NCBI GenBank assembly: GCA_949130485.1
Contig: OX422190.1
Span: 6,850,167-6,914,166, forward strand
Reading direction: 5' to 3'
Origin: Agelas oroides
Lineage: Eukaryota > Porifera > Demospongiae > Agelasida > Agelasidae
DNA length: 64,000 bases
Of this stretch, positions 1 to 64,000 are shown piece after piece. Both the position numbers and the translations under genes were made by a program. The first letter of the stretch is position 1; the number at the start of each line of letters is the position of its first letter. The notes beneath the pieces were generated by a model. The model was not told the origin of the DNA, ran no database searches, and worked only from the letters and a program-made list of their open reading frames with translations.

Positions 1-139
1 ACAAAATGTTTTTGCCTACTTGTAGATTAGAAATTGTTATGTATGTCCACTTTAATACAAAGTTGGTTGTATATTTGAATCCTGGCAGTGTATGTTGAAG
101 TTGTGAATGTTTTTCCCCCTTCCCCCATCTCTTTCCTAG

Positions 140-3100
140 CTGCACTTTGTTAGCAGTGCCAGTGGGTTCTACTTTGTGTATGACTTTTGTCTCTATGGCA
201 ACATGAGTGCTCTTGCCTCTTATACCATTCGATACCTGCCTCTGTGTGTGGTACTACTGCTGTGCCCTCTTGTGGTTCTACTGAGGTGTGTGACATCATT
301 AACTTGTGCCTTCCTGAGTGTAATTGCATTTTGAACATCTACACCATTCTCATTGTGGCTATTATAGTTTTGCATATGCATACTCTCCATCATATGATGT
401 TAATACATGCCGTTCAGCAGTTGTTTGCAGGCTGCATTCCTGCTACTGTGAGTTGTGTGAATGTGAACATTTAGTATGTATCATTGCACATTGTTTCAGG
501 AAATGCAGGTGGCGCTTGATACAACATCATGGATTGTGGTGGATCCTCCTCCTCCTCTACTCACATTTGGTGCACACCTCCGTGTCCATTCTCGACTGTC
601 CTATGCTGCGAGACCCCAGTGACCAGATTGTCAGACCTGTGAGCTTTTGCATGCATAACCAATTTTTGACACTATTTTGCTTGCTTCAGTTTAGTGCCAA
701 TGGTAGCAAACTATCAACAGTCTCCTCCCATGACATTTACTACAGTAGTTTTCCAGCGACGTTGCCAACCCAAAAGCTAGTGGTACTATTAATAATTGTG
801 GTTGGTGTTGATAGCTTCACATCTAATATAACAGTGTGTACAAGGCTACATAATTATGTTTTTCTTCCATCTGGTAGCGATGGTTCGTCAGTGGAGAGGT
901 TACTTGTTTCTCTGGATCTCACTTACCCCTGGCCTTGCTGGCTATGACTGTGCTTCTCCTCTGCTTCCTACTCATCCCCCTTACCATAGCCATCTCTATG
1001 AACATTCTAAAGGTATACAGATATGATGTGGGGTTGATAGTTACTAAGCAAGAAAGTAATACTGGTATTATCTTGGACATTTCTTCATAAGTAATGTTTC
1101 AAATGTCAAAATGCATGTTTGTTACTGGAGATCTGAAGTACATAGAAAGTCCAGCTGCATATTACATGTACACTAGTGCTTTGATGTTTACATCCTTGTC
1201 TGGTGCACATGCATGTCCCCCCACAGAGGCCACAATGGCTGAGACACTTTATTCATCCTTTGACTGTAGTCTTCAGAGATGAGCTGAAGTGGTGGAGTGG
1301 TGTGGAACTTGGAAGGAGGTTCCTATTCCTGCTGTTCTTCATCCCCTTCCCAAGAAATACGGTTAGTACAGTTCAGTGTTTGTAGGTGTGGCCTACAGGG
1401 ACCTTAAATCTTAGTGTGGGCTTGAGTACAATGTCTTGTTTAAACTACATTAAAAGCTGCCACTGTAGTCAGGTTGATATAGGGATTTTTTCCTAACCCC
1501 CAGCAATTACATAAATGTTTAAGTATGTAGGACCCAGGATCCTATATACACCCACCAAAACTCCCACCTTTTGCCGCTGGTCAATGGTGCTGCACGAAAC
1601 CTTGCAGATGTTAACATGAACAACATTAACTGCACACTAGCATATCCAACAATGACTGTGTTGGCACTTGATTTATACATATGTAAAACAGGTTTACCGT
1701 AATTAAAGCTTGGGGGGGGGTATTTTGAGGCACTTAGTGGGTCCCCAAATGCAATGCCCAACTTTGAAAGACCCTGTACTGTCACACCCCATAGTATGGG
1801 AATTAGTGGGCTGGGTGGGTGGGTAAAACAGCTTTATACTTACCGTATTGTCCCGAGCAAGTGCCCATGGGTGCTCGCAGCTCAAGTACCAAAATTGGGG
1901 GTAGGCGGTTGCACAGAGGAGGTGCTTGAATGGTTCAACTATCCCCACGCAAGCGCCCATCCCAGATGCGAAGTTAGCTGCCAGGGTGTACCGAATTGAC
2001 CTGCATCATCACTTCGCCTGTGCTTCATCAAGGCCAGCCCGACAGTGGAGAAAGCTGTATCGTGCAAGAAAGCGGACCGACTCGTAGCCTTGTTGCCAAC
2101 CTTCCTAAGCGTTCGTCACTTGTAGTATGCGCGAATTTCGTACTGCAGGCGAAGAATGCTGCGAACAAGGCTATGCACGTGTATGTGCGAAACCTTGATG
2201 CCGGATGTCATGGCGCCTGAAGCACATCAGAATGATCACAGCTATGTACGTGAGCTCAGTGGACTTACTTTCGATTCACTACGCAAGAATTTAGCATGGT
2301 GGGCAGTTACACGGAGGACCTCAAAAAACCACAAAACTGTCAAAATTGGGGGGTGGGCGCTTGCTCGGGGGTGGGCGCTTGCTCGGGACAATACGGTAAT
2401 TGATTAACAGGCACACCAGGTTTCTGCATGACGTGCACAAAATGCTTTGTTAGAGGTGAGTGCACAGGACCCTATAGAACAAAATGATGTGCTCCGCACT
2501 TGGTTCGATTATCATTAATTTCAAGTAGTTCACAAGACTAATGCAGTGAACTTAATATATGATGAATTGAAAAACCGAGATTTATTTCATGTATTAAGAG
2601 TGCTAAATGTGCTTTACTGGATTAGTAACTTGGCTTACTGCATGGTTTGTTTTCTTTCTCACCATGTATAGGCAGCTCCAACACTCGTATTGGCAATTGT
2701 TATAACGGTCTATGGATTTGCACAGCCATACAAAAGTCTGATTGCAAACATCCTTGAGATGGGTGTCCAAGTAAACTTTCTCTTGTTGCTGTTGATTGAA
2801 GCTACATCAGGCATTCGTGATCTACATTTCACATTTCCACCCCTCCTGCAAAGTAATTCAAAATTTGATCCTGAATGTGTAGACTCTCCGACGGGGATTG
2901 CACCAATCACATGGATCCTGATGCCCTTCTACTACCTACCACTGTTTGTATTTGTGGTGGTTGCATGTGTTTACTTGGCTGTCTATATAAGGTACATGAC
3001 AGTCTAAGTTTCAACAACAATGTACTGAGTAATCTTGGTGACAGAAAGAGCTATGATAAAAAGCTGCAGATCTTGAACAATAGTTTTTGTGTAGTACATG

Positions 3101-3787
3101 GAAACCCTTCATATAAATCATCTCAGTAATAGCCAACAGTATGGAAACATTTGAAGTTGCTGAATTAGCACTTTCATTCCTCATACTGGTATTATGACTG
3201 TTGTAGGCAAGAAAAGTCTGACTATACTAGTAGCTACCGTACTGTAGTTACAAGAGAACAAGACAAGGATCAATATATTTTATGTCTACTCCATCAATCC
3301 ATGCTCACAGTGTACATATATCAGATTTGATAAGGGAATAAGGATGACTAAAACTGGATAGTGAAATTAGCATTATAGTTAACGGAACAACTCGGCTTAC
3401 CCCTTTTGTGATTGAATATACCTACCTTCAGTGGGTTTTTTTTTGTTTTTTGTTTTTTTGGTGTTGGTCTAAAGTGAAACTAGTAGCTAAAAATGAAAAC
3501 AGTACTGGTAGGAAATGGAAAGGATTGGAATTAATGCCAGAGTCTAGCACAATTGTAGCTAATTAACCACATGCTGAAAGATACATCGAGTCTACTGTGG
3601 GTCTTGTTCTCTCTATAGGAAAAAATTCCTCAAGAAGCCTCTGGACGACAGTGAGCCAGAAGCCATAGAGTACCATCATCACACACGTGAAGTGTTTTTT
3701 CAGTCACTGAGATTTGAGGGTAGTCAGTCAGGGTTTGTTACTCTCACTAACCGTTCTGACAATACAGAAGGGATTGACACAGGTTAA
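140..3787 (+). CDS. Beta-helix-repeat family membrane protein, C-terminal multi-pass region (5' end outside window)
   Basis: I assembled six exons from splice sites and frame: 140-285, 500-638, 878-1012, 1227-1361, 2672-2991 and 3619-3787 (stop TAA). All junctions are GT-AG and all phases agree (2,0,0,0,2). The translation is rich in membrane helices: a hydrophobic run after YGNMSALASYTIRYLP; HHGLWWILLLLYSHLVHTSV; WFVSGEVTCFSGSHLPLALL followed by a long hydrophobic run; LGRRFLFLLFFIPF; VLAIVITVYGF; VNFLLLLLI; and WILMPFYYLPLFVFVVVACV. It ends in a hydrophilic tail of about 55 residues with the motif DDSEPEAIEY. This pattern (FSG-H-LP helix, FRDxLKWW, QPYKSLIANILE) matches, from memory, the membrane part of sponge proteins whose ectodomain is a run of polymorphic beta-helix repeats. 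Those repeats also occur elsewhere in this window. The function is unknown. The N-terminal exons lie before base 1. An exact relative of the last four exons is at 21053-24052. Confidence 0.8.
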
Positions 3788-4257
3788 ACATCATATTATA
3801 TAAATCTGTTTTATGGCATGTGATTGTGATTGAATTCATTACTGTATCCAATGAACTGGTGCAGATTCTAATAAATCTTTATATTGTAGCATCCAAATGG
3901 ATTGGATGTTTTCAGTGAGTTGCATGTGGTTGAGTGGATAAGTGAGATGCCAGGCATCAATGGTCAAGGTCTGTTACTGTTAACCAAGATTATCATTGTT
4001 TTATGGAGATGTAAGCTCACATTTGGATTGGAACTGCACTTTTGGGGCTTTTCATGTTGCACATCGTGACTTTCCAATCATGATACACACCACTTGAATG
4101 TGCAGCTTCTTCATTAACTGATCTGGTATGAGTTTCTGCTTCTTTATTTCTTTCTAACTTTTAATGCTACAACAATGTTACATGGGGTGTACAGCAGTGA
4201 ACAGGGACTACTAGTACTAGCTAATGCAGGTGAACTTGTGACATATGGCTACCTAAC
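677..4257 (+). repeat. Segmental duplication, copy 1
   Basis: This block is repeated in direct orientation at about 20847-24509 with only scattered differences. It begins at TGCTTGCTTCAGTTTAGTGCC and ends at GACATATGGCTACCT. It carries the last four exons of the membrane-protein gene, their introns, one MITE and about 470 bp of 3' flank. The 3' flank (3788-4257) has no recognisable coding sequence. The first two visible exons of the gene (140-638) lie outside the block. One internal segment, 1450-1701, is inverted relative to the other copy. Confidence 0.92.
1841..2398. mobile_element. MITE, TACCGTA family type A (intronic)
   Basis: Terminal inverted repeats start TACCGTATTGTCCCGAGCAA on the left and end TTGCTCGGGACAATACGGTA on the right, about 26 bp each and bounded by TA. 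No transposase ORF is visible, so it is non-autonomous. It sits in the 1362-2671 intron of the membrane gene. It is present at the same place in the duplicate (22036-22609), so it inserted before the duplication. It shares its end sequence with the element at 44520-45257. Confidence 0.75.
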
Positions 4258-4930
4258 ATTCATCGGAAACAGCTATAATTCTTGAAAATAATGCTAGCAA
4301 CAGATACAGTGCTGGTGCAATCTGGGCATTAGCAAGTTCACTACACTTTACTGGAACAAACAACTTCATTGGCAACTCAGCATGGTATGGTGGTGCAATA
4401 CGTGTAGAGGCCAGTTTAGTGGTACTAGTATAACTCTCTGCAGATGTGGGCGCAATCAACATAGCTGACAATGTTGTAGTTACCTTCAGTGGAACAAGCA
4501 ACTTTATAGGTAACTCAGCTAGCAATATAGTGGTGGTGCAATTATTGCGACTAGGAACACATCATTGCATTTCTTTGGAACTAGTGACTTTAGTTATAAC
4601 TCAGCAGGAAATTATGGTGGTGCAATAGCCACACATGACAATGTTGTACTTACCTTCAGTGGAACTCAGTGATCAATATGGTGCATGGTGCAATTATGAC
4701 AAATAACATCTTACTTACATTCAACGGAGCCAACAACTTCAACAACAACTCAGTAGACTCTGGTGGTGCAATTGTCACACATGACAATGTCGTACTTACC
4801 TTCAGTGGAACTCAGTGATCAATATGGTGCATGGTGCAATTATGACAAATAACATCTTAATTACATTCAACGGAGCCAACAACTTCAACAACAACTCAGT
4901 AGACTCTGGTGGTGCAATTGTCACATATAA
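4258..4930 (+). pseudogene. Beta-helix repeat exon remnant
   Basis: Fragments such as LHFTGTNNFIGNSAWYGGAI, VVVTFSGTSNFIGNSAS and NNFNNNSVDSGGAI are spread over changing frames with stops between them. The repeat unit matches the polymorphic beta-helix repeats of the same gene family (extracellular in sponge proteins, from memory). A shifted frame at about 4266-4285 (FIGN, then ILENNASNRYSAGAIWA one base out of frame) is also present at 30548-30570. A further deletion near 4415-4450 removes part of one repeat relative to 30700-30760. A near-identical unit is duplicated at about 4660-4920. It starts exactly where the segmental duplication ends. Clearly broken; probably not translated as a whole. 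Confidence 0.75.
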
Positions 4931-4933
4931 CAA

Positions 4934-5526
4934 AAGACTTAAAAAACATTAAAAATGTAAAAAGATGTAGGGATGGCATGCCAAAAAGTATGCAAACAAG
5001 GTATGGATAATGCAGGAAAGCAAAGGTCAACATATTGGCAAAGCCCCATCCCTACATCTTTTTCACACTACAGTTAGACAGTGCATGGGGGTCGTCTTAA
5101 AATGTTCACAACCTTTACTGGCAGTTCATGGCTGTAGCCTTGTTCTCAGGCCACTTCCTTCTCCCACGTGGCCTGGGAACAAGGCTAGTATGACCCTATT
5201 GGTAGCATTATGTTATACGGAACCTCTTCAACAACTTAAGCAGTGAGTTAGAGTAGACTGCAGATTTATGATATGTGTCGTTAAAGTACATGGCATGGTT
5301 TTAGCATCGTCCCCAGGCCACTTTCCTTCTCCCACATGCCGGCTCAGGAACGAGGCTATAAATATGATCTAGCAGCATTGCATCAGCTGTAGTGTGAAAA
5401 AGATGTAGGGATGGGGCTTTGCCAATATGTTGACCTTTGCTTTCCTGCATTATCCCTACCTTGTTTGCATACTTTTTGGCATGCCATCCCTACATCTTTT
5501 TACATTTTTAATGTTTTTTAAGTCTT
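4934..5526. repeat. Foldback element with 140-bp arms
   Basis: Bases 4934-5073 are almost perfectly complementary to 5387-5526, both arms 140 bp, with a ~313-bp loop. The arms contain AAAAAGATGTAGGGATGG at both of their own ends, so each arm is itself a small inverted repeat. The loop holds two short palindromes of the CTCGT-CCCAG type (5135-5188 and 5302-5358). It has no coding capacity and is inserted in beta-helix repeat DNA. Confidence 0.88.
5135..5358. repeat. Two short palindromes of the CTCGTTCCCAG family
   Basis: 5135-5188 and 5302-5358 each begin TAGCCTTGTTCTCAGGCC or similar and end in its complement. Other members or half-members in this window are at 5940-6005, 13010-13060, 13554-13613, 14637-14665, 15697-15747, 36203-36219, 40026-40093, 42875-42900, 43683-43710 and 57118-57150. 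One frame of these elements reads SLVPRP, a known artefact peptide in gene predictions from marine invertebrates (from memory). Confidence 0.7.
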
Positions 5527-6073
5527 GTTTCTGTACTTTTTTTGATGTTAATCTCAGTTACAGTTAGACCTAAGCCAAAGAAGAATATTTCAAGTGTAAC
5601 CACAACACCACAACTTGAAACGGCGTTGACAGTTTTAATAGTAGTGGTTACAGGCATGTAATAATATAGCCAGCTAGAACCTGCTGAAGGGCCAACCACT
5701 CTCCGTACCAAACTTTGTGAAACCAATTTCATGATTCAGTTGTCAATCACATGACGACTGACCAGCTGCAGCACAGAAAACTATCATACTGACCATCCTA
5801 GCTTTACAGTTCACTAAAGCTGTGAGTAGGCTATTTTTAGTGTAGCTGCAAGTAGGCAGCTGAATGCAGCGCCTTACCTACGTGGTGTTCATAAGCCTTG
5901 CCCAATGCCGCGGGGGGAAAAGACCGTGCCAGTCATGTCCGCTCGCTTGTGTACTCTCGCTTCCAGACCAATGACCGTGGTCTTTGGTCTGGGAACGAGA
6001 CTTCGTGTGCGCATGCGTACAAAATTAGAAAATGGCGTCCTAAGCAACGGACAGCAGCCTCAGAGTGTTGTGA

Positions 6074-6172
6074 ATGGCTTTTATTGACCAGGGTGAATTT
6101 GAAGCTATGAAGACGCTGAGTGGTCGTAGAGCTCCGCGTTGTGATAAGCATCAGTTTCGTGCTAAAATGACG
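6074..6172 (+). CDS. Orphan first coding exon, 33 residues
   Basis: An ATG opens 33 codons (MAFIDQGEFEAMKTLSGRRA, then a basic stretch) and ends exactly at a strong donor, GTGAGTAC, in phase 0. Upstream (5880-6070) is GC-rich with several CpGs and includes GCGCATGCG, which is compatible with a promoter. I found no matching downstream exon; the next 300 bp are simple repeat and beta-helix remnants. It could be the start of a gene whose other exons are far away, a gene fragment carried by a transposon, or chance. I do not recognise the protein. Confidence 0.35.
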
Positions 6173-6475
6173 GTGAGTACTTAAACAGTTTGCGAGATAT
6201 CGTTGTTTGAACAAAAGTCGTAACAAGAAAGAAAGAAAGAAAGAAAGAATACGAAAAATGGCACTTTTGCTATCGCACACTTTTGAGGTTAGCTGTCTTC
6301 CGCGTGGTTTTTGGCCACTTATATGAGTCTTGCTGATCACAAAGGCACTCAAAGAGGAGGCCTGGGCGCTTAAATAAGCTTTTAGCGTGTTTGAGGTGAA
6401 GTTGTACGGCTTTTGCTTAAGTATTGCATATATTGCGCGTCGGCGCCATCCCTACATAGAGAGTCTACCGACTCT
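6173..6475. other. Non-coding stretch with a (GAAA)n microsatellite
   Basis: A short GAAA run at about 6228-6249 follows the orphan exon. Nothing else is recognised before the beta-helix repeats start at 6476. Confidence 0.5.
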
Positions 6476-7440
6476 CTGATTAATACCTTCAGTGGAACAA
6501 ACAACTTCAACAACAACTCAGTAGACTCTGGTGGTGCAATCTTCACATATAACAATACTGTACTTACCTTCAGTGGAACAAACAACTTCAACAACAACTC
6601 AGTAGACTCTGGTGGTGCAATTCGTGCACAAAAGAGCACAGCATTGACTTTCACTGGAACTAGTAGTTTCAGTCTAAATGCCACAGCAGAGTTTGGTGGT
6701 GCAATCTACACAGCTGACAATGTTGTAGTTACCTTCAATGGAGCCAACAACTTCACAGGCAACTCAGCAAACAATGGTAGTGGTGGTGCAATCCATGCAG
6801 TAACCAGCCCATTATTATGGCACTAGTACTTTTAGTTATAACTCTGCCCATTATGATGGTGGTGCTGTTGTCACAGCAAGCGATGCTGTACTCACCATGA
6901 GTGGAACTAACCATTTCATCCACAACTCGGCAAACAATGGTGGTGCAATCTTGGCAGTAGTCAATGCATCAGTGAGTTTCACTGGTACTAGCAGTTTCAT
7001 CAGCAACTTGGCTATGCAAGGTGGAGCTACCTCTGTTAATTCTAACAGCAGACTGGTATTCAACAAAAGCTGTAGCTTTACTAACAAAATGGACATAATA
7101 CAAGAGGAAGCTGTGGGGGTGCAATTTATCTGGGTATTAGTTCAACTTTCTCGATTTTGCCCCACATAATTGTGTGTTGGGAGAACAATCATGCATGCAT
7201 ATGTTTAGGAGGGGCTATTTATGTCTTTAATGCTAATCTCCTTATTTACTGCACAGCGACTCGAATTGCTGCATTTATAAATGCTTCTTTCAGCTCCCTA
7301 GCCAAAATCTCTGTAATGGTCTTGATGTAAAACCTACTTTTAAGAACAACTCTGCTGATGATGCAGGAAGTGTATTATACGGTGGTGCAATAGATAACTG
7401 TGGTCTAGACCCATATGACTCAGGCAAAGTGTTTGACAAG
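6476..7440 (+). pseudogene. Beta-helix repeat exon, 3' part, with frameshifts
   Basis: About eight beta-helix units of the type TFSGTNNFNNNSVDSGGAI run from 6484. The frame shifts near 6815 (LLW, then YGTSTFSYNSAHYDGGAVV). It shifts again near 7125 (into CGGAIYLGISS, WENNHA, GGAIYVFN) and near 7285 (into CFFQLPSQNLCNGLDVK, NNSADDAGSVLYGGAIDNCG). The exon ends at a donor (GACAAG|GTAGTA, 7440). The last conserved segment, with its Cys residues, is what normally follows the repeats and precedes the membrane part in this family (from memory). At least three frame disruptions make it a probable pseudogene. 6600-6830 is paralogous to 32930-34195. Confidence 0.75.
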
Positions 7441-7728
7441 GTAGTACACTAACCACCTTCCAGTGGAATACCACTCTTGTATGTATGGATGAAATACACC
7501 ATGCAGATTAGCTGTTGGTATATGTCAGTTTCGGCTATCGGTGCATAACTACTTGAAAGTAGAGAACACAATAATGAAATTTGAGTAACACGTACCTTAC
7601 AGTTGTTCCACATTGATAGTCTGCACCAAATTCTGGGATGACTCTTTCTCCAAGATTTCCACACGGTTGTGGCAAATGAACTGGTGGGCGGATCTACCCT
7701 TATTGCAGTTGTACTCCAGAGTCCACAA
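7441..7728. other. Spacer between repeat exon and minisatellite
   Basis: No gene or repeat recognised here. Confidence 0.5.
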
Positions 7729-8190
7729 GGCTGCAAGCATGGCTCCTGCAGAGTCTGCAAGGCTGCAAGCATGGCTCCTGCAGAGTCTGCAAGGCTGCAT
7801 GCATGGCTCCTGCAGAGTCTGCAAGGCTGCAAGCATGGCTCCTGCAGAGTCTGCAAGGCTGCATGCATGGCTCCTGCAGAGTCTGCAAGGCTGCATGCAT
7901 GGCTCCTGCAGAGTCTGCAAGGCTGCATGCATGGCTCCTGCAGAGTCTGCAAGGCTGCATGCATGGCTCCTGCAGAGTCTGCAAGGCTGCATGCATGGCT
8001 CCTGCAGAGTCTGCAAGGCTGCATGCATGGCTCCTGCAGAGTCTGCAAGGCTGCATGCATGCCTCCTGCAGAGTCTGCAAGGCTGCATGCATGCCTCCTG
8101 CAGAGTCTGCAAGGCTGCATGAGCATGGATCCTGCAGAGTCTGCAAGGCTGCATGCATGGCTCCTGCAGAGTCTGCAAGGCTGCATGACT
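7729..8190. repeat. 32-bp minisatellite, about 15 units
   Basis: The unit GGCTGCATGCATGGCTCCTG followed by CAGAGTCTGCAA repeats every 32 bp from 7729; the spacing is 34 once (8113 to 8147). Each unit contains the palindromes CTGCAG and GCATGC. Because 32 is not a multiple of 3 and the unit has no stop in any frame, all six frames stay open across the array. The apparent proteins (QTLQEPCMQPCRLCRSHACS on minus, CMHGSCRVCKAACMAPAESA on plus) are therefore most likely artefacts. Confidence 0.93.
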
Positions 8191-8777
8191 ACTGGAGGCA
8201 AGGGATCTGAGTGGGTCTTTGCATTGCCATGTCCACTTCCAGACAGCTGGAAATAGAATCGGGTCAGAGCTATTACTGTTCATTACCTCAGCATTTGTTG
8301 TAAACGGCTAGAAAGGGACATTTCTTATTGTGAACCCAGGATGTGCTATATATATACCATCTGAAAAATTACGTTAATCCTGGCTCAGTTAAGCAAACTG
8401 TTCACGCAATAAAACCTCTCCCAAGTTCAGAGTTCATTGACAAATAATGACAGCAGACTGATATTGTCCAGTGGTTCTCATAAAGTGTAATGTGAAAATA
8501 TTCTCATACTTTTATCCATCCATCCATCTTCATTCACTTCAGTGCACAAACTGATCATTTCAATAACTTTAAATTCAAATTTAAAAATTTTAAACACCTG
8601 TACAAAGCACAGCTAGGCGCAAAATGATTTTTAAAATTCACCAAATTTTCAAATGCTATTGCTACCTAACACACTCAGCTGAAAATGGGTACAGGTACTG
8701 TTTATGCAAATTGTCCAATTGCGGAAGGGTAGTTGGCTACCAGATGTTCTGCAACATGTATGCACGTGAAGAATAAA
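8191..8777. other. 3' flank of the VWA gene
   Basis: AT-rich non-coding DNA between the minisatellite and the last exon of the minus-strand VWA gene. No further feature seen. Confidence 0.5.
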
Positions 8778-11700
8778 TCACCCATGGTGTTGCCTAGCAA
8801 GTAGAGTTTCAAGAGCATTCAGTAGCTCACGCTCCATGATCTCATCTTCCTGGATCTCCTGTTGCATGATCTCTTGTTCCTGGATCTCTGCATTGGTGAA
8901 ATAAAACATCAGCACATGAAGTTATTATATCTGGACGTCTTAATGTTGTGCAAAGCCTACAGTAATAGGCCACACAGGGTTGATTATACATATATCTATA
9001 TTGAGAGCATAAACACAGTATACTCCACTAGATTGTTTACCCTTGGCTATGTTCATCTGCCTTGTAATTTTTAGTGACCAGAAACAGTAAATTAGTAAAG
9101 GAATTTAGATGTTATGAGGCGAAAATAGAGGAAAGTGAAAAAGGCCGGCAGCCACCGGGAGTCGAACCCAGGACACCTGGCTTGAGTCGCCAGTGCTCTG
9201 CCACTGAGCTACGGCAACCGGACAACCACCAGCCCTCACAATCCTCTATTTTCACCTCATAACATCTACATTCCTTTATTTCCAGCGTGTGGCAAGATGT
9301 TCTGAGCAACAGTAAATTAACTTTGTTTCGATAATTATATTATCACAATAGAAATATCCAGACCTAAATGTACTGCTACAAAGTGTGCTTATATTGTTGT
9401 GAAGTTTACCCTTGTCTTGTTTCCTCTCCTTGGTGTTCACGGTGTTGCCTGGAATATATTGAATGGAGAATTGGATCATATTGTGGGACAGTGTTTCACA
9501 TGTGCTATACTAACTCACATCCAACTGGATCACAAAGCATTCCACCATAGGGGAGGTGTACACAACGACATGCAGAATTCACACTGGCTACATCTGCTGG
9601 TGAGATAGAGACAGCCTGATTCAACGCATAAAAAAATTGCACATGTGCAACATGAGAATGCTATTATATAGCTATAAAAAAACTGCATGTGTGCTACAGC
9701 TGTGTGCATTCTCTATCTCTTATTGCACGACTCAAGAATTGTGTATGGCAGGTCATTTCACTGATGTGCTGTATTTTCACTTGCCCTAGGCTCACGACTT
9801 ACAGTGGCATTACTCATGAAAAAAGTTGCCGTATTCCACTCTGACACATGCAGTAATAACTAATCATAAAAAGAATTTGAGGCAAAATAGAGGAAGGTGA
9901 AAAAGCCGGCAGTCGTTGGGAATCAAACCTAGGACACCTGTCTGGTTGTCATAACTCAGTGGCAGAACACTGGCTGCACAAGCCAGGTGCCCTGGGTTCG
10001 TTTCCCAGTGACTGCCACCCTTTTCACTTTCTTCTCTACTTCGCCTCTAAACATCTAAACCCCCTATTCCAGCGTGAGGCAAGAGTTCTAAGCAAGAACT
10101 AATTCTCCTGCACACTCAATGATACACCAATAAAACTCACCAGGTGTTGGAAGTGTAGGTATATTCGAGTTGGGGCCACAAAGTGATGTGATAATTCTAT
10201 TGTAGGTTTCGTTAAGAGCTCCTTCAAGATTGTTGGAGGTGATGACATTGCCTGGTGATGCTATTTTCTCCAAGGTGTCCTGATGTACACGCCCAAATCC
10301 AATTGCGAAAACCTGGACATTTTTTTCTTCTTCTAATTTCTCAGTTTCTGCTTCAAGAGTAGTAGTTGGATAGCCTTGTGGTGTACTATCATCGATTCCA
10401 TCTGTTAACACGAGAGCATATATCTCCCTTTCTGTGCTTCCACGGCTTTCAATTTCTTGATTCAACTTTCTAAGACCAGCTGGAATGATGGTACTTAGGC
10501 CATTTTTATACTCAAGGTCTCTTATTTTCTGCTTTAAATCGTTATTGTCCATGTAATTACCCAGTTCAATATCAACAGTAACATGGGGCTGTGGGTCACT
10601 TATTAGTGGACTTGCTCCCCAGAACTGGATTACTCCAACCCTAGTCAATCCACTCAAATTTTGATTCTGATTTGTACCGATGGCAAATTTGTCGACAAGA
10701 TTGACTGCCCATCTTCTCATCGTTGCATGCCCTTCCTCCCCCAAAGTGCCGGTTGAATCAATGACGAAAAATAGATCTATTTCTGTGCTGCATTGACGAT
10801 CTAGGAGAGAAAAACCGATGAAGAATCACACACAAACAAGCAAACAATACAATGACTGATTGTTCCTAACCTCTTCATTGGCAGGTAGCAAAAACCATTG
10901 TGACAAAATAAGAACAAGAATGCCTTGCTGATAGTAGCTACTAGCTCCACACTTGTTGGTATGGCTGCATATATACAATACAGAGTACAATGCAGAATGT
11001 TTATTGAATCAGCAAGCATTTGCAGCCAGAAACTATGTGCTTTAATGACAAAATTAATGAGGCCTAGTTTAGTGAGTCACAACTATCTACTGTGCTGGCC
11101 ATTCTCCAGGAAAAGATGCTTTACTTCTGAAGTACTTGGCATCTATTCATCTACTGGCGTTCACGCTTCCGGAAAACGTGAGTAGCACTATATACTTTTA
11201 CCAGAAACCATCAGAGAAAAGGCCCTACATCTTCACTGCTTATTTTATCAGGAACTGTGTCACTCAAATGGTATGTGGAATGCACCTACCCTCTATTGGG
11301 TGGAGCCTCCCAGACTAGTGGGACTACATTGCGCATGCATGTGTGTACTATGTTTGCTTTGGACCAACCACTTAGCTACACGTAAATTTTCAAATAAGAT
11401 ATTTCGTGAGGATTAATTGTCTGTGTACACTTCAAATGCTCAGTCAAAACTTAAAGTTGGGGTGAACCTGGCCAAGCCCCACACCGTGGGACAGCATTGT
11501 GCATGCATATGTATATGTATACTAGCCTGCTTGGACCCATCACTTACTTGTTATAGCTGTATGGGCCTACAAGTTAAGCAGTTTCTATGGATCATAACCA
11601 TACATGGACCAGGGGCAAAGAATTACATTTGATGTGTGGTTATACTGCCACTCTGCAGCGTTAGTGTGAAAGAGACCAGTAGCTAACAATGAAGGCGATT

Positions 11701-14383
11701 TTGAATGCATACAGACTGTGACAGAGCTCAAGAGCAGCAGGCTAGCTGCTCAAAAATGGCAGAGGTTCAATGCTTCAAGTGAGAGCCATGCATGAATGAC
11801 AAGCTACATGCTGATTGGTCAGACACATGCAGCAGAGACTCACCCACTAGCTCATGGTTTGAATATGAAGCTTAGCCTAAGCCCTTGTTGCCATGGTTAG
11901 AACTGCCTTTGGCTATTACTTTATAGTACACAGGCTGTACAATTTTCTGCTTAAGCAGCTACTTGCTCAGGCTCTCCCCACAATGACGAATCATCTCACT
12001 AGAGATTTAACAGTAGGTGGAGGGATGGTAGCTATAGGGGTTTACTAAATGAAATTGACTGCTGAAATGAATCATTCCTGGTGAAACATTCTCCCTATAT
12101 ATTCATATACATGCATACTTGATGGTACTGTGGTTGGTGTTGTAGTAGGAGTGAATATTTCAGTAATAGGTGGAGGGCTGGTGGTAGGTGGAGGGCTGGT
12201 GGTAGGTGGAGGGGTGGTGGTTGGTGGAGGGGTGGTAGTAGCAGCTTCACAATCGCATGGGTAGGAGTTGCATTTGCAGTCAGGTACTACACTGTAGTAG
12301 CATATACCTGTGGACAAAAATTTATGATTCATTATAGTAACTATATAGCTAGCACATAGCTATTAGCATGATGTGTAGATGAATCAAATCAAAGGTAATG
12401 CAACTTCTTGCCCTCCAGTGTGCTATATCAGTGAATAAACTGTAAGTAAAATTGACAGAGAACAGGTGTATTTGACAGAGAAAGGGTTCCCATGGTTTGC
12501 ATACGGGAAGGTGCTTTAATTTTACAATCTGAGACAAAACTTACTGCATGATGGCATAGTTTGATGCTTTTATACAATAAGTACTGTCAAAAGAATTGGC
12601 ATTAACTCAAGTGTAAAAAGCTACCACAGTAACTGTGGATTACAAAGAAGATTACCGATTTCCCCAATTTCTGAACCTGCAGTACTGGCAAGTATAACCA
12701 CACATCAAATGTAATTCTTTGCCCCTGGTCCATGTATGGTTATGATCCACAGAAACCGCTTAACTTGTAGGCACATACAGCTATAAACATCATTTCAAGT
12801 AAACAACAACAACACAACAACAACAACAAATAATAATATATCGCTAAGCACATACTGACAGTTTCGTGTACGATAAACACATGCGCCTACTAACGGGCCA
12901 GCAAGTTAGAAAACTTTTCAACCGTTTTTGTTTGTATGTCGCCATGTGTGCTGTTACCCTCTGTAGGGCTTTATCGATGAACCTTGAACTCAGACCTCTC
13001 GACTTGCTAGTCTCGTCCCCAGACCCCACCCTCTCACGAGGAGAAACGTTCTGGTGGACCAAGTCGAATTTCTTGGGCTAGCACACGCTTTTGCGACAAT
13101 GTAACATAGCAATGATCAAAACATTTTACAGCCAACCCGCTCAAAAAAGGTACGGATACTCGATGGAGATGAACAATTTTTACTGTTGTAAGGGAAGTGC
13201 GACGTAATAATTACCGATCTCGCAATCTCATTGGTCATTACCACTCTTGGGTAATAAGCCCATGCCCAAGAAATTCGACTTGGTTCACCAGACCGTTTCT
13301 CGCCGGGAGGCGCGCGCGGGCGGGGCACTAGACTTATCGACTTGCTACCGTGTGATGTGAGTGTGGTCAACAGCATCTCTGCCGAAGGGGCAGATCTACC
13401 CTCCACGCGCGCAATGCGGCAATATTTTCAGCTTGAAAACCATGAAATCTTAGGCCCCGTCCCAATACCGAACGACTATTATCTTTGAGCGGAGTTGCGA
13501 TCAGTTTGCATGGTTTGGTTTCTTTATACTAGACGTCCAGTTCCGTTCCAACATAGTCTCGTTCCCAGACTGCATTTTCGCGCTTGGCGAAAAGTAGTAT
13601 GGGCACGAGACTAGTTCGAACAGTGGTCCATGGTGTGATTAGGTAAGTCTATCATAGTCAGGGACGGTAGACCATGAGAAATAAGGCCTTCGATCAGAGT
13701 TGAAATCGTGAGGCTCACGGTGGCACCCGCACCGTGAGAGTTCAGAGGTCTGTAAACTTTGAACCTTGAACCTTGGCCCGTGTACTCGCGTTCACCGCGC
13801 ACCACTAGTTAGGTTGGCTACATTGCTTGCCTGGTTCACATGATGTAGCAGAAAAGAGTACCGCGTGGTCCGCATTGGAAAGTGTCACCGTCATTGAAGT
13901 TGCGTTCTGCATGGTGGAGGGTAAACATCTTGGAAGGCCTGCCACGATGCAAGTGCCTGCAATAGTAGTGGAGGAGAAGGAGCAAAAGTAAGCATAAAAT
14001 ATAACAGACTGCATGTAAATTCGGCTTATGAAATACAAGCATAGCAAACACACTGACTGTATAGATTGCGCAATGTGCATGCAGAACGTTCTGCCGAAGA
14101 TGATTTAACACTGAGTCATCGACATGGCTATTTTTTGGACTAAGGCAGCCTAAATTCCAACATCTTGGGTGCGGATTACACTTGATAAAACAGAAAGGGA
14201 GCGTGTAATACCTTTTCCTGGGGTATAGCAGAGGTGCACGTATGCAGCGGGGTCATCCTGGGGGTATGCAACAGTCGCACAGAATTCGTTTGACTGCTGA
14301 CCTCTCGCGATCTTTTTGTACGTTGGAAATGCTCCGCAGAGTGCGAACAACGTTGCAGTGAAGAGCAACACTATCGTCTTCAT
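8778..14383 (-). CDS. Secreted Cys-rich, Thr/Pro-rich, von Willebrand factor A domain protein
   Basis: Five minus-strand exons join in phase: 14383-14212 (ATG), 13956-13822, 12307-12119, 10800-10141 and 8887-8778 (stop TGA). The total is 1266 nt, or 421 residues. Exon 1 encodes a signal peptide (KTIVLLFTATLFALCGA) and the first Cys residues. Exons 2-3 continue a Cys-rich module (GKQCICYYSVVPDCKCNSYP). Next is a mucin-like PPPTTTPPPTTSPPP linker, probably O-glycosylated. Exon 4 is a VWA domain: FFVIDSTGT is the MIDAS site (DxTxT in place of the usual DxSxS), with LVLTDGIDD and VFAIGFG further on. Exon 5 is a charged tail (EIQEQEIMQQEIQEDEIMER). The exon 2 donor (CAAT|GTAGCC) is weak. Without it exon 2 runs to a TAG at 13805 and gives a 107-residue secreted protein. 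Skipping exon 2 also keeps the frame (376 residues). Likely role: secreted adhesion or matrix protein; ligand unknown. Confidence 0.75.
9098..9278. mobile_element. MITE with tRNA-like core, copy 1 (intronic)
   Basis: Inverted ends AAAGGAATTTAGATGTTATG and CATAACATCTACATTCCTTT flank a minus-strand tRNA-like core at 9148-9220. The core shows a D-arm (GCTCAGTGGCAGAGC), an anticodon stem CTGGC/GCCAG and a T-loop GGTTCGACTCC. The acceptor stem pairs poorly and position 33 is A, not T, so a working tRNA is unlikely. It lies in the last intron of the VWA gene. Confidence 0.6.
9865..10075. mobile_element. MITE with tRNA-like foldback core, copy 2 (intronic)
   Basis: It has related outer ends (GAGGCAAAATAGAGGAAGGTG on the left, CTACTTCGCCTCTAAACATC on the right). 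The plus-strand core at 9944-10016 resembles a tRNA (CTCAGTGGCAGAAC, stem CTGGC/GCCAG, GGGTTCGTTTCCC). An antisense copy of its T-arm half lies at 9908-9940, so the core itself folds back. Both this and copy 1 are in the same intron of the VWA gene. Confidence 0.55.
13010..13330. mobile_element. Palindrome-ended element, copy 1
   Basis: It starts at CTAGTCTCGTCCCCAGACCC and contains GACCAAGTCGAATTTCTTGG, AGCCAACCCGCTCAAAAAAG and CCGATCTCGCAATCTCATTG. The same blocks occur in reverse orientation at about 39840-40095. It is non-coding and lies in an intron of the VWA gene. Confidence 0.65.
13554..13613. repeat. 60-bp palindrome of the CTCGTTCCCAG family
   Basis: TAGTCTCGTTCCCAGACTGC on the left is answered by GTATGGGCACGAGACTA on the right. 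A short interior contains GCGCTTGGCGAAAAG. Non-coding. Confidence 0.6.
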
Positions 14384-14475
14384 CTTGAATCGAGCACAAC
14401 CACGGTTCACTGATGCAACAGCAAAGGAGTTTGGATTACACCGGTTGAAATCGCCGCGAAGTTGTAGCTGTAGCG

Positions 14476-14482
14476 CTATATA
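14476..14482 (-). promoter_or_regulatory. Candidate TATA box for the VWA gene
   Basis: Read on the minus strand the sequence is GGTTTATATAGCGC. It lies about 95 bp upstream of the ATG at 14383, a sensible distance for a short 5' UTR. Only sequence resemblance supports it. Confidence 0.35.
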
Positions 14483-14483
14483 A

Positions 14484-17400
14484 ACCTTCGCCCAGCTGTT
14501 ATATCCACTATATATCTGTCGGAATGTGAGCCGTGGTGGCTAATTGAATTTGTAAAACGTGATTGTAGCGGATAATTGACGTTCCCCGTATAGAAGGATT
14601 GTTGATGACAAGGGCCCGGATGTACTTTCTTTCCATCCTCGTTCCCAGGCCTTCCCTATAGGCATGAGATATTATGCCAGCATAATTTTGAGCATAATAG
14701 GCACTCTACAATCCTGGCCATTATGCTGGCACTTTAATACACAGGCATTTTCCCTGACTTGGGCCAGCAGCACAGCTAGATGCTGCAGTGCAACTTCACC
14801 AGCTGCTTAACATGTTTTCAAAATTCCTCTACTGATGAATGTAGGCCTTGGTAGATTATGCTAGCATAATTTTGGGGAATAAATTTCTGAGCATCAAGAA
14901 TTATGCTGGCATAATAGGTAGACTTTCCTGATCATGCAGATGGCCAAGAGTGTTACAAACTTGCAAACTCTCTGAACATGCCTTCTCAATATTAGCAAGT
15001 TCCTTTTGTTCAGAGGAAGAGTCTTCTTTGGAGGATTACATACAACTTTCAGTAATGTTACAATACAAGGTGAGACTCTTAGCTGTAAACACTTTTGAAT
15101 TATGTATTGTCATTTGTATATACGTACATGTGAAATTTAATTAACATAATTGAGAATATTAGGCACATTGAAAAGAGTAATAGGTAAAGAATATGGGAAT
15201 AGAATAATGGCTAGAAATTCGACTATTATCCAAGGCCTATGGACAAGCAGATTCCTTTCAAGACTACCTTCAATCATCTTCAATACAGCGAGATTAGTGA
15301 TAATTATTGCATGCTGACAAAATTAATGAAGAGGAAGGTTATCTGTTACCAACTTGAGCTTGGAAACTAGCTTGCCAACGTTTCGACTGAATGCTCCAGT
15401 GGTCGTCAGGGCGAAAGTGAAGAAGTGTGGACAGTTATTCATGTATTCTATAATTGTCTAGTACATAAATTATTATGTACTAGACAAGTTCACCGATCGC
15501 CTCAAACGAAGCAATGCAGACCATTACCGTCAAAGCGATATTGTTTTTGACTTCAAAACCACCCGTAGGTCTCCCACAGGGAGTATAACCATGCAGTGCG
15601 GTCTTTCCGCAGGTAAACAGAAATTGACCATAGTTTTAGTGTAGCGGAGTAGTATGCAAGTTACCAAGGGAACTTGGCGCATGCGCGAACAGTGTGTACC
15701 AGGCTCTCTTTCCTCCTCCCCCGCACAAGAGCCTGGGAACGAGATTAATCAACAAGAGTTTTAGAACTGCATGTACTCAGTCACACATATGTGACAGTTG
15801 CTGTTCTAGCTCAACAAAAAGGTATAATGTGTGAGTGTGTTTCACTGTCCCTTGTAGTAGAAGAATCTGATGCGACAGTCATCACCGCAAGTGATGAAGG
15901 GTGGGGCAGTGGCCAGTGGGAGAGTAGGAGAGACCACGGATGGTGGTCAGGTGACCTGTACACAGGAGAACAAGAGCTCAAGTGTATATACATGTTTTGG
16001 AAACCAACTTACCAACATTCTGACTAGTAGTCTAGGGCAAAATAACTAGAGGAAAATTGACGTTGGCAAGTCATAAGCATTAACCAATTCTTGAGGTGAT
16101 GGAGGTTGAGAAGGAACCAAAGGAAACTTCATGTCTCATATCCCATCATCCCATCATACACTTTACTGTTCCCCCTCCCAATAGTAACAGTAACTGTGAC
16201 AGTCCCGGGTAATAATCAGACATTATTCCATTGCTGTGTTTGAAGTGTTGTACTGCAGAACTGGACTTATATGTGCTATGTAGATATGTCAATATCTGAT
16301 ACATTACATGTCCATAATGGTACAGACCTTCTGCAGTGTTCACACACACTGAGGACTATGGTGAGTTGGTGCACTGTGTATATATTAACAACTGCTAGAT
16401 TCTTCTTGTGCATGTAAATAGGATCTGTATAGTTTGCTCAGAGTGGAGAGAGGGAGGGTGATGAGTGATTGACTTTCTTCCTCCAGTGTTGATGGGTGAG
16501 GCCAGACAGCAGCAACAGGTGGTGCTCTGCTGGGACACAAGGACAACACAGCCATGCACACCTCTGGTGGCAGGTATGGTGTGGGAGAGTGTGGTGTGGG
16601 GGGAAGGGGGACATGAAGGGTGTATTGTTAGGTAGAAAATCAACCATCACCAATTTCACTTCATTAACATGTTTAAAGACACAAGTTTTGGTGATTTGGA
16701 GGGCTGGTACGTGTTCAATGGCCGCCCTACCAAGAGGAAAGAGACAGAATGTCTGTGACCGATACCCAGGCCACGAGAGTGGAGAGAGGAAGGAAAGGTG
16801 TCCTGGGTATGAGGGTAGGGCTCCCGACGGAAAAATCGAAGGTGCTCCGATTTCAAATCTGTTGTGCTAGAACTAAGTATCTACCTGAGATATATAAAAA
16901 CCGGACTATAATAGTTGGTGCTACAAAGCTATTTTCAGTCAATTCGTCTTGGACTTGAAAGGGTTAAGTGCCAAAATTGGGTGCAATTCGGTTCAAGTGA
17001 CTTTTGAAGCTTCGCTATGAAACTAGTGGTACTGATGCATGGATTTCACTTGATGTATCTTGTGCAAAAATGCCTGGACCACTCAAGTTTATAGCTGTCA
17101 AGAGACTATATTAGCTGTACATTTTTCCCATAGAAGAATAATGAAGTGACTTTTGACAAGTAAATTTAGCAAGCACGAGTGCAATTTATTATTTTCCATT
17201 GGTAGAGTATAAAAATAGGTGGACCACTTGCGTGGATATCTGTTAAAGGTATGTTCATATATAATCCCCCATATAAAATTCCATAATGGCCATATTTTGG
17301 CACATAGCCTTCTGTTTGCATTATATATTTTCGGAAGAACGAAAGCCATAGAAACTATTGTAACTGTAGTTTACAAACAAGGTCACCTGGTTCTTGGATT

Positions 17401-17726
17401 TCAGCATACTTGAGTTTAAGTTCATTCAATTTTTATCGGGTCCCCTAATGAGGGTATGTTCCTACCCGTTGACAGCTTCCACAAATCTGCATTGCCGTCC
17501 TTACCACTTCAGAGCACATACTGTGCTCTGAGAAACATGATTCAGTGATGTAAATTTAGTTTGCATATACTATGTAGGAGTACAGGACTACTGGAGTGAC
17601 TAAAGACGTGGCGGGGAGTGGGGTGGATGAGTTTACTGTTTGCCTGAATTTTGTTCTGTATAGTAGGTGTACAGGACTACTGAAGTGAAGGAGAGCACAG
17701 AGGTGAGAGGGAGGTCATTGTCTTAC
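14484..17726. other. Long stretch without a confident gene
   Basis: It holds short palindromes (14637-14665, 15697-15747), a repeat block 15500-15720 that recurs in reverse at about 42900-43050, and a hammerhead-like core at 15375-15415. Two exon-like pieces are flanked by plausible splice sites. One is 16480-16575 on plus (reads VVLCWDTRTTQPCTPLVAG, donor GTATGG). The other is an open stretch at 15858-15990. I cannot assemble them into a gene. Confidence 0.4.
15375..15415 (-). ncRNA. Hammerhead-ribozyme-like core
   Basis: On the minus strand CTGACGA (15409-15403) and GAAAC (15384-15380) are separated by a short hairpin, ACTG-GAGCATT-CAGT. This is the order of the two conserved strands of a hammerhead core. 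The downstream GTTGGC is what I recall flanking hammerheads in Penelope-like elements. The base pair closing stem II is C-C rather than G-C, and I did not establish the cleavage strand, so activity is doubtful. It may be a remnant of a Penelope-like element. Confidence 0.35.
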
Positions 17727-17832
17727 CTTTGAGTTATTAGAGAACCTCACTGAGGAAACCTACACAATAGCTCCATCTTTGCTTGCAGTGGCGTACAGTT
17801 GACCATCTGATGAACAGTGGAAAGTGGCAATG
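17727..17832 (-). pseudogene. WD40-like exon fragment
   Basis: On the minus strand the frame reads IATFHCSSDGQLYATASKDG, then AIV, a TAG, and VSSVRFSNNSK, ending at a good donor (CAAAG|GTAAGAC). SSDGQLYATASKDGAIV resembles a WD40 blade. The in-frame TAG falls where WD40 blades have a Trp-like position (TGG to TAG would explain it). It overlaps, in antisense, the start of the GPCR-like gene. Weak evidence; no adjoining blades were found. Confidence 0.3.
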
Positions 17833-18741
17833 CAGAATCTTTCAAGGTATGCAAACGTTTCGAACTCAACACCAGTAGACTTTTGTCCGCAGACATTCAA
17901 CTGTGCAGAGAAGGGTTATGTCAGTTTTGATATTGGATGTGTACCCAGCTACGTTGCCATCGCCTCCAGCGGTCTGTCTTGTCTGGGGTCTTTCTTGGTT
18001 ATTGCTACATTCCTGCTGCTGAAAGACATGCGAACTGGCGTCCAGAAGATTATCATCACATTTTTAGCCATTGCAGACCTCATCAGTGCAGCAGGCTACA
18101 TCTTTGGTTCCATAAACTGTCTGGTGTGTTTTGATCAGACTGACGGCTGTCAGGTTTTTCAAGCTCTCTGCAATGCACAAGCATCCATCACATCACAGTC
18201 ACCCCTCGGTTCCTTTTGCTGGACACTGATTCTTGCATTCTACTTTTACATGGTGATTGTGTACAATCGCAAAGCCCTTGTTTCCCAGTTACTACCCCTG
18301 TACCACATCATTGCATGGATAGGTCCACTTTTTGTGATTGTACCCCTCACTGTACTCATGAAGCTTTGGTATGCACGCTATGCTGCCTGCATCTAACTGG
18401 TAGGGAATGGAAAGTATTAGAAATAATAATAATTCCTAGCCTTAAGAGCCTTGTATATTAGAATAATTGCACTATAGTACAAGTCTATCTACCATAAGTT
18501 CATCACTGGTATTCTTCACTTAGTGCATACAAAAATGGAAGATAGCGAATCTTGCTCTCTCTGTAGGAAGTCCCCAGAAGATAGTGAGCCAGATGCCATA
18601 GAGTACTGCCACTACACAAATGGCATGTTTTTCCAGTCACTAACTTGCCCTGGATCTGAAGGTAGTCAGTCATTCAGGGTTTGTTATATTCATTCTGCTA
18701 ACACTGAAAGGATTAGTGCATTCTGTTTTTATTGTATTTGA
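17830..18741 (+). CDS. GPR157-like receptor exon, possibly joined to the cluster's tail exon
   Basis: Exon 1 (17830-18368) starts at ATG in MQNLSRYANVSNSTPVDFCP, with an N-glycosylation site NVSNST. It encodes four membrane helices with the features of the GPR157/cAMP-receptor-like class: LGSFLVIATFLLLKDMRTG, IIITFLAIADLISAAGYIFG, SFCWTLILAFYFYMVIVYNR and IIAWIGPLFVIVPLTVLM. It then meets a GT donor in phase 2. The frame would otherwise stop after ten residues. After 198 bp an acceptor (CTGTAG) at 18566 opens 18567-18741, a third, diverged copy of the membrane-family tail exon (EDSEPDAIEY). The phase fits and the exon has its own stop. The joined product would be 237 residues with only four helices. 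Alternatives: the receptor's later exons are lost and the tail exon is an unrelated relic. GPR157 similarity is from memory; transcription is unproven. Confidence 0.55.
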
Positions 18742-20846
18742 TACACGTTGTGATTGTGATTGAATTCCTCATTGTTTCCAATCAAGAGTGCAAATCGTGA
18801 TGCACAATCGAACACCTTAATGCATCATCCAACAAGATTGGATTAGAGGCTTGATGTTATATATACACTGTAGACATAGATTTATTTCTCACTCTCTCAG
18901 CAAACAGACATCATTATTCAAGATTGGATTAATTGTTCAATGACCATGTGAGATTCCAGGTTGTTGTCTATTATTTGTTAAGTACATAGAATGGAGATGT
19001 GCATACTGTAATCAACAATCATTAATCGAAGCATCCTACCAACTTGCCTCTATATCGTAGAGGGTTCAGCTAGCTCAATAGAATAATTGCACTATTGTAG
19101 CGGCTCAGGGGAAAATCTTGACTAGCCAATAAGATTTGGCAGTGAAGCTTTAATCTCCAGTGAGCTTAGTTCTTCTGCACTCTTGATAAGTGGATTACAC
19201 TTCACTAGCTGAGTGTAACTATTGTGCGTAAAGTGGTTTGAAGGCCACTGAGCTTGAGTACATACTTGTAACTGGATTGCACACTTGTACAATGAAGTAA
19301 TGGACAAGTGAGTTGACATTTCACATTCAGCGTCCTCTCATAGTATCAATGCAATAGGAATTAGACTCATAATGAACAGTTTTAGATGATTTTTGGAGAT
19401 ATGCTGTGTGAAACCAAGGTGAAGATTGGATAAACGAAGGGCTCAGAATCATTGTTCATGGGCTACATAACCTCATCAACCATGGGACAGTACCACCAAA
19501 ACAACTGTTCTACGTAGAGTACATTGGGATGATGCAGACAGTTTATATGTGTAAATGAAAATTTGGTTGGCACAATATTGCCAGTCCTTAATTTGTAATT
19601 TGCAGTCCAACCCAGTCACAACACCTTTTAATTAGATAGCCATGCTTGTAAGGGCAGTGAACAGTGTGCATTTGTTAGGTTAGTACCATTATAGTGAATC
19701 TCAACCAAACATCCAGAAAGTAAAACAGAAGCTTCTAGTTAGGTGAATGGATTGTAACCAAAGTACAACATACATTGTTATAGCAGGCACAACACCTCTC
19801 TGTGTCATATATAAAGACATGTATAGTCTTGTGGAACAGCCCTCTCTCTTTAGAGTATGTCAAACTTGTGCCATCACATCTTCTCAAAGCAGATGCAGGA
19901 TAGCATCACTGCTGAACTGTCCACTGACTCAACATAATGCATGGGCTAATGCTCTCTTGTCAAGGCTATGTATCTGCTTTCCTGCTTGAGTCTTGTTCTT
20001 GATTCATTAGAACATCAGCCATTCGTTTGTTTGTTTGTTTTTATTTAAATATAAGACAAACAGTATGTGGCAGCTAAACAGCACTTGGTCACCTTGGAAA
20101 CAATGGTTCTACAAAGTATGGTCAAGGCCCACATGATTGAAGAAGAAAAGCACTTCATGTTTCAAAGCTGGAAGCCTATTAGTGACATGTGAGCAGTAGG
20201 TATGCATCATGTCATTAAAATGAGTTTGTGTGGTCTTGCTTTGCTTTATTCATCAGATGGCTACAATGTACTTTCAAGTTACAATGAGAATGCATTAAGT
20301 GAGGCTACACCCAAGAACAGTTTTGTACAGTGGTTTACCAACATCTAGGTAAGTCAAAGGCAGTCTTATGCTCGGTAACTTTGCAGCTCAGTGCAGGAAG
20401 TATGCTCCTAGCCACAACTCACCATTAATTGCCCCAGCCAGCCCCGTAAAAATGCTTCATATCTCAGTGAAATTTGACACAAAATCACACCCCATAACTT
20501 TTGTTACAGTCATTTGAAATGTTTTGGAGTAAGAGAGAACATTATTCTGTACCAGAGGTAGGAAGAAGTGTGCAAGTTCATTTGAACACTGAAAACTAAA
20601 ACACCAATGAATAGCAATGGAGTCATTATTGGACAGGTAACATTACTGGTAATAATAGTACATTATAATAGTTCATCCAATCATTATAATAGTTCAGTGA
20701 GAGAGTGACAAGAAATTGACCTACTCTCTGTGTTGAGTTACACTTGCACTTGCAGTACTAGATGTACTTGGTCCTTCACGAGATATTGCGGCACATCGAC
20801 ACCAGGTTTTGAATTTCTGCTTTAGTTCACTGATGTTTACAGCAAA
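18742..20846. other. Stretch without a recognised gene
   Basis: The 3' flank of the tail exon (18745-18800) resembles the flank after 3787. At 18886-18930 there is a lone end of the tRNA-armed foldback family (TCTCAGCAAACAGACATC). A GTTT microsatellite is at about 20026. An open frame at 19747-19989 has no recognisable domain. Confidence 0.45.
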
Positions 20847-21052
20847 TATGCTTGCTTCAGTTTAGTGCCAACCAACCAATGGTAGCAAACTGTCAACAGT
20901 CTCCTCCCATGACATTTACTACAGTAGTTTTCCAGTGACGTTGCCAACCCAAAAGCTAGTGGTACTATTAATAATTGTGGTTGGTGTTGATTGCTTTACA
21001 TCTAATATAACAGTGTGTACAAGGCTACATATGTTTTTCTTCCATCTGGTAG

Positions 21053-24052
21053 CGATGGTTCGTCAGTGGAGAGGTTTCTTGTTTCTCTGGATCTCACTTA
21101 CCCCTGGCCTTGCTGGCTATGACTGTGCTCCTCCTCTGCTTCCTACTCATCCCCCTCACCATAGCCATCTCTATGAACATTCTAAAGGTATACAGATACT
21201 GTATGTGATGTGGGGTTGATAGTTGCTAAGCAAGAAACTAATACTGGTATTATATATCTTGGACAATTCTTCATAAGTAAATGCCTGTTTCAAACGTCAA
21301 AATGGATGATTGTTACTGGAGATCTGAAAGTACATAGAAAGTCCAGCTGCATACTACATGTACACTAGTGCTTTGATGTTTACATCTTTGTCTGGTGCAC
21401 ATGTCCCTCCACAGAAGCCGCAATGGCTGAGACACTTTGTTCATCCTTTGACTGTAGTCTTCAGAGATGAGCTAAAGTGGTGGAGTGGTGTAGAACTTGG
21501 AAGGAGGTTCCTATTCCTGCTGTTCTTCATCCCCTTCCCCAGAAATACGGTTAGTAAAGTTCAGTGTTTGTAGGTGTGGCCTACAGGGACCTTAAATCTT
21601 AGTGTGGGCTTGAGTACAATGTCTTGTTTAAACTACATAAACCTGTTTTACATATGTATAAAATCCAGTGCCAACACAGTCATTGTTGGATATGCTAGTG
21701 TGTAGTTAATGTTGTTCATGTTAACATCTGCAAGGTTTTGTGCAGCACCATTGACCAGTCGCAAAAGGTGGGAGTTTTGGTGGGTGTACAGAATCCTGGG
21801 TCCTACATACTTAACATTTATGTAATTGCTGGGGGTTAGAAAAAAACCTTATATCAACCTGACTACAGAGGCAGCTTTTAACCGTAATTAAAGCTTGGGG
21901 GGGGGGGGGGGGGGGTATTTTGAGGCACTTTAGTGGGTCCCCAAATTCAATGCCCAACTTTGAAAGACCCTGTACTGTCACACCCCATAGTATGGGAATT
22001 AGTGGGCTGGGTGGGTGGGAAAACAGCTTTATACTTACTGTATTGTCCCGAGCAAGCGCCCATGGGTGCTCGCAGCTCAAGTACCAAAAATTGGGGGTAG
22101 GCGGTTACACGGAGGAGGTGCTTGAATGGTTCAACTATCCCCATGCAAGCGCCCATCCCGGATGCGAAGTTAGCTGCCAGGGTGTACTGAATTGACCTGC
22201 ATCATCGCTTCGCGTTTGCTTCATCAAGGTCAGCCCAACAGTGGAGAAAGCTGTATCGTGCAAGAAAGCAGACCGACTCGTAGCCTTGTTGCCAACCTTC
22301 CTAAGCGTTCGTCACTTGTAGTATGCGCGCAAATTTCGTACTGCAGGCGAAGAACGCTGCGAACAAGGCTATGCATGTGTATGTGCGAAACCTTGATGCC
22401 GGATGTCATGGCGCCTGAAGCACATCAGAATGATCACAGCTATGTACGTGAGCTCAGTGGACTTACTTTCGATTCACTACGCAAGAATTTAGCATGGTGG
22501 GCGGTTACACGGAGGACCTCAAAAAACCACAAAACTGTCAAACTTGGGGGGGGGGGGGGGGGGGTGGGCGCTTGCTCGGGGGTGGGCGCTTGCTCGGGAC
22601 AATACGGTAATTGATTAACAGGCACACCAGGTTTCTGCATGACGTGCACAAAATGCTTTGTTAGAGGTGAGTGCACAGGACCCTATAGAACAAAATGATG
22701 TGCTCCGCACTTGGTTCGATTATCATTAATTTCAAGTAGTCCACAACACTAATATAACGAACTTAATGCAAGTCTAGAAACTCATATACAGTACTTGGTG
22801 AAGACCCACTTCTATCAGAATATGTTAATGATGAATTGATTTACTTCATGTACCGTGCAGTTTGCTAAATATGCTTTACTGAATTTGTAACTTGTATTAC
22901 TGGTTTGTTTTCTTTCTCACCATGTATAGGCAGCTCCAACACTCGTACTGGCAATTGTTATAACAGTCTATGGATTTGCACAGCCATACAAAAGTCTGAT
23001 TGCAAACATCCTTGAGATGGGTGTCCAAGTAAACTTTCTCTTGTTGCTGTTGATTGAAGCTACATCAGGCATTCGTGATCTACATTTCACATTTCCACCC
23101 CTCCTGCAAAGTAATTCAAAATTTGATCCTGAATGTGTAGACTCTCCGACGGGGATTGCACCAATCACATGGATCCTGATGCCCTTCTACTACCTACCGC
23201 TTCTCATATTTGTGGTGGTTGCATGTGTTTACTTGGCTGTCTATATAAGGTACATGACAGTCTAAGTTTCAACATTGTACTGAGTAATCTTGGTGACAGA
23301 AAGAGCTATGATAAAAAGCTGCAGATCTTGAACAATAGTTTTTGTGTAGTACATGGAAACCCTTCATATAAATCATCTCAGTAATAGCTAACAGTATGGA
23401 AACATTTGAAGTTGCTGAATTAGCACTTTTATTCCTCATACTGGTATTATGTATGTTGTAGGCAAGAAAAGTCTGACTATACTAGTGGCTGCCGTACTGT
23501 AGTTACAAGAGAACAAGACTAGGATCAATATATATTTTATGTCCACTCCATCAATCCATGCTCACAGTTCAGATTTGATAAGGGAATAAGGATGACTAAA
23601 AATGGATAGTGAATTTATCTAAAATTAGCATAATAGTTAACGGAACAACTCGGCTTACCCCTTTTGTGATTGAATATACCTCCTCTCTTCAGTGTTTTTT
23701 TTGTTGTTGTTGTTGTTGTTGTTTTTTTGGTGTTGGTCTAAAGTGAAACTAGTAGCTAAAATGAAAACAATACTGGTAGGAAATGGAAAGCATTGGAATT
23801 AATGCCAGAGTCTAGCACAATTGTAGCTAATTAACCACTTTCATTCATGCTGAAAGATACATCGGGTCTTGTTCTCACTATAGGAAAAAATTCCTCAAGA
23901 AGCCTCTGGACGACAGTGAGCCAGAAGCCATAGAGTACCATCATCACACACGTGAAGTGTTTTTTCAGTCACTGAGATTTGAGGGTAGTCAGTCAGGGTT
24001 TGTTATGTTCACTAACCATTCTGACAATACAGAAGGGATTGACACAGGTTAA
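21053..24052 (+). pseudogene. Duplicate of the membrane-protein C-terminus, lacking upstream exons
   Basis: Four exons are intact: 21053-21187, 21415-21549, 22930-23249 and 23884-24052 (stop TAA). They have the same phases as copy 1 and mostly conservative changes (for example FVHPLTVV for FIHPLTVV, and YLPLLIFVVV). The two exons that precede these in copy 1 (140-285 and 500-638) fall outside the duplicated block, and I found no equivalents between 18741 and 21052. It is therefore 5'-truncated unless fed by distant exons. The open frames suggest either recent duplication or some use. I call it a pseudogene because no start or ectodomain is in reach. Confidence 0.7.
22036..22609. mobile_element. 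MITE, TACCGTA family type A, duplicate copy
   Basis: Same element as 1841-2398, carried along by the duplication. The left end is mutated (TACTGTATTGTCCCGAGCAA); the right end is intact (TTGCTCGGGACAATACGGTA). The poly-G run inside is expanded. Confidence 0.72.
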
Positions 24053-24699
24053 ACATCATATTATATAAATCTGTTTTATGGCATGTGATTGTGATTGAAT
24101 TCATTATTGTATCCAATGAACTGGTGCAGATTCTAATAAATCTTTATATTGTACCATCCAAATGGTTTTCAGTGAGCTGCATGTGGTTGAGTGGATAAGT
24201 GAGATGCCAGGCATCAATGGTCAAGGTCTGTTACTGTTAACCAAGATTATCATTGTTTTATGGAGATGTAAGCTCACATTTGGATTGGAACTGCACTTTT
24301 GGGGCTTTTCATGTTGCACATCGTGACTTTCCAATCAAGATACACACCACTTGAATGTGCAGCTTCTTCATTAACTGATCTGGTACATAGTTTCTGCTTC
24401 TTTACTTCTTTCTAACTTTAATGCCACAACAATGTTACATGGGGTATACAGTGGTGAACAGGGACTGCTGGCTAATGCAGGTTAATTAGTTGACATATGG
24501 CTACCTCATCATTTTTGGTGCATGTGTTCAGCAACCCATACCGATTCAATCTTGGTCCATCTCTTCAACTTGCACACTACCTGTTGTGGGATGGTTTGTT
24601 GTGGCCTGCACCCTAGCCACAGGTGTTGTCTGCAGTGTTGTTTTGGTTGACCATATATAACTAGAATTAAACACCTTTTAGTGAGACCCTTTAGGTTAA

Positions 24700-24731
24700 T
24701 CAAACTATAACTAAACTAAACTAAAGCCCCC

Positions 24732-24769
<38 letters not shown>

Positions 24770-24910
24770 AAAAAAACACCCCACTATACTAAAACAGAAA
24801 AGTAATTTTTCACAGATAACTATATAACTAAAGACTTGTTAGTGACTAATGTAAAACCAGGAAACTAAAACTGAATTTCAAAACTAATTAACTGCAACTA
24901 AACTAAAAGC
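24700..24910. repeat. AACTAAACTAAA-rich element with poly-C and poly-A runs
   Basis: ACTATAACTAAACTAAACTA precedes a run of about 26 C and then A-rich DNA with CACTATACTAAAAC and TTTTTCACAGATAACTA. The same ordered motifs recur at 37895-38135 without the C run. This is an uncharacterised interspersed repeat, not a telomere. Confidence 0.55.
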
Positions 24911-25399
24911 TTAAGCCCTACAACACTTGTTCTCTAGTTTTACATAGTCTACTCCTGCTATTACAAGTATATTATTGACCAGAATTGTTTATGTGTATAA
25001 AGACGTAGTTGGTTGCGTATATGCCGCGTGATATGCTGCTCAAGTTCTCAAGTTGATACTGAACATTGGGGCTAACATTACTACTGTATCCTGCCAGTGT
25101 TACTCCTTCTGCTATTCCTTTCACCTGTTCTGCGCGTTTCTCACTGTTCTCGTTGGGATTTTGGTCTTTTTTGTCAATTGGTGAGCTTTTATTGGAATTC
25201 TGTATCTGTTGTAGTTATCTGGTTCTGTGGTTGTGTGGCTTATACTAACATAACAACTTGTTGTCTTGGTGTGTTCTAGTGGGGTTGTGAGCTTCAAGGC
25301 CTCTGCCTGCCTTCCTTGCTATATGGCCCTAGTTGGGTGAGTGGGCTACTACTCACTTATTACTCAGATATAAGCCAACTTCAACTTGTTACTCCAGTG

Positions 25400-26401
25400 A
25401 TGGACAGCCCATTGGTAAATCCTGTTCTGGCATATGTAAAAGCCTTTCGACTTAGAGGTGACTTGGATTCCCTTAAGCATGCTGCCCTTGGTAAATTTGC
25501 TACTGCTCTTCTAGCTGAGGCTAAAAGAATCCTGTGGGACAAATGTTCATTGTCTTCACTTGGTCTTCCCCTTACCAGTCGCCGTACTACAGAAAAAAGG
25601 TCTCAGGCAGCTGCTGACTTAGAGGACATCATAGCAGCATTTGCTAAACTTGATGACAACGGCAGTATTCCTATGATCTTCTGTGAGGCCAGTGACCTTG
25701 TCTTGCTCCCTCCCATTGTCACTGATCCGGTTTGTGAGATGGTCCATGAAAATAGTAGGAGTTTGAGGGGTCTGGAGAATGAGATTAAGGAACTCTCCTC
25801 TAAATTTGACAAGCTTAACGCAGTAATTAGTAAAGTAGAGGGAAGTCTCTCTCAACATTCTGCCGAGTCTTATGCAAGCGTTACTCGCTCTTCCCCTCAG
25901 ATTGCTCAAGCTAGAATTTCTTCCCCTCTCAGTGGCAACTTAATGCCTACTTATGCTTCTCGCAGTCATAAACTGATTCTGTTTGGCTTACCTGAGCACA
26001 ACACCCTCACAGAACTAAAGAATGAGATTGATAAAATTTTATCGTTTCTGGTTGGATCTCATGTTCCCTTGAGTGATCTCTATCGCCTTGGTCGTAAGAA
26101 GTCAGGCACCACCACCCCTCTCTCTCGTCCAAGACCTGTGTTGTTGACCTTTACCTCACTGATGGACAGGCGTCTTGTGTTATCACGTGTGCGCAAGCTG
26201 AAAGAGTATGATACAACTGGCCTGTATTTGCGACCTGACCTCTCCATAGATGAGCGCGTTAAACGTCGTTCTGGTAACCCTTCTAGCAGTAATCCTCAAC
26301 CTCCATCTTCTGATTCGGGTGATAGTCATCCTCAAACTACCCCTCTCCCCTCTGATTCTGGTACTCCTGGCGGTGCTTCTGGCACCTTAACTGCACCATG
26401 A
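25400..26401 (+). CDS. Retrotransposon ORF1 protein
   Basis: 334 codons including the stop, starting at ATG (MDSPLVNPVLAYVKAFRLRG). A coiled-coil-like middle (ENEIKELSSKFDKLNAVISK) leads to a possible RNA-binding region (HKLILFGLPEHN, LSDLYRLGRKKS, RPVLLTFTSLMDRR). The C-terminus is Ser/Pro/Gly-rich. ORF1 proteins of this kind bind the element RNA and form a particle with ORF2. The frame is open further upstream without ATG, so 25400 is the first Met. Its stop overlaps the ORF2 start as ATGA, pointing to coupled termination and re-initiation. Confidence 0.75.
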   Translation: MDSPLVNPVLAYVKAFRLRGDLDSLKHAALGKFATALLAEAKRILWDKCSLSSLGLPLTSRRTTEKRSQAAADLEDIIAAFAKLDDNGSIPMIFCEASDLVLLPPIVTDPVCEMVHENSRSLRGLENEIKELSSKFDKLNAVISKVEGSLSQHSAESYASVTRSSPQIAQARISSPLSGNLMPTYASRSHKLILFGLPEHNTLTELKNEIDKILSFLVGSHVPLSDLYRLGRKKSGTTTPLSRPRPVLLTFTSLMDRRLVLSRVRKLKEYDTTGLYLRPDLSIDERVKRRSGNPSSSNPQPPSSDSGDSHPQTTPLPSDSGTPGGASGTLTAP

Positions 26402-29334
26402 TTTCTCAACTACGTATAATTTCGTATAACTGTAGAGGTTGGCGTGGTAGTTCTCCTTATGTTTCTGATCTCCTTTCCTCATGTGATATTCTCTTGATTC
26501 AAGAGCACTGGTTGTCTCGAGAAAACTTTAATGTTCTTAATATAAGTGATCAATTTATCTATACTGCAGTTAGTGGAATGGACAGTTCCAATCTTTTAGT
26601 TGGGCGTCCTTTTGGCGGCTGCGCTATTATGTATCGCAAGTCCTTACTTGCTTGTGTCAAGTCCATTCCTACTAACTCTAAACGTTTCTGTGCGGTCAGA
26701 TTGATTGACTCAAACAATTTTATCATTCTGTTGATTAATGTCTATATGCCGACTGATTATGGGACATCTGTCTCTAATGTTGAATTTATTTCATGCTTAA
26801 GTGAGATTGAGGCGTTTATTGATTCGCAGTCATTCGATTCTCTTATAATTGGCGGTGATTTTAATGTTGATTTCTCTCGTGCGTCTAATAACTCTTTATC
26901 TCTCAGTGACTTTATGTCTTCTTTAAACCTATCTGCTGTTGATTGCCTTTTTCCCTCAATTCCTTTCACTTATATGCGTGATGATGGTTCTGCAACATCT
27001 TGGGTAGATCATTTCCTATGTAGCGAACAGTTGGTGTCCTCTTTTTTCTCTGTCTCTCTTGGTGGATCTGGCTCAAACCTTTCTGATCATCATCCACTTG
27101 TTGCTGTCTTTAACTGTTCCTTGAACGTTACTCCCAATTCTGCGTCTGTGTCCTCTTCCTTTGCGTCTGCGTCCCCTTCCTCCGCGTCTCAGTCTAAACC
27201 GTCCATTGCTTGGCATCGTGCCTCTCCAGATCAAGTATCTGCTTACTGTGATCTTGTTGTTCGCTCTCTCCCTGTTCCTCCAACTGAAGCTTTATGTTGT
27301 ACTAACCCTGACTGTACTAGTCATCTACATGTGCTAGAATTATACTGTGACTCTCTTTGTAACACCTTGAAAGTCTCGGCTGAACTGACTCTTCCTCTCT
27401 CTAGACAAGGTCGTGTTATTCCTGGTTGGAATAAAGCTGCATCTATGCTTAAGTCAAAGGCCAATTTCTGGCATAAAGTTTGGAAAGAAGCCGGCTGCCC
27501 CTGCTCTGGGGTACTTTTTGACATCAAACGCCGTTCACGTTCTCGTTTCAAATATGAAGTAAGACGTCTTAGGCGGCGCGAAAAACACATACGACGATCA
27601 AAGCTTGCCGAAGCCATGAGCTCTAAGGATGTTAATAGTTTTTGGTCTCAAGTAAGGAGAATAAACTCAAGCAAGTCTTCCTCTTCATCATCTGTTGTTG
27701 ATTCTGTGAGTGGTGCACCGCACATTGCCAATGTTTTCTCTGCCAAACTTGAATCCCTTTTGAACTCCCGTTCAACTAGGGCCCGTGAGGAACTTCTGTC
27801 CTCTTTAGATGTTTGTGATGATGATCTTCAGTCTTTTCAGTTTTCACGAGACTGTGTTGTCTCTGCACTCTCTCATCTTAAGCCAGGCAAGCATGACGGA
27901 AGTCCTCTATCCTCCGATCATGTCATTAAGGCTTCCCCAGTGTTAGTCACAATTTTACCTCCTCTTTTTACAGCTTTTGTTCGCCATTCATACCTCCCAC
28001 CCAACCTCAGGAACTGTATCCTTAAACCGATTCCCAAGCCACATAAAGATCCTACCTTATCTGATAGTTATCGACCCATTGCCCTTGCCCCAACATTGAG
28101 TAAAATCCTGGAATGGTGTATCCTTTTACAATATTCTGAATATTTTGCGACTTCCCCACTTCAGTTTGGGTTTAAGAAGCATATGTCTACCGCACTCTGT
28201 ACTGGCTTAGTTAAGAACATATCAGCACACTACATGTCTCACGGCTCCTCTGTCTTTGCTTGTCTGTTAGATGCCAGCAAAGCATTTGATCTTGTTGATC
28301 ATTCGTTGCTGTTTCAGCAGCTACTACAACGAAGGACTCCCAGTTTTTTAGTTCGCTTCCTCATCAGCTGGTATAGCTCTCAATCTTGTAGTGTTTCTTG
28401 GGATGGTGCCAGCTCTGATTCTTTTAATGTTTCTAACGGCGTTCGTCAGGGAGGAGTTCTGTCCCCTGTGTTGTTTACTATATACATGGATATCTTATTG
28501 AATAAGCTTAAAGAGTGTGGAGTTGGCTGATACTGGGATGGTTTGTTTGTTGGCGCTCTCTGTTATGCTGATGATTTGATCTTGTTGGCTCCGTGTCCTT
28601 CTGCTTTACGCACTATGCTCAGTCTATGTGAGTCCTTTTCCAATTCCTATGGTCTCAAATTTAATGCTGGTAAAACTCAACTCATTCGTTTTGGTTTATC
28701 TCCTTCTGACAAGTGTACAACTGCTATCTATTTTTGTGGTGAACTTTTAGCGTTCCTCAATTCTGTCTGTCATCTAGGTCACATTCTGTCTTACAATCTC
28801 TCAGACAACGATGACATTGTTTTTAAGTCCCGGGACTTGCTTAAAAAGGCTAATCTTTTGTTCTGCAACTTTAAGTTCTGCAATCCTCACACCTTAACGT
28901 TTCTGTTTCGCTCATATTGTCTCTCCTTGTATGGATGCTCTCTGTGGCGGCTAGACTCCCCATCTATGAACCTGATTGAAGTTGCCTTCAATAACATTTT
29001 GAGGCGTATCTGGAAACTCCCGTCTAATTCTCATACTAGAATAGTTCATAGTACTGCCCGTCTGTTGAGTCTCTTCAATGTTGTCTTTGCTCATTCTTTA
29101 TCCTTGTTATCTTCTGCTCTGTCCTGTCCTTCGTTCCCTGTTTCTTTTATCTATCGTGTTTCTTCCAACCTTGTGTATACTCCGTGTGGGTTCAACCGTC
29201 TCCGTGGACATAACTATAAGAAGACTTATTATCCTGAAGACCTTTTTTGTGCTAACATAATTAGAGATATTAGAATTAGTTGTGTGTCTAGCAGTGACTT
29301 TGAATATGTAATTTCTGTTATCTCTTCACACTAA
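26398..29334 (+). pseudogene. Retrotransposon ORF2: endonuclease and reverse transcriptase, one in-frame stop
   Basis: The N-terminal APE endonuclease shows SYNCRGWRG, LIQEHW, NVYMPTDYG, IIGGDFNVDF and SDHHPLV. The reverse transcriptase follows with SYRPIALAPTLSKILEW, CLLDASKAFDLVDH, NGVRQGGVLSPVLFTIYMD and the catalytic CYADDLILLAP. A single TGA at 28528-28530 interrupts the frame between blocks (ECGVG*YWDGLFVGALCYAD). The reading resumes in the same frame and runs to 29334. Relatives usually have Cys or another residue here, so TGC to TGA is the simple explanation. Otherwise the 979-codon frame is intact, suggesting a young copy. TGA readthrough is possible but there is no evidence for it. 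Confidence 0.85.
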
Positions 29335-29397
29335 CTTAATTTACATTTTAATTTAGTTGTTTGTCTCTTACACCTATGTTGGTGTGTTTTCTCAATT

Positions 29398-29428
<31 letters not shown>

Positions 29429-30138
29429 CCATTAGCAGCAATTGCCTTAAATTTGCAGTCTAAAGCAGTCCCATGTAATATAGAGTTATGTTGGTATTGT
29501 ATGTGTCACAAGACTGCTTGTAATGCCTCTTGTGTATGTCATTTCAAGAGAAGCTTTTACTAGCAATTGTTTTGTGTTCATCCATGAGTACCAGCTCCTT
29601 TTCTTTGTAAACTAGAGAACAGAAATGGTTATCAACACTAACCTGCTGCTTGTTGAAATTCAATCAAAAACAATCACTCTGTATATACTTTCCGTTTTTT
29701 TTTGTCTGTATAAATGCATATTTAAGCAAACACAGATCCTTGCTCTCAAGCTAAGGTGAACAAAAGAATTATCAGTAATTATGGCAAAGTCTTTCCCAAA
29801 GCATGATTATTTACGAACAATTCCCAGTACACAAAAGGACATGAAGAAAATTCGAGTTCAGACTGTTTTCTAGAACAGTGTTTGCTACATGCTCCACATA
29901 CAAGGTACTTTTACGAGCTTTCGTCATAGATGTGTGGAACATCCCTTACATATTACCTTGCTCGCTTCAATAACTAACTTTGTGTATTTATACCCAGGCT
30001 ATTTGCCACTAGCAATATAGTGCTATGACAAAATAATAGAATAACTTTCAAAGGTCTAGTTGTGTACCAATACAAATACAAGATAAATCTCTCTTTTTTA
30101 TTACATTTATGTATTTTTTTCTGCAGCTGTTTCACAGG
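29429..30138. other. Non-coding flank
   Basis: AT-rich sequence between the retrotransposon tail and the next beta-helix gene copy. No coding or repeat signal recognised except poly-T at 29694. Confidence 0.5.
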
Positions 30139-31264
30139 ATGGCTCAGTTCACATTGTTCACCGTTATTGTGGTAGTTCTGTTCATTAACATCCTCCCTTA
30201 CTGCTCTGCTGAGAATGTATACTGCGTCACACCCACTGCCACTTCATGTGCATTCTGTCCTCACAATTCAACCCACTGTGCCACACTCTCTGAGTATATG
30301 CAGTAGAAGCTGAACTGTATTTTACCTCGGAGGTATAGTGGTCATCCAGCTAGTAACTCTGTCCTGCTTTTGCAATCTACACAATATGCTAAACTAGTTT
30401 TCCATGGCACTGCACTTGCACTACATAACACCAGCATTACTGCAGAGGACAGTAAGTTTATACATAACCAGTGTGCGTGTGAGTCATCCAGTGAGAGTTT
30501 TAAGCTAGGATGTGGTATTACTACTCTCAACAGCAACCTAACATTCATCGGAAACACCTATAATTCTTGAAAATAATGCTAGCAACAGATACAGTGCTGG
30601 TGCAATCTGGGCATTAGCAAGTTTACTATACACTTTACTGAAACAAATAACTTCATTGGCAACTCAGCATGGTATGGTGGTGCAATACGTGTAGAGGCCA
30701 ACGCATTGAGTTTTAGTGGTACTAGTAACTTTACTCATAACTCTGCAGATGTGGGTGGTGCAATCAGCATAGCTGACAATGTTGTAGTTACCTTCAGTGG
30801 GACAAACAACTTTATAGGTAACTCAGCAAGCAATGGTAGTGGTGGTGCAATTATTGCAACTAGGAACACATCATTGCATTTCTTTGGAACTAGTGACTTT
30901 AGTTATAACTCAGCAGGAAACCATGGTGGTGCAATTGCCAGAGATGGTAATGTAATTGTTGCTTTTAAAATGGAACTCTTTAACAATTCAGCAGTTATGG
31001 TGGTGGTGCAATCATTGCATCTAGCAACACCTTGTTGGATTTTGTTGGTACTAATGCCTTCAGTCAAAACTCAGCAGGTTATGAAGGTGGTGCAGTTGAG
31101 GTACATATGATGTAGTTATCTTCAGTGGAATAAACAAGTTCATTAACAACTCAGCAAGCAATATTGGTCGTGCAATTATTGCAACTAGCAACACATCATT
31201 GAGCTTTATTGGAACTAGTGACTTTAGTTACAACTTAGCAGAACAGTATATGGTGGTGCAATTG

Positions 31265-31982
31265 GGGCGTGTGTAAAAGCCGGACTCCCGGATCACCGAA
31301 AATTTGAGCAAAAAATCGAACGGGCAATTATAAGTTTTTGCACATGCGCAGTAAGCGTATATTATTAGACGGCTCTTGACAGTCTTGTCCAGGCCGAAGT
31401 CTACTTTCAGGCTGCCTCCAACCTTACTCGTATAGTCTGCCTCTTCTGAGGCAGTGGCACAAAGGAAGGCATTCATGAAAAGCTCCGCTACTTCAAGGCG
31501 CAGAGGGACAGTTCTTGCGCACGAGGTAAGCCAGCTAGTTACCTACCTAGTCGGAGTTTCTCCCGGTACTCTGTGCTACAACTGCGTGCTACGCACACTG
31601 TTTGGTTTCAGCAAGTCGGCGTTTGCGTAGGAAACTGTTGCAGTGAGCGTTTGGCGTACTTGCCACTCTGCGTGTAGGTAGCCTCTGCCGGTTCTGGCAA
31701 AAAACAGTGGCTCAGTTTAATACACCTTGGTGGCTTTTATATGTCCGTGAAGGCCTTAGAAAGGTCAAGCCAGACGACCAAAAAGGAATGCTGCTAGTTA
31801 ATAGGAACAGGCCTACAACGTTTTCCCGTACAGCAAAAGCGAGAAATAGGTGGGCGGGGCCTGAAACGAGGTCGATTACGTACGCGCGCGCAGGCACTTC
31901 ATAATTGTCCGGTCGATTTTTGCACATTTTTGTTGATCCGGGTGATCCGGGTGATCCGGCAGTCCGGCTTTTACACATGCCC
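31265..31982. mobile_element. 718-bp Mutator-like element with 9-bp target duplication
   Basis: The ends GGGCGTGTGTAAAAGCCGGA and TCCGGCTTTTACACATGCCC are inverted repeats. The flanks carry the direct repeat GTGCAATTG (31256-31264 and 31983-31991), part of the beta-helix coding repeat. A 9-bp duplication suits Mutator-like or foldback elements. There is no transposase. Inside, 31476-31526 reads MKSSATSRRRGTVLAHE up to a donor GTAAGC, which looks like a captured first exon. Confidence 0.8.
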
Positions 31983-32390
31983 GTGCAATTGCCACAATAG
32001 ACACTGTTGTACTTACCTTCAGTGGAACCAACAACTTCATGGAACGGTATGGTGGTGCAATTGCCACAATAGACACTGTTGTACTTACCTTCAGTGGAAC
32101 CAACAACTTCATGGAACTCAGCAGAACGGTATGGTGGTGCAATTGCCACAATAGACACTGTTGTACTTACCTTCAGTGGAACCAACAACTTCATGGAACT
32201 CAGGAGAACGGTATATGGTGGTACAATTGCCACAATAGACACTGTTGTACTTACCTTCAATGGAACCAACAACTTCATGGAACTCAGCAGAACGGTATAT
32301 GGTGGTGCAATTGCCACAGTAGACACTGTTGTACTTACCTTCAGTGGAACCAACAACTTCATTGACATCTCAGCTGAACATGAAAAGGAA
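31983..32390 (+). repeat. Homogenised beta-helix repeats, ~84-bp period
   Basis: Five units of GGTGCAATTGCCACAATAGA plus CACTGTTGTACTTACC start at about 31983, 32054, 32137, 32221 and 32306. They are nearly identical, unlike the diverged units on either side. This implies recent tandem expansion or gene conversion. The unit is 28 codons, one or one-and-a-bit beta-helix turns. Confidence 0.75.
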
Positions 32391-32758
32391 GGTTGGACCC
32401 CTGTAATAGGAAAAAGGAGCCGGCATAAAGTGCCAACACGCCTGCTCAGACTGAGAGCTCCACCACATGTTCGTGCAAGCCTGCCATCTTCTGATTCTAG
32501 TGCTGGCGAGAACTCTGACTCGGACTGCTCCCTGCACATTCCTGATGGTGCTGGTGTTTGCTACTCACCTCACAGTGGAAAACCAGGCCTCCGGGTTACA
32601 ACTAAGAGCACTTCCAATTGGACTCCCATTTCATCAAGAACTAGATCTAAATTTAAATGACAGGGTACAGGCTTGTATTAGCCCATGGCTATTCTTGTGT
32701 CCTTGTGTATCATGTAATATGATCACAAGAAGAATTATTATTACAAAAAAAAACAACC
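32373..32758 (+). mobile_element. Retro-type insertion with an A-rich tail
   Basis: The beta-helix frame is interrupted inside SAEQYGGAI. The inserted sequence reads in frame as KEGWTPVIGKRSRHKVPTRL and on to KSTSNWTPISSRTRSKFK* (stop 32658-32660). It ends ATTATTATTACAAAAAAAAA. Acceptance into a coding repeat plus a 3' A tail suggests insertion of a short, 5'-truncated retroelement or processed transcript. I do not recognise the peptide; a retrotransposon ORF1 fragment is possible. Confidence 0.45.
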
Positions 32759-32953
32759 CAACAATATGGTGGTGCAATTATGACAAATAACAACAACATA
32801 CTATACATTCAACGGAGCCAACAACAATTCAGCAGACTCTGGTGATCTTCACATATAACAATACTGTACTTACCTTCAGTGGAACGAACAACTTCAACAA
32901 CAACTCAACAGAACAGCTTGGTGGTGCAATTCGTGCACAAAAGAGCACAGCAT

Positions 32954-34031
32954 CAGTGGCGTAGCCAGGATGAGCAGCCCTTACGTGGGCACAGCTATAG
33001 TCTGCATGGGCACACTTAGTGCGTGCGCACCACGCATCTGCTAGGGGACCTAGGGCATGCTTCCACCATGAAAAATTTCACAATTATACACTCTGAGATC
33101 ACTTCTGAGGTCGTTTTTGGACACAAATACAGTCTTACCTGTATGCACGCTTCATGTCCGCATGAAACTTGCGATCGCACATGCTAAGTATAATTAATAG
33201 CATGGTTTCGAGTGCAATTTGGGATTAATAGCACGAGTGAATGGCTATTAATTGCACGAGGCGAAGCCGAGTGCAATTATGCCAATCACGAGTGCTATTA
33301 ATCCCAAATTGCACGAGAAAACATGCTATTGATTGCTAATCATAAACTTTGCCAAGTTGACAGTACACTACAATAAGTATGAGCATGTATGAGATAGCCA
33401 AGTTTATTGTATACAAGTTTACAGTACACTGTATAGTTTACAGCAAATTGTTGATTATCAAAAAATACAAAAACTACAAAACCGTACAAGGTGTAATCGC
33501 TCACTGATTGGTCAGTAGCAATTTGCTGTAAACTATATTAACATAATGTAAACTTGTAACTTGTAAGCGACAACAATTTGCTGTAAACATAATGTAAACT
33601 TGTAACTTGTGACAACAATTTGGTGTAAACAATACAGTTTACTGTAAACTTGTATACTATAAACCACCACATCACATACATACTCATACTTATTATAGCA
33701 TACTGTAAACTAGGCAGAGTATATGATTAACAAGTAACAGCATGATTTCTCGTGTAATTTGGGATTAATAGCAAATTGCACTCGAAACCATGCTGTTAAT
33801 TATACCAATCAGTGAGCTATTACACTTTTTGCACTGTTTACATGTACAAGAAAAACACTATTTGGCATTTATTGCACTGTTGTTAATTAATGGAGCTTAA
33901 GTATGGACTGTATATAGTCATATGATTATAACGGATTATTGACCTTAGCTTTCTAAATTATCTTTACCCGGGCACCAAAGAATTTTACGTGGGTACAGGC
34001 CCGGGTATGCCCGGGTGTAGCTATGCCACTG
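32954..34031. mobile_element. hAT-like non-autonomous transposon, 8-bp target duplication
   Basis: The ends are CAGTGGCGTAGCCAGG and TAGCTATGCCACTG, inverted repeats of the hAT type (CAGTGG). They are flanked by the 8-bp direct repeat CACAGCAT (32946-32953 and 34032-34039). It splits the codons of a beta-helix exon whose intact form is at 6640-6660. There is no transposase. A nested palindrome lies at 33199-33328 and a related end at 33735-33800. Confidence 0.88.
33199..33328. repeat. Palindromic element capped by GCGAAGC
   Basis: The left arm AGCATGGTTTCGAGTGCAAT and following bases mirror the right arm ending ATTGCACGAGAAAACATGCT. A second, inner inverted repeat ATTGCACGAG / GAGTGCAAT is centred on GCGAAGC at 33261-33267. 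It is nested in the hAT-like element. Confidence 0.72.
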
Positions 34032-34279
34032 CACAGCATTGACTTTCACTGGAACTAGTAGTTTCAGTCTAAATGCAGCAGCAGAGTTCGGTGGTGCAAT
34101 CTACACAGCTGACAATGTTGTAGTTACCTTCAATGGAGCCAACAACTTCACAGGCAACTCAGCAAACAATGGTAGTGGTGGTGCAAGGGCTAGTGTACTG
34201 GTGTTTCTTAGAGATCTGGACAGGTTTCATGGTACAATGGGTGCAATAGGGAAATTTAGTTGTCCATTGACAATTTGAT

Positions 34280-35190
34280 AGAGTAGGCACATTTTCAGGT
34301 AGTGTCTTCTGCTGGTAAGGGTGGGCAGATTACATGACTGAAGCAAAGACTCATATCCAGAGCTCCAGGTTTTGGTACACACCTTCAGTGCAAACTTCTA
34401 CACTCTCTCCAGGGAGTTGATAAGTCCCTGTTGGTAGGGATCCCATACAGGTGCTGCATACTCCAAATGCGGACGGATATAAGCCAGGTAGATCGAGTTG
34501 CAAGAGTGATGAAGTGTTTGCAGAGGGATAGAACTTTCGGTATAGAATACCCACTTCTTGCCTTTCTTTTTTGCATACTTCGGTGACTTGCATAGACCAG
34601 TTGAGGGTGGAAGTAAGCCAGACTCCAAGATACTTGTAGGAGTACGTGTACCCTCTCCATACATGTTTGTTTAATCTTGAGAGGTGTAACAGGGAGGGAG
34701 GGTTGCTTTCTTCTGGAGATGATCATGTATTTGCATTTTCTACCAAAGGTTATCGTCAGAACATACACAGAGGTTGTCAATATCCATTTGTAAAAGATGG
34801 TAGTCAGCTGCTGAGTAAATAGGGCAGTAAAGCATTAAGTCATCAGCATAGAGTGACATAGTTCCATCTGACAATGGAGCCATTGTGATGTCATTAATGA
34901 ACAAGAGTGGCCCAAGCACAGACCCCTGTGGTACTCCAGAAGTTACAGGTAATACACCTGAAGATGAGCCATTCACACAGACACACTGACTTCTCTTGCA
35001 GAGGTAATGTGTGATCCATCTGAGAATGTGTGGACAAACATTGATGATGTTTTTCAGCTTTTGCAGCAGAGGTCTGTGGGGGGACTGAATCGAAAGCCTT
35101 GCTGTAATCAAAGAACACACAGCAAATGTCTAGGCCCAAGTCAAGCTGTTTCAGCCAAAGCAGGTGGCGTTCTGAAAGCATCTGCTCCTG
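34280..35190 (-). pseudogene. Decayed non-LTR reverse transcriptase fragment
   Basis: Minus-strand pieces in different frames read VFFDYSKAFDSVP, ILRWITHYLCKRSQCVCVNG, VTSGVPQGSVLGPLLFINDI, SLYADDLMLYCP (catalytic ADD) and KCKYMIISRRKQ. They end with SIYLAYIRPHLEYAAPVWDP. This is the normal order for the reverse transcriptase and thumb region of Jockey/CR1-like elements. Several frameshifts and the missing endonuclease show a dead, 5'-truncated copy. It is less similar to the 25060-29428 element than a recent copy would be. Confidence 0.8.
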
Positions 35191-35690
35191 GCCAGTTACC
35201 TCAGAATGAGAAGCAAATCTCTAACTTCAAAACAAAGTTAGCAGTACAGTCTCGTGCATCTGCCTTTCCTCACCTCAGTCTTGATGCTGCTGCTGATGAT
35301 CTTTTCGTTGTGATGCAGCAGGCCTACACTGAGGATGCTTCCAAAAAGTTTGTTCGTGCAGTGTATGCAGCACCTGAGCCTGCTGTAGTGGTTGCTACAG
35401 AACTCCAGCTTCAAGATCTAGCTCACTTCTGTACATCATTGTTTGAATTGTCCATCCTCACAGTAGATCCCACCTTTTGTCTGGGTGAGTTTGATGTCAC
35501 ACTGATCACTTTTCGGCATCTTTTCCTTCAGTCCAAGAGGTTCAAAACACCGCCAGTGTTTGTTGGTCTGGTTTGTATTCACCACAAGAAGTCCTTTTTG
35601 ACCGACCTCTTTCCTGTATGGCGCTGTCGAATCTCGGTATATTCCTGTTCATTTCCTGCCAGAGAGTCTTCATGAGTCCAGTAGTCCAGT
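35150..35690 (+). pseudogene. MULE-like transposase fragment
   Basis: The frame reads GGVLKASAPGQLPQNEKQIS, LDAAADDLFVVMQQAYTED, LQDLAHFCTSLFELSILTVD, PTFCLGEFDVTLITFRHLFL and VGLVCIHHKKSFLTDLF. The block ILTVDPTFxLGxFxVT...YRHL resembles the first catalytic Asp region of MULE-type transposase proteins common in sponge and cnidarian genomes (from memory). The frame ends at a stop at 35673 and the rest of the catalytic core is missing. It abuts the antisense LINE fragment. Confidence 0.55.
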
Positions 35691-35818
35691 CCACTCAGAA
35701 CTGACTGTAAAATTTGACCATCAACACTTACATAATAATACCCTCATTGATCCAGCCTTCTCATCATGCATTAGTTTCTTGCAGTATGCCTGACAAGCAC
35801 TGAAGTAAGGCTGTCTAC

Positions 35819-36532
35819 AATCACTGGACTGGACTAGTAGACTGGACTGGTGGACTGACACTAAAAACCATTTTTATGGTTTCTAACATAGCCTGTAGGC
35901 CTGCATGATGCATTATGTTAACCCCAACCTTTTATGCACAGAGTGATTGCATGGATACCAAGCTAATATTCGATGACAATAGCCAATGCATAACATGGGC
36001 TTCAAAGTCGTCAGGGGGAGGGGGGGAGAAGTTGCATGTCATGGAGCAGCACCCTATGTACTTTATCTCCTGGGAACAGAGATTAGCAGTGGAGATGAGG
36101 CGTGGCTTGTAAAAGGAACAAACATTGTATTGGGTATTGAATGAATTGCTCACTAATATACACTTGAGCATTGCTCGAAAAATCGGATTTTTTGAGTGAA
36201 TGCCTGGGAACGAGGCTAGAGCATTACAGTGTAGCTGCAGTATGCTAGCTAATATGGTGTAACGATGACCTCTTTCACTGAAGTCAGGTTGTTTAGCACT
36301 ATAATATATGGGATGAGAAACTGATTACATGCTGGGTAGCGACACCTTCACTAATACTGAAGGCCTAGTAATTTATGCTCCAGGACCACAGTATAGCTAT
36401 ACAGAGAAGGCTGCAGAGTTCCACACAACTCCACAGGCGAGTGAGTCTCATTAGAAAGCGTAAAAAATGATTTTTAGTGTCAGTCCACCAGTCCAGTCCA
36501 CCAGTCCAGTCCACTAGTCCAGTCCAGTGATT
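35819..36532. mobile_element. Inverted-repeat element with GGACTGGACT-rich ends
   Basis: The left end AATCACTGGACTGGACTAGT continues with TGGACTGG repeats to TGACACTAAAAACCATTTTT at about 35878. The right end from 36465 is its complement with one extra CCAGTCCA unit. The interior is non-coding. A related GTCCAGTAGTCCAGTCC lies just outside at about 35677. Confidence 0.75.
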
Positions 36533-36882
36533 ATAGAAAAGGAGTAAGTAAGTAAAGAAGGACAGAGGCTAACAAAAATCGAGTAGGTACAAAAATGACT
36601 ACATACAACACAACAGCACTGAGTTCTTGCATGTACGCATCATATATTATGTCTTCATGTGGGGGGATACAACAGGCAGATCTTGAATGAAGCTTCTGCA
36701 CTTCTGCAAAGAGAAATATAGCGATAGAAACAGTTTCCTATCAACTCCTGGACACTTGATATAACAGGACACCAGTGTATACATACCAAAATAGAAGTAG
36801 TAAAGTTACGTGCATAGGATTAAGCTATTCTATCTGGGCAGGTGGATAATAATATTAGCAGGCTTAATAACAGTAGGTACTC

Positions 36883-37206
36883 GTGAATATTGATTTTTTT
36901 GCTAAGAGCTCGGGATCCAGCTGGGATTCGAACCCCAGCCCTTCTGAATAGTAGTCAGACGCTCTTACCACTAAGCCACTTGGACCCCTGGCAGAGGAGT
37001 GGAAGATAAGCTACATAAGCAGGATTGCCTAGAGGGCCTCAGCCGAATTCCAACTGATTCTCTCTCACTGCTGACTATATAGTACTCAGAAGGCGTGTGA
37101 GTGTTTGACTAGTATTTAGAAGGTCTTGGGTTGGAATCCCAACTGGATCCCAGAATTTTATCCGTCGATTTATTTCTTACTATCTCAGCAAAAACATCAA
37201 TAACGA
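36883..37206. mobile_element. Foldback element whose arms are tRNA-like
   Basis: Outer ends TATTGATTTTTTTGCTAAGA and CTCAGCAAAAACATCAATAA are inverted. The left arm (36907-36992, minus strand) folds like a tRNA. It has acceptor GGGTCCA with TGGATCC, D-arm GCTTAGTGGTAAGAGC, anticodon stem TCTGA/TCAGA with loop CTACTAT (would-be anticodon ACT), and T-arm CTGGGGTTCGAATCCCAG. Two extra bases sit between acceptor and D-arm, so it is probably not a working tRNA. The right arm (about 37095-37153, plus strand) is a diverged second copy. Confidence 0.65.
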
Positions 37207-39048
37207 GTCCCAGGTAAAACAACAATCTGATTTGCATTATAGGATCACATGATACAGCTGGGGGTCAGGGTCCATGGAATCACCATAGAAAATGTATAGA
37301 CCGTGCTGACAGCACCGTACAAAGTCAGCTGCCGTTCGTGATTGAGAAGATAGATGGAAAACGGTGGCTGTTCTATGGGGGATTACCTTGACCGTGAATG
37401 CTATATGAACCATGAAAATATTATGTGGTTGACAAAGACCACAAACCTGAGATATGATTGACCACTTGGCATATTGCTCTTGTATATGTACTGTTTCCAG
37501 GCACCGTGACATTTGTTCTAGCCTCTCTTTCTGTGCACAGCTTGACTCTGGTTGTGTATGTGCTTGCAGTTGTGTGGGGATGTGTATTGCATGTGTGTGT
37601 GAGTCATTAAAATTTGAGGGTGGGACTGATGGTCATGGTTTCGCCACAGTACTTTCAACTAAGTAACAGTGAGGGTCCTGCTGTGCAGTGAAACCTTTGG
37701 AACATCATCTTCGCTAGCTGTCAAAGTATAAGTCGCGTAAGTCGGTTTTTAGTCAGTCTAGCCATTGTTCTGCAATCATGGCAGTAGAATTTGCCATGTT
37801 TTTGCTGTGTATGAAGAGGTTAAACGTATTGGATATAGTAGTTAACTGTAACTTTAATTAAATACCTTTTAGTATGGCCTTTTTAACATTTTAGTTTTTT
37901 TTTTTTTTTGCTAAACTGGAAACTATAACTAAACTACATTCAAGAATAAAACATAACTATACTAAAACGCAAAACAACCTTTTTTCACTGATAACTACTA
38001 CTACCTTTAGTAAGGGGTTGTGGAGTTTTAGTACTTAAAACTATAACTAACTAAAGAAATTGGGAAACTATAACTAAACTAAACCAACTAAATCCAAAAA
38101 CTAACTACAACTAAACTAACAACACAAACCCTATACTAAAACAACGCTAATTGGCTATATACTGTAGCAGAGCTCAAAACGATGACATGCTGTACACGAG
38201 CAGCTATTTTATCGACCACAGTAGTTACTTTCTATACATTTTGTACGGAGAACAAGAAGGAGCTGACTCCCAGAGGGGCGTGGCAGTAATCACGTTATCC
38301 TATAGTGCAAATTGGCCATTCACCACAGTGCACTACAGTTTACTAAATAACGTCACTGTGACGGGGGGACGGGGATAGACTGTGTAACATTATAGTGAGC
38401 CTGTTATGATCTAAGGCACGTACGAGCGGGATAGCTAAGCTACTGAGCCATTTACACTGCTGGGAATACACTCTACTTCTCTGCAGCTAACCTCAATGCG
38501 ACGACTGATGGACATTGGCACTGCTGGCAGTGGTATGCCCAGCTTCAGCTGTCAGTGATGAAAACAAGTAACTTGTGGAAAACGAAAAGCCTCAGTGCTA
38601 TAGCTTAGATGACTATCGTCTGCTTCATACACTAGCTATGGCTACTATTTGAGGACGTTTTGCTTCAGATCTTGCGGCTGATATTGAGGGCGTTGTCTGA
38701 TCAACAGTCGACAGTGTGCATGACGTTGTGAGGAGGGCGGAGAAGGGAAGGGGGATCATAAGTTAACATCACAATGACGTTTTGGATAAAAGTAGTTTGA
38801 AGATACCCCCTTAGAAGGGCCTTCTGTCTGCATTTTACTTTCACTGCCTCTTACAGTCTTACTCGTGATGTGAGGAGGACGCACCTTAGGCTTAGCACAA
38901 AGGCACACCAGTCACCCTCTATTGGTGCCACGAAATGCTTCCTTTCTTTCTTGTCACACTTCACAATCTACCAGGAGGTTTGGAGAGCCAGCGAGAAACG
39001 GTCTGTGAACCATAGATTGTAAACCTACGTAGGTCGAATTCATATAGG
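37207..39048. other. Stretch without a recognised gene
   Basis: It includes the AACTAAACTAAA repeat at 37895-38135 (see 24700-24910). No ORF here has a recognisable domain. Confidence 0.45.
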
Positions 39049-39187
39049 TTATACGATGAAACCGAGGGGTCTACGGGATTTAGATACCCGCGGAAACCTA
39101 TATAAACACCCGCGCGCGAAGCGCAAGGGTGTTTATGGTTTCCAAGGGGATCTAAATCCCGTAGGCCCCGAGGGTTTCATCGTATAA
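39049..39187. repeat. 139-bp palindrome capped by GCGAAGC
   Basis: The left arm TTATACGATGAAACCGAGGG is complementary to the right end CCCGAGGGTTTCATCGTATAA. The inner arms TAAACACCCGCGC and GCGCAAGGGTGTTTA meet at GCGAAGC (39116-39122). Confidence 0.85.
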
Positions 39188-39839
39188 GGTATTTATACTA
39201 TAGCCAATCAAATCGTTTCTCTCCTTGGCAACAAAACTGCGTGCATTTCTCTCCTTAGCAACAAAACTGCCTAGCAACGGCTACAGTTCAAATTCTGAAT
39301 GAACGAGCTCTCTTTCAAGCTGTTCGCTGACCGCTTACCTTGCAACGATTCAACTTTGTACTCGCTCGGCAACGCTCGCTAGTGATTGGGATTCAAAACC
39401 GAATTCAAATTCAGAGCGCCTGAGAATGAGACCGAAATGTCCCGCCCCATGACATTGTGAACTTTCTGGTGAGTGTTGTGTTGAGCGAGTACTAGCGCTT
39501 TCTTGAATAGTAGCTACCTATGGCTCCCATTGAAACTGTAGGCAAACTCCGTGTGAACCGGTTAAGTTCGAGACCACCGCTGTCGAGCCAAACGCTTTCT
39601 ATCCGAAGCTGTCTTCAGACTGCAGCCATTGTCATACAACCGCTAACGAGCTTAGCGCTTTGCGTACAGAAACTGTATGAGAGCTGGTGGCTATATTTGT
39701 AGCGCTTCATGGTATTAAACTATCTCTATACTATCTACGGATATCACAGGTGGTATAAGTTCAATTTACAGGTGGTATAAGTGATTTATACTACCTGCAA
39801 TGACCAATCAGATTGCAGTATTTCATTTAGCTATAGTAT

Positions 39840-40095
39840 AACTGGTGTTATTCCCTAAAAGTGGTAAGGACCAATGAGATTGCGAGATCGGTAACTATTA
39901 CTATTTGAGTATCAGTACCTTTTTTGAGCGGGTTGGCCGCAAAATGTTTTGAACGTTGCTAGGTTACATATCGCAAAAGCGTGCGCTAGCCCTAGAAATT
40001 CGACTTGGTTCACCTGGTGAGCTCTAGTCTCGTGCCCAGACCCCGCCCTCTAGCTCTCAGGGGACGAGACGCACGTGGTCTGGGCACGAGACTAC
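39840..40095. mobile_element. Palindrome-ended element, copy 2
   Basis: Reverse-oriented relative of 13010-13330, with CAATGAGATTGCGAGATCGG, CTTTTTTGAGCGGGTTGG and GAAATTCGACTTGGTTCACC. It ends in a CTAGTCTCGTGCCCAGACCC palindrome. Confidence 0.65.
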
Positions 40096-40441
40096 AGTTC
40101 CAACCAATCACGTTATCAGCTAATAATAAAGGTCGTGTTTCAGTTCGAGGAAAGTACAGACTACAGTTGTGTGAAGATTGGCAAAGGCGCACACCAGTGC
40201 AGTGGCTGGTTCAAGGTGATATAAAACAAAGTGTTGAGAAAGGTAAGAGAATGAAAGAACATGTAATTGAAGAAATAGTTTAGAAGTTCAGGTCGATGGG
40301 TGGTGGTGACTTGGTAGCGTGGTCAAAGCTTGAACAGGCTCCCCTGATGCACTGAATTGCTGAACGGATGAGAGAAAATGTCAAGCCACAGCGTAACCAG
40401 GACACGGTGGAGCAGTAGGGGTAGTCCCACTTCGTAGCGAT

Positions 40442-40850
40442 TTCCATTAATAGCAGAACGTTAGCATCCGTAAGCTATACAGTGATTTATATGGTTAGGG
40501 TGGGTTAGGGTTGGGTTATGCACCTATCAATGTTATGCCCCACCTCCCCCCACCAGAGTGAGGTGGGGATAAGGCCGGGGATTTGACCGGTAACTCTGAC
40601 CCCACCCATGGGGCATTTGATCTTTCCGTACACTATATTCCACGGTATTCGTATTCCTCTACCTGTATACCAGGGGCTATTTGACCTAAGAGCTTAACCC
40701 CAGGGGTGGGGAATTAGATTGAAAAGTGGTAAAATCCCCACCCTTATTCCCACCCCCTCTGGTGGGGGAAGGTGGGGCATAACATTGATAAGTGCATTAG
40801 GGCTGGTATAAATACCGTATAGCATACGGATGCTAACATTCTGTCGTTAA
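40442..40850. mobile_element. Foldback element with TTAGCATCCGTA ends
   Basis: GTTAGCATCCGTAAGCTATA on the left pairs with TATAGCATACGGATGCTAAC on the right. The inner arms CAATGTTATGCCCCACCTCC and GGTGGGGCATAACATTGATA also pair. The TTAGGG motifs at 40493-40520 lie inside the left arm. Non-coding. Confidence 0.78.
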
Positions 40851-41368
40851 CGGCTTGTTTCGTAGCCTGGCAGGAGGCTAGCCTTTTATAAAAAAAATGG
40901 TGGCTTCCTGTGCCATACCACCTATGTTTGTATTGAGAAGATGCTGCTGCATGTTAATAGGTGCACACACATGATAGTTGAAATTGTACCGTCAATTCAA
41001 CTCTGACCAAGCTCACCACGTGTAGCTATGATGTAAAGAAAGAACTGAAACCATAGCCACGTTTGCGTAGTTCAATTCCTGCCAGCTTTTCATCCTTTGC
41101 AACTCACTTGTTATACTAGAGGCGATGAACTGTCGAGTGAAATTATGTGGATTGTGTTCAAAACTATGCAAACAAAGTAGGGATAATATATCACACACCA
41201 CTATAAACTTGTTCACCCTCCCAATCCCTACTAGCCCACAATCTGACTGCCTATAATGGTAACGCCTACAGTGTTGCAATGGCTGGGCTGGCTGATGTTA
41301 TAATTTTAGGTACTGTATATTTCTATAGGCCCTTTTCTAAGCATCTGCTTTTCATGGTGTTATGTATA

Positions 41369-41513
41369 GGTTATTGCACTATGTCGAGGCTCTACGCTGT
41401 TTTAGAAACCTGAGGGATGTTACATAATCAATGAGGGCGAAGCCCGAGGTGATTATGTAACATCACGAAGGCTTCTATAAAACAGCGTAGAGCCGAGGCA
41501 TAGTGCAATAACC
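41369..41513. repeat. 145-bp palindrome capped by GCGAAGC
   Basis: The left end GGTTATTGCACTATGTCGAG pairs with CTCGGC-type right end AGGCATAGTGCAATAACC. The inner arms ACATAATCAATGAGGGC and GCCCGAGGTGATTATGT close on GCGAAGC (41437-41443). Non-coding. Confidence 0.85.
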
Positions 41514-44171
41514 GACTTAGACTATGGGCGCGAATTTGTAGAATGATTCGTCACCTTACTATGGTTCATACTATAGTGCGCGGGCGGATTATGTAAGCGG
41601 TTTCCGTTTCCGGTATTGCATTTTTGAATTTTTGAATCGACGTGGCTGGTGTTGCTGTGTGTTGCTGCTGCTTTTTGACTGGAAAAGGATGAATTTGAGT
41701 ACGCTTAGGCCACTAAAGGATCCCCGAAACATCTCTGGAGTCGAGGCAGAGTCGGATCGATGATGAAAGGCCTTTTGCCCGCGTTGACTTGAAACCAAGA
41801 TGCTGCTGGTGCTCGGCCACGATGCTGATGGGCAGCTAGCTTGCTACCTAGCCGCTCTTGGAAGCTGGCAACCATGAAACATTGGTTCGAGCTGGCAGTA
41901 GAACGCCCAGCATCCCAGTTCCGCTGGGAGTGACGGCAAGCCAACGACTCGTCGAATACAAACTGGTCCTAGCGCTATCCCTGGATCAACCGTCTGGCGA
42001 GTGAAATTATCGTCGGCATCCGTCAGGATAGTGGCTAGCTGATGGGAAGCAGTCCAACCGTGCGTGGTTCCACACACCAAGTAAGAACTACAGCTGCACG
42101 AATAAAACTCGAAATTTGTGTGACACTTTGGCTGTTGTGCTAGCTAGTACTCAGTACAGTTCGGGGGCTCTATACAGTGCTGGCAGTAGCTCTCCTAGTG
42201 CGTCCCAGGGAGAATCGGCCCTTCCATTGCAAAACAACAAAAAAGTTCTTAGGTTTCTAAACAGCATTTTAATGACCTTGGGTTTCTAAACAGCATTTTA
42301 ATGACCTGCCTGAGAGTAATTGCTTGATTTTAAATACCTAATTAACTTCAAAGATCAAAGCATATTATGCATACCATAGTCTAAGTCATATTGGAAGTCA
42401 AGCATTATTGTGGAGGTCAGTTCTGGTCTGTTAGCGTAGTGATGTGAACAGATACAGCAATTCCTTAAAAGGGCCAGACAGGGAACGGTAAGTCAAGAGA
42501 CATTTCTGATAAACTTCTCACTGATTTTCACATGATCGCTGTGAACATTCCTTGACTTGAGACTTAGATACTAATGTACTGTAGAATATACAACATAAGC
42601 AGGGACTGATGGGCCTTTCCTTTGTACTATTGTTGGCTGCTGTTTATAGAGATGGTCAGCAAGGGTGGGTTATAGCCCCCATAAACCACATCTCAAGCAG
42701 GGCTATGTCCACCCTTTCAAACCGGCTACAGTGTAAATCCATGTCATGACATAGTATGTAGTTTGTATAAGCCACTTTTGTGTTCTGAATGCAAATACTA
42801 GCCTGTGTGTACTCACTCACCTCTGTGTGACTAAAGGGGAGTGGCGGACACAAATTTATGTATGCACTAGTCAGCCTCGTACCCAGGCTATGTAAGTGAG
42901 GAAAAGTGGCCTGGTATCTATTGTTCGTGCATGTGTGAAGTTCCCTTGGTAACCTGCGTAATTACGGCCAATTTTTAGTTTACCTGCTGGAAGCGCAGTG
43001 CAGGGTCATGTTCCCCATGATACATGAAGAGATCGGTGAACTTCAAAGGGTAAGATTGTGTCATTCACATGCCATAGTGTTTTGCTGCAGTGGATGAATG
43101 CGTGAATAATTCCTGTAAGCGAAGAGTTGAATCCTTTCGTTGCTTTCTCGTCATCGATTCTGCCAAGCATGGTTGGTGGCAGGCATTTTCAGATGGGAGA
43201 AGTCGACTGACCCACGGAGGTTAGAGTAAGGGAGAAAGTCAACGGTTTGCTGACGATGATATACAATAGTAACAATATCCCATAAAATCATGTGATTTTT
43301 CATGTATGTGCAAAAAATCGATACCAGGCCACTTTTCTTCCATGTGGCCACTCACTCACTCACTCACTCACTCACTCAACGACAGACTTAGTCATAGTTT
43401 GCTGGCCAAATGTAGGGCATAAGATAGCAATGATAAGTGCTAGCAGTATGTTTAGACAAGAAATTCACTAGTTAACAATGAAGTGCATTAGCATGTGCCA
43501 CAGAGCTTGAAATTGGGGGTTACAGAAACGATGGAATTTGCCGTTAACAGAGTTACATGCCGCCTCCCCTTTGCAGTCGATGTGCCCTTGGTACATTCTA
43601 GATGCAACATAAATATTGCATCTAGATTGTTCCTTGACCTGGTATCTTTGATCAGGTGTCAAAACAGTTACTACAGAGCAGTTAGCCTCGTTCCCAGGCC
43701 ACCGTCCAGTTTTTGATCACTTTAAGTATGCAAAAATGGAGGAGGAACGCCTGTATTTATGGGAAAATGTGATCCAATCGATTGACTGACTGACTGTGTC
43801 TGTCCTAGTCGTGAGCATGCCAATACGTAACAATGTATGCACACGACGGATAGGACATGAGGGCAAGTACACATGCTAGGGCAGTTCCGTAGACAAGCCA
43901 GGGTGTTCACAGATGCAGAACGCAGAGGGCAGCACATTTTTTTCTCAAGCACGACAGATAATATGTCAATTGAATAACCAGTGCACCATACTGTTTGGGG
44001 CTCACTCAGGCTCACCCCAATTATATTGGAAAACTTTCTCTAATAGTGAGAAAACTAATGTTTTAGAGAAAGCCTCTGTTAGTCTTTCAAGTACCTTAAT
44101 GCAACTCTGTGTTGATGCCTGTAATGCTATTTATTTAATGCAGACTTGGTTGTTTGGGAGTCAGAGAAAGC
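41514..44171. other. Stretch without a confident gene
   Basis: It contains a repeat block at about 42900-43050 that is the reverse of 15500-15720, CTCGTTCCCAG palindrome halves (42875, 43683) and an ACTC microsatellite at about 43350. A perfect 11-bp-stem hairpin lies at 43597-43626. The immediate upstream region of the CARD/Death gene lies at its right edge. Confidence 0.45.
43597..43626. repeat. Perfect 11-bp hairpin
   Basis: TCTAGATGCAA and TTGCATCTAGA are separated by CATAAATA. It is not followed by a T run, and termination by hairpin is not expected in this kind of genome. Confidence 0.6.
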
Positions 44172-47100
44172 ATGACTGCTTCACCTAACTATAGCAGTCC
44201 TGAACAGAGAGTTTTCAAGCTTCACTTCAGCAAACTAGTGGAGGCCATTCCACATCCAGAGCAGCTGGCACATGAGCTCTACTCACAAGACATGATCAGT
44301 AAAGGAGTTCATGATGAAGCAGTGAAACCCACAGCACGATCAGCATACAGGCAATCAAAACTAATAGCTGCTGTGGAGGACCAGATAATGGTGAACCCTT
44401 CAATTTTACATAAGTTTCTGTCTGTGTTGAGAAGGGACCCATCTTTGGTGTACCTTGCTGATGCTATGTCAGATCATTACCGTAAGTGTAGTAGTGTAAC
44501 TATGTATTTGTTTAGCTAATACCGTAGTGTCCCGCTAATACGCCCCCTTCGAAAATACGCCGCCCCCCCCCCCTCTTTTCCGCCAAAGTTCCTGCACAGG
44601 GTAGTTTGACTCGTCATAACGCCCCCCGGTGAGCGTCTTCTGGAACATCAAAACTACACGTGCTTACTATACGTTGCAAGTGCGTTCAGTAAGACTATAG
44701 TAGTCGGTGAATCTTTTGTAAGTTTTGTGGCTTTTAGAAAAGCCGGTTAGATGTTCCAAGTTTTAAGCTGCTAGTTTAGCAAACAGGTTTATCAGTCTGT
44801 CAAGGTGTTTTTGTTTCCCTCTGAAGATGTACACGCACAGAACCACAGTCCTTTCCCATCAACTTCAGAACGTCTTCTGTCACCATTGACGATGCAAGTC
44901 ATCTCGCTGCCACTCTTGTGCAAGAAATACCAGCAGACTCTGGAAATTTCCCGTGGTACATGACCGACAGTGTTGCCGTTCTTGAGGACAGCTACAGCGA
45001 AGTCGTCGTGAATGTTATTGACCTCGCGTTGAACTGGCAGCTCTTCTCCGATGTAGGGAGACCACGCACTGTGTTCCTATGTAAACATAAGCTTTGGAAG
45101 TGTCCTAATTGCGTACATAGCACTTGCGTAAAATCTTTTGGGGGGGCTTATAGTCGAGACTAATTGCATCCTCGAATATAAGCCCCCCCCCCCCCCCCCA
45201 CTTTAGGCAGGATGTAGTGTACAAAATGGGGGGGCGTATTGACGGGACACTACGGTATATGTAACTAGGCTTTTGTCAGCTGTCACGTATCTATTTTCAA
45301 AGTTAATAACCAGTTTCTGATCCCTGCTGATGCCCTTTCTACTCCTGCCGCACCTGTCCTGTGTGGAATCTTATGTAACAGACTTTGCTCATGAGAAAAA
45401 AAATTACACGTTTACCCCAAATTTTGGTGTTAACTTTCTCTTTATGAAATTTAACTTGCACTGAATTTCCGCACACTAGCATGCATTCTGAGATTACGCA
45501 GCACATCAAGGAAAAGAGAACAAGAATGGTATCTGTATGGTGTTGAATGGTCAGTATTGAAGCTTGCAAATATATATCATGAAGATAATCCTGGCTCGAT
45601 CCCCGAGTGAAAGTCAACAAGGAAGCAGATAACTGCAGGTTTTAGTGTGCTTAATTGGCTCAGGAATGCAAGTAATGACCTAACAGTCAGGTGATATTCT
45701 GAGCTTGTCCTACCCCTTCCGAAGCTGCTAGCTAGTGATAGCTGTCAAAACTCGTGTCTGTTCAGGTAATCCATGGTGGCAGGGTGCTGCAGGATTGGAA
45801 CATTATTATGGTAGATGAACGGTAGACCTTGTGAAGAGTGTTTGAAAGTCACTAGCATAAAACAAAGGGGATTTGGTGACACTATAGATGTAGCTCTCGA
45901 GCTTTACTGCTCATGTGCAAGAAAGGGAGACTTTTGATGAATCCTTCCGTCACTAGTGGTCACAGTGATGTGTTGGAATCCGGAAAGTACTTTGTGCTTA
46001 TCCTGAAAGGTGTGAAGCAAGGAGTGGTGAGGCTTCCAGGAAGTAGCAGTCCTGCTCTTATTCTCTTGCTGTGCAAAGTGCAGCAGCTGATGTTTTTGTT
46101 TTAATAAAATGCTGTGTACTGTGCCTAGTTATGCTAACCTCTTGGACCAGAAACTGGTTATTAACTTTGCATAGTGTGAAGTGTGCAAATATCAGAATGC
46201 AGAAAAAGTGCCTGTGTAATTTATCTATTCACAGGGTCACTCAACGTTGTTCTGCCAACCCTGAGCCAGCTGTCACTCCTGCCACCAAAAAGTGCCAACA
46301 CTACTCTCCCAACCCTGGGTCAGCTGTCCACTGAACTACGACACTTTGAGAACTGGTACCTGCTTGGCCTACAGCTAAACATCAGTAAGGACACTTTGGA
46401 TTCCATTGAAAAGACACATGACACTCAAGTCATGCAGTGTGTTGAGATGATACAGTATTGGATTAGTAACTGTAAGAACCCAACATGGGAAGCTCTCCAT
46501 AGGGCGCTCATGAACATCGGTGAAAGTGTCCTTGCTGCAGAGATTGCAGGCAAGTACAATATCCAGCCTATTATCACCAGAGAAGAAAAGTCACCAGCTC
46601 AAAGTTATGACACAAAGCAAGGCAATTATGATTTCTTGTCAAGTAGCACTACGGAAGAAAAGCTGCCAGCACTAATGCACTCAAGCAGTAAAGAAAAGTC
46701 TGAGTCAAGCAGCTCAACTGAACTATTAACGCTACAGCAAATTGTTCGCCAAGAACAAAGGAGAGTGATCAGTTATTTTGCTATAATAATGGACAGGATT
46801 ACAGATATATTAGGATCATTGGTGAAGCCAGAAAAGTTGTTGCGGTTCCTTCGTTTCCACTGTCACCCACTGAATCCAGAAATACCCTACATAGATCAGC
46901 ATATCCTGCAATGTACCAGTAGTGTTTCCGAGATCATGGAGTGCTTAGTCCCCGACTACATCAACTACATGAACACTGAACTCCTCGAGCTAATCATTGA
47001 GAGGTTTGAATGCAAGGAAGCCCAGAGTCTACTCCAGCAATACCATGATCGGTATCCAAGATTGCTCCAAGACATGCCCAACCCAGTTTCAGATGAGATA

Positions 47101-47250
47101 CTGGAAATGACCAGACACAAAAGCTTGAGAGCCATGTGTGAAAGCGACTTGGATAGTACTAGGGCTGTCGACATTAAGAGAATACAGACAGCTATTGAGA
47201 GTGCCACTGGCCAGTTTGTGACTCTAGCCCAACAACACAGCGAAGGTTGA
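44172..47250 (+). CDS. CARD-like plus Death-domain protein
   Basis: Two exons, 44172-44481 and 46235-47250, join in phase 1 (GT-AG) and give 441 residues. Exon 1 encodes a helical region typical of a CARD-like death fold in sponge proteins: FKLHFSKLVEAIPHPEQLAH, AVEDQIMVNPSILHKFLSVL, RRDPSLVYLADAM. Exon 2 opens with a Death domain of about 85 residues (LPTLGQLSTELRHFENWYLL, LNISKDTLDSIEKTH, WEALHRALMNIGESVLAAEI). After a Ser-rich linker (KEKSESSSSTELL) a helical C-terminal domain follows (RFLRFHCHPLNPEIPYIDQH, LPRLL-type helices, MPNPVSDEILEM). I recall that domain from sponge paralogs but not by name. No signal peptide or membrane helix is present, so a cytoplasmic adaptor in apoptosis or innate immune signalling is the likely role. 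The ATG at 44172 is the first Met; a further upstream exon is possible. Its intron carries a 738-bp MITE. Confidence 0.75.
44520..45257. mobile_element. MITE, TACCGTA family type B (intronic)
   Basis: The ends TACCGTAGTGTCCCGCTAAT and TTGACGGGACACTACGGTA are inverted. They share TACCGTAnTGTCCCG with the type A element at 1841. Sub-terminal C runs on the left and C and G runs on the right extend the mirror. An internal open frame (44918-45163) has no recognisable transposase motif. It is inserted 39 bp inside the intron of the CARD/Death gene. Confidence 0.8.
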
Positions 47251-47657
47251 TTCATTCTCACCTTTCGTGTTCATGCCATTTCTGGGTGCTTTGTTCTGTG
47301 TGATTGCATGAATGCGAGATTTTATGTATATACATGTACCCTGTAAAGCAGAACAGTGTGACCATTATGAATATTGAATTTGAACAATGCAGTAATAACC
47401 ACAAAAAAAGAAACTATTCACAGGCCAGTTGCATGACTGTATACATGTATACCAGACGGATTTTCTGTAGGTTTTTCCGGCTGGTCACGAGACTAACTAA
47501 AACCACTGTACTATAAACATAAGGCGACGGCGCTGACCATATATGGAAGTTCTCACCTCTAATGGCTTCAATTATCACCAATTAGCATCCACACAAGCGC
47601 CAGTGGGCCGCCAGAGTAAAATGGACATGCTAAAATTTGATTGGCACGTTCAAATAA

Positions 47658-49828
47658 GGGTCGCGTAAGGTGCCGGGTGAAAGCCGCATCCGGTGGGTGG
47701 AGCTATGGGCGTGACCTATATCATGTGACATATGAAGGATACACGTGCACCTGTTTGACATCTAATCTCATTAGACATGACTGTTGTACTTTGACCTCGA
47801 CTGCTGACTTGCTTGCTTGGCAAGGGCCAAGGCACACAGCCAACTGTTCGACAGCACTTCCTAAGGTATCCAGTAGAGATTTATATGTGTACCAATGCAT
47901 CATACCTCATAAAAACTCAACAGGAGTCCAGCGGGTTGCATAAATCATGATCATGGCCTACTCTAGTACTAGGATTAACTAGTTCACTTAGTACTTCCAA
48001 TTTCTCAGAGATGATAACAAAATGTGCATGTATTCCTGGTCAAGGGAGTAAATAGTCTCATGTCAAGCCATCTAGGCTCCCCAATGAAGAATAGCAGGTG
48101 CTTTGACTCAAATTCCTTGTCAAGAACGTATATGTCCAGCAAATTAAGAATGGAGCACTGATACAGTTCACTCTTTGTCACTATTGATTATACACTCCTT
48201 GATTTTGTTGGCCATCCGATATTCCAAGCATCCTATTGACAAGAATATTGAATTAAACCAGCAGACTCAGAGATTGTGGATAAGCGTAATCTGGGGACTG
48301 ACATCACTACTTGTAGCCACTTTGATTGATGCTCAAGCCTTCTGCTATCAGTGACAGCTATAAATCATACCCATTTCTCTGTACTACTCCTAAGAAACGT
48401 GTAGTCACATGGTTGTTGGATGCAAACAGTTCGTTGATTTTTAGTTTCTCATCAAGTGTTTTATCTGCACCCAATGCGGGTGGGCAGCTTATTCTTAGCC
48501 GACAGATATTTCTCACCGAAGAACTCAACAAAAATGATGTCAGGAGGATCAATGCTCATTATACGCTGTTGTAGAAGAGCTCTTTCGATGCTGTGGAGTA
48601 GAGAGACACGTTTGTTGGCATTGTGTTCATTGCTACGCTTACGTCGTTAGTATCTTATATGAAAAAAGAAATAACGGTGATATATTCTATCTCAGAAATC
48701 CATGCAGGTGGCTGATGAGAAACTAATAATCTTACATGGCCATAAAAAGCAGTCAGGCAGGTCAGGTTAGGCCTAAGCAATTTTATGCAGACCAAACATG
48801 CACATGAGCACTTTGATATAAACTAGTAAGAATGGCAATTTCTCCATTATTTGACACAAAACTATTTACTTCCTTGATCAGGAATACATGTTGTCTCACA
48901 AGCCACACCCTTCGCAAAGAGAGGAAGGGTCTGGTCACGATACAACCATTGAGTTGTCAGCGAGGAACGCAATTATCGAATGCATGCAGCAGTTAAATAA
49001 TAAGATGCTGACATCTGCTTAGCTAGGAGGAGGCTACTGCTTAATATGCGACATAATTGTGCTCCATGACAATGGATGCGACCTACAAAGAGTGCAGATC
49101 TGATTGGTCACATCAAGTTTCTGCCATGGCAACAACTCTATGGTTGCAGTGTGACCAGACCCTTCCTCTCTGTGAAGGGTGTGGCTTGCGTGACTAGAAG
49201 ACATGCACGTTTTTATTTTTATCGTCTCTGAGAAGGTGGAAGTACTTAGTGAATTAGTTAATCCTATCAATATCACCAACCAATAAAACATAGGCCTGTC
49301 GCCCCAGGATGGAGAGCCTCAAGAACTTCAGTAGCTATGTGTACATGTACCAGAGTAGGTCATTATTACTTAATGCAATTCAAATAGACTCCTGCTGAGT
49401 TTTATGTCAACTTATGAATTCTGATGCATTGGTATACTTGTATTAAAATCTCTACTGAATACCTTAGCCTGGCTTAAGAAGAGCTGCAGAACAGTTGGCT
49501 GTGGGCCTTGCCAAGCAAGCAGCAGTCGATGTCAAAGTACAACAGTCATGCAAAGCCAGTACGAAGTGTTATTCTGATGCATTGGTACACTTGTAAATCT
49601 CTACTGAATACCTTAGCCCGGCTTAAGAAGAGCTGCAGAACAGTTGGCTGTAGGCCTTGCCAAGCAAGCAGTAGTCGATGTCAAAGTACAACAGTCATGC
49701 AAAGCCAGCGCAATGACACGATGTAACAGCTTCAGCCCTTCGCTTCACATGTCATCATGACGTAATCTAGGTCGCGCCCTTAGCTCCACCCACCGGATGC
49801 GGCTTTCACCCGGCACCTTACGCGACCC
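47658..49828. mobile_element. 2171-bp inverted-repeat element, 9-bp target duplication (Mutator-like)
   Basis: The ends GGGTCGCGTAAGGTGCCGGG and CCCGGCACCTTACGCGACCC are inverted repeats of about 70 bp. They are flanked by TTCAAATAA on both sides (47649-47657 and 49829-49837). A further inner repeat (47760-47940) is inverted at 49400-49570 and again, as a direct duplicate, at 49575-49710. Around 48900 and 49130 sits another inverted pair (ACCCTTC / GAAGGGT context). No transposase frame is recognisable, so it is non-autonomous. A lone copy of the end lies just outside at 49857. Confidence 0.82.
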
Positions 49829-49856
49829 TTCAAATAACTCCCTCGTAAGTAGGAAA

Positions 49857-51240
49857 GGTTCGCGTAAGGTGCCGGTGCCGGGTGAAAGCCGCATGCGTCA
49901 TCATTACATCATCATTAATTTTGTGTGTTTGTACTAAATAGGACGGAACATCCTCTGTCATCGGGATACACTAAATTCACCCGGTTTGAAACCTTATGAA
50001 TAATTAATCCGTACGTTTAACCCCTTTGATACGAGTAAGCAAATGTCACGAGATTCACTTGCCATGTGTTGGTCTTCTCCATCTGCTACAATACTGGCAC
50101 TGAGATAGCAGGTAAGGCTGTTCAGGGAGGTGCTTTGAAATGGCCATTTTGAAGCCTCTGGGCATGGAATGGATCAGCTGGCTATACATATACTGTCTAT
50201 ACATATTAGCTACTTTGCACGCCCTGCACTATGGGAATTTGTAAACACGATGGTGCACACTACAGAAACACAACGTAAGTACCAGGCAATGTTCAATTTG
50301 AGCTTGTGAATAGCAAGCCTGCCCCAAGTTGTAATGAGAGATCTTGTGACATTGTCGTAGTCTTGCCAGACTTTGTTGCAGACAGCAGTGAACCTGCATA
50401 AAATTACATAAGGCCACCCCAAGTTGTACTTCTGTTTCTGCTCCTCCATTCTGGAGCATTTCAGAATTCCTGTATAATGAGCATGTCCAGAAGCAGTGCT
50501 CACTGGAATTTAAAGGGACTTCTGTGCAGGTGTTTATCTTATATTTCCAGCCTACCTGCTTTAAAGCATTCACCTATCGAGTGTTTTCATCACGTGAACA
50601 AATTCCGTATACTAGAAATAAACCGCCATCTTGGTGTACAACTTGTACAGTATGTTATTTGCAGTATATGCAACATCGATTAAAAAACCCACAGGTAAGT
50701 GTTTATATAGCTGTTATATACTCCACTTCACCCTTGTTTCTGTGGCAACAGGTGGGTATTATTTTCCATATACTGACAGGAAGTTGTAGATTCTGTAGAT
50801 TCTGTTCCATATACCACAGGAAGTTGTAAAATGATGTTTCCTATAAGCTACCTTGTTTAGAGTGTAAATTACTTTACATGTTTACTAATAACATACCTTG
50901 TTTACAGTGAAAACTACCATGTGTGTTTACTAATAACAACAAGGACCAATCAGAGTGGAGAATATAACAGATAAACCACAGTAGACAAGGATTTATGGTC
51001 CATAAACAACCCTCGCCCTCGGGCTCAGGTGGTTTATGGACCATAAATCCCTGTCTACTGTGGTTTATCTATAACTTAACTTATGTAGCAATGGTATTTT
51101 GTCCGATTCAACACATATTAGAAGCATTATAAGTATATCACTCATTTCGTGAAGATCGCCATAGAAGCTCCTATCTCATTGTACACGAACATGGCGGTTG
51201 TTTTCTGTTTTCCTTCGTAATCTTGAAGGTAACGACGTCA
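49857..51240. other. Non-coding stretch with a palindrome
   Basis: A solo terminus of the previous element (GCGTAAGGTGCCGGTGCCGG) is at 49861. No recognised gene follows. A palindrome lies at 50971-51068. Confidence 0.45.
50971..51068. repeat. 98-bp palindrome
   Basis: ATAAACCACAGTAGACAAGG is complementary to CCTGTCTACTGTGGTTTAT with one base of slip. The inner arms ATTTATGGTCCATAAAC and TTTATGGACCATAAAT close on GCCCTCGGGC. Confidence 0.82.
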
Positions 51241-51269
51241 CATGAAAACGCTCTATATAAAGACTGTGT

Positions 51270-51420
51270 CGTGGATATTGGGACCCCCGATTTTGGGGGC
51301 CCCCCCATCGCCAAATCTATATAGATTTGGGGATCCCATCCCCAAATCTATGATAGATATGGGGACTCCCCATCCCAATATCCATGGTAGATATGGGGAC
51401 CCCTACCTATATATATACCA
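51270..51420. repeat. Short GGGGACCCC/ATATCTATgg repeats
   Basis: Units such as ATATGGGGACTCCCCATCCC and ATAGATTTGGGGATCCC alternate with their complements, giving a locally palindromic low-complexity tract. No gene seen. Confidence 0.5.
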
Positions 51421-51468
51421 TTTTTTGTTGTGCTATGGCTTTGGCTGTGCTTAACTGCATCATTTATG

Positions 51469-52215
51469 TCACTCACAATCATAAACATGGATGCTATCAA
51501 AGAAAAGAAACTGCAATAGGTATAATAAGTTACATGCACTACAAAACCACTGTTCTTCACTATTGAGCATAGATCTAAGATTGATGCACCTAAGGTGATA
51601 CCACTCTCTGCAAGAGTCACAGCATACCATGTCCCATGTCTCGGGCGTTTGACAGGTACAAAACACTTCTATTTCATGAAATGGGAAGTGCATCTGTTTA
51701 GGCTTATAGCCGATGGAGTGCGGGAAAGAAGATAGTTTCCTCTGGCAAAAGCACCTCTCCAGGTGTTGTCTCATCTTCTGGTCAAACACAATTATACTTA
51801 CATCATCTCCCAGAGCAGCATGGTACTCATAAGCAATTGCAAATACACCACGATCTTTTGTGCCATGCTGTTGCTTAATGTTTGGCACATTCACCACCAG
51901 ATGAGGGTTGAATCTTTCACCATGACACTCGTCATGGATGGACGAAATGATTTTCTTTTGCTGCTCTCAGTCTTCAATCACAAGCCTCGGTGTTACAGAA
52001 ATTGTCTTTCCTAGTCAAGAGAAAAGGATGCAGGTTTATATCATAGTTAATTGCTAGCTGATCGCCAAAAGTCATCGATCCTTCGCTAATTTTGGAAGTG
52101 ATCGGTCGATGACTAGCCCAACAACAACATAAATATACCTCCAATGTAGTAGAGATGCATCTCCTGTCCTTGGAAGTTGTGTGTCGAGTGGGGGAGCACC
52201 AACACCGCTGGCACA
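51469..52215 (-). pseudogene. Ulp1/C48-like protease end plus PHD finger (transposon-associated)
   Basis: On the minus strand the frame from 51897 reads KQQHGTKDRGVFAIAYEYHA, then MRQHLERCFCQRKLSSFP. A PHD finger follows (CTCQTPETWDMVCCDSCREW, YHLRCINLRS, WFCSACN). In this protein type, known from transposons in sponges and other animals, the protease block is QxGxxDCGVFAIA. Here the catalytic Cys is Arg (KDRGVFA; CGT where TGT is expected). Upstream minus-strand sequence to 52215 is broken into frames. The PHD zinc ligands look complete. Probably an inactive fragment of a mobile element; substrate unknown. Confidence 0.6.
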
Positions 52216-52273
52216 TCGATGTTCAAAATTTCACACATAAATAAAGTGTGAAGTGAAAACATAAAAGAAGGGG

Positions 52274-52448
52274 ATGGGGCATTTATGGCTTAAATGGATG
52301 GGGCATTTATGGCTTAAATGGATGGGGCATTTATGACTTAAATAGGTGGGGCATTTATGGCTTAAATGGGTGGGGCATTTATGGCTTAAATGGGTGGGGC
52401 ATTTATGGCTTAAATGGGTGGGGCATTTCTGGCTAAAATGGATGGGGC
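52274..52448. repeat. 24-bp tandem repeat, about 7.5 units
   Basis: The unit TGGGGCATTTATGGCTTAAA plus TGGA repeats at a 24-bp step, so one minus-strand frame translates as repeated HLSHKCPT. It has no start context or domain and is treated as a minisatellite. Confidence 0.88.
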
Positions 52449-52492
52449 GGTTACTGTTTTTGGGAGATATGCTCAAAAATATATATATACTG

Positions 52493-52870
52493 TCAGACGC
52501 CATGCAACCTGTGACGTTGGTTGGCACTCATCCGCTGTAGCCTGGCTGCTCTCTCCTCTTCAGTCTCAGAGGCCAGCCTGTCCCTCACCTGCTGAAGCCT
52601 AACTGCTCTCTCCTCTTCGCTTTCAGTTGCCAGACTCTGACGTCGGTTATCGCGTATTTGCCGCAATCTGGCGTCTCTCTCTTCGGCAGTCCGCTGTGCG
52701 GCGCGTCTAGCCCTATCTCTTGCTCTCCGCACTCTCAGCCGTTCCTCTCTCTGTTCCGCGGTTTCAGAGGTACGACGAGCTCTCTCTCGCTCTCTTCTAC
52801 GCTGCAGTCTGTCTTCTCTGTTCCGTGATGACTCGGGGACTCTTGCTGAAGAATTGCTGTACGACTCCAT
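52493..52870 (-). pseudogene. Arg-rich N-terminus of a Helitron-type ORF, copy 1
   Basis: From ATG at 52870: MESYSNSSARVPESSRNRED, then repeated RRERERARR, EEERAVRLQQVRDRL and EEERAARLQRMSANQR. I recall this sort of Arg/Glu repeat as the start of Helitron-encoded proteins in sponges. The frame ends at 52493 without the Rep or helicase domains. A second, shorter copy at 58803 points the opposite way. Confidence 0.55.
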
Positions 52871-52924
52871 TGTAGAACACGTGGCTTCTGCACTATACGT
52901 ATTTTATTGACGTTACGTGCGTTA

Positions 52925-53090
52925 AATTGGATACGTTTAGGATATGCGGCACGACGTACGACACATAATATATAATATATATATATATAAAAGAAAGTCG
53001 CCGTTAGCATCGCTAGAAGGGGGCTCGCTCACGCTCGCCCCGATTATGTGTCGTATGCGTACGTCGTGCCGCTTATCCTAAACTTATAAT
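52925..53090. repeat. Inverted repeat next to the retroelement end
   Basis: TTTAGGATATGCGGCACGAC (about 52937) and GTCGTGCCGCTTATCCTAAA (about 53068) are inverted, with ACGACACATAAT / ATTATGTGTCGT continuing inward. An ATATAT run lies in between. Function unknown. Confidence 0.65.
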
Positions 53091-56000
53091 ACGTATATAG
53101 AGCAAACTACAAAGGAGAAATAAAAAATATATAGAAAACAACTGTGTGAAAAATGGCGACTTAGTTCATAGCTTTTCAAGGGGCACTTGACCTTCGCTGA
53201 CTACTAGGTCAACCGGCCCATTGTGTGCGGCGTGTCCGGAAGACGAACGGGCCCCTCGCAGACAGGTGATGGCTGACCTCAAGAGTGAAAAACTCAGATG
53301 GCAACGTAGCCTGGCTATCACAAGGCTGTACGGTTGGTCTCGCTTCCTTGCCAGCAGGGATGCAAGCCGCTTGTAGGCCACGGAGGCGGATTTCGCCATT
53401 CCACCAGAAGTCGAGAACACAAGGGGAGTGAATGTACCCAGTTCAACCTCGCGAATCCGCTGTTCGTACGTTCTCTGCTTCTCTCTCTCCAGTTTTCGGT
53501 AGACTGAGGCTAGCTGGAGCTTCCGGTGAGTCTGAGCGTTGGGGTTAAAGACCCTTACATCGAAAAATGCTCGCTGATACCGGTTGTCCCAGAAGCCTTG
53601 AGCGCTGATGTCAAGGCGGGCACCGTCTTCCGTGTTGGCTGTGGCATATCTGAGTGTTTCACCTGTGAGGGGCTGCAGTGTTGGCTCTAAACACACGTCA
53701 TGGCACACTTCGGTCATGACCTTTGCTGTGAAATCCCTCAGCTCATTATGTCTGATGGTTGGGAAGCCTCCAGTGGAGCAACTGAGAGCATGATCAACCG
53801 AGAGGGAATGACCACAGACACAATCGTTGGGTAGGTTGGCCGGCTGCCAGTTATACCGAAGGCACAGGGCATCTCTGAATGCTCCTTTATGCAGTGCAAA
53901 TCCATGCTCCTCAATGGGTAAGACAGACAACCAGGAAGAGGCACCTTTCTCACTACCCAGTTCCATTGCGCGCTGGAGGTGCGTTGGTAGTGTAGTCCGT
54001 AGCTGTGTGGCTGTTACAGCCTGTTTTTGTTGTCTGAGTCGCTTGATTTCAGCCTTTGCACATTGTTGTTCTCGGATGGTGTCGAAGGTGATCTCATGTT
54101 GTTGCAGGAGAATGAGAGTGGCAAGAGGAGCAGTGACTTTCTGAGAAGAGGAAAATTCGTGGGCAGCTGTATCCGTTGGCTTCGTAAGGCCTAGGCCACC
54201 GAGTCGGGTGGGAAGAGCAAAGAGGTCTCTCTCAGCGGTGGTAACACAGCCTTTTCCAGTCAGAGCAGGGATGAAGTGGAGGTTGATTGCTTCTTCGAGG
54301 GGCTGCAGTAAGTCTGAGATTTCAGGGATGGTACGGAGGAAGTATGCATGTCCACTTGCTTGCTAAGCCATGTGTGAAAGCGGAGTAGGCAGCATGTGGT
54401 TGGGTCGTGGCAATGGATGCAAGCTTCTGGATGGAAGATGTCCATTCCTTCACCTTGTCCTGTATGTAGCTTACAACAAAGGACCTCGAGCCAAGAGCAG
54501 CCCCAAGGTGTCTCTTTCCTTCGGTGGTGATGTTCACTCCGGTATTCAGAAATCTCTCTGTTGCTGTTGACAGGTGTTTCTCTTTCACGATCAGCCATGT
54601 TTTGCTGGGATTGGCAAAGTATCCAAATGCGGGGCCAAGGTTGTTCAGCTTCACCCACCACTCATGAAGCTGTTCAAGGCGGCCACTAGCCGTGGCGTCG
54701 TCAGCAAACCACACTTGCTTTGCATCAGTGGACTGTAGTTGGTTAATGAGGGGTAGGATGCCTATGGCATACATGGCCATGGCCAGGGGATCTCCTTGTG
54801 TCGTCCCCTCACGTGAGAGAAGGGTTTCACCATCAATGAACAGCTGTATATCCTCTCTGTATGTGTTCGTTATGACAGTAGCAAGTGAAGGACAGAGATG
54901 GTGGATATTCTGTAGGGCAGCTTGACGATTCAGGCTGTTGAATGCGTTGGTAGCGTCAACAAGTAATACGGCTTCGGATTGCTCGTCTTGGAAGACACTA
55001 CGCATTGCATCATAGGCGTAGGAAGCAAATTGGAAGTGTAGAGGCCATGTCATACCGCGAGAAGCGCGGCGGCAAATTTTTGTGTGCACCTTTACTAGTA
55101 GCGATATCGGAGTAAAAATTGAAATTAATTTATCACATTAACTCTTTGCACGCGAAGTGCAGATTTATATGCATACGTGATTAATTTAGCCTACGCGAAG
55201 TGCACATAAATCTGCACGGGATCTTGGGAAAAGCAGAACCGCGCAATAGTAAAGCCAAACAAGAAGTTAGGGTAAATCCCTGTCTATTGAGTAGTAATAA
55301 GTCTAGGCCACACCTTTTGCACTTACGTTGATCTCATAAAAGGCAGGAAGGGGCGGTGCTAGTTCGCGAGTGATCGTGAATTTGACCAAGGGCTGTTAAA
55401 CACGAAGCTTGCTCTTCAACACGGGGAGCAAACGGCCTCCAGTTTTGACTCAAGGTTGGAGTACTACCTTTAGATAACTTGGAAATCGGCTGAATCTGTC
55501 AAGGCTGTAGGTGACAAGTGAGAAAATCGGCGCCGTTTCGAATCGCTGGTCAGCTACGATGTAAAGCCGCAGATAATGGCTTCAAACAAGTACAAATTGC
55601 TTACCTAGCACTGATCAGCTATTTAGATAAACTAGTCCAGCCTAGTTACATGCTGTCTATGCAAATCAGCCCACTGGGACTGCCCAGGGCCGTGCTAGGC
55701 AACGCTTGCCACTTTGACCTCAGACTGATAACATTAATTTCCGCGTTAATAAACGGTAATGTACAAACCATTTCCGCGTGCAAAGAGTTAACAGCTATGA
55801 TTTTTGAAAAGAGCATGAAACGGCGATTCTAACGGTACCAATATCATTAACTTTGAGTCCATATAGCAGGTTGTATGAGCTTAGAAATGCAAGTGATTTG
55901 CAGAAAATTTATACGTTGTTTTTGCGTGATTATGCGTCCGGTACACGTTCCGCAAGCGACTGCTAGTCCAATTGAGATGAAACTCGCTGTGAAGGTTAGT

Positions 56001-56598
56001 CAGTACCTATTCAGTCCAGTGAAGGTTGCTCATTTTGAATACCTAGTGTAAACCTGCACTGTCCCCTTGGGCAACCAGTCCGGTATACAAATATAGTTGT
56101 TCATCGTTGAATATTGAAAGTCATTGTGAGCAGGAGTACAAAGTCTGTTATTACCTCAAAAATACACAGAAAAGGGATGAAATATGACGAAAAAAGTGCA
56201 TGCATTCTTGACTAAGGCAGACATTTTCACAAAATTAGTAAGTGCAAATGTACCTAAGCATCTAAGAAACCTCTGTTCTCAATTTGATGCAGATGCGTTG
56301 CAGCAATGTGTAGATATGGCCTCTGTAGACGAAAACTAGCATACTTCTGGAGACTCTGACATCGCTACCTTTAGACTGCAAAATAAAGCCTTTTTTCAAG
56401 GGTATAAGCTTTCAGACCTTCCCAACCGTCCAGTAAAATATTTGGAAAACAGTAAGATTAATACGTACTGACTTCGTCGTTCTTCCCAGGAGACCGCCCA
56501 GCTTTCGTCGCTTGTAGTATAGTCTCTGTGAAAATGTGCACTAGCCTCGTATACCAAGCCATCTCACTGCCAAGATTTTGATTGCTTTTAGTGTACTT

Positions 56599-57045
56599 CA
56601 GGGCCGTAGACAAGTTTTTTTACTTTCGGGGTGCTAACTTTCACTACACATTATAAGCAGTTGTGAGCTGTGGCTTTGTGCTACCGTAGATCGGGAAAAT
56701 TTCGCTGTTAAAATAAAACACGCGAATACCTACCGAGGTAAATGTCCAATCGACGACTACTCTTGACAGCCACACCGTTACAGCCAGCAATACCTGGCTC
56801 TCCCGATACCTGGTAGTAGACTCAACGCTAAGAACGAACCAGGCGCTCGTCCATATTGTAACCGTCAACCGTTAAAAAAAATTCGCGGATCGAACGAACC
56901 GCGAAACTTAAACACCATTAAAACTTTTTACGCGAATTATTTTTAACGTGAAAATTTCCCGATCTACGGTATATCCTTCAAATACAAATGCCAAAAATTT
57001 GGGGGTGCTTCAGCACCCCCAAGCACCCACTTGTCTACGGCCTTG
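56599..57045. mobile_element. hAT-like element, nested
   Basis: CAGGGCCGTAGACAAG and CTTGTCTACGGCCTTG are inverted ends of hAT appearance. Sub-terminal GGGTGC and GCACCC blocks also mirror. No clear target duplication was found (flanks GTGTACTT and TTAACTTT). Confidence 0.62.
56682..56971. mobile_element. MITE, TACCGTA family type C, innermost
   Basis: TACCGTAGATCGGGAAAATT on the left and AATTTCCCGATCTACGGTA on the right are inverted and bounded by TA. Further inside, GCTGTTAAAATAAAACACGC mirrors GCGAATTATTTTTAACG. It lies within 56599-57045. Confidence 0.82.
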
Positions 57046-58802
57046 TTAACTTTAATTAAGCGGAAATGTACGCATGTAACTGCATATGAGACTGGTGCAA
57101 CGAAGAGGCTGCTTGAGCTTAGGCTTGTTCCCAGGGAAGGAGGCTATAGCTTTAGCTATTATAGTAACTTTAGCAGGTTATGAATATTAATTTGCGGCCT
57201 AAAAAGTGTAGCGGCCAAAGCCGCTACGGCCGCTACGGTTCCTACGCCACTGTGCATGGATGGCAGCTTCACTACCAGCCTCCTGACCCGCACAAAGTTG
57301 GAGAGCGCCTGCAGCTTCTAGGATGTCGTACTTAATAACTGCAAGAATGGCTTTGCCAATCATTCTGCGGGAGGTTTCTCCAATCCCAATTGGTCGTACA
57401 CCTGGGCATTTGTCAAGGGCTATCAAACGGCTAGCAGTAAGTGGAGCTATACCTCGAGGATCAACATAGGTAGTGCATAACTTCCTTGCAACTGAAGCTA
57501 AACTGTTGCACAGGTCTGCCGATGCATTTTGAAAAGAAGTGCATAGGCGTCTCCACCCAGTTGAATCAATCCCCGAAGGACCAGCGGAGCCATTGGTGTG
57601 GAGGGCAGCAGTACGAATGCTTGCACCATCTAGACAGTCAAAAACAACTGGGTGAGTCACTGGTCTGGGGGTTGTTGAGGAGATAAGGGCGTCAGGGTGT
57701 GCTAGCTGTCCTGGTGGATGTTTTTTTAGCAACTCGTCACGGACAGTAGTAATCGGTTGATCTGGATGTGTACTCAGCCTTGTGTCAGTGGGGAGTGGTC
57801 CTCCATTTGATTCGTTTGTGAGGATTCGAAGGGCAGCCCTGACCTTACCCTGCAGCATCAGTTTGGTGAAAAGGCGTGTAGTTTGTTCCTCCTTACCACT
57901 GCGTGCGTGCCTGTGATTCTGTTTGAGGCGGTGTTGTATGGTGCGTCCCTCAATAACGAGATTGTTGATGTCACCCATTTGCCAAGAATCGAGTCGTCGT
58001 TGTAGGCACACCACATGCTCACGGGCTTTTGATGAAGAGTGTGGTTTTTGAAGGAGCAGTGCAGGCATGACCATGGCTGCCTTCAGGGCGATGGGTTCGA
58101 GGCCAGATCCTTCGCCATATGCGCGAAACAGCCTTGCAAGCTCTGAGGTGAACAGTTTGCCAGCCTTGCCTGAGGGTGTGAGAAAGAGATTATGTCGCCA
58201 ATGCACCACTTCTGCATAGGCCGCTGAAATCATCTGAGTAAAGTCGGCTCCATCCACACTCTCACTCCAGACAAACGCTGAGGAGGACAGTGTGATGTAG
58301 GATGGTAGTTTGTAAGGAAGAGATGTAACAGAGTCGTTGCTATTCATGCTTCTTGCATGAGGTGTAGCTGTTTCTCTCTGATTTCCTGAATTAGCAGCAT
58401 GCATTGGGCTACCCAATGGAGCAGGGGTTGGGTACGGTGGGTTCACATCTCCAGCAGGTGGGATGACACCATGACAGTCCGTGGTAGTGTGGTCACTAGT
58501 ATTAACTGTCCCCTCGGGTTCGACGGTTTCTCTCCGAGTTTGGTTCGTTTGGTTCGGATGTGGTGTGGTTGTCCTACCATGTGCATGTACTTGTGTCATG
58601 TTTGAGCAAGTTCCCTTTCGTCCTGGTAGGCAGCTAGTGCATAGTCTTCCTTCTTTCACACAGGAACAGTTCTTACACCGGCCGCTGCCGTTACACCGAC
58701 AGCATGAGGGCATGGTGTAGGCAAGGCACGTCTTCCCTCCTAAACTTATCCAATTTAACGCACGTAACGTCTACGTATAGTGCAGACGCCACGTGTTCTA
58801 CA

Positions 58803-58956
58803 ATGGAGTCGTACAGCAATTCTTCAGCAAGAGTCCCCGAGTCATCAGGGAATAGAGAAGACAGACTGCAGCGTAGAAGAGAGCGAGAGAGAGCTCGTCG
58901 TACCTCTGAAACCGCGGAACAGAGAGAGGAACGTGGCATGCTCTTAGATGGAAATT
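58803..58956 (+). pseudogene. Arg-rich N-terminus of a Helitron-type ORF, copy 2 (truncated)
   Basis: From ATG at 58803 it matches the first ~45 residues of the 52870 copy almost exactly (MESYSNSSARVPESSGNRED). It then breaks at EQREER with a junction to antisense DIRS sequence at about 58937. Its upstream DNA (58740-58802) also matches the upstream DNA of the other copy. The two copies therefore flank the reverse-transcriptase element in opposite orientation, pointing outward. Confidence 0.65.
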
Positions 58957-60601
58957 GAATTTTGCCTGCAGGAAAAACAGGCAGCGAAGCATATGGGCTA
59001 GTTGTCTATCGTTTGCTGCTCCCGAATTTGAGAACTGTTACGACTGCCTCATTATCACAGTTGCATTGTATTAGACAACCTCTCCAAAACTGCCCGCAGA
59101 TGCATGCTGCTAAAATGATGGGTATAGCATTTCTTTTACTGCAATTGGTGCTGAAGGGAAGGAAACTAGTTGATCCCATGATATTTGAAGCCAGTGTGCG
59201 TGCCATATAGCTCCACACCCCCAGCTCCCTGAGGCATCCGACAATAGGAACTCGTCTGGACCACCATTTGGATTTATGGATAGTATTAATATCCCGTTCC
59301 ATCGTTCCATGAAGGATAGCCACCACTCCACATCTGCCTTAAACGATGTATTGAGACGAATGTGATGATGCCGTTTCTTTGCCACCGGGAGCAACTCTAG
59401 GAGTGCACTGAGAAAACGATGTCCTGGTCAGACCACTTTGCATGCATGGCTCAGCAAGCCAATAAGAGATTCCAGCTCCCGCCTAGTGCAGCTGCGTTTT
59501 ATCTTCCATGCTTGTAGAGTCTCCTTCAACCTCTCCATCTTATCTGTTGGGAGGCGTAGCTCCATAGCCTGCGTGTCCACTTCAATTCCTAGTATTGGCA
59601 TGCAAGTGGATGGGCCTTCTGTTTTCTGAGGTGCAACTGGCAAGCCTAAGTTGCTGCATACTTGCAGAGCTTTTTGATGGCTCTGGTGGCATTCTGAAGA
59701 GCCTGGTGGGCCAATGATTATAAAATCTATAAAATCGTCAATATAATGTGTGACAATTGGAACCCCAGTAGATCGGATAACCCATTCCACCATATCCGCT
59801 ATAGCACAAAATATTTTTGGAGCCGATCTCAGGCCAAATGGGAGTGTAGTGTCTATATATATATAGGCTGCCATTCCACCGCATGCTGAGTAACAGACGA
59901 TCATCAGGGTGAACTGGAACTGTGCGGTAAGCTGACTTTATGTCAAATTTTGCAATTAGTGAACCTTGGCCTAGAGCCAGCACAGTTGCTGCTATGTCAT
60001 CAACTGTGACATATGAAAGGCTACAAAGCTGGCGAGCAATGCCATCATTGATGCTGGCACCCTCGGGAGCCAACAGATTGAGAATCAGGTGCCACTTTCC
60101 TCGTTGATTGCGCTTTGGGATGACTCCAAAGGGGCTAATATTTGCATGCGGAAATGTTTGAATTGGTAAGGGGCCCACGACTCGGCCTGCTGTGCACTCG
60201 ATAGCCAAATACTCTTCCACCGGAAGAGGGTGTTCATAGGCTGACTGCATGTTGCGTTTAGCAGTTCTACATGAGTGGCTTCGATGGAAGCCTATGCAGA
60301 AACCGTCTTGAATGCCTCTCAGTATGTATGACACCAATGCTTGGTCTGGGTGGGCTCTCAGTTTCCACTCCCATGCTTGTATGTTGAGTGGGGTGACAAG
60401 GTTGCATAGGTAAGCTGGCATGACAGAGGTTTGGCTTGGTACACATGACTCCAATGCTAGTAAGTGTTGTGTGCAAGGCATGCTTGGCCTAAGGCCTTTG
60501 CTATGTTCTGTAAGCTGAACTGCCAATGAGGTGGTCATGTCTGCCAACATATCTGGATACTCCTCAGCCGTGTCTATGAATCGTAAATGTGAGAGGAGCA
60601 A
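58937..60601 (-). pseudogene. DIRS-like reverse transcriptase and RNase H, decayed
   Basis: From 60601 on minus: ISPFGVIPKRNQRGKWHLIL, VDDIAATVLALGQGSLIAKF, DIKSAYRTVPVHPDDR, then LPFGLRSAPKIFCAIADMVE and VTHYIDDFIDFIIIGPPGSS (catalytic DD). The RNase H-like part follows (LSDASGSWGCGAIW, CDNEAVVTVLKFGSS, CLFFLQAKFNFHLRACHVP). Frames break at about 59850, where a TATATATA run inside SLYIDTTLPFG is lengthened. A TGA at 59428-59430 replaces an expected CGA (VV*PGHRFL). Further breaks are near 59120 and 59010. The coding ends abruptly at the Helitron-like piece at 58937, so the tyrosine recombinase part is missing. Family assignment to DIRS/Ngaro is from memory of the motifs. Confidence 0.72.
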
Positions 60602-60959
60602 GAAAATGGACAGAGGTCATTCATGGCTTTTATTTCTATTTTTATTTTTATTATTGACATGCATTTACTTATTTTGTCTATCTTATACGTAACTGGCCGC
60701 AGGGTCCTACTGGTCACATCTTAGCAAGATGGAGTATGTGTAGGTACCCTTCTGGCTTATCTATGTATGCTTTGTTGTGATTGAGATAATTGCATCATTA
60801 GTCTTGTCTACATCCCATTGTGACTAATTATTATTACAGTATACAGAGACAGTCACAATAATCATTGAGAATCAGAGGTTCAAACATTTGTGCTCACACT
60901 ATATACCTAGCTTCTAACTTTGTTCTCTGGTAGCACAACCAGTTCACGTCTAGTGGTAC

Positions 60960-61975
60960 TTGACAAATCGAACTACTTTGGTCGGTATGCGGTCAGCTTC
61001 GGGATTTGTGGGCACGAGACAGCCGGGTGGTGCCCTCCGCAACCCCTATGGGAGCATATGTGGCGGAACTTGCAATGCTTGAATGTGCAATTGCCTTTGT
61101 TATATAAGAGGCAGATAGTATCCTCATTCGGCCGCCACCGTTTCGGGATTGTCCCTGTGCTTGGCATATACGAGGGCTCATGCATGGGCTTGCCGCTTCT
61201 GAACAGTCGTGTAAGGGCCTGCAGTTTCGTACTCCAGGTATAGTCCTGGCACTAGGTGTTTTGCTCTACCAGTAAACATTTGGTTGAAGAGGGCTGGGTC
61301 AATTTGGGACCACTTCTTGTTCCTTGTTGCTGCTGCCTTATCACGATATGCCCGATCATAGCGCTCCCATGCTGGATGTTCATAATCCTGTGCAGCAGTG
61401 ATAATGGTGAGCATGTAATCCCAGTGATAATGGTGAGCATGTATGCAGCCAGTTCGGTGATACAATCCAGCTCGGCTTTCGCCAGGCTAGGACCGCCATG
61501 TAAACTGTGAAACACTGTGTCCATGTGAGGATATCCTTTATGGGTTTCTTTCTGGATCTGGAAATCTCCAGATTGGGGGTCACCAGCAGCTTTTGTGCGT
61601 CCTGGGGGTCAGCCTGCAACACATCCCATGATGAGGGTGGGCGTAGTTCTGCCAGGTCAATAAACTGCCACTCTATTATCCTAGAGTGCAGTTTTTTTTG
61701 GGGATAGCGGGGAGACCGTCCCCTACCCAGACCTTTTGCTGCTTATCTGCCCTTTCGGAGCTGGGCAGTAATAGTTCCAGCAATGGATTGCCGCTGCTCG
61801 GTAGGTTGGACAAGGGGGTTGCAAATGACCATGTTGGTGTTGACGGTAAGGTAGAACTTATAGGGGGTAGTGGGGGTAACATTGATGGGGGTGGAAGGTG
61901 ACCTAGGATAATACCTATATATAAATGTGTGTGCAGTAATGGGAGGAGGGGGGGGGGGGGGGGGGGTGGTAGCAA
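60960..61975 (-). pseudogene. DIRS-like gag region, decayed
   Basis: Minus-strand pieces in several frames, in order: KVWVGDGLPAIPKK, DVLQADPQDAQKLLVTPNLE, ISRSRKKPIKDILTWTQCFT, YEHPAWERYDRAYRDKAAAT, KKWSQIDPALFNQMFTGRAK. A CCCH-type zinc finger closes the region (CLLYNKGNCTFKHCKFRHIC). This is the gag layout that precedes the reverse transcriptase of DIRS-like elements in sponges. A 22-bp stretch (GATAATGGTGAGCATGTA) is tandemly duplicated near 61400-61440 and shifts the frame. A poly-G run at about 61950 lies at its upstream edge. Confidence 0.62.
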
Positions 61976-62380
61976 ACATAAAATTGTGTTGGCATCAGAG
62001 GTTGACAGCCAAATGGTCCCCCCATAGTGACCTGCATTTAGTGCTAGAAATCATGAGGTGTGGTTTTGCTGTTATGCATTAGGCATTAGAGTGGGTTGCT
62101 GGGTGGCACTCTCTCACACACCTTGAAGGGTTTCCAATATGCCCTTCTTTGGCTGGTGTCAAAGTAACACCCACCATTTGCACTTAGCCACCCTGAGATA
62201 TCCAATACTATCTTTACAGGGTAGTATGCTTGGTGGCCCCTGGTGAGCTGTATAACACACTGGCAACTTGAGTTGAAGACACAAACTGCTATGCCCACTG
62301 GCCCTCTGCCCACTGGCCCTCTGCCACGCTGATATTTGGGCTTGCTGGCACGCACTTATGCCATGCCCGATTATCGCTAA
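61976..62380. other. Non-coding stretch
   Basis: Upstream flank of the DIRS-like element. A small duplication (GCCCACTGGCCCTCT) occurs at about 62291-62325. No gene recognised. Confidence 0.45.
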
Positions 62381-63540
62381 AGTTTTGGGCTGATGGTACC
62401 ACCCGCTGTGGTCTGCTGCCACCACAGTTGGGCAATGCACCACTTGCTGTGGTTTGGTGGCCATTCTTGCTGGCCACCCTTGCTGTGCCGATGGCTTGTC
62501 AGCCACTGTCTGCTGGCTGCCATTACTAGGGTGATGCACCAATTGCAAAGGTTTGGTCCACCCTGCCAGGCTAATGCATGTCTAGGTATGGCTTGCTGGC
62601 CACCTTTAATGGGCTGATGTACCACTTGCCGTGGTTTTGCTAGTAACCCTTATAAGGCTGATGTGCCATTTGCAGTGTGAAGGCCACCCTTGCTGGACAG
62701 AAGACTACCATGCACCCCATTATTCTCTGGCCGCCCCTGTCAGGCTGATGTGCCATTTGCCGTGGCTTGCTAGCTGCCTAGCTGGGAGGTGCATAACTGC
62801 CGTGGTTTTCTGGCTCACCCTGCCGGGCCTGGTGCACCACTTGCCGTGGTTTTCTGGCCCACCCTGCAGGGCCGGCCGGTGCACCACTTGCCGTGATTTG
62901 CTGGCCCACCCTGCCAGGCCGGCCGGTGCACCACTTGCCGTGGGTTTTCTTGGTCCGTCCTGCCGGGCCAGTGCACCGCTTGCCATGGTTTTTCTTGGCC
63001 CACCCTGCCGGACCGGTGCACTGCAGCTGCTTGCCGTGGTTTTTCTTGGCCCACCCTGCCGGACCGGTGCACTGCTTGCCGTGGTTTTCTTGGTCCACCC
63101 TGCCAGGCCGGTGCACCACTTGCCGTGGGTTTTCTTTGCCCATCCTGCCGGGTCAGTGCACTGCTTGCCGTGGTTTTTTCTTGGCCCACCCTGCCGGACT
63201 GGTGCACTGCTTGCCGTGGTTTTCTTGGTCCACCCTGCCAGGCCGGTGCACCACTTGCCGTGAGTTTTCTTTGCCCATCCTGCCGTGTCAGTGCACTGCT
63301 TGCCGTGGTTTTTTCTTGGCCCACCCTGCCGGACTGGTGTACTGCTTGCTGTGGTTTTCTTGGCCCACCCCGCTGGGCCGGTGCACCACTTGCTAATGTT
63401 TTCTGGCCCACCCTGCCGGGCAGGTGCCCCACTTGCCACAGTTTTCTGGCTCACCCTGCCCTGCCAGGCTGGCTGGTGCGCCACTTGCTGTGGTTTTCTT
63501 GGCCCACCCTGCCAGGCCAGTGTACCACAGTCAGAAATAT
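62380..63540. repeat. 45-46-bp minisatellite
   Basis: Units of CTTGCCGTGGTTTTCTTGGC plus CCACCCTGCCGGACCGGTGC and ACCAC/ACTG recur at 44-47-bp steps. They are regular from about 62800 to 63540 and more diverged before that (from about 62380). Frames stay open over long stretches on both strands (CTGPAGWAKKNHGK-like on minus, HPAGPVHRLPWFFL-like on plus), as expected for a stop-poor repeat. No evidence of a real protein. Confidence 0.88.
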
Positions 63541-63559
63541 GGTGTTAGGCAAACATCCT

Positions 63560-63720
63560 TTGGGGTGCTCGTTCACATGCTTCAGAATAGCACCCCTAGG
63601 GTGCTGCATAAGGGTGCTGGACTAGCACCCCCAGGGTGCTGCAGAAGATGCCTGATCAGCACCCATCACAGGTGCTCCAATACATGTGTTACAGGGTGTT
63701 ACAGGAGGGTGCTAGCTTAA
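63560..63720. repeat. AGCACCC / GGGTGCT palindromic repeats
   Basis: AGCACCCCTAGGGTGCT at about 63590 and AGCACCCCCAGGGTGCT at about 63625 are near-perfect palindromes. More single GGGTGCT and AGCACCC words occur at both sides. Non-coding. Confidence 0.7.
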
Positions 63721-64000
63721 CACCAATACTTGTTACGTATATGAAATGTCACTTTTTTCAATGATTAAAAGGTGATTATACTATACAGATACAACATTTA
63801 CAGAAATTAAAAAGAGACCTACTATAACTAACTATACTTATATACTTTACATGATAAAGCTCACAGTAGTGCATCAACAGATGAAAGCATACGTGTTACA
63901 ACAGGAGGCACTTTTTGTTTATCCACTAGCTTAATGATGAAATGTTGAATAAAAATGGAAAGGGGATAAAGCTGCCTAGGGTATGCTATATTGAAGGCAA
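63721..64000. other. AT-rich end of window
   Basis: Nothing recognised. Confidence 0.5.

Follow-up and report, generated by a model that had tools for sequence, protein, structure and literature searches.

Part of a predicted membrane-protein gene and the broken relic of a distantly related family in a genomic window of the sponge Agelas oroides

The window analysed here, a stretch of 64,000 nucleotides from the sponge Agelas oroides (contig OX422190.1, positions 6,850,167 to 6,914,166 of the forward strand), most probably contains the 3′ part of a gene of one family (family B) together with the relic of a second family (family A), in a block that has been duplicated in tandem. The gene-structure part of this explanation, with its two families A and B, is held with high confidence. 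The features are listed below; the exon joins of both family B copies rest on GT-AG sites and homology, with six joinings possible per copy, and the extent of the LINE is set by three adjoining frames, the last two of which were scanned.

140..285, plus: family B exon 1, membrane segment with CLYGNM motif; GT-AG junctions, open frame, conserved with the copies on C4
500..638 (alternative start 509), plus: family B exon 2; GT-AG junctions, open frame
878..1012, plus: family B exon 3 (RWFVSGE..GSHLPL); GT-AG junctions, open frame
1227..1361 (alternative ends 1365 or 1370), plus: family B exon 4 (FRDELKWW); GT-AG, open frame
2672..2991 (start 2676 with exon 4 end 1365), plus: family B exon 5 (KSLIANILE); GT-AG, open frame
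3619..3787, plus: family B last exon and stop; GT-AG junctions, open frame
4248..4896, plus: family A relic, unit 1, frameshifted repeats
6479..7449, plus: family A relic, unit 1, repeats followed by a post-repeat segment; several frame changes, without membrane domain
21053..21187, plus: family B partial copy, exon 3; GT-AG, open frame
21415..21549, plus: family B partial copy, exon 4; GT-AG, open frame
22930..23249, plus: family B partial copy, exon 5; GT-AG, open frame
23884..24052, plus: family B partial copy, last exon; GT-AG, open frame
25280..29334, plus: LINE-type retrotransposon with endonuclease and reverse transcriptase, separating the halves of unit 2
30139..30303, plus: family A relic, unit 2, signal peptide and N-terminus
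30334..31246, plus: family A relic, unit 2, N-terminal segment and repeats (from 30634), frameshifted
31955..32384, plus: family A relic, unit 2, repeat units that have multiplied locally
32819..32953, plus: family A relic, unit 2, 89% match to unit 1 at 6508-6644
34031..34197, plus: family A relic, unit 2, with 156 bases 98% identical to 6636-6791

The region 140-3787 comprises the last six exons of a family B gene, which can be spliced at GT-AG sites into one open frame, and the signal-peptide exon of this gene lies at G000:C8:6837759, 12.4 kb upstream of the window. The upstream sequence was read over C8:6841167-6845166, and the Cys-rich exons of this copy were not seen, as the next 5000 bases read N. 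The complete gene would span approximately 16 kb in many exons and encode a signal peptide, a beta-helix-like ectodomain, a Cys-rich part and a multi-pass membrane domain. The region 21053-24052 is a partial family B copy consisting of the last four exons (3-6), which also splice into an open frame; neither a counterpart of exons 1 and 2 nor a signal-peptide exon was found for this copy. The first-pass annotation had correctly placed membrane exons at 140-3787 and a partial second set at 21053-24052, all on the plus strand. Its further statement that only one C-terminal part is unbroken holds in that the second copy is incomplete, but not in that exons 3-6 of that copy are open too.

When the family B signal-peptide exon was used as a genome query, nine matches were obtained, five of them strong (78-100% identical): four on C4 and the one leading into the window. 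In all five cases a KSLIANILE exon follows on the same strand after 9-15 kb, and on C4 the family is represented by four pairs of N- and C-terminal exons. No such signal-peptide exon was found near the sixth full KSLIANILE exon (window 22930) or near the broken KSLIANILE fragment at C8:6968913-6969138. One C4 gene, read end to end, contains a signal peptide, its own ectodomain, a Cys-rich part and a multi-pass membrane domain, with no family A match at E up to 0.01; a 200-residue stretch of it scored 24.4 bits against Pfam Beta_helix (PF13229), below the cut-off of 25.9. The membrane motif of the window gene is shared with relatives at C4:787-836 kb, on C20 and at C4:161842, the last two at 31-40% identity only and compared by their membrane part alone.

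Family A differs in that its intact members are intronless; after the signal peptide come Pmp-type FxxN/GGA(I) repeats, then a Cys-rich LCGxC segment, and the protein closes with seven hydrophobic segments and a conserved tail. One full-length frame was read end to end (1374 codons from stop to stop, 1364 residues from the Met). Matches to the family within the window end at residue 731 of these 1364, so the membrane part is missing there, and family A in the window is, as read from the sequence, a broken relic without its membrane part. Consistent with the first-pass annotation, GGAI/FxxN-type repeats are present on the plus strand at 4248-4896, 6479-7449, 30634-31246, 31955-32384, 32819-32953 and 34031-34197. 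Among the five relic pieces tested, three have both GGA[ILV] and FxxN and two have GGA[ILV] only. The repeats are above chance, as judged from 510 residues of an intact family A protein: these contain 12 GGA[ILV] and 18 FxxN motifs, whereas 1000 shuffles gave no more than 3 and 15, respectively. Pfam PF02415 matches a family A protein at 1.8e-14 (52.7 bits, cut-off 20.6).

A 30-base family A motif, allowing up to three mismatches, has 185 matches in the genome (a control motif has none), counts for this family including small contigs that may repeat chromosomal copies (4 of the 119 scored membrane loci are on C69 and C73, and C70 is identical to C1 over a stretch of 3306 bases). From 1130 first-look candidates, 119 membrane loci were scored; 91 of these lie in stop-free frames of at least 1000 residues, and four have a stop inside. 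Among the matches listed, 48 of 54 repeat frames of at least 1000 residues carry the family A membrane domain in the same frame; for the other six no such match was found among the 119 of 1130 candidates scored.

These data bear directly on the proposal of the first-pass annotation that the repeats and the FRDxLKWW/KSLIANILE membrane region form one protein, in a single family whose Pmp repeats, 30139 signal peptide and membrane exons were scattered by birth and death. Every part does lie on the plus strand within one 34 kb stretch, and the two families are alike in general architecture with homologous membrane domains. However, the repeats sit 3′ of the stop of the first family B copy, the five strong family B N-terminal exons are all of another type, the family B gene read end to end is free of family A matches, and the long repeat frames carry the other membrane domain in the 48 of 54 cases given above. 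Across the genome each family's N-terminus goes with its own membrane domain, and the pairing of repeats with KSLIANILE, when searched for in genes of the same genome, is absent from the full-length relatives (the one B gene and the 48 of 54 repeat frames). At 30139 there is a real signal peptide, but it forms the N-terminus of family A rather than of the KSLIANILE family. The single-family model was therefore dropped as very improbable, since elsewhere in the genome the repeats and the 30139 signal peptide are tied to another membrane domain, and the KSLIANILE exons to another N-terminus.

A new local fusion gene, in which the second family B copy (21053-24052) takes the family A relic at 6479-7449 as its upstream exons, is permitted by order and strand and by the open, spliceable frame of exons 3-6, but the relic shows several frame changes and lacks a signal peptide at that place, and the copy is without the first two membrane exons of the window set; such a chimera is more improbable still. 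The reading as a family B 3′ part plus a family A relic is preferred, and the birth-and-death character suggested for the array fits it, with tandem duplication, partial copies and relics all present.

The order of events can be outlined from the relics, as inferred from their positions and shared lesions. The family A relic lies directly 3′ of the first family B gene's stop, and the relics at 4248-4644 and 30533-30953 are 89% identical with a frameshift in common. A family A gene would have broken first, after which the block of last family B exons and family A relic would have been duplicated in tandem. The second block would later have been split by the LINE and by a 1.1 kb stretch of other DNA, which now separates the pieces at 32819-32953 and 34031-34197.

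The membrane domains of the two families, compared by hhalign, align with their motifs in register (94.9%, E 4.3e-8 for a single comparison, 26% identity over 208 columns) and are judged homologous, so that A and B are best described as two distantly related gene families. A signal peptide, a Cys-rich part and a multi-pass membrane domain occur in both (one full-length member of each). The general architecture of a beta-helix ectodomain on a multi-pass membrane domain, as put forward from the window, fits family A and probably also family B, and it is the pairing proposed for this window that fails.

Estimates of dN/dS from ten family A loci, which are paralogs chosen as best matches to one query and include three in frames of fewer than 800 residues, gave 0.21 for the membrane part and 0.41, 0.47 and 0.52 for three ectodomain stretches, with 27 of 45 pairs usable for the repeats. 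The short extracellular LCG motif, at 0.15, is as constrained as the membrane part. The higher ectodomain values may reflect relaxed constraint or misaligned repeats. The membrane part is under strong constraint and most of the ectodomain under less, and frame length varies; with this combination the likeliest role of family A would be to adhere to other cells or microbes or to recognise them, a suggestion we make tentatively. Both A and B proteins would be anchored in the plasma membrane and expose a rigid beta-helix rod on the outside, and in family A a common membrane module would present rods of many different kinds. Passive amplification of family A, kept mainly by duplication and with no recognition repertoire, is unlikely: it agrees with the tandem arrays (48 same-strand against 3 opposite-strand neighbour pairs closer than 30 kb) and with the exact spacing of three copies on C12, but the purifying selection on the membrane part and the long open frames in most scored loci suggest that many copies are maintained. 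A role in adhesion or recognition could extend, more speculatively, to a repertoire in which a large intronless seven-pass family with varied Pmp-type rods tells self, symbionts and microbes apart; jointly with this rather doubtful reading, family B would be the intron-rich sister of family A, and the window would show how such genes die, carried along in duplications.

With the composite gene model corrected, the focus moves to a large, mostly open, intronless eukaryotic family that joins Pmp-type repeats, best known from Chlamydia, to a seven-segment membrane module. If its rods do bind cells or microbes, the family would constitute an adhesion or recognition repertoire of a new type. No description of such a family was found among the literature matches listed, most subscription papers lying outside the scope of the search; a freshwater-sponge passage on a 'beta helix' was set aside, as the excerpt (PMC7882143) concerns an Oas1-like gene. 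PDB sequence searches returned no match at E up to 1 for the membrane profile and none for the family A ectodomain, and an 89-residue stretch of the family A membrane part found no relative among IMG/VR viral contigs. Family A resembles seven-pass receptors (the GPCR classes) in its seven hydrophobic segments, but a Pfam scan of one A and one B protein gave no GPCR match.

The resemblance to chlamydial Pmp proteins (PF02415) lies in the signal peptide and in the tandem FxxN and GGA(I,L,V) repeats, as these motifs are defined in an excerpt of PMC10715098. Chlamydial Pmp proteins end in an autotransporter domain, whereas family A ends in the Cys-rich part and seven hydrophobic segments, with no autotransporter Pfam match at E up to 1 in one full protein. 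According to the available portion of PMC6701047, Trichomonas vaginalis Pmp proteins form a eukaryotic multigene family of two dozen genes or more, whose architectures differ and in which most expressed members have a TMD and an effect on adhesion is described. In contrast to these, family A has one common seven-segment module and 185 motif copies. The same portion reports that the tested Trichomonas proteins were mainly in internal compartments rather than at the surface, which argues against a surface adhesion role for family A. With respect to the rod itself, AlphaFold2 is reported to over-predict beta-solenoids for perfect repeats, but for PF02415 four methods agreed, as stated in an excerpt of PMC11795689.

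The window (G000:C8:6850167-6914166, plus strand), in a genome of 259,295,671 bases and 141 contigs, looks like an ordinary birth-and-death locus that holds the end of one family B gene that probably works, together with a partial copy and a dead family A gene. Family A consists of intronless genes encoding a signal peptide, Pmp-type FxxN/GGA(I) repeats, a Cys-rich part and their own seven hydrophobic segments, and family B of many-exon genes with FRDxLKWW / KSLIANILE membrane exons. Their traces in the window are as follows:

140-3787, plus: family B membrane exons, first copy
21053-24052, plus: family B membrane exons, partial copy
4248-4896, 6479-7449, 30634-31246, 31955-32384, 32819-32953 and 34031-34197, plus: GGAI/FxxN-type repeats

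The first-pass annotation had assigned the repeats, the signal peptide at 30139 and the membrane exons to one protein family. The membrane exons, the partial copy and the repeats are indeed seen, but the signal peptide is a family A N-terminus (its next-best matches are N-termini of that family, with 150 of 217 candidates scored) and the KSLIANILE exons belong to family B, which has another N-terminus. The one-family reading survives in that the A and B membrane domains are homologous and the locus fits the birth-and-death kind; it fails in that no family A sequence is matched in the B gene on contig C4 at 808067-823222 (tblastn, E up to 0.01), and that 48 of 54 repeat-bearing frames of at least 1000 residues carry the A membrane domain in the same frame, with no match to it in the frames of the other 6 (the 54 being drawn from 83 distinct frames among the matches listed, without the query's own).

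Read end to end, this C4 gene encodes a signal peptide, a multi-exon ectodomain, Cys-rich exons and membrane exons; one ectodomain stretch scores 24.4 bits against Pfam Beta_helix, below the cut-off of 25.9. Three of its ectodomain exons were recovered on C8 upstream of the window, where 9 kb was read (the last 5000 bases being N), and none of 11 upstream B pieces searched against the window is present there. Of nine matches to the B signal-peptide exon, five are strong (78-100%): C4 has four, and the fifth, at C8:6837759, lies 12.4 kb before the window start; all five are followed, 9-15 kb downstream on the same strand, by a KSLIANILE exon (exon 5). Of the 16 matches to this KSLIANILE exon in the genome, the window has two and C4 has four at 77-85%; eight more, at 31-40%, comprise seven on C20 and one at C4:161842, and the last two are parts of a single broken B membrane exon (67% and 76% identical) at G000:C8:6968913-6969138, 55 kb past the window end. 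Neither the second window copy nor this broken fragment has a signal-peptide exon of this type near it. GT-AG joins of the six window B exons give an open frame ending at 3787, and those of exons 3-6 of the second copy one ending at 24052; six joinings fit in each case. Comparing exon 5 of the first window copy with that of four C4 copies gives dN/dS values of 0.16 to 0.35, a range that points to constraint; the C4 copies compared with one another give 0.23 to 0.89, from few changes. At L022 (C4:160342-163665) a distant B membrane domain is unsplit, in one 405-codon frame, whereas the window copies are split exons.

Stretches 697-4128 and 20876-24385 match at 94-99% over blocks that lie in direct orientation, except for one inverted block of 128 bases, and the B copy ends match as far as 4254 (first) and 24506 (second). 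Beyond them, the A relic at 4248-4644 shares 89% identity and the same frameshift with the one at 30533-30953, 6508-6644 corresponds to 32819-32953 (89%), and 6636-6791 to 34031-34186 (98%). The simplest history would be tandem duplication of one block, comprising the last B exons and then an already broken A gene, after which a LINE (25280-29334) and 1.1 kb of other DNA would have been inserted into the second block. At 4934-5526, in the gap between two parts of the first block's A relic, lies an inverted repeat whose 140-base arms are 99% complementary.

Family A, to which the window points, is large and worth separate study. Its repeats have at least 212 matches in the genome (150 of 1423 candidates scored), and among the matches listed most are distant from the window and sit in long open frames. 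In one such gene, on C1, which was read end to end, a signal peptide precedes the Pmp repeats, after which come a Cys-rich part with LLCGACKNEYSLVLG, seven hydrophobic segments and a tail, all within a single intronless frame of 1374 codons stop to stop (1364 residues from Met); the window matches the intact 1364-residue protein only up to residue 731. With 119 of 1130 candidates scored, the A membrane domain has at least 120 matches, spread over 119 loci, none of which is on C8. Stop-free frames of at least 1000 residues are found at 91 of them and shorter frames at 28, which include all 4 matches with an inner stop. A 30-base membrane motif picked from ten A loci occurs 185 times genome-wide with at most 3 mismatches (reversed control, 0), and 48 of 51 A neighbour pairs less than 30 kb apart share a strand. 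Contig C70 (L051) is identical letter for letter to C1:17221000-17224305 (L050) over 3306 bases, so some chromosomal copies may be counted again in small contigs, which would inflate the family counts; C69 and C73 together carry 4 of the 119 loci. Three motif copies, at G000:C12:2722812, 2762240 and 2801668, are spaced by exactly 39,428 bases, a regularity that points to recent segmental triplication or to a repeat in the assembly.

On sequence grounds, A and B are distant sisters, because their membrane domains match in profile comparison (94.9% probability; E 4.3e-8 for a single comparison; 26% identity over 208 columns) and their motifs align in register (CFYNGM/CLYGNM, GEHIPL/GSHLPL, YKAKHRYW/FRDELKWW and VYKNWCLDALE/PYKSLIANILE). 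No Pfam membrane family was matched in the one A and one B protein scanned (MSC in A reached E 0.12, far below cut-off), and no PDB chain matched the membrane profile.

Across ten A loci, dN/dS is 0.21 (median) for the membrane part, 0.41, 0.47 and 0.52 for three ectodomain stretches, 0.15 for the short extracellular LCG motif and 0.27 for the tail. The membrane part is under strong constraint and the three ectodomain stretches under weaker constraint, the LCG motif being an exception. In the literature, FxxN/GGA repeats are predicted to form beta-helices in bacteria, archaea and eukaryotes (PMC10715098), four prediction methods agree for PF02415 (PMC11795689), and Trichomonas Pmp proteins increase adhesion, those tested being mainly in internal compartments (PMC6701047). 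Family A proteins may serve at the cell surface as adhesins or as recognition receptors in which a shared membrane module carries rods that vary.

The remaining features of the window are:

10088-10822, minus: von Willebrand factor A domain exon (E 1.6e-19)
17803-18393, plus: seven-pass receptor fragment, secretin / slime-mould cAMP-receptor type (E 4.3e-7)
46180-47247, plus: Death-domain protein exon (E 5.2e-8)
51472-51966, minus: PHD-finger exon (E 6.3e-7)
52740-60616, minus: retroelement-like frames (weak RVT_1 match only, 59741-60616, below cut-off)

In the retroelement-like region, the stretches 52740-52901 and 58772-58933 form an inverted repeat of 162 bases. A 32-base minisatellite array at 7618-8193, with 13 registered copies, gives long frames on both strands, which are not evidence of genes; a further minisatellite at 62855-63444 has copy spacings of 45, 140, 135 and 135 bases.
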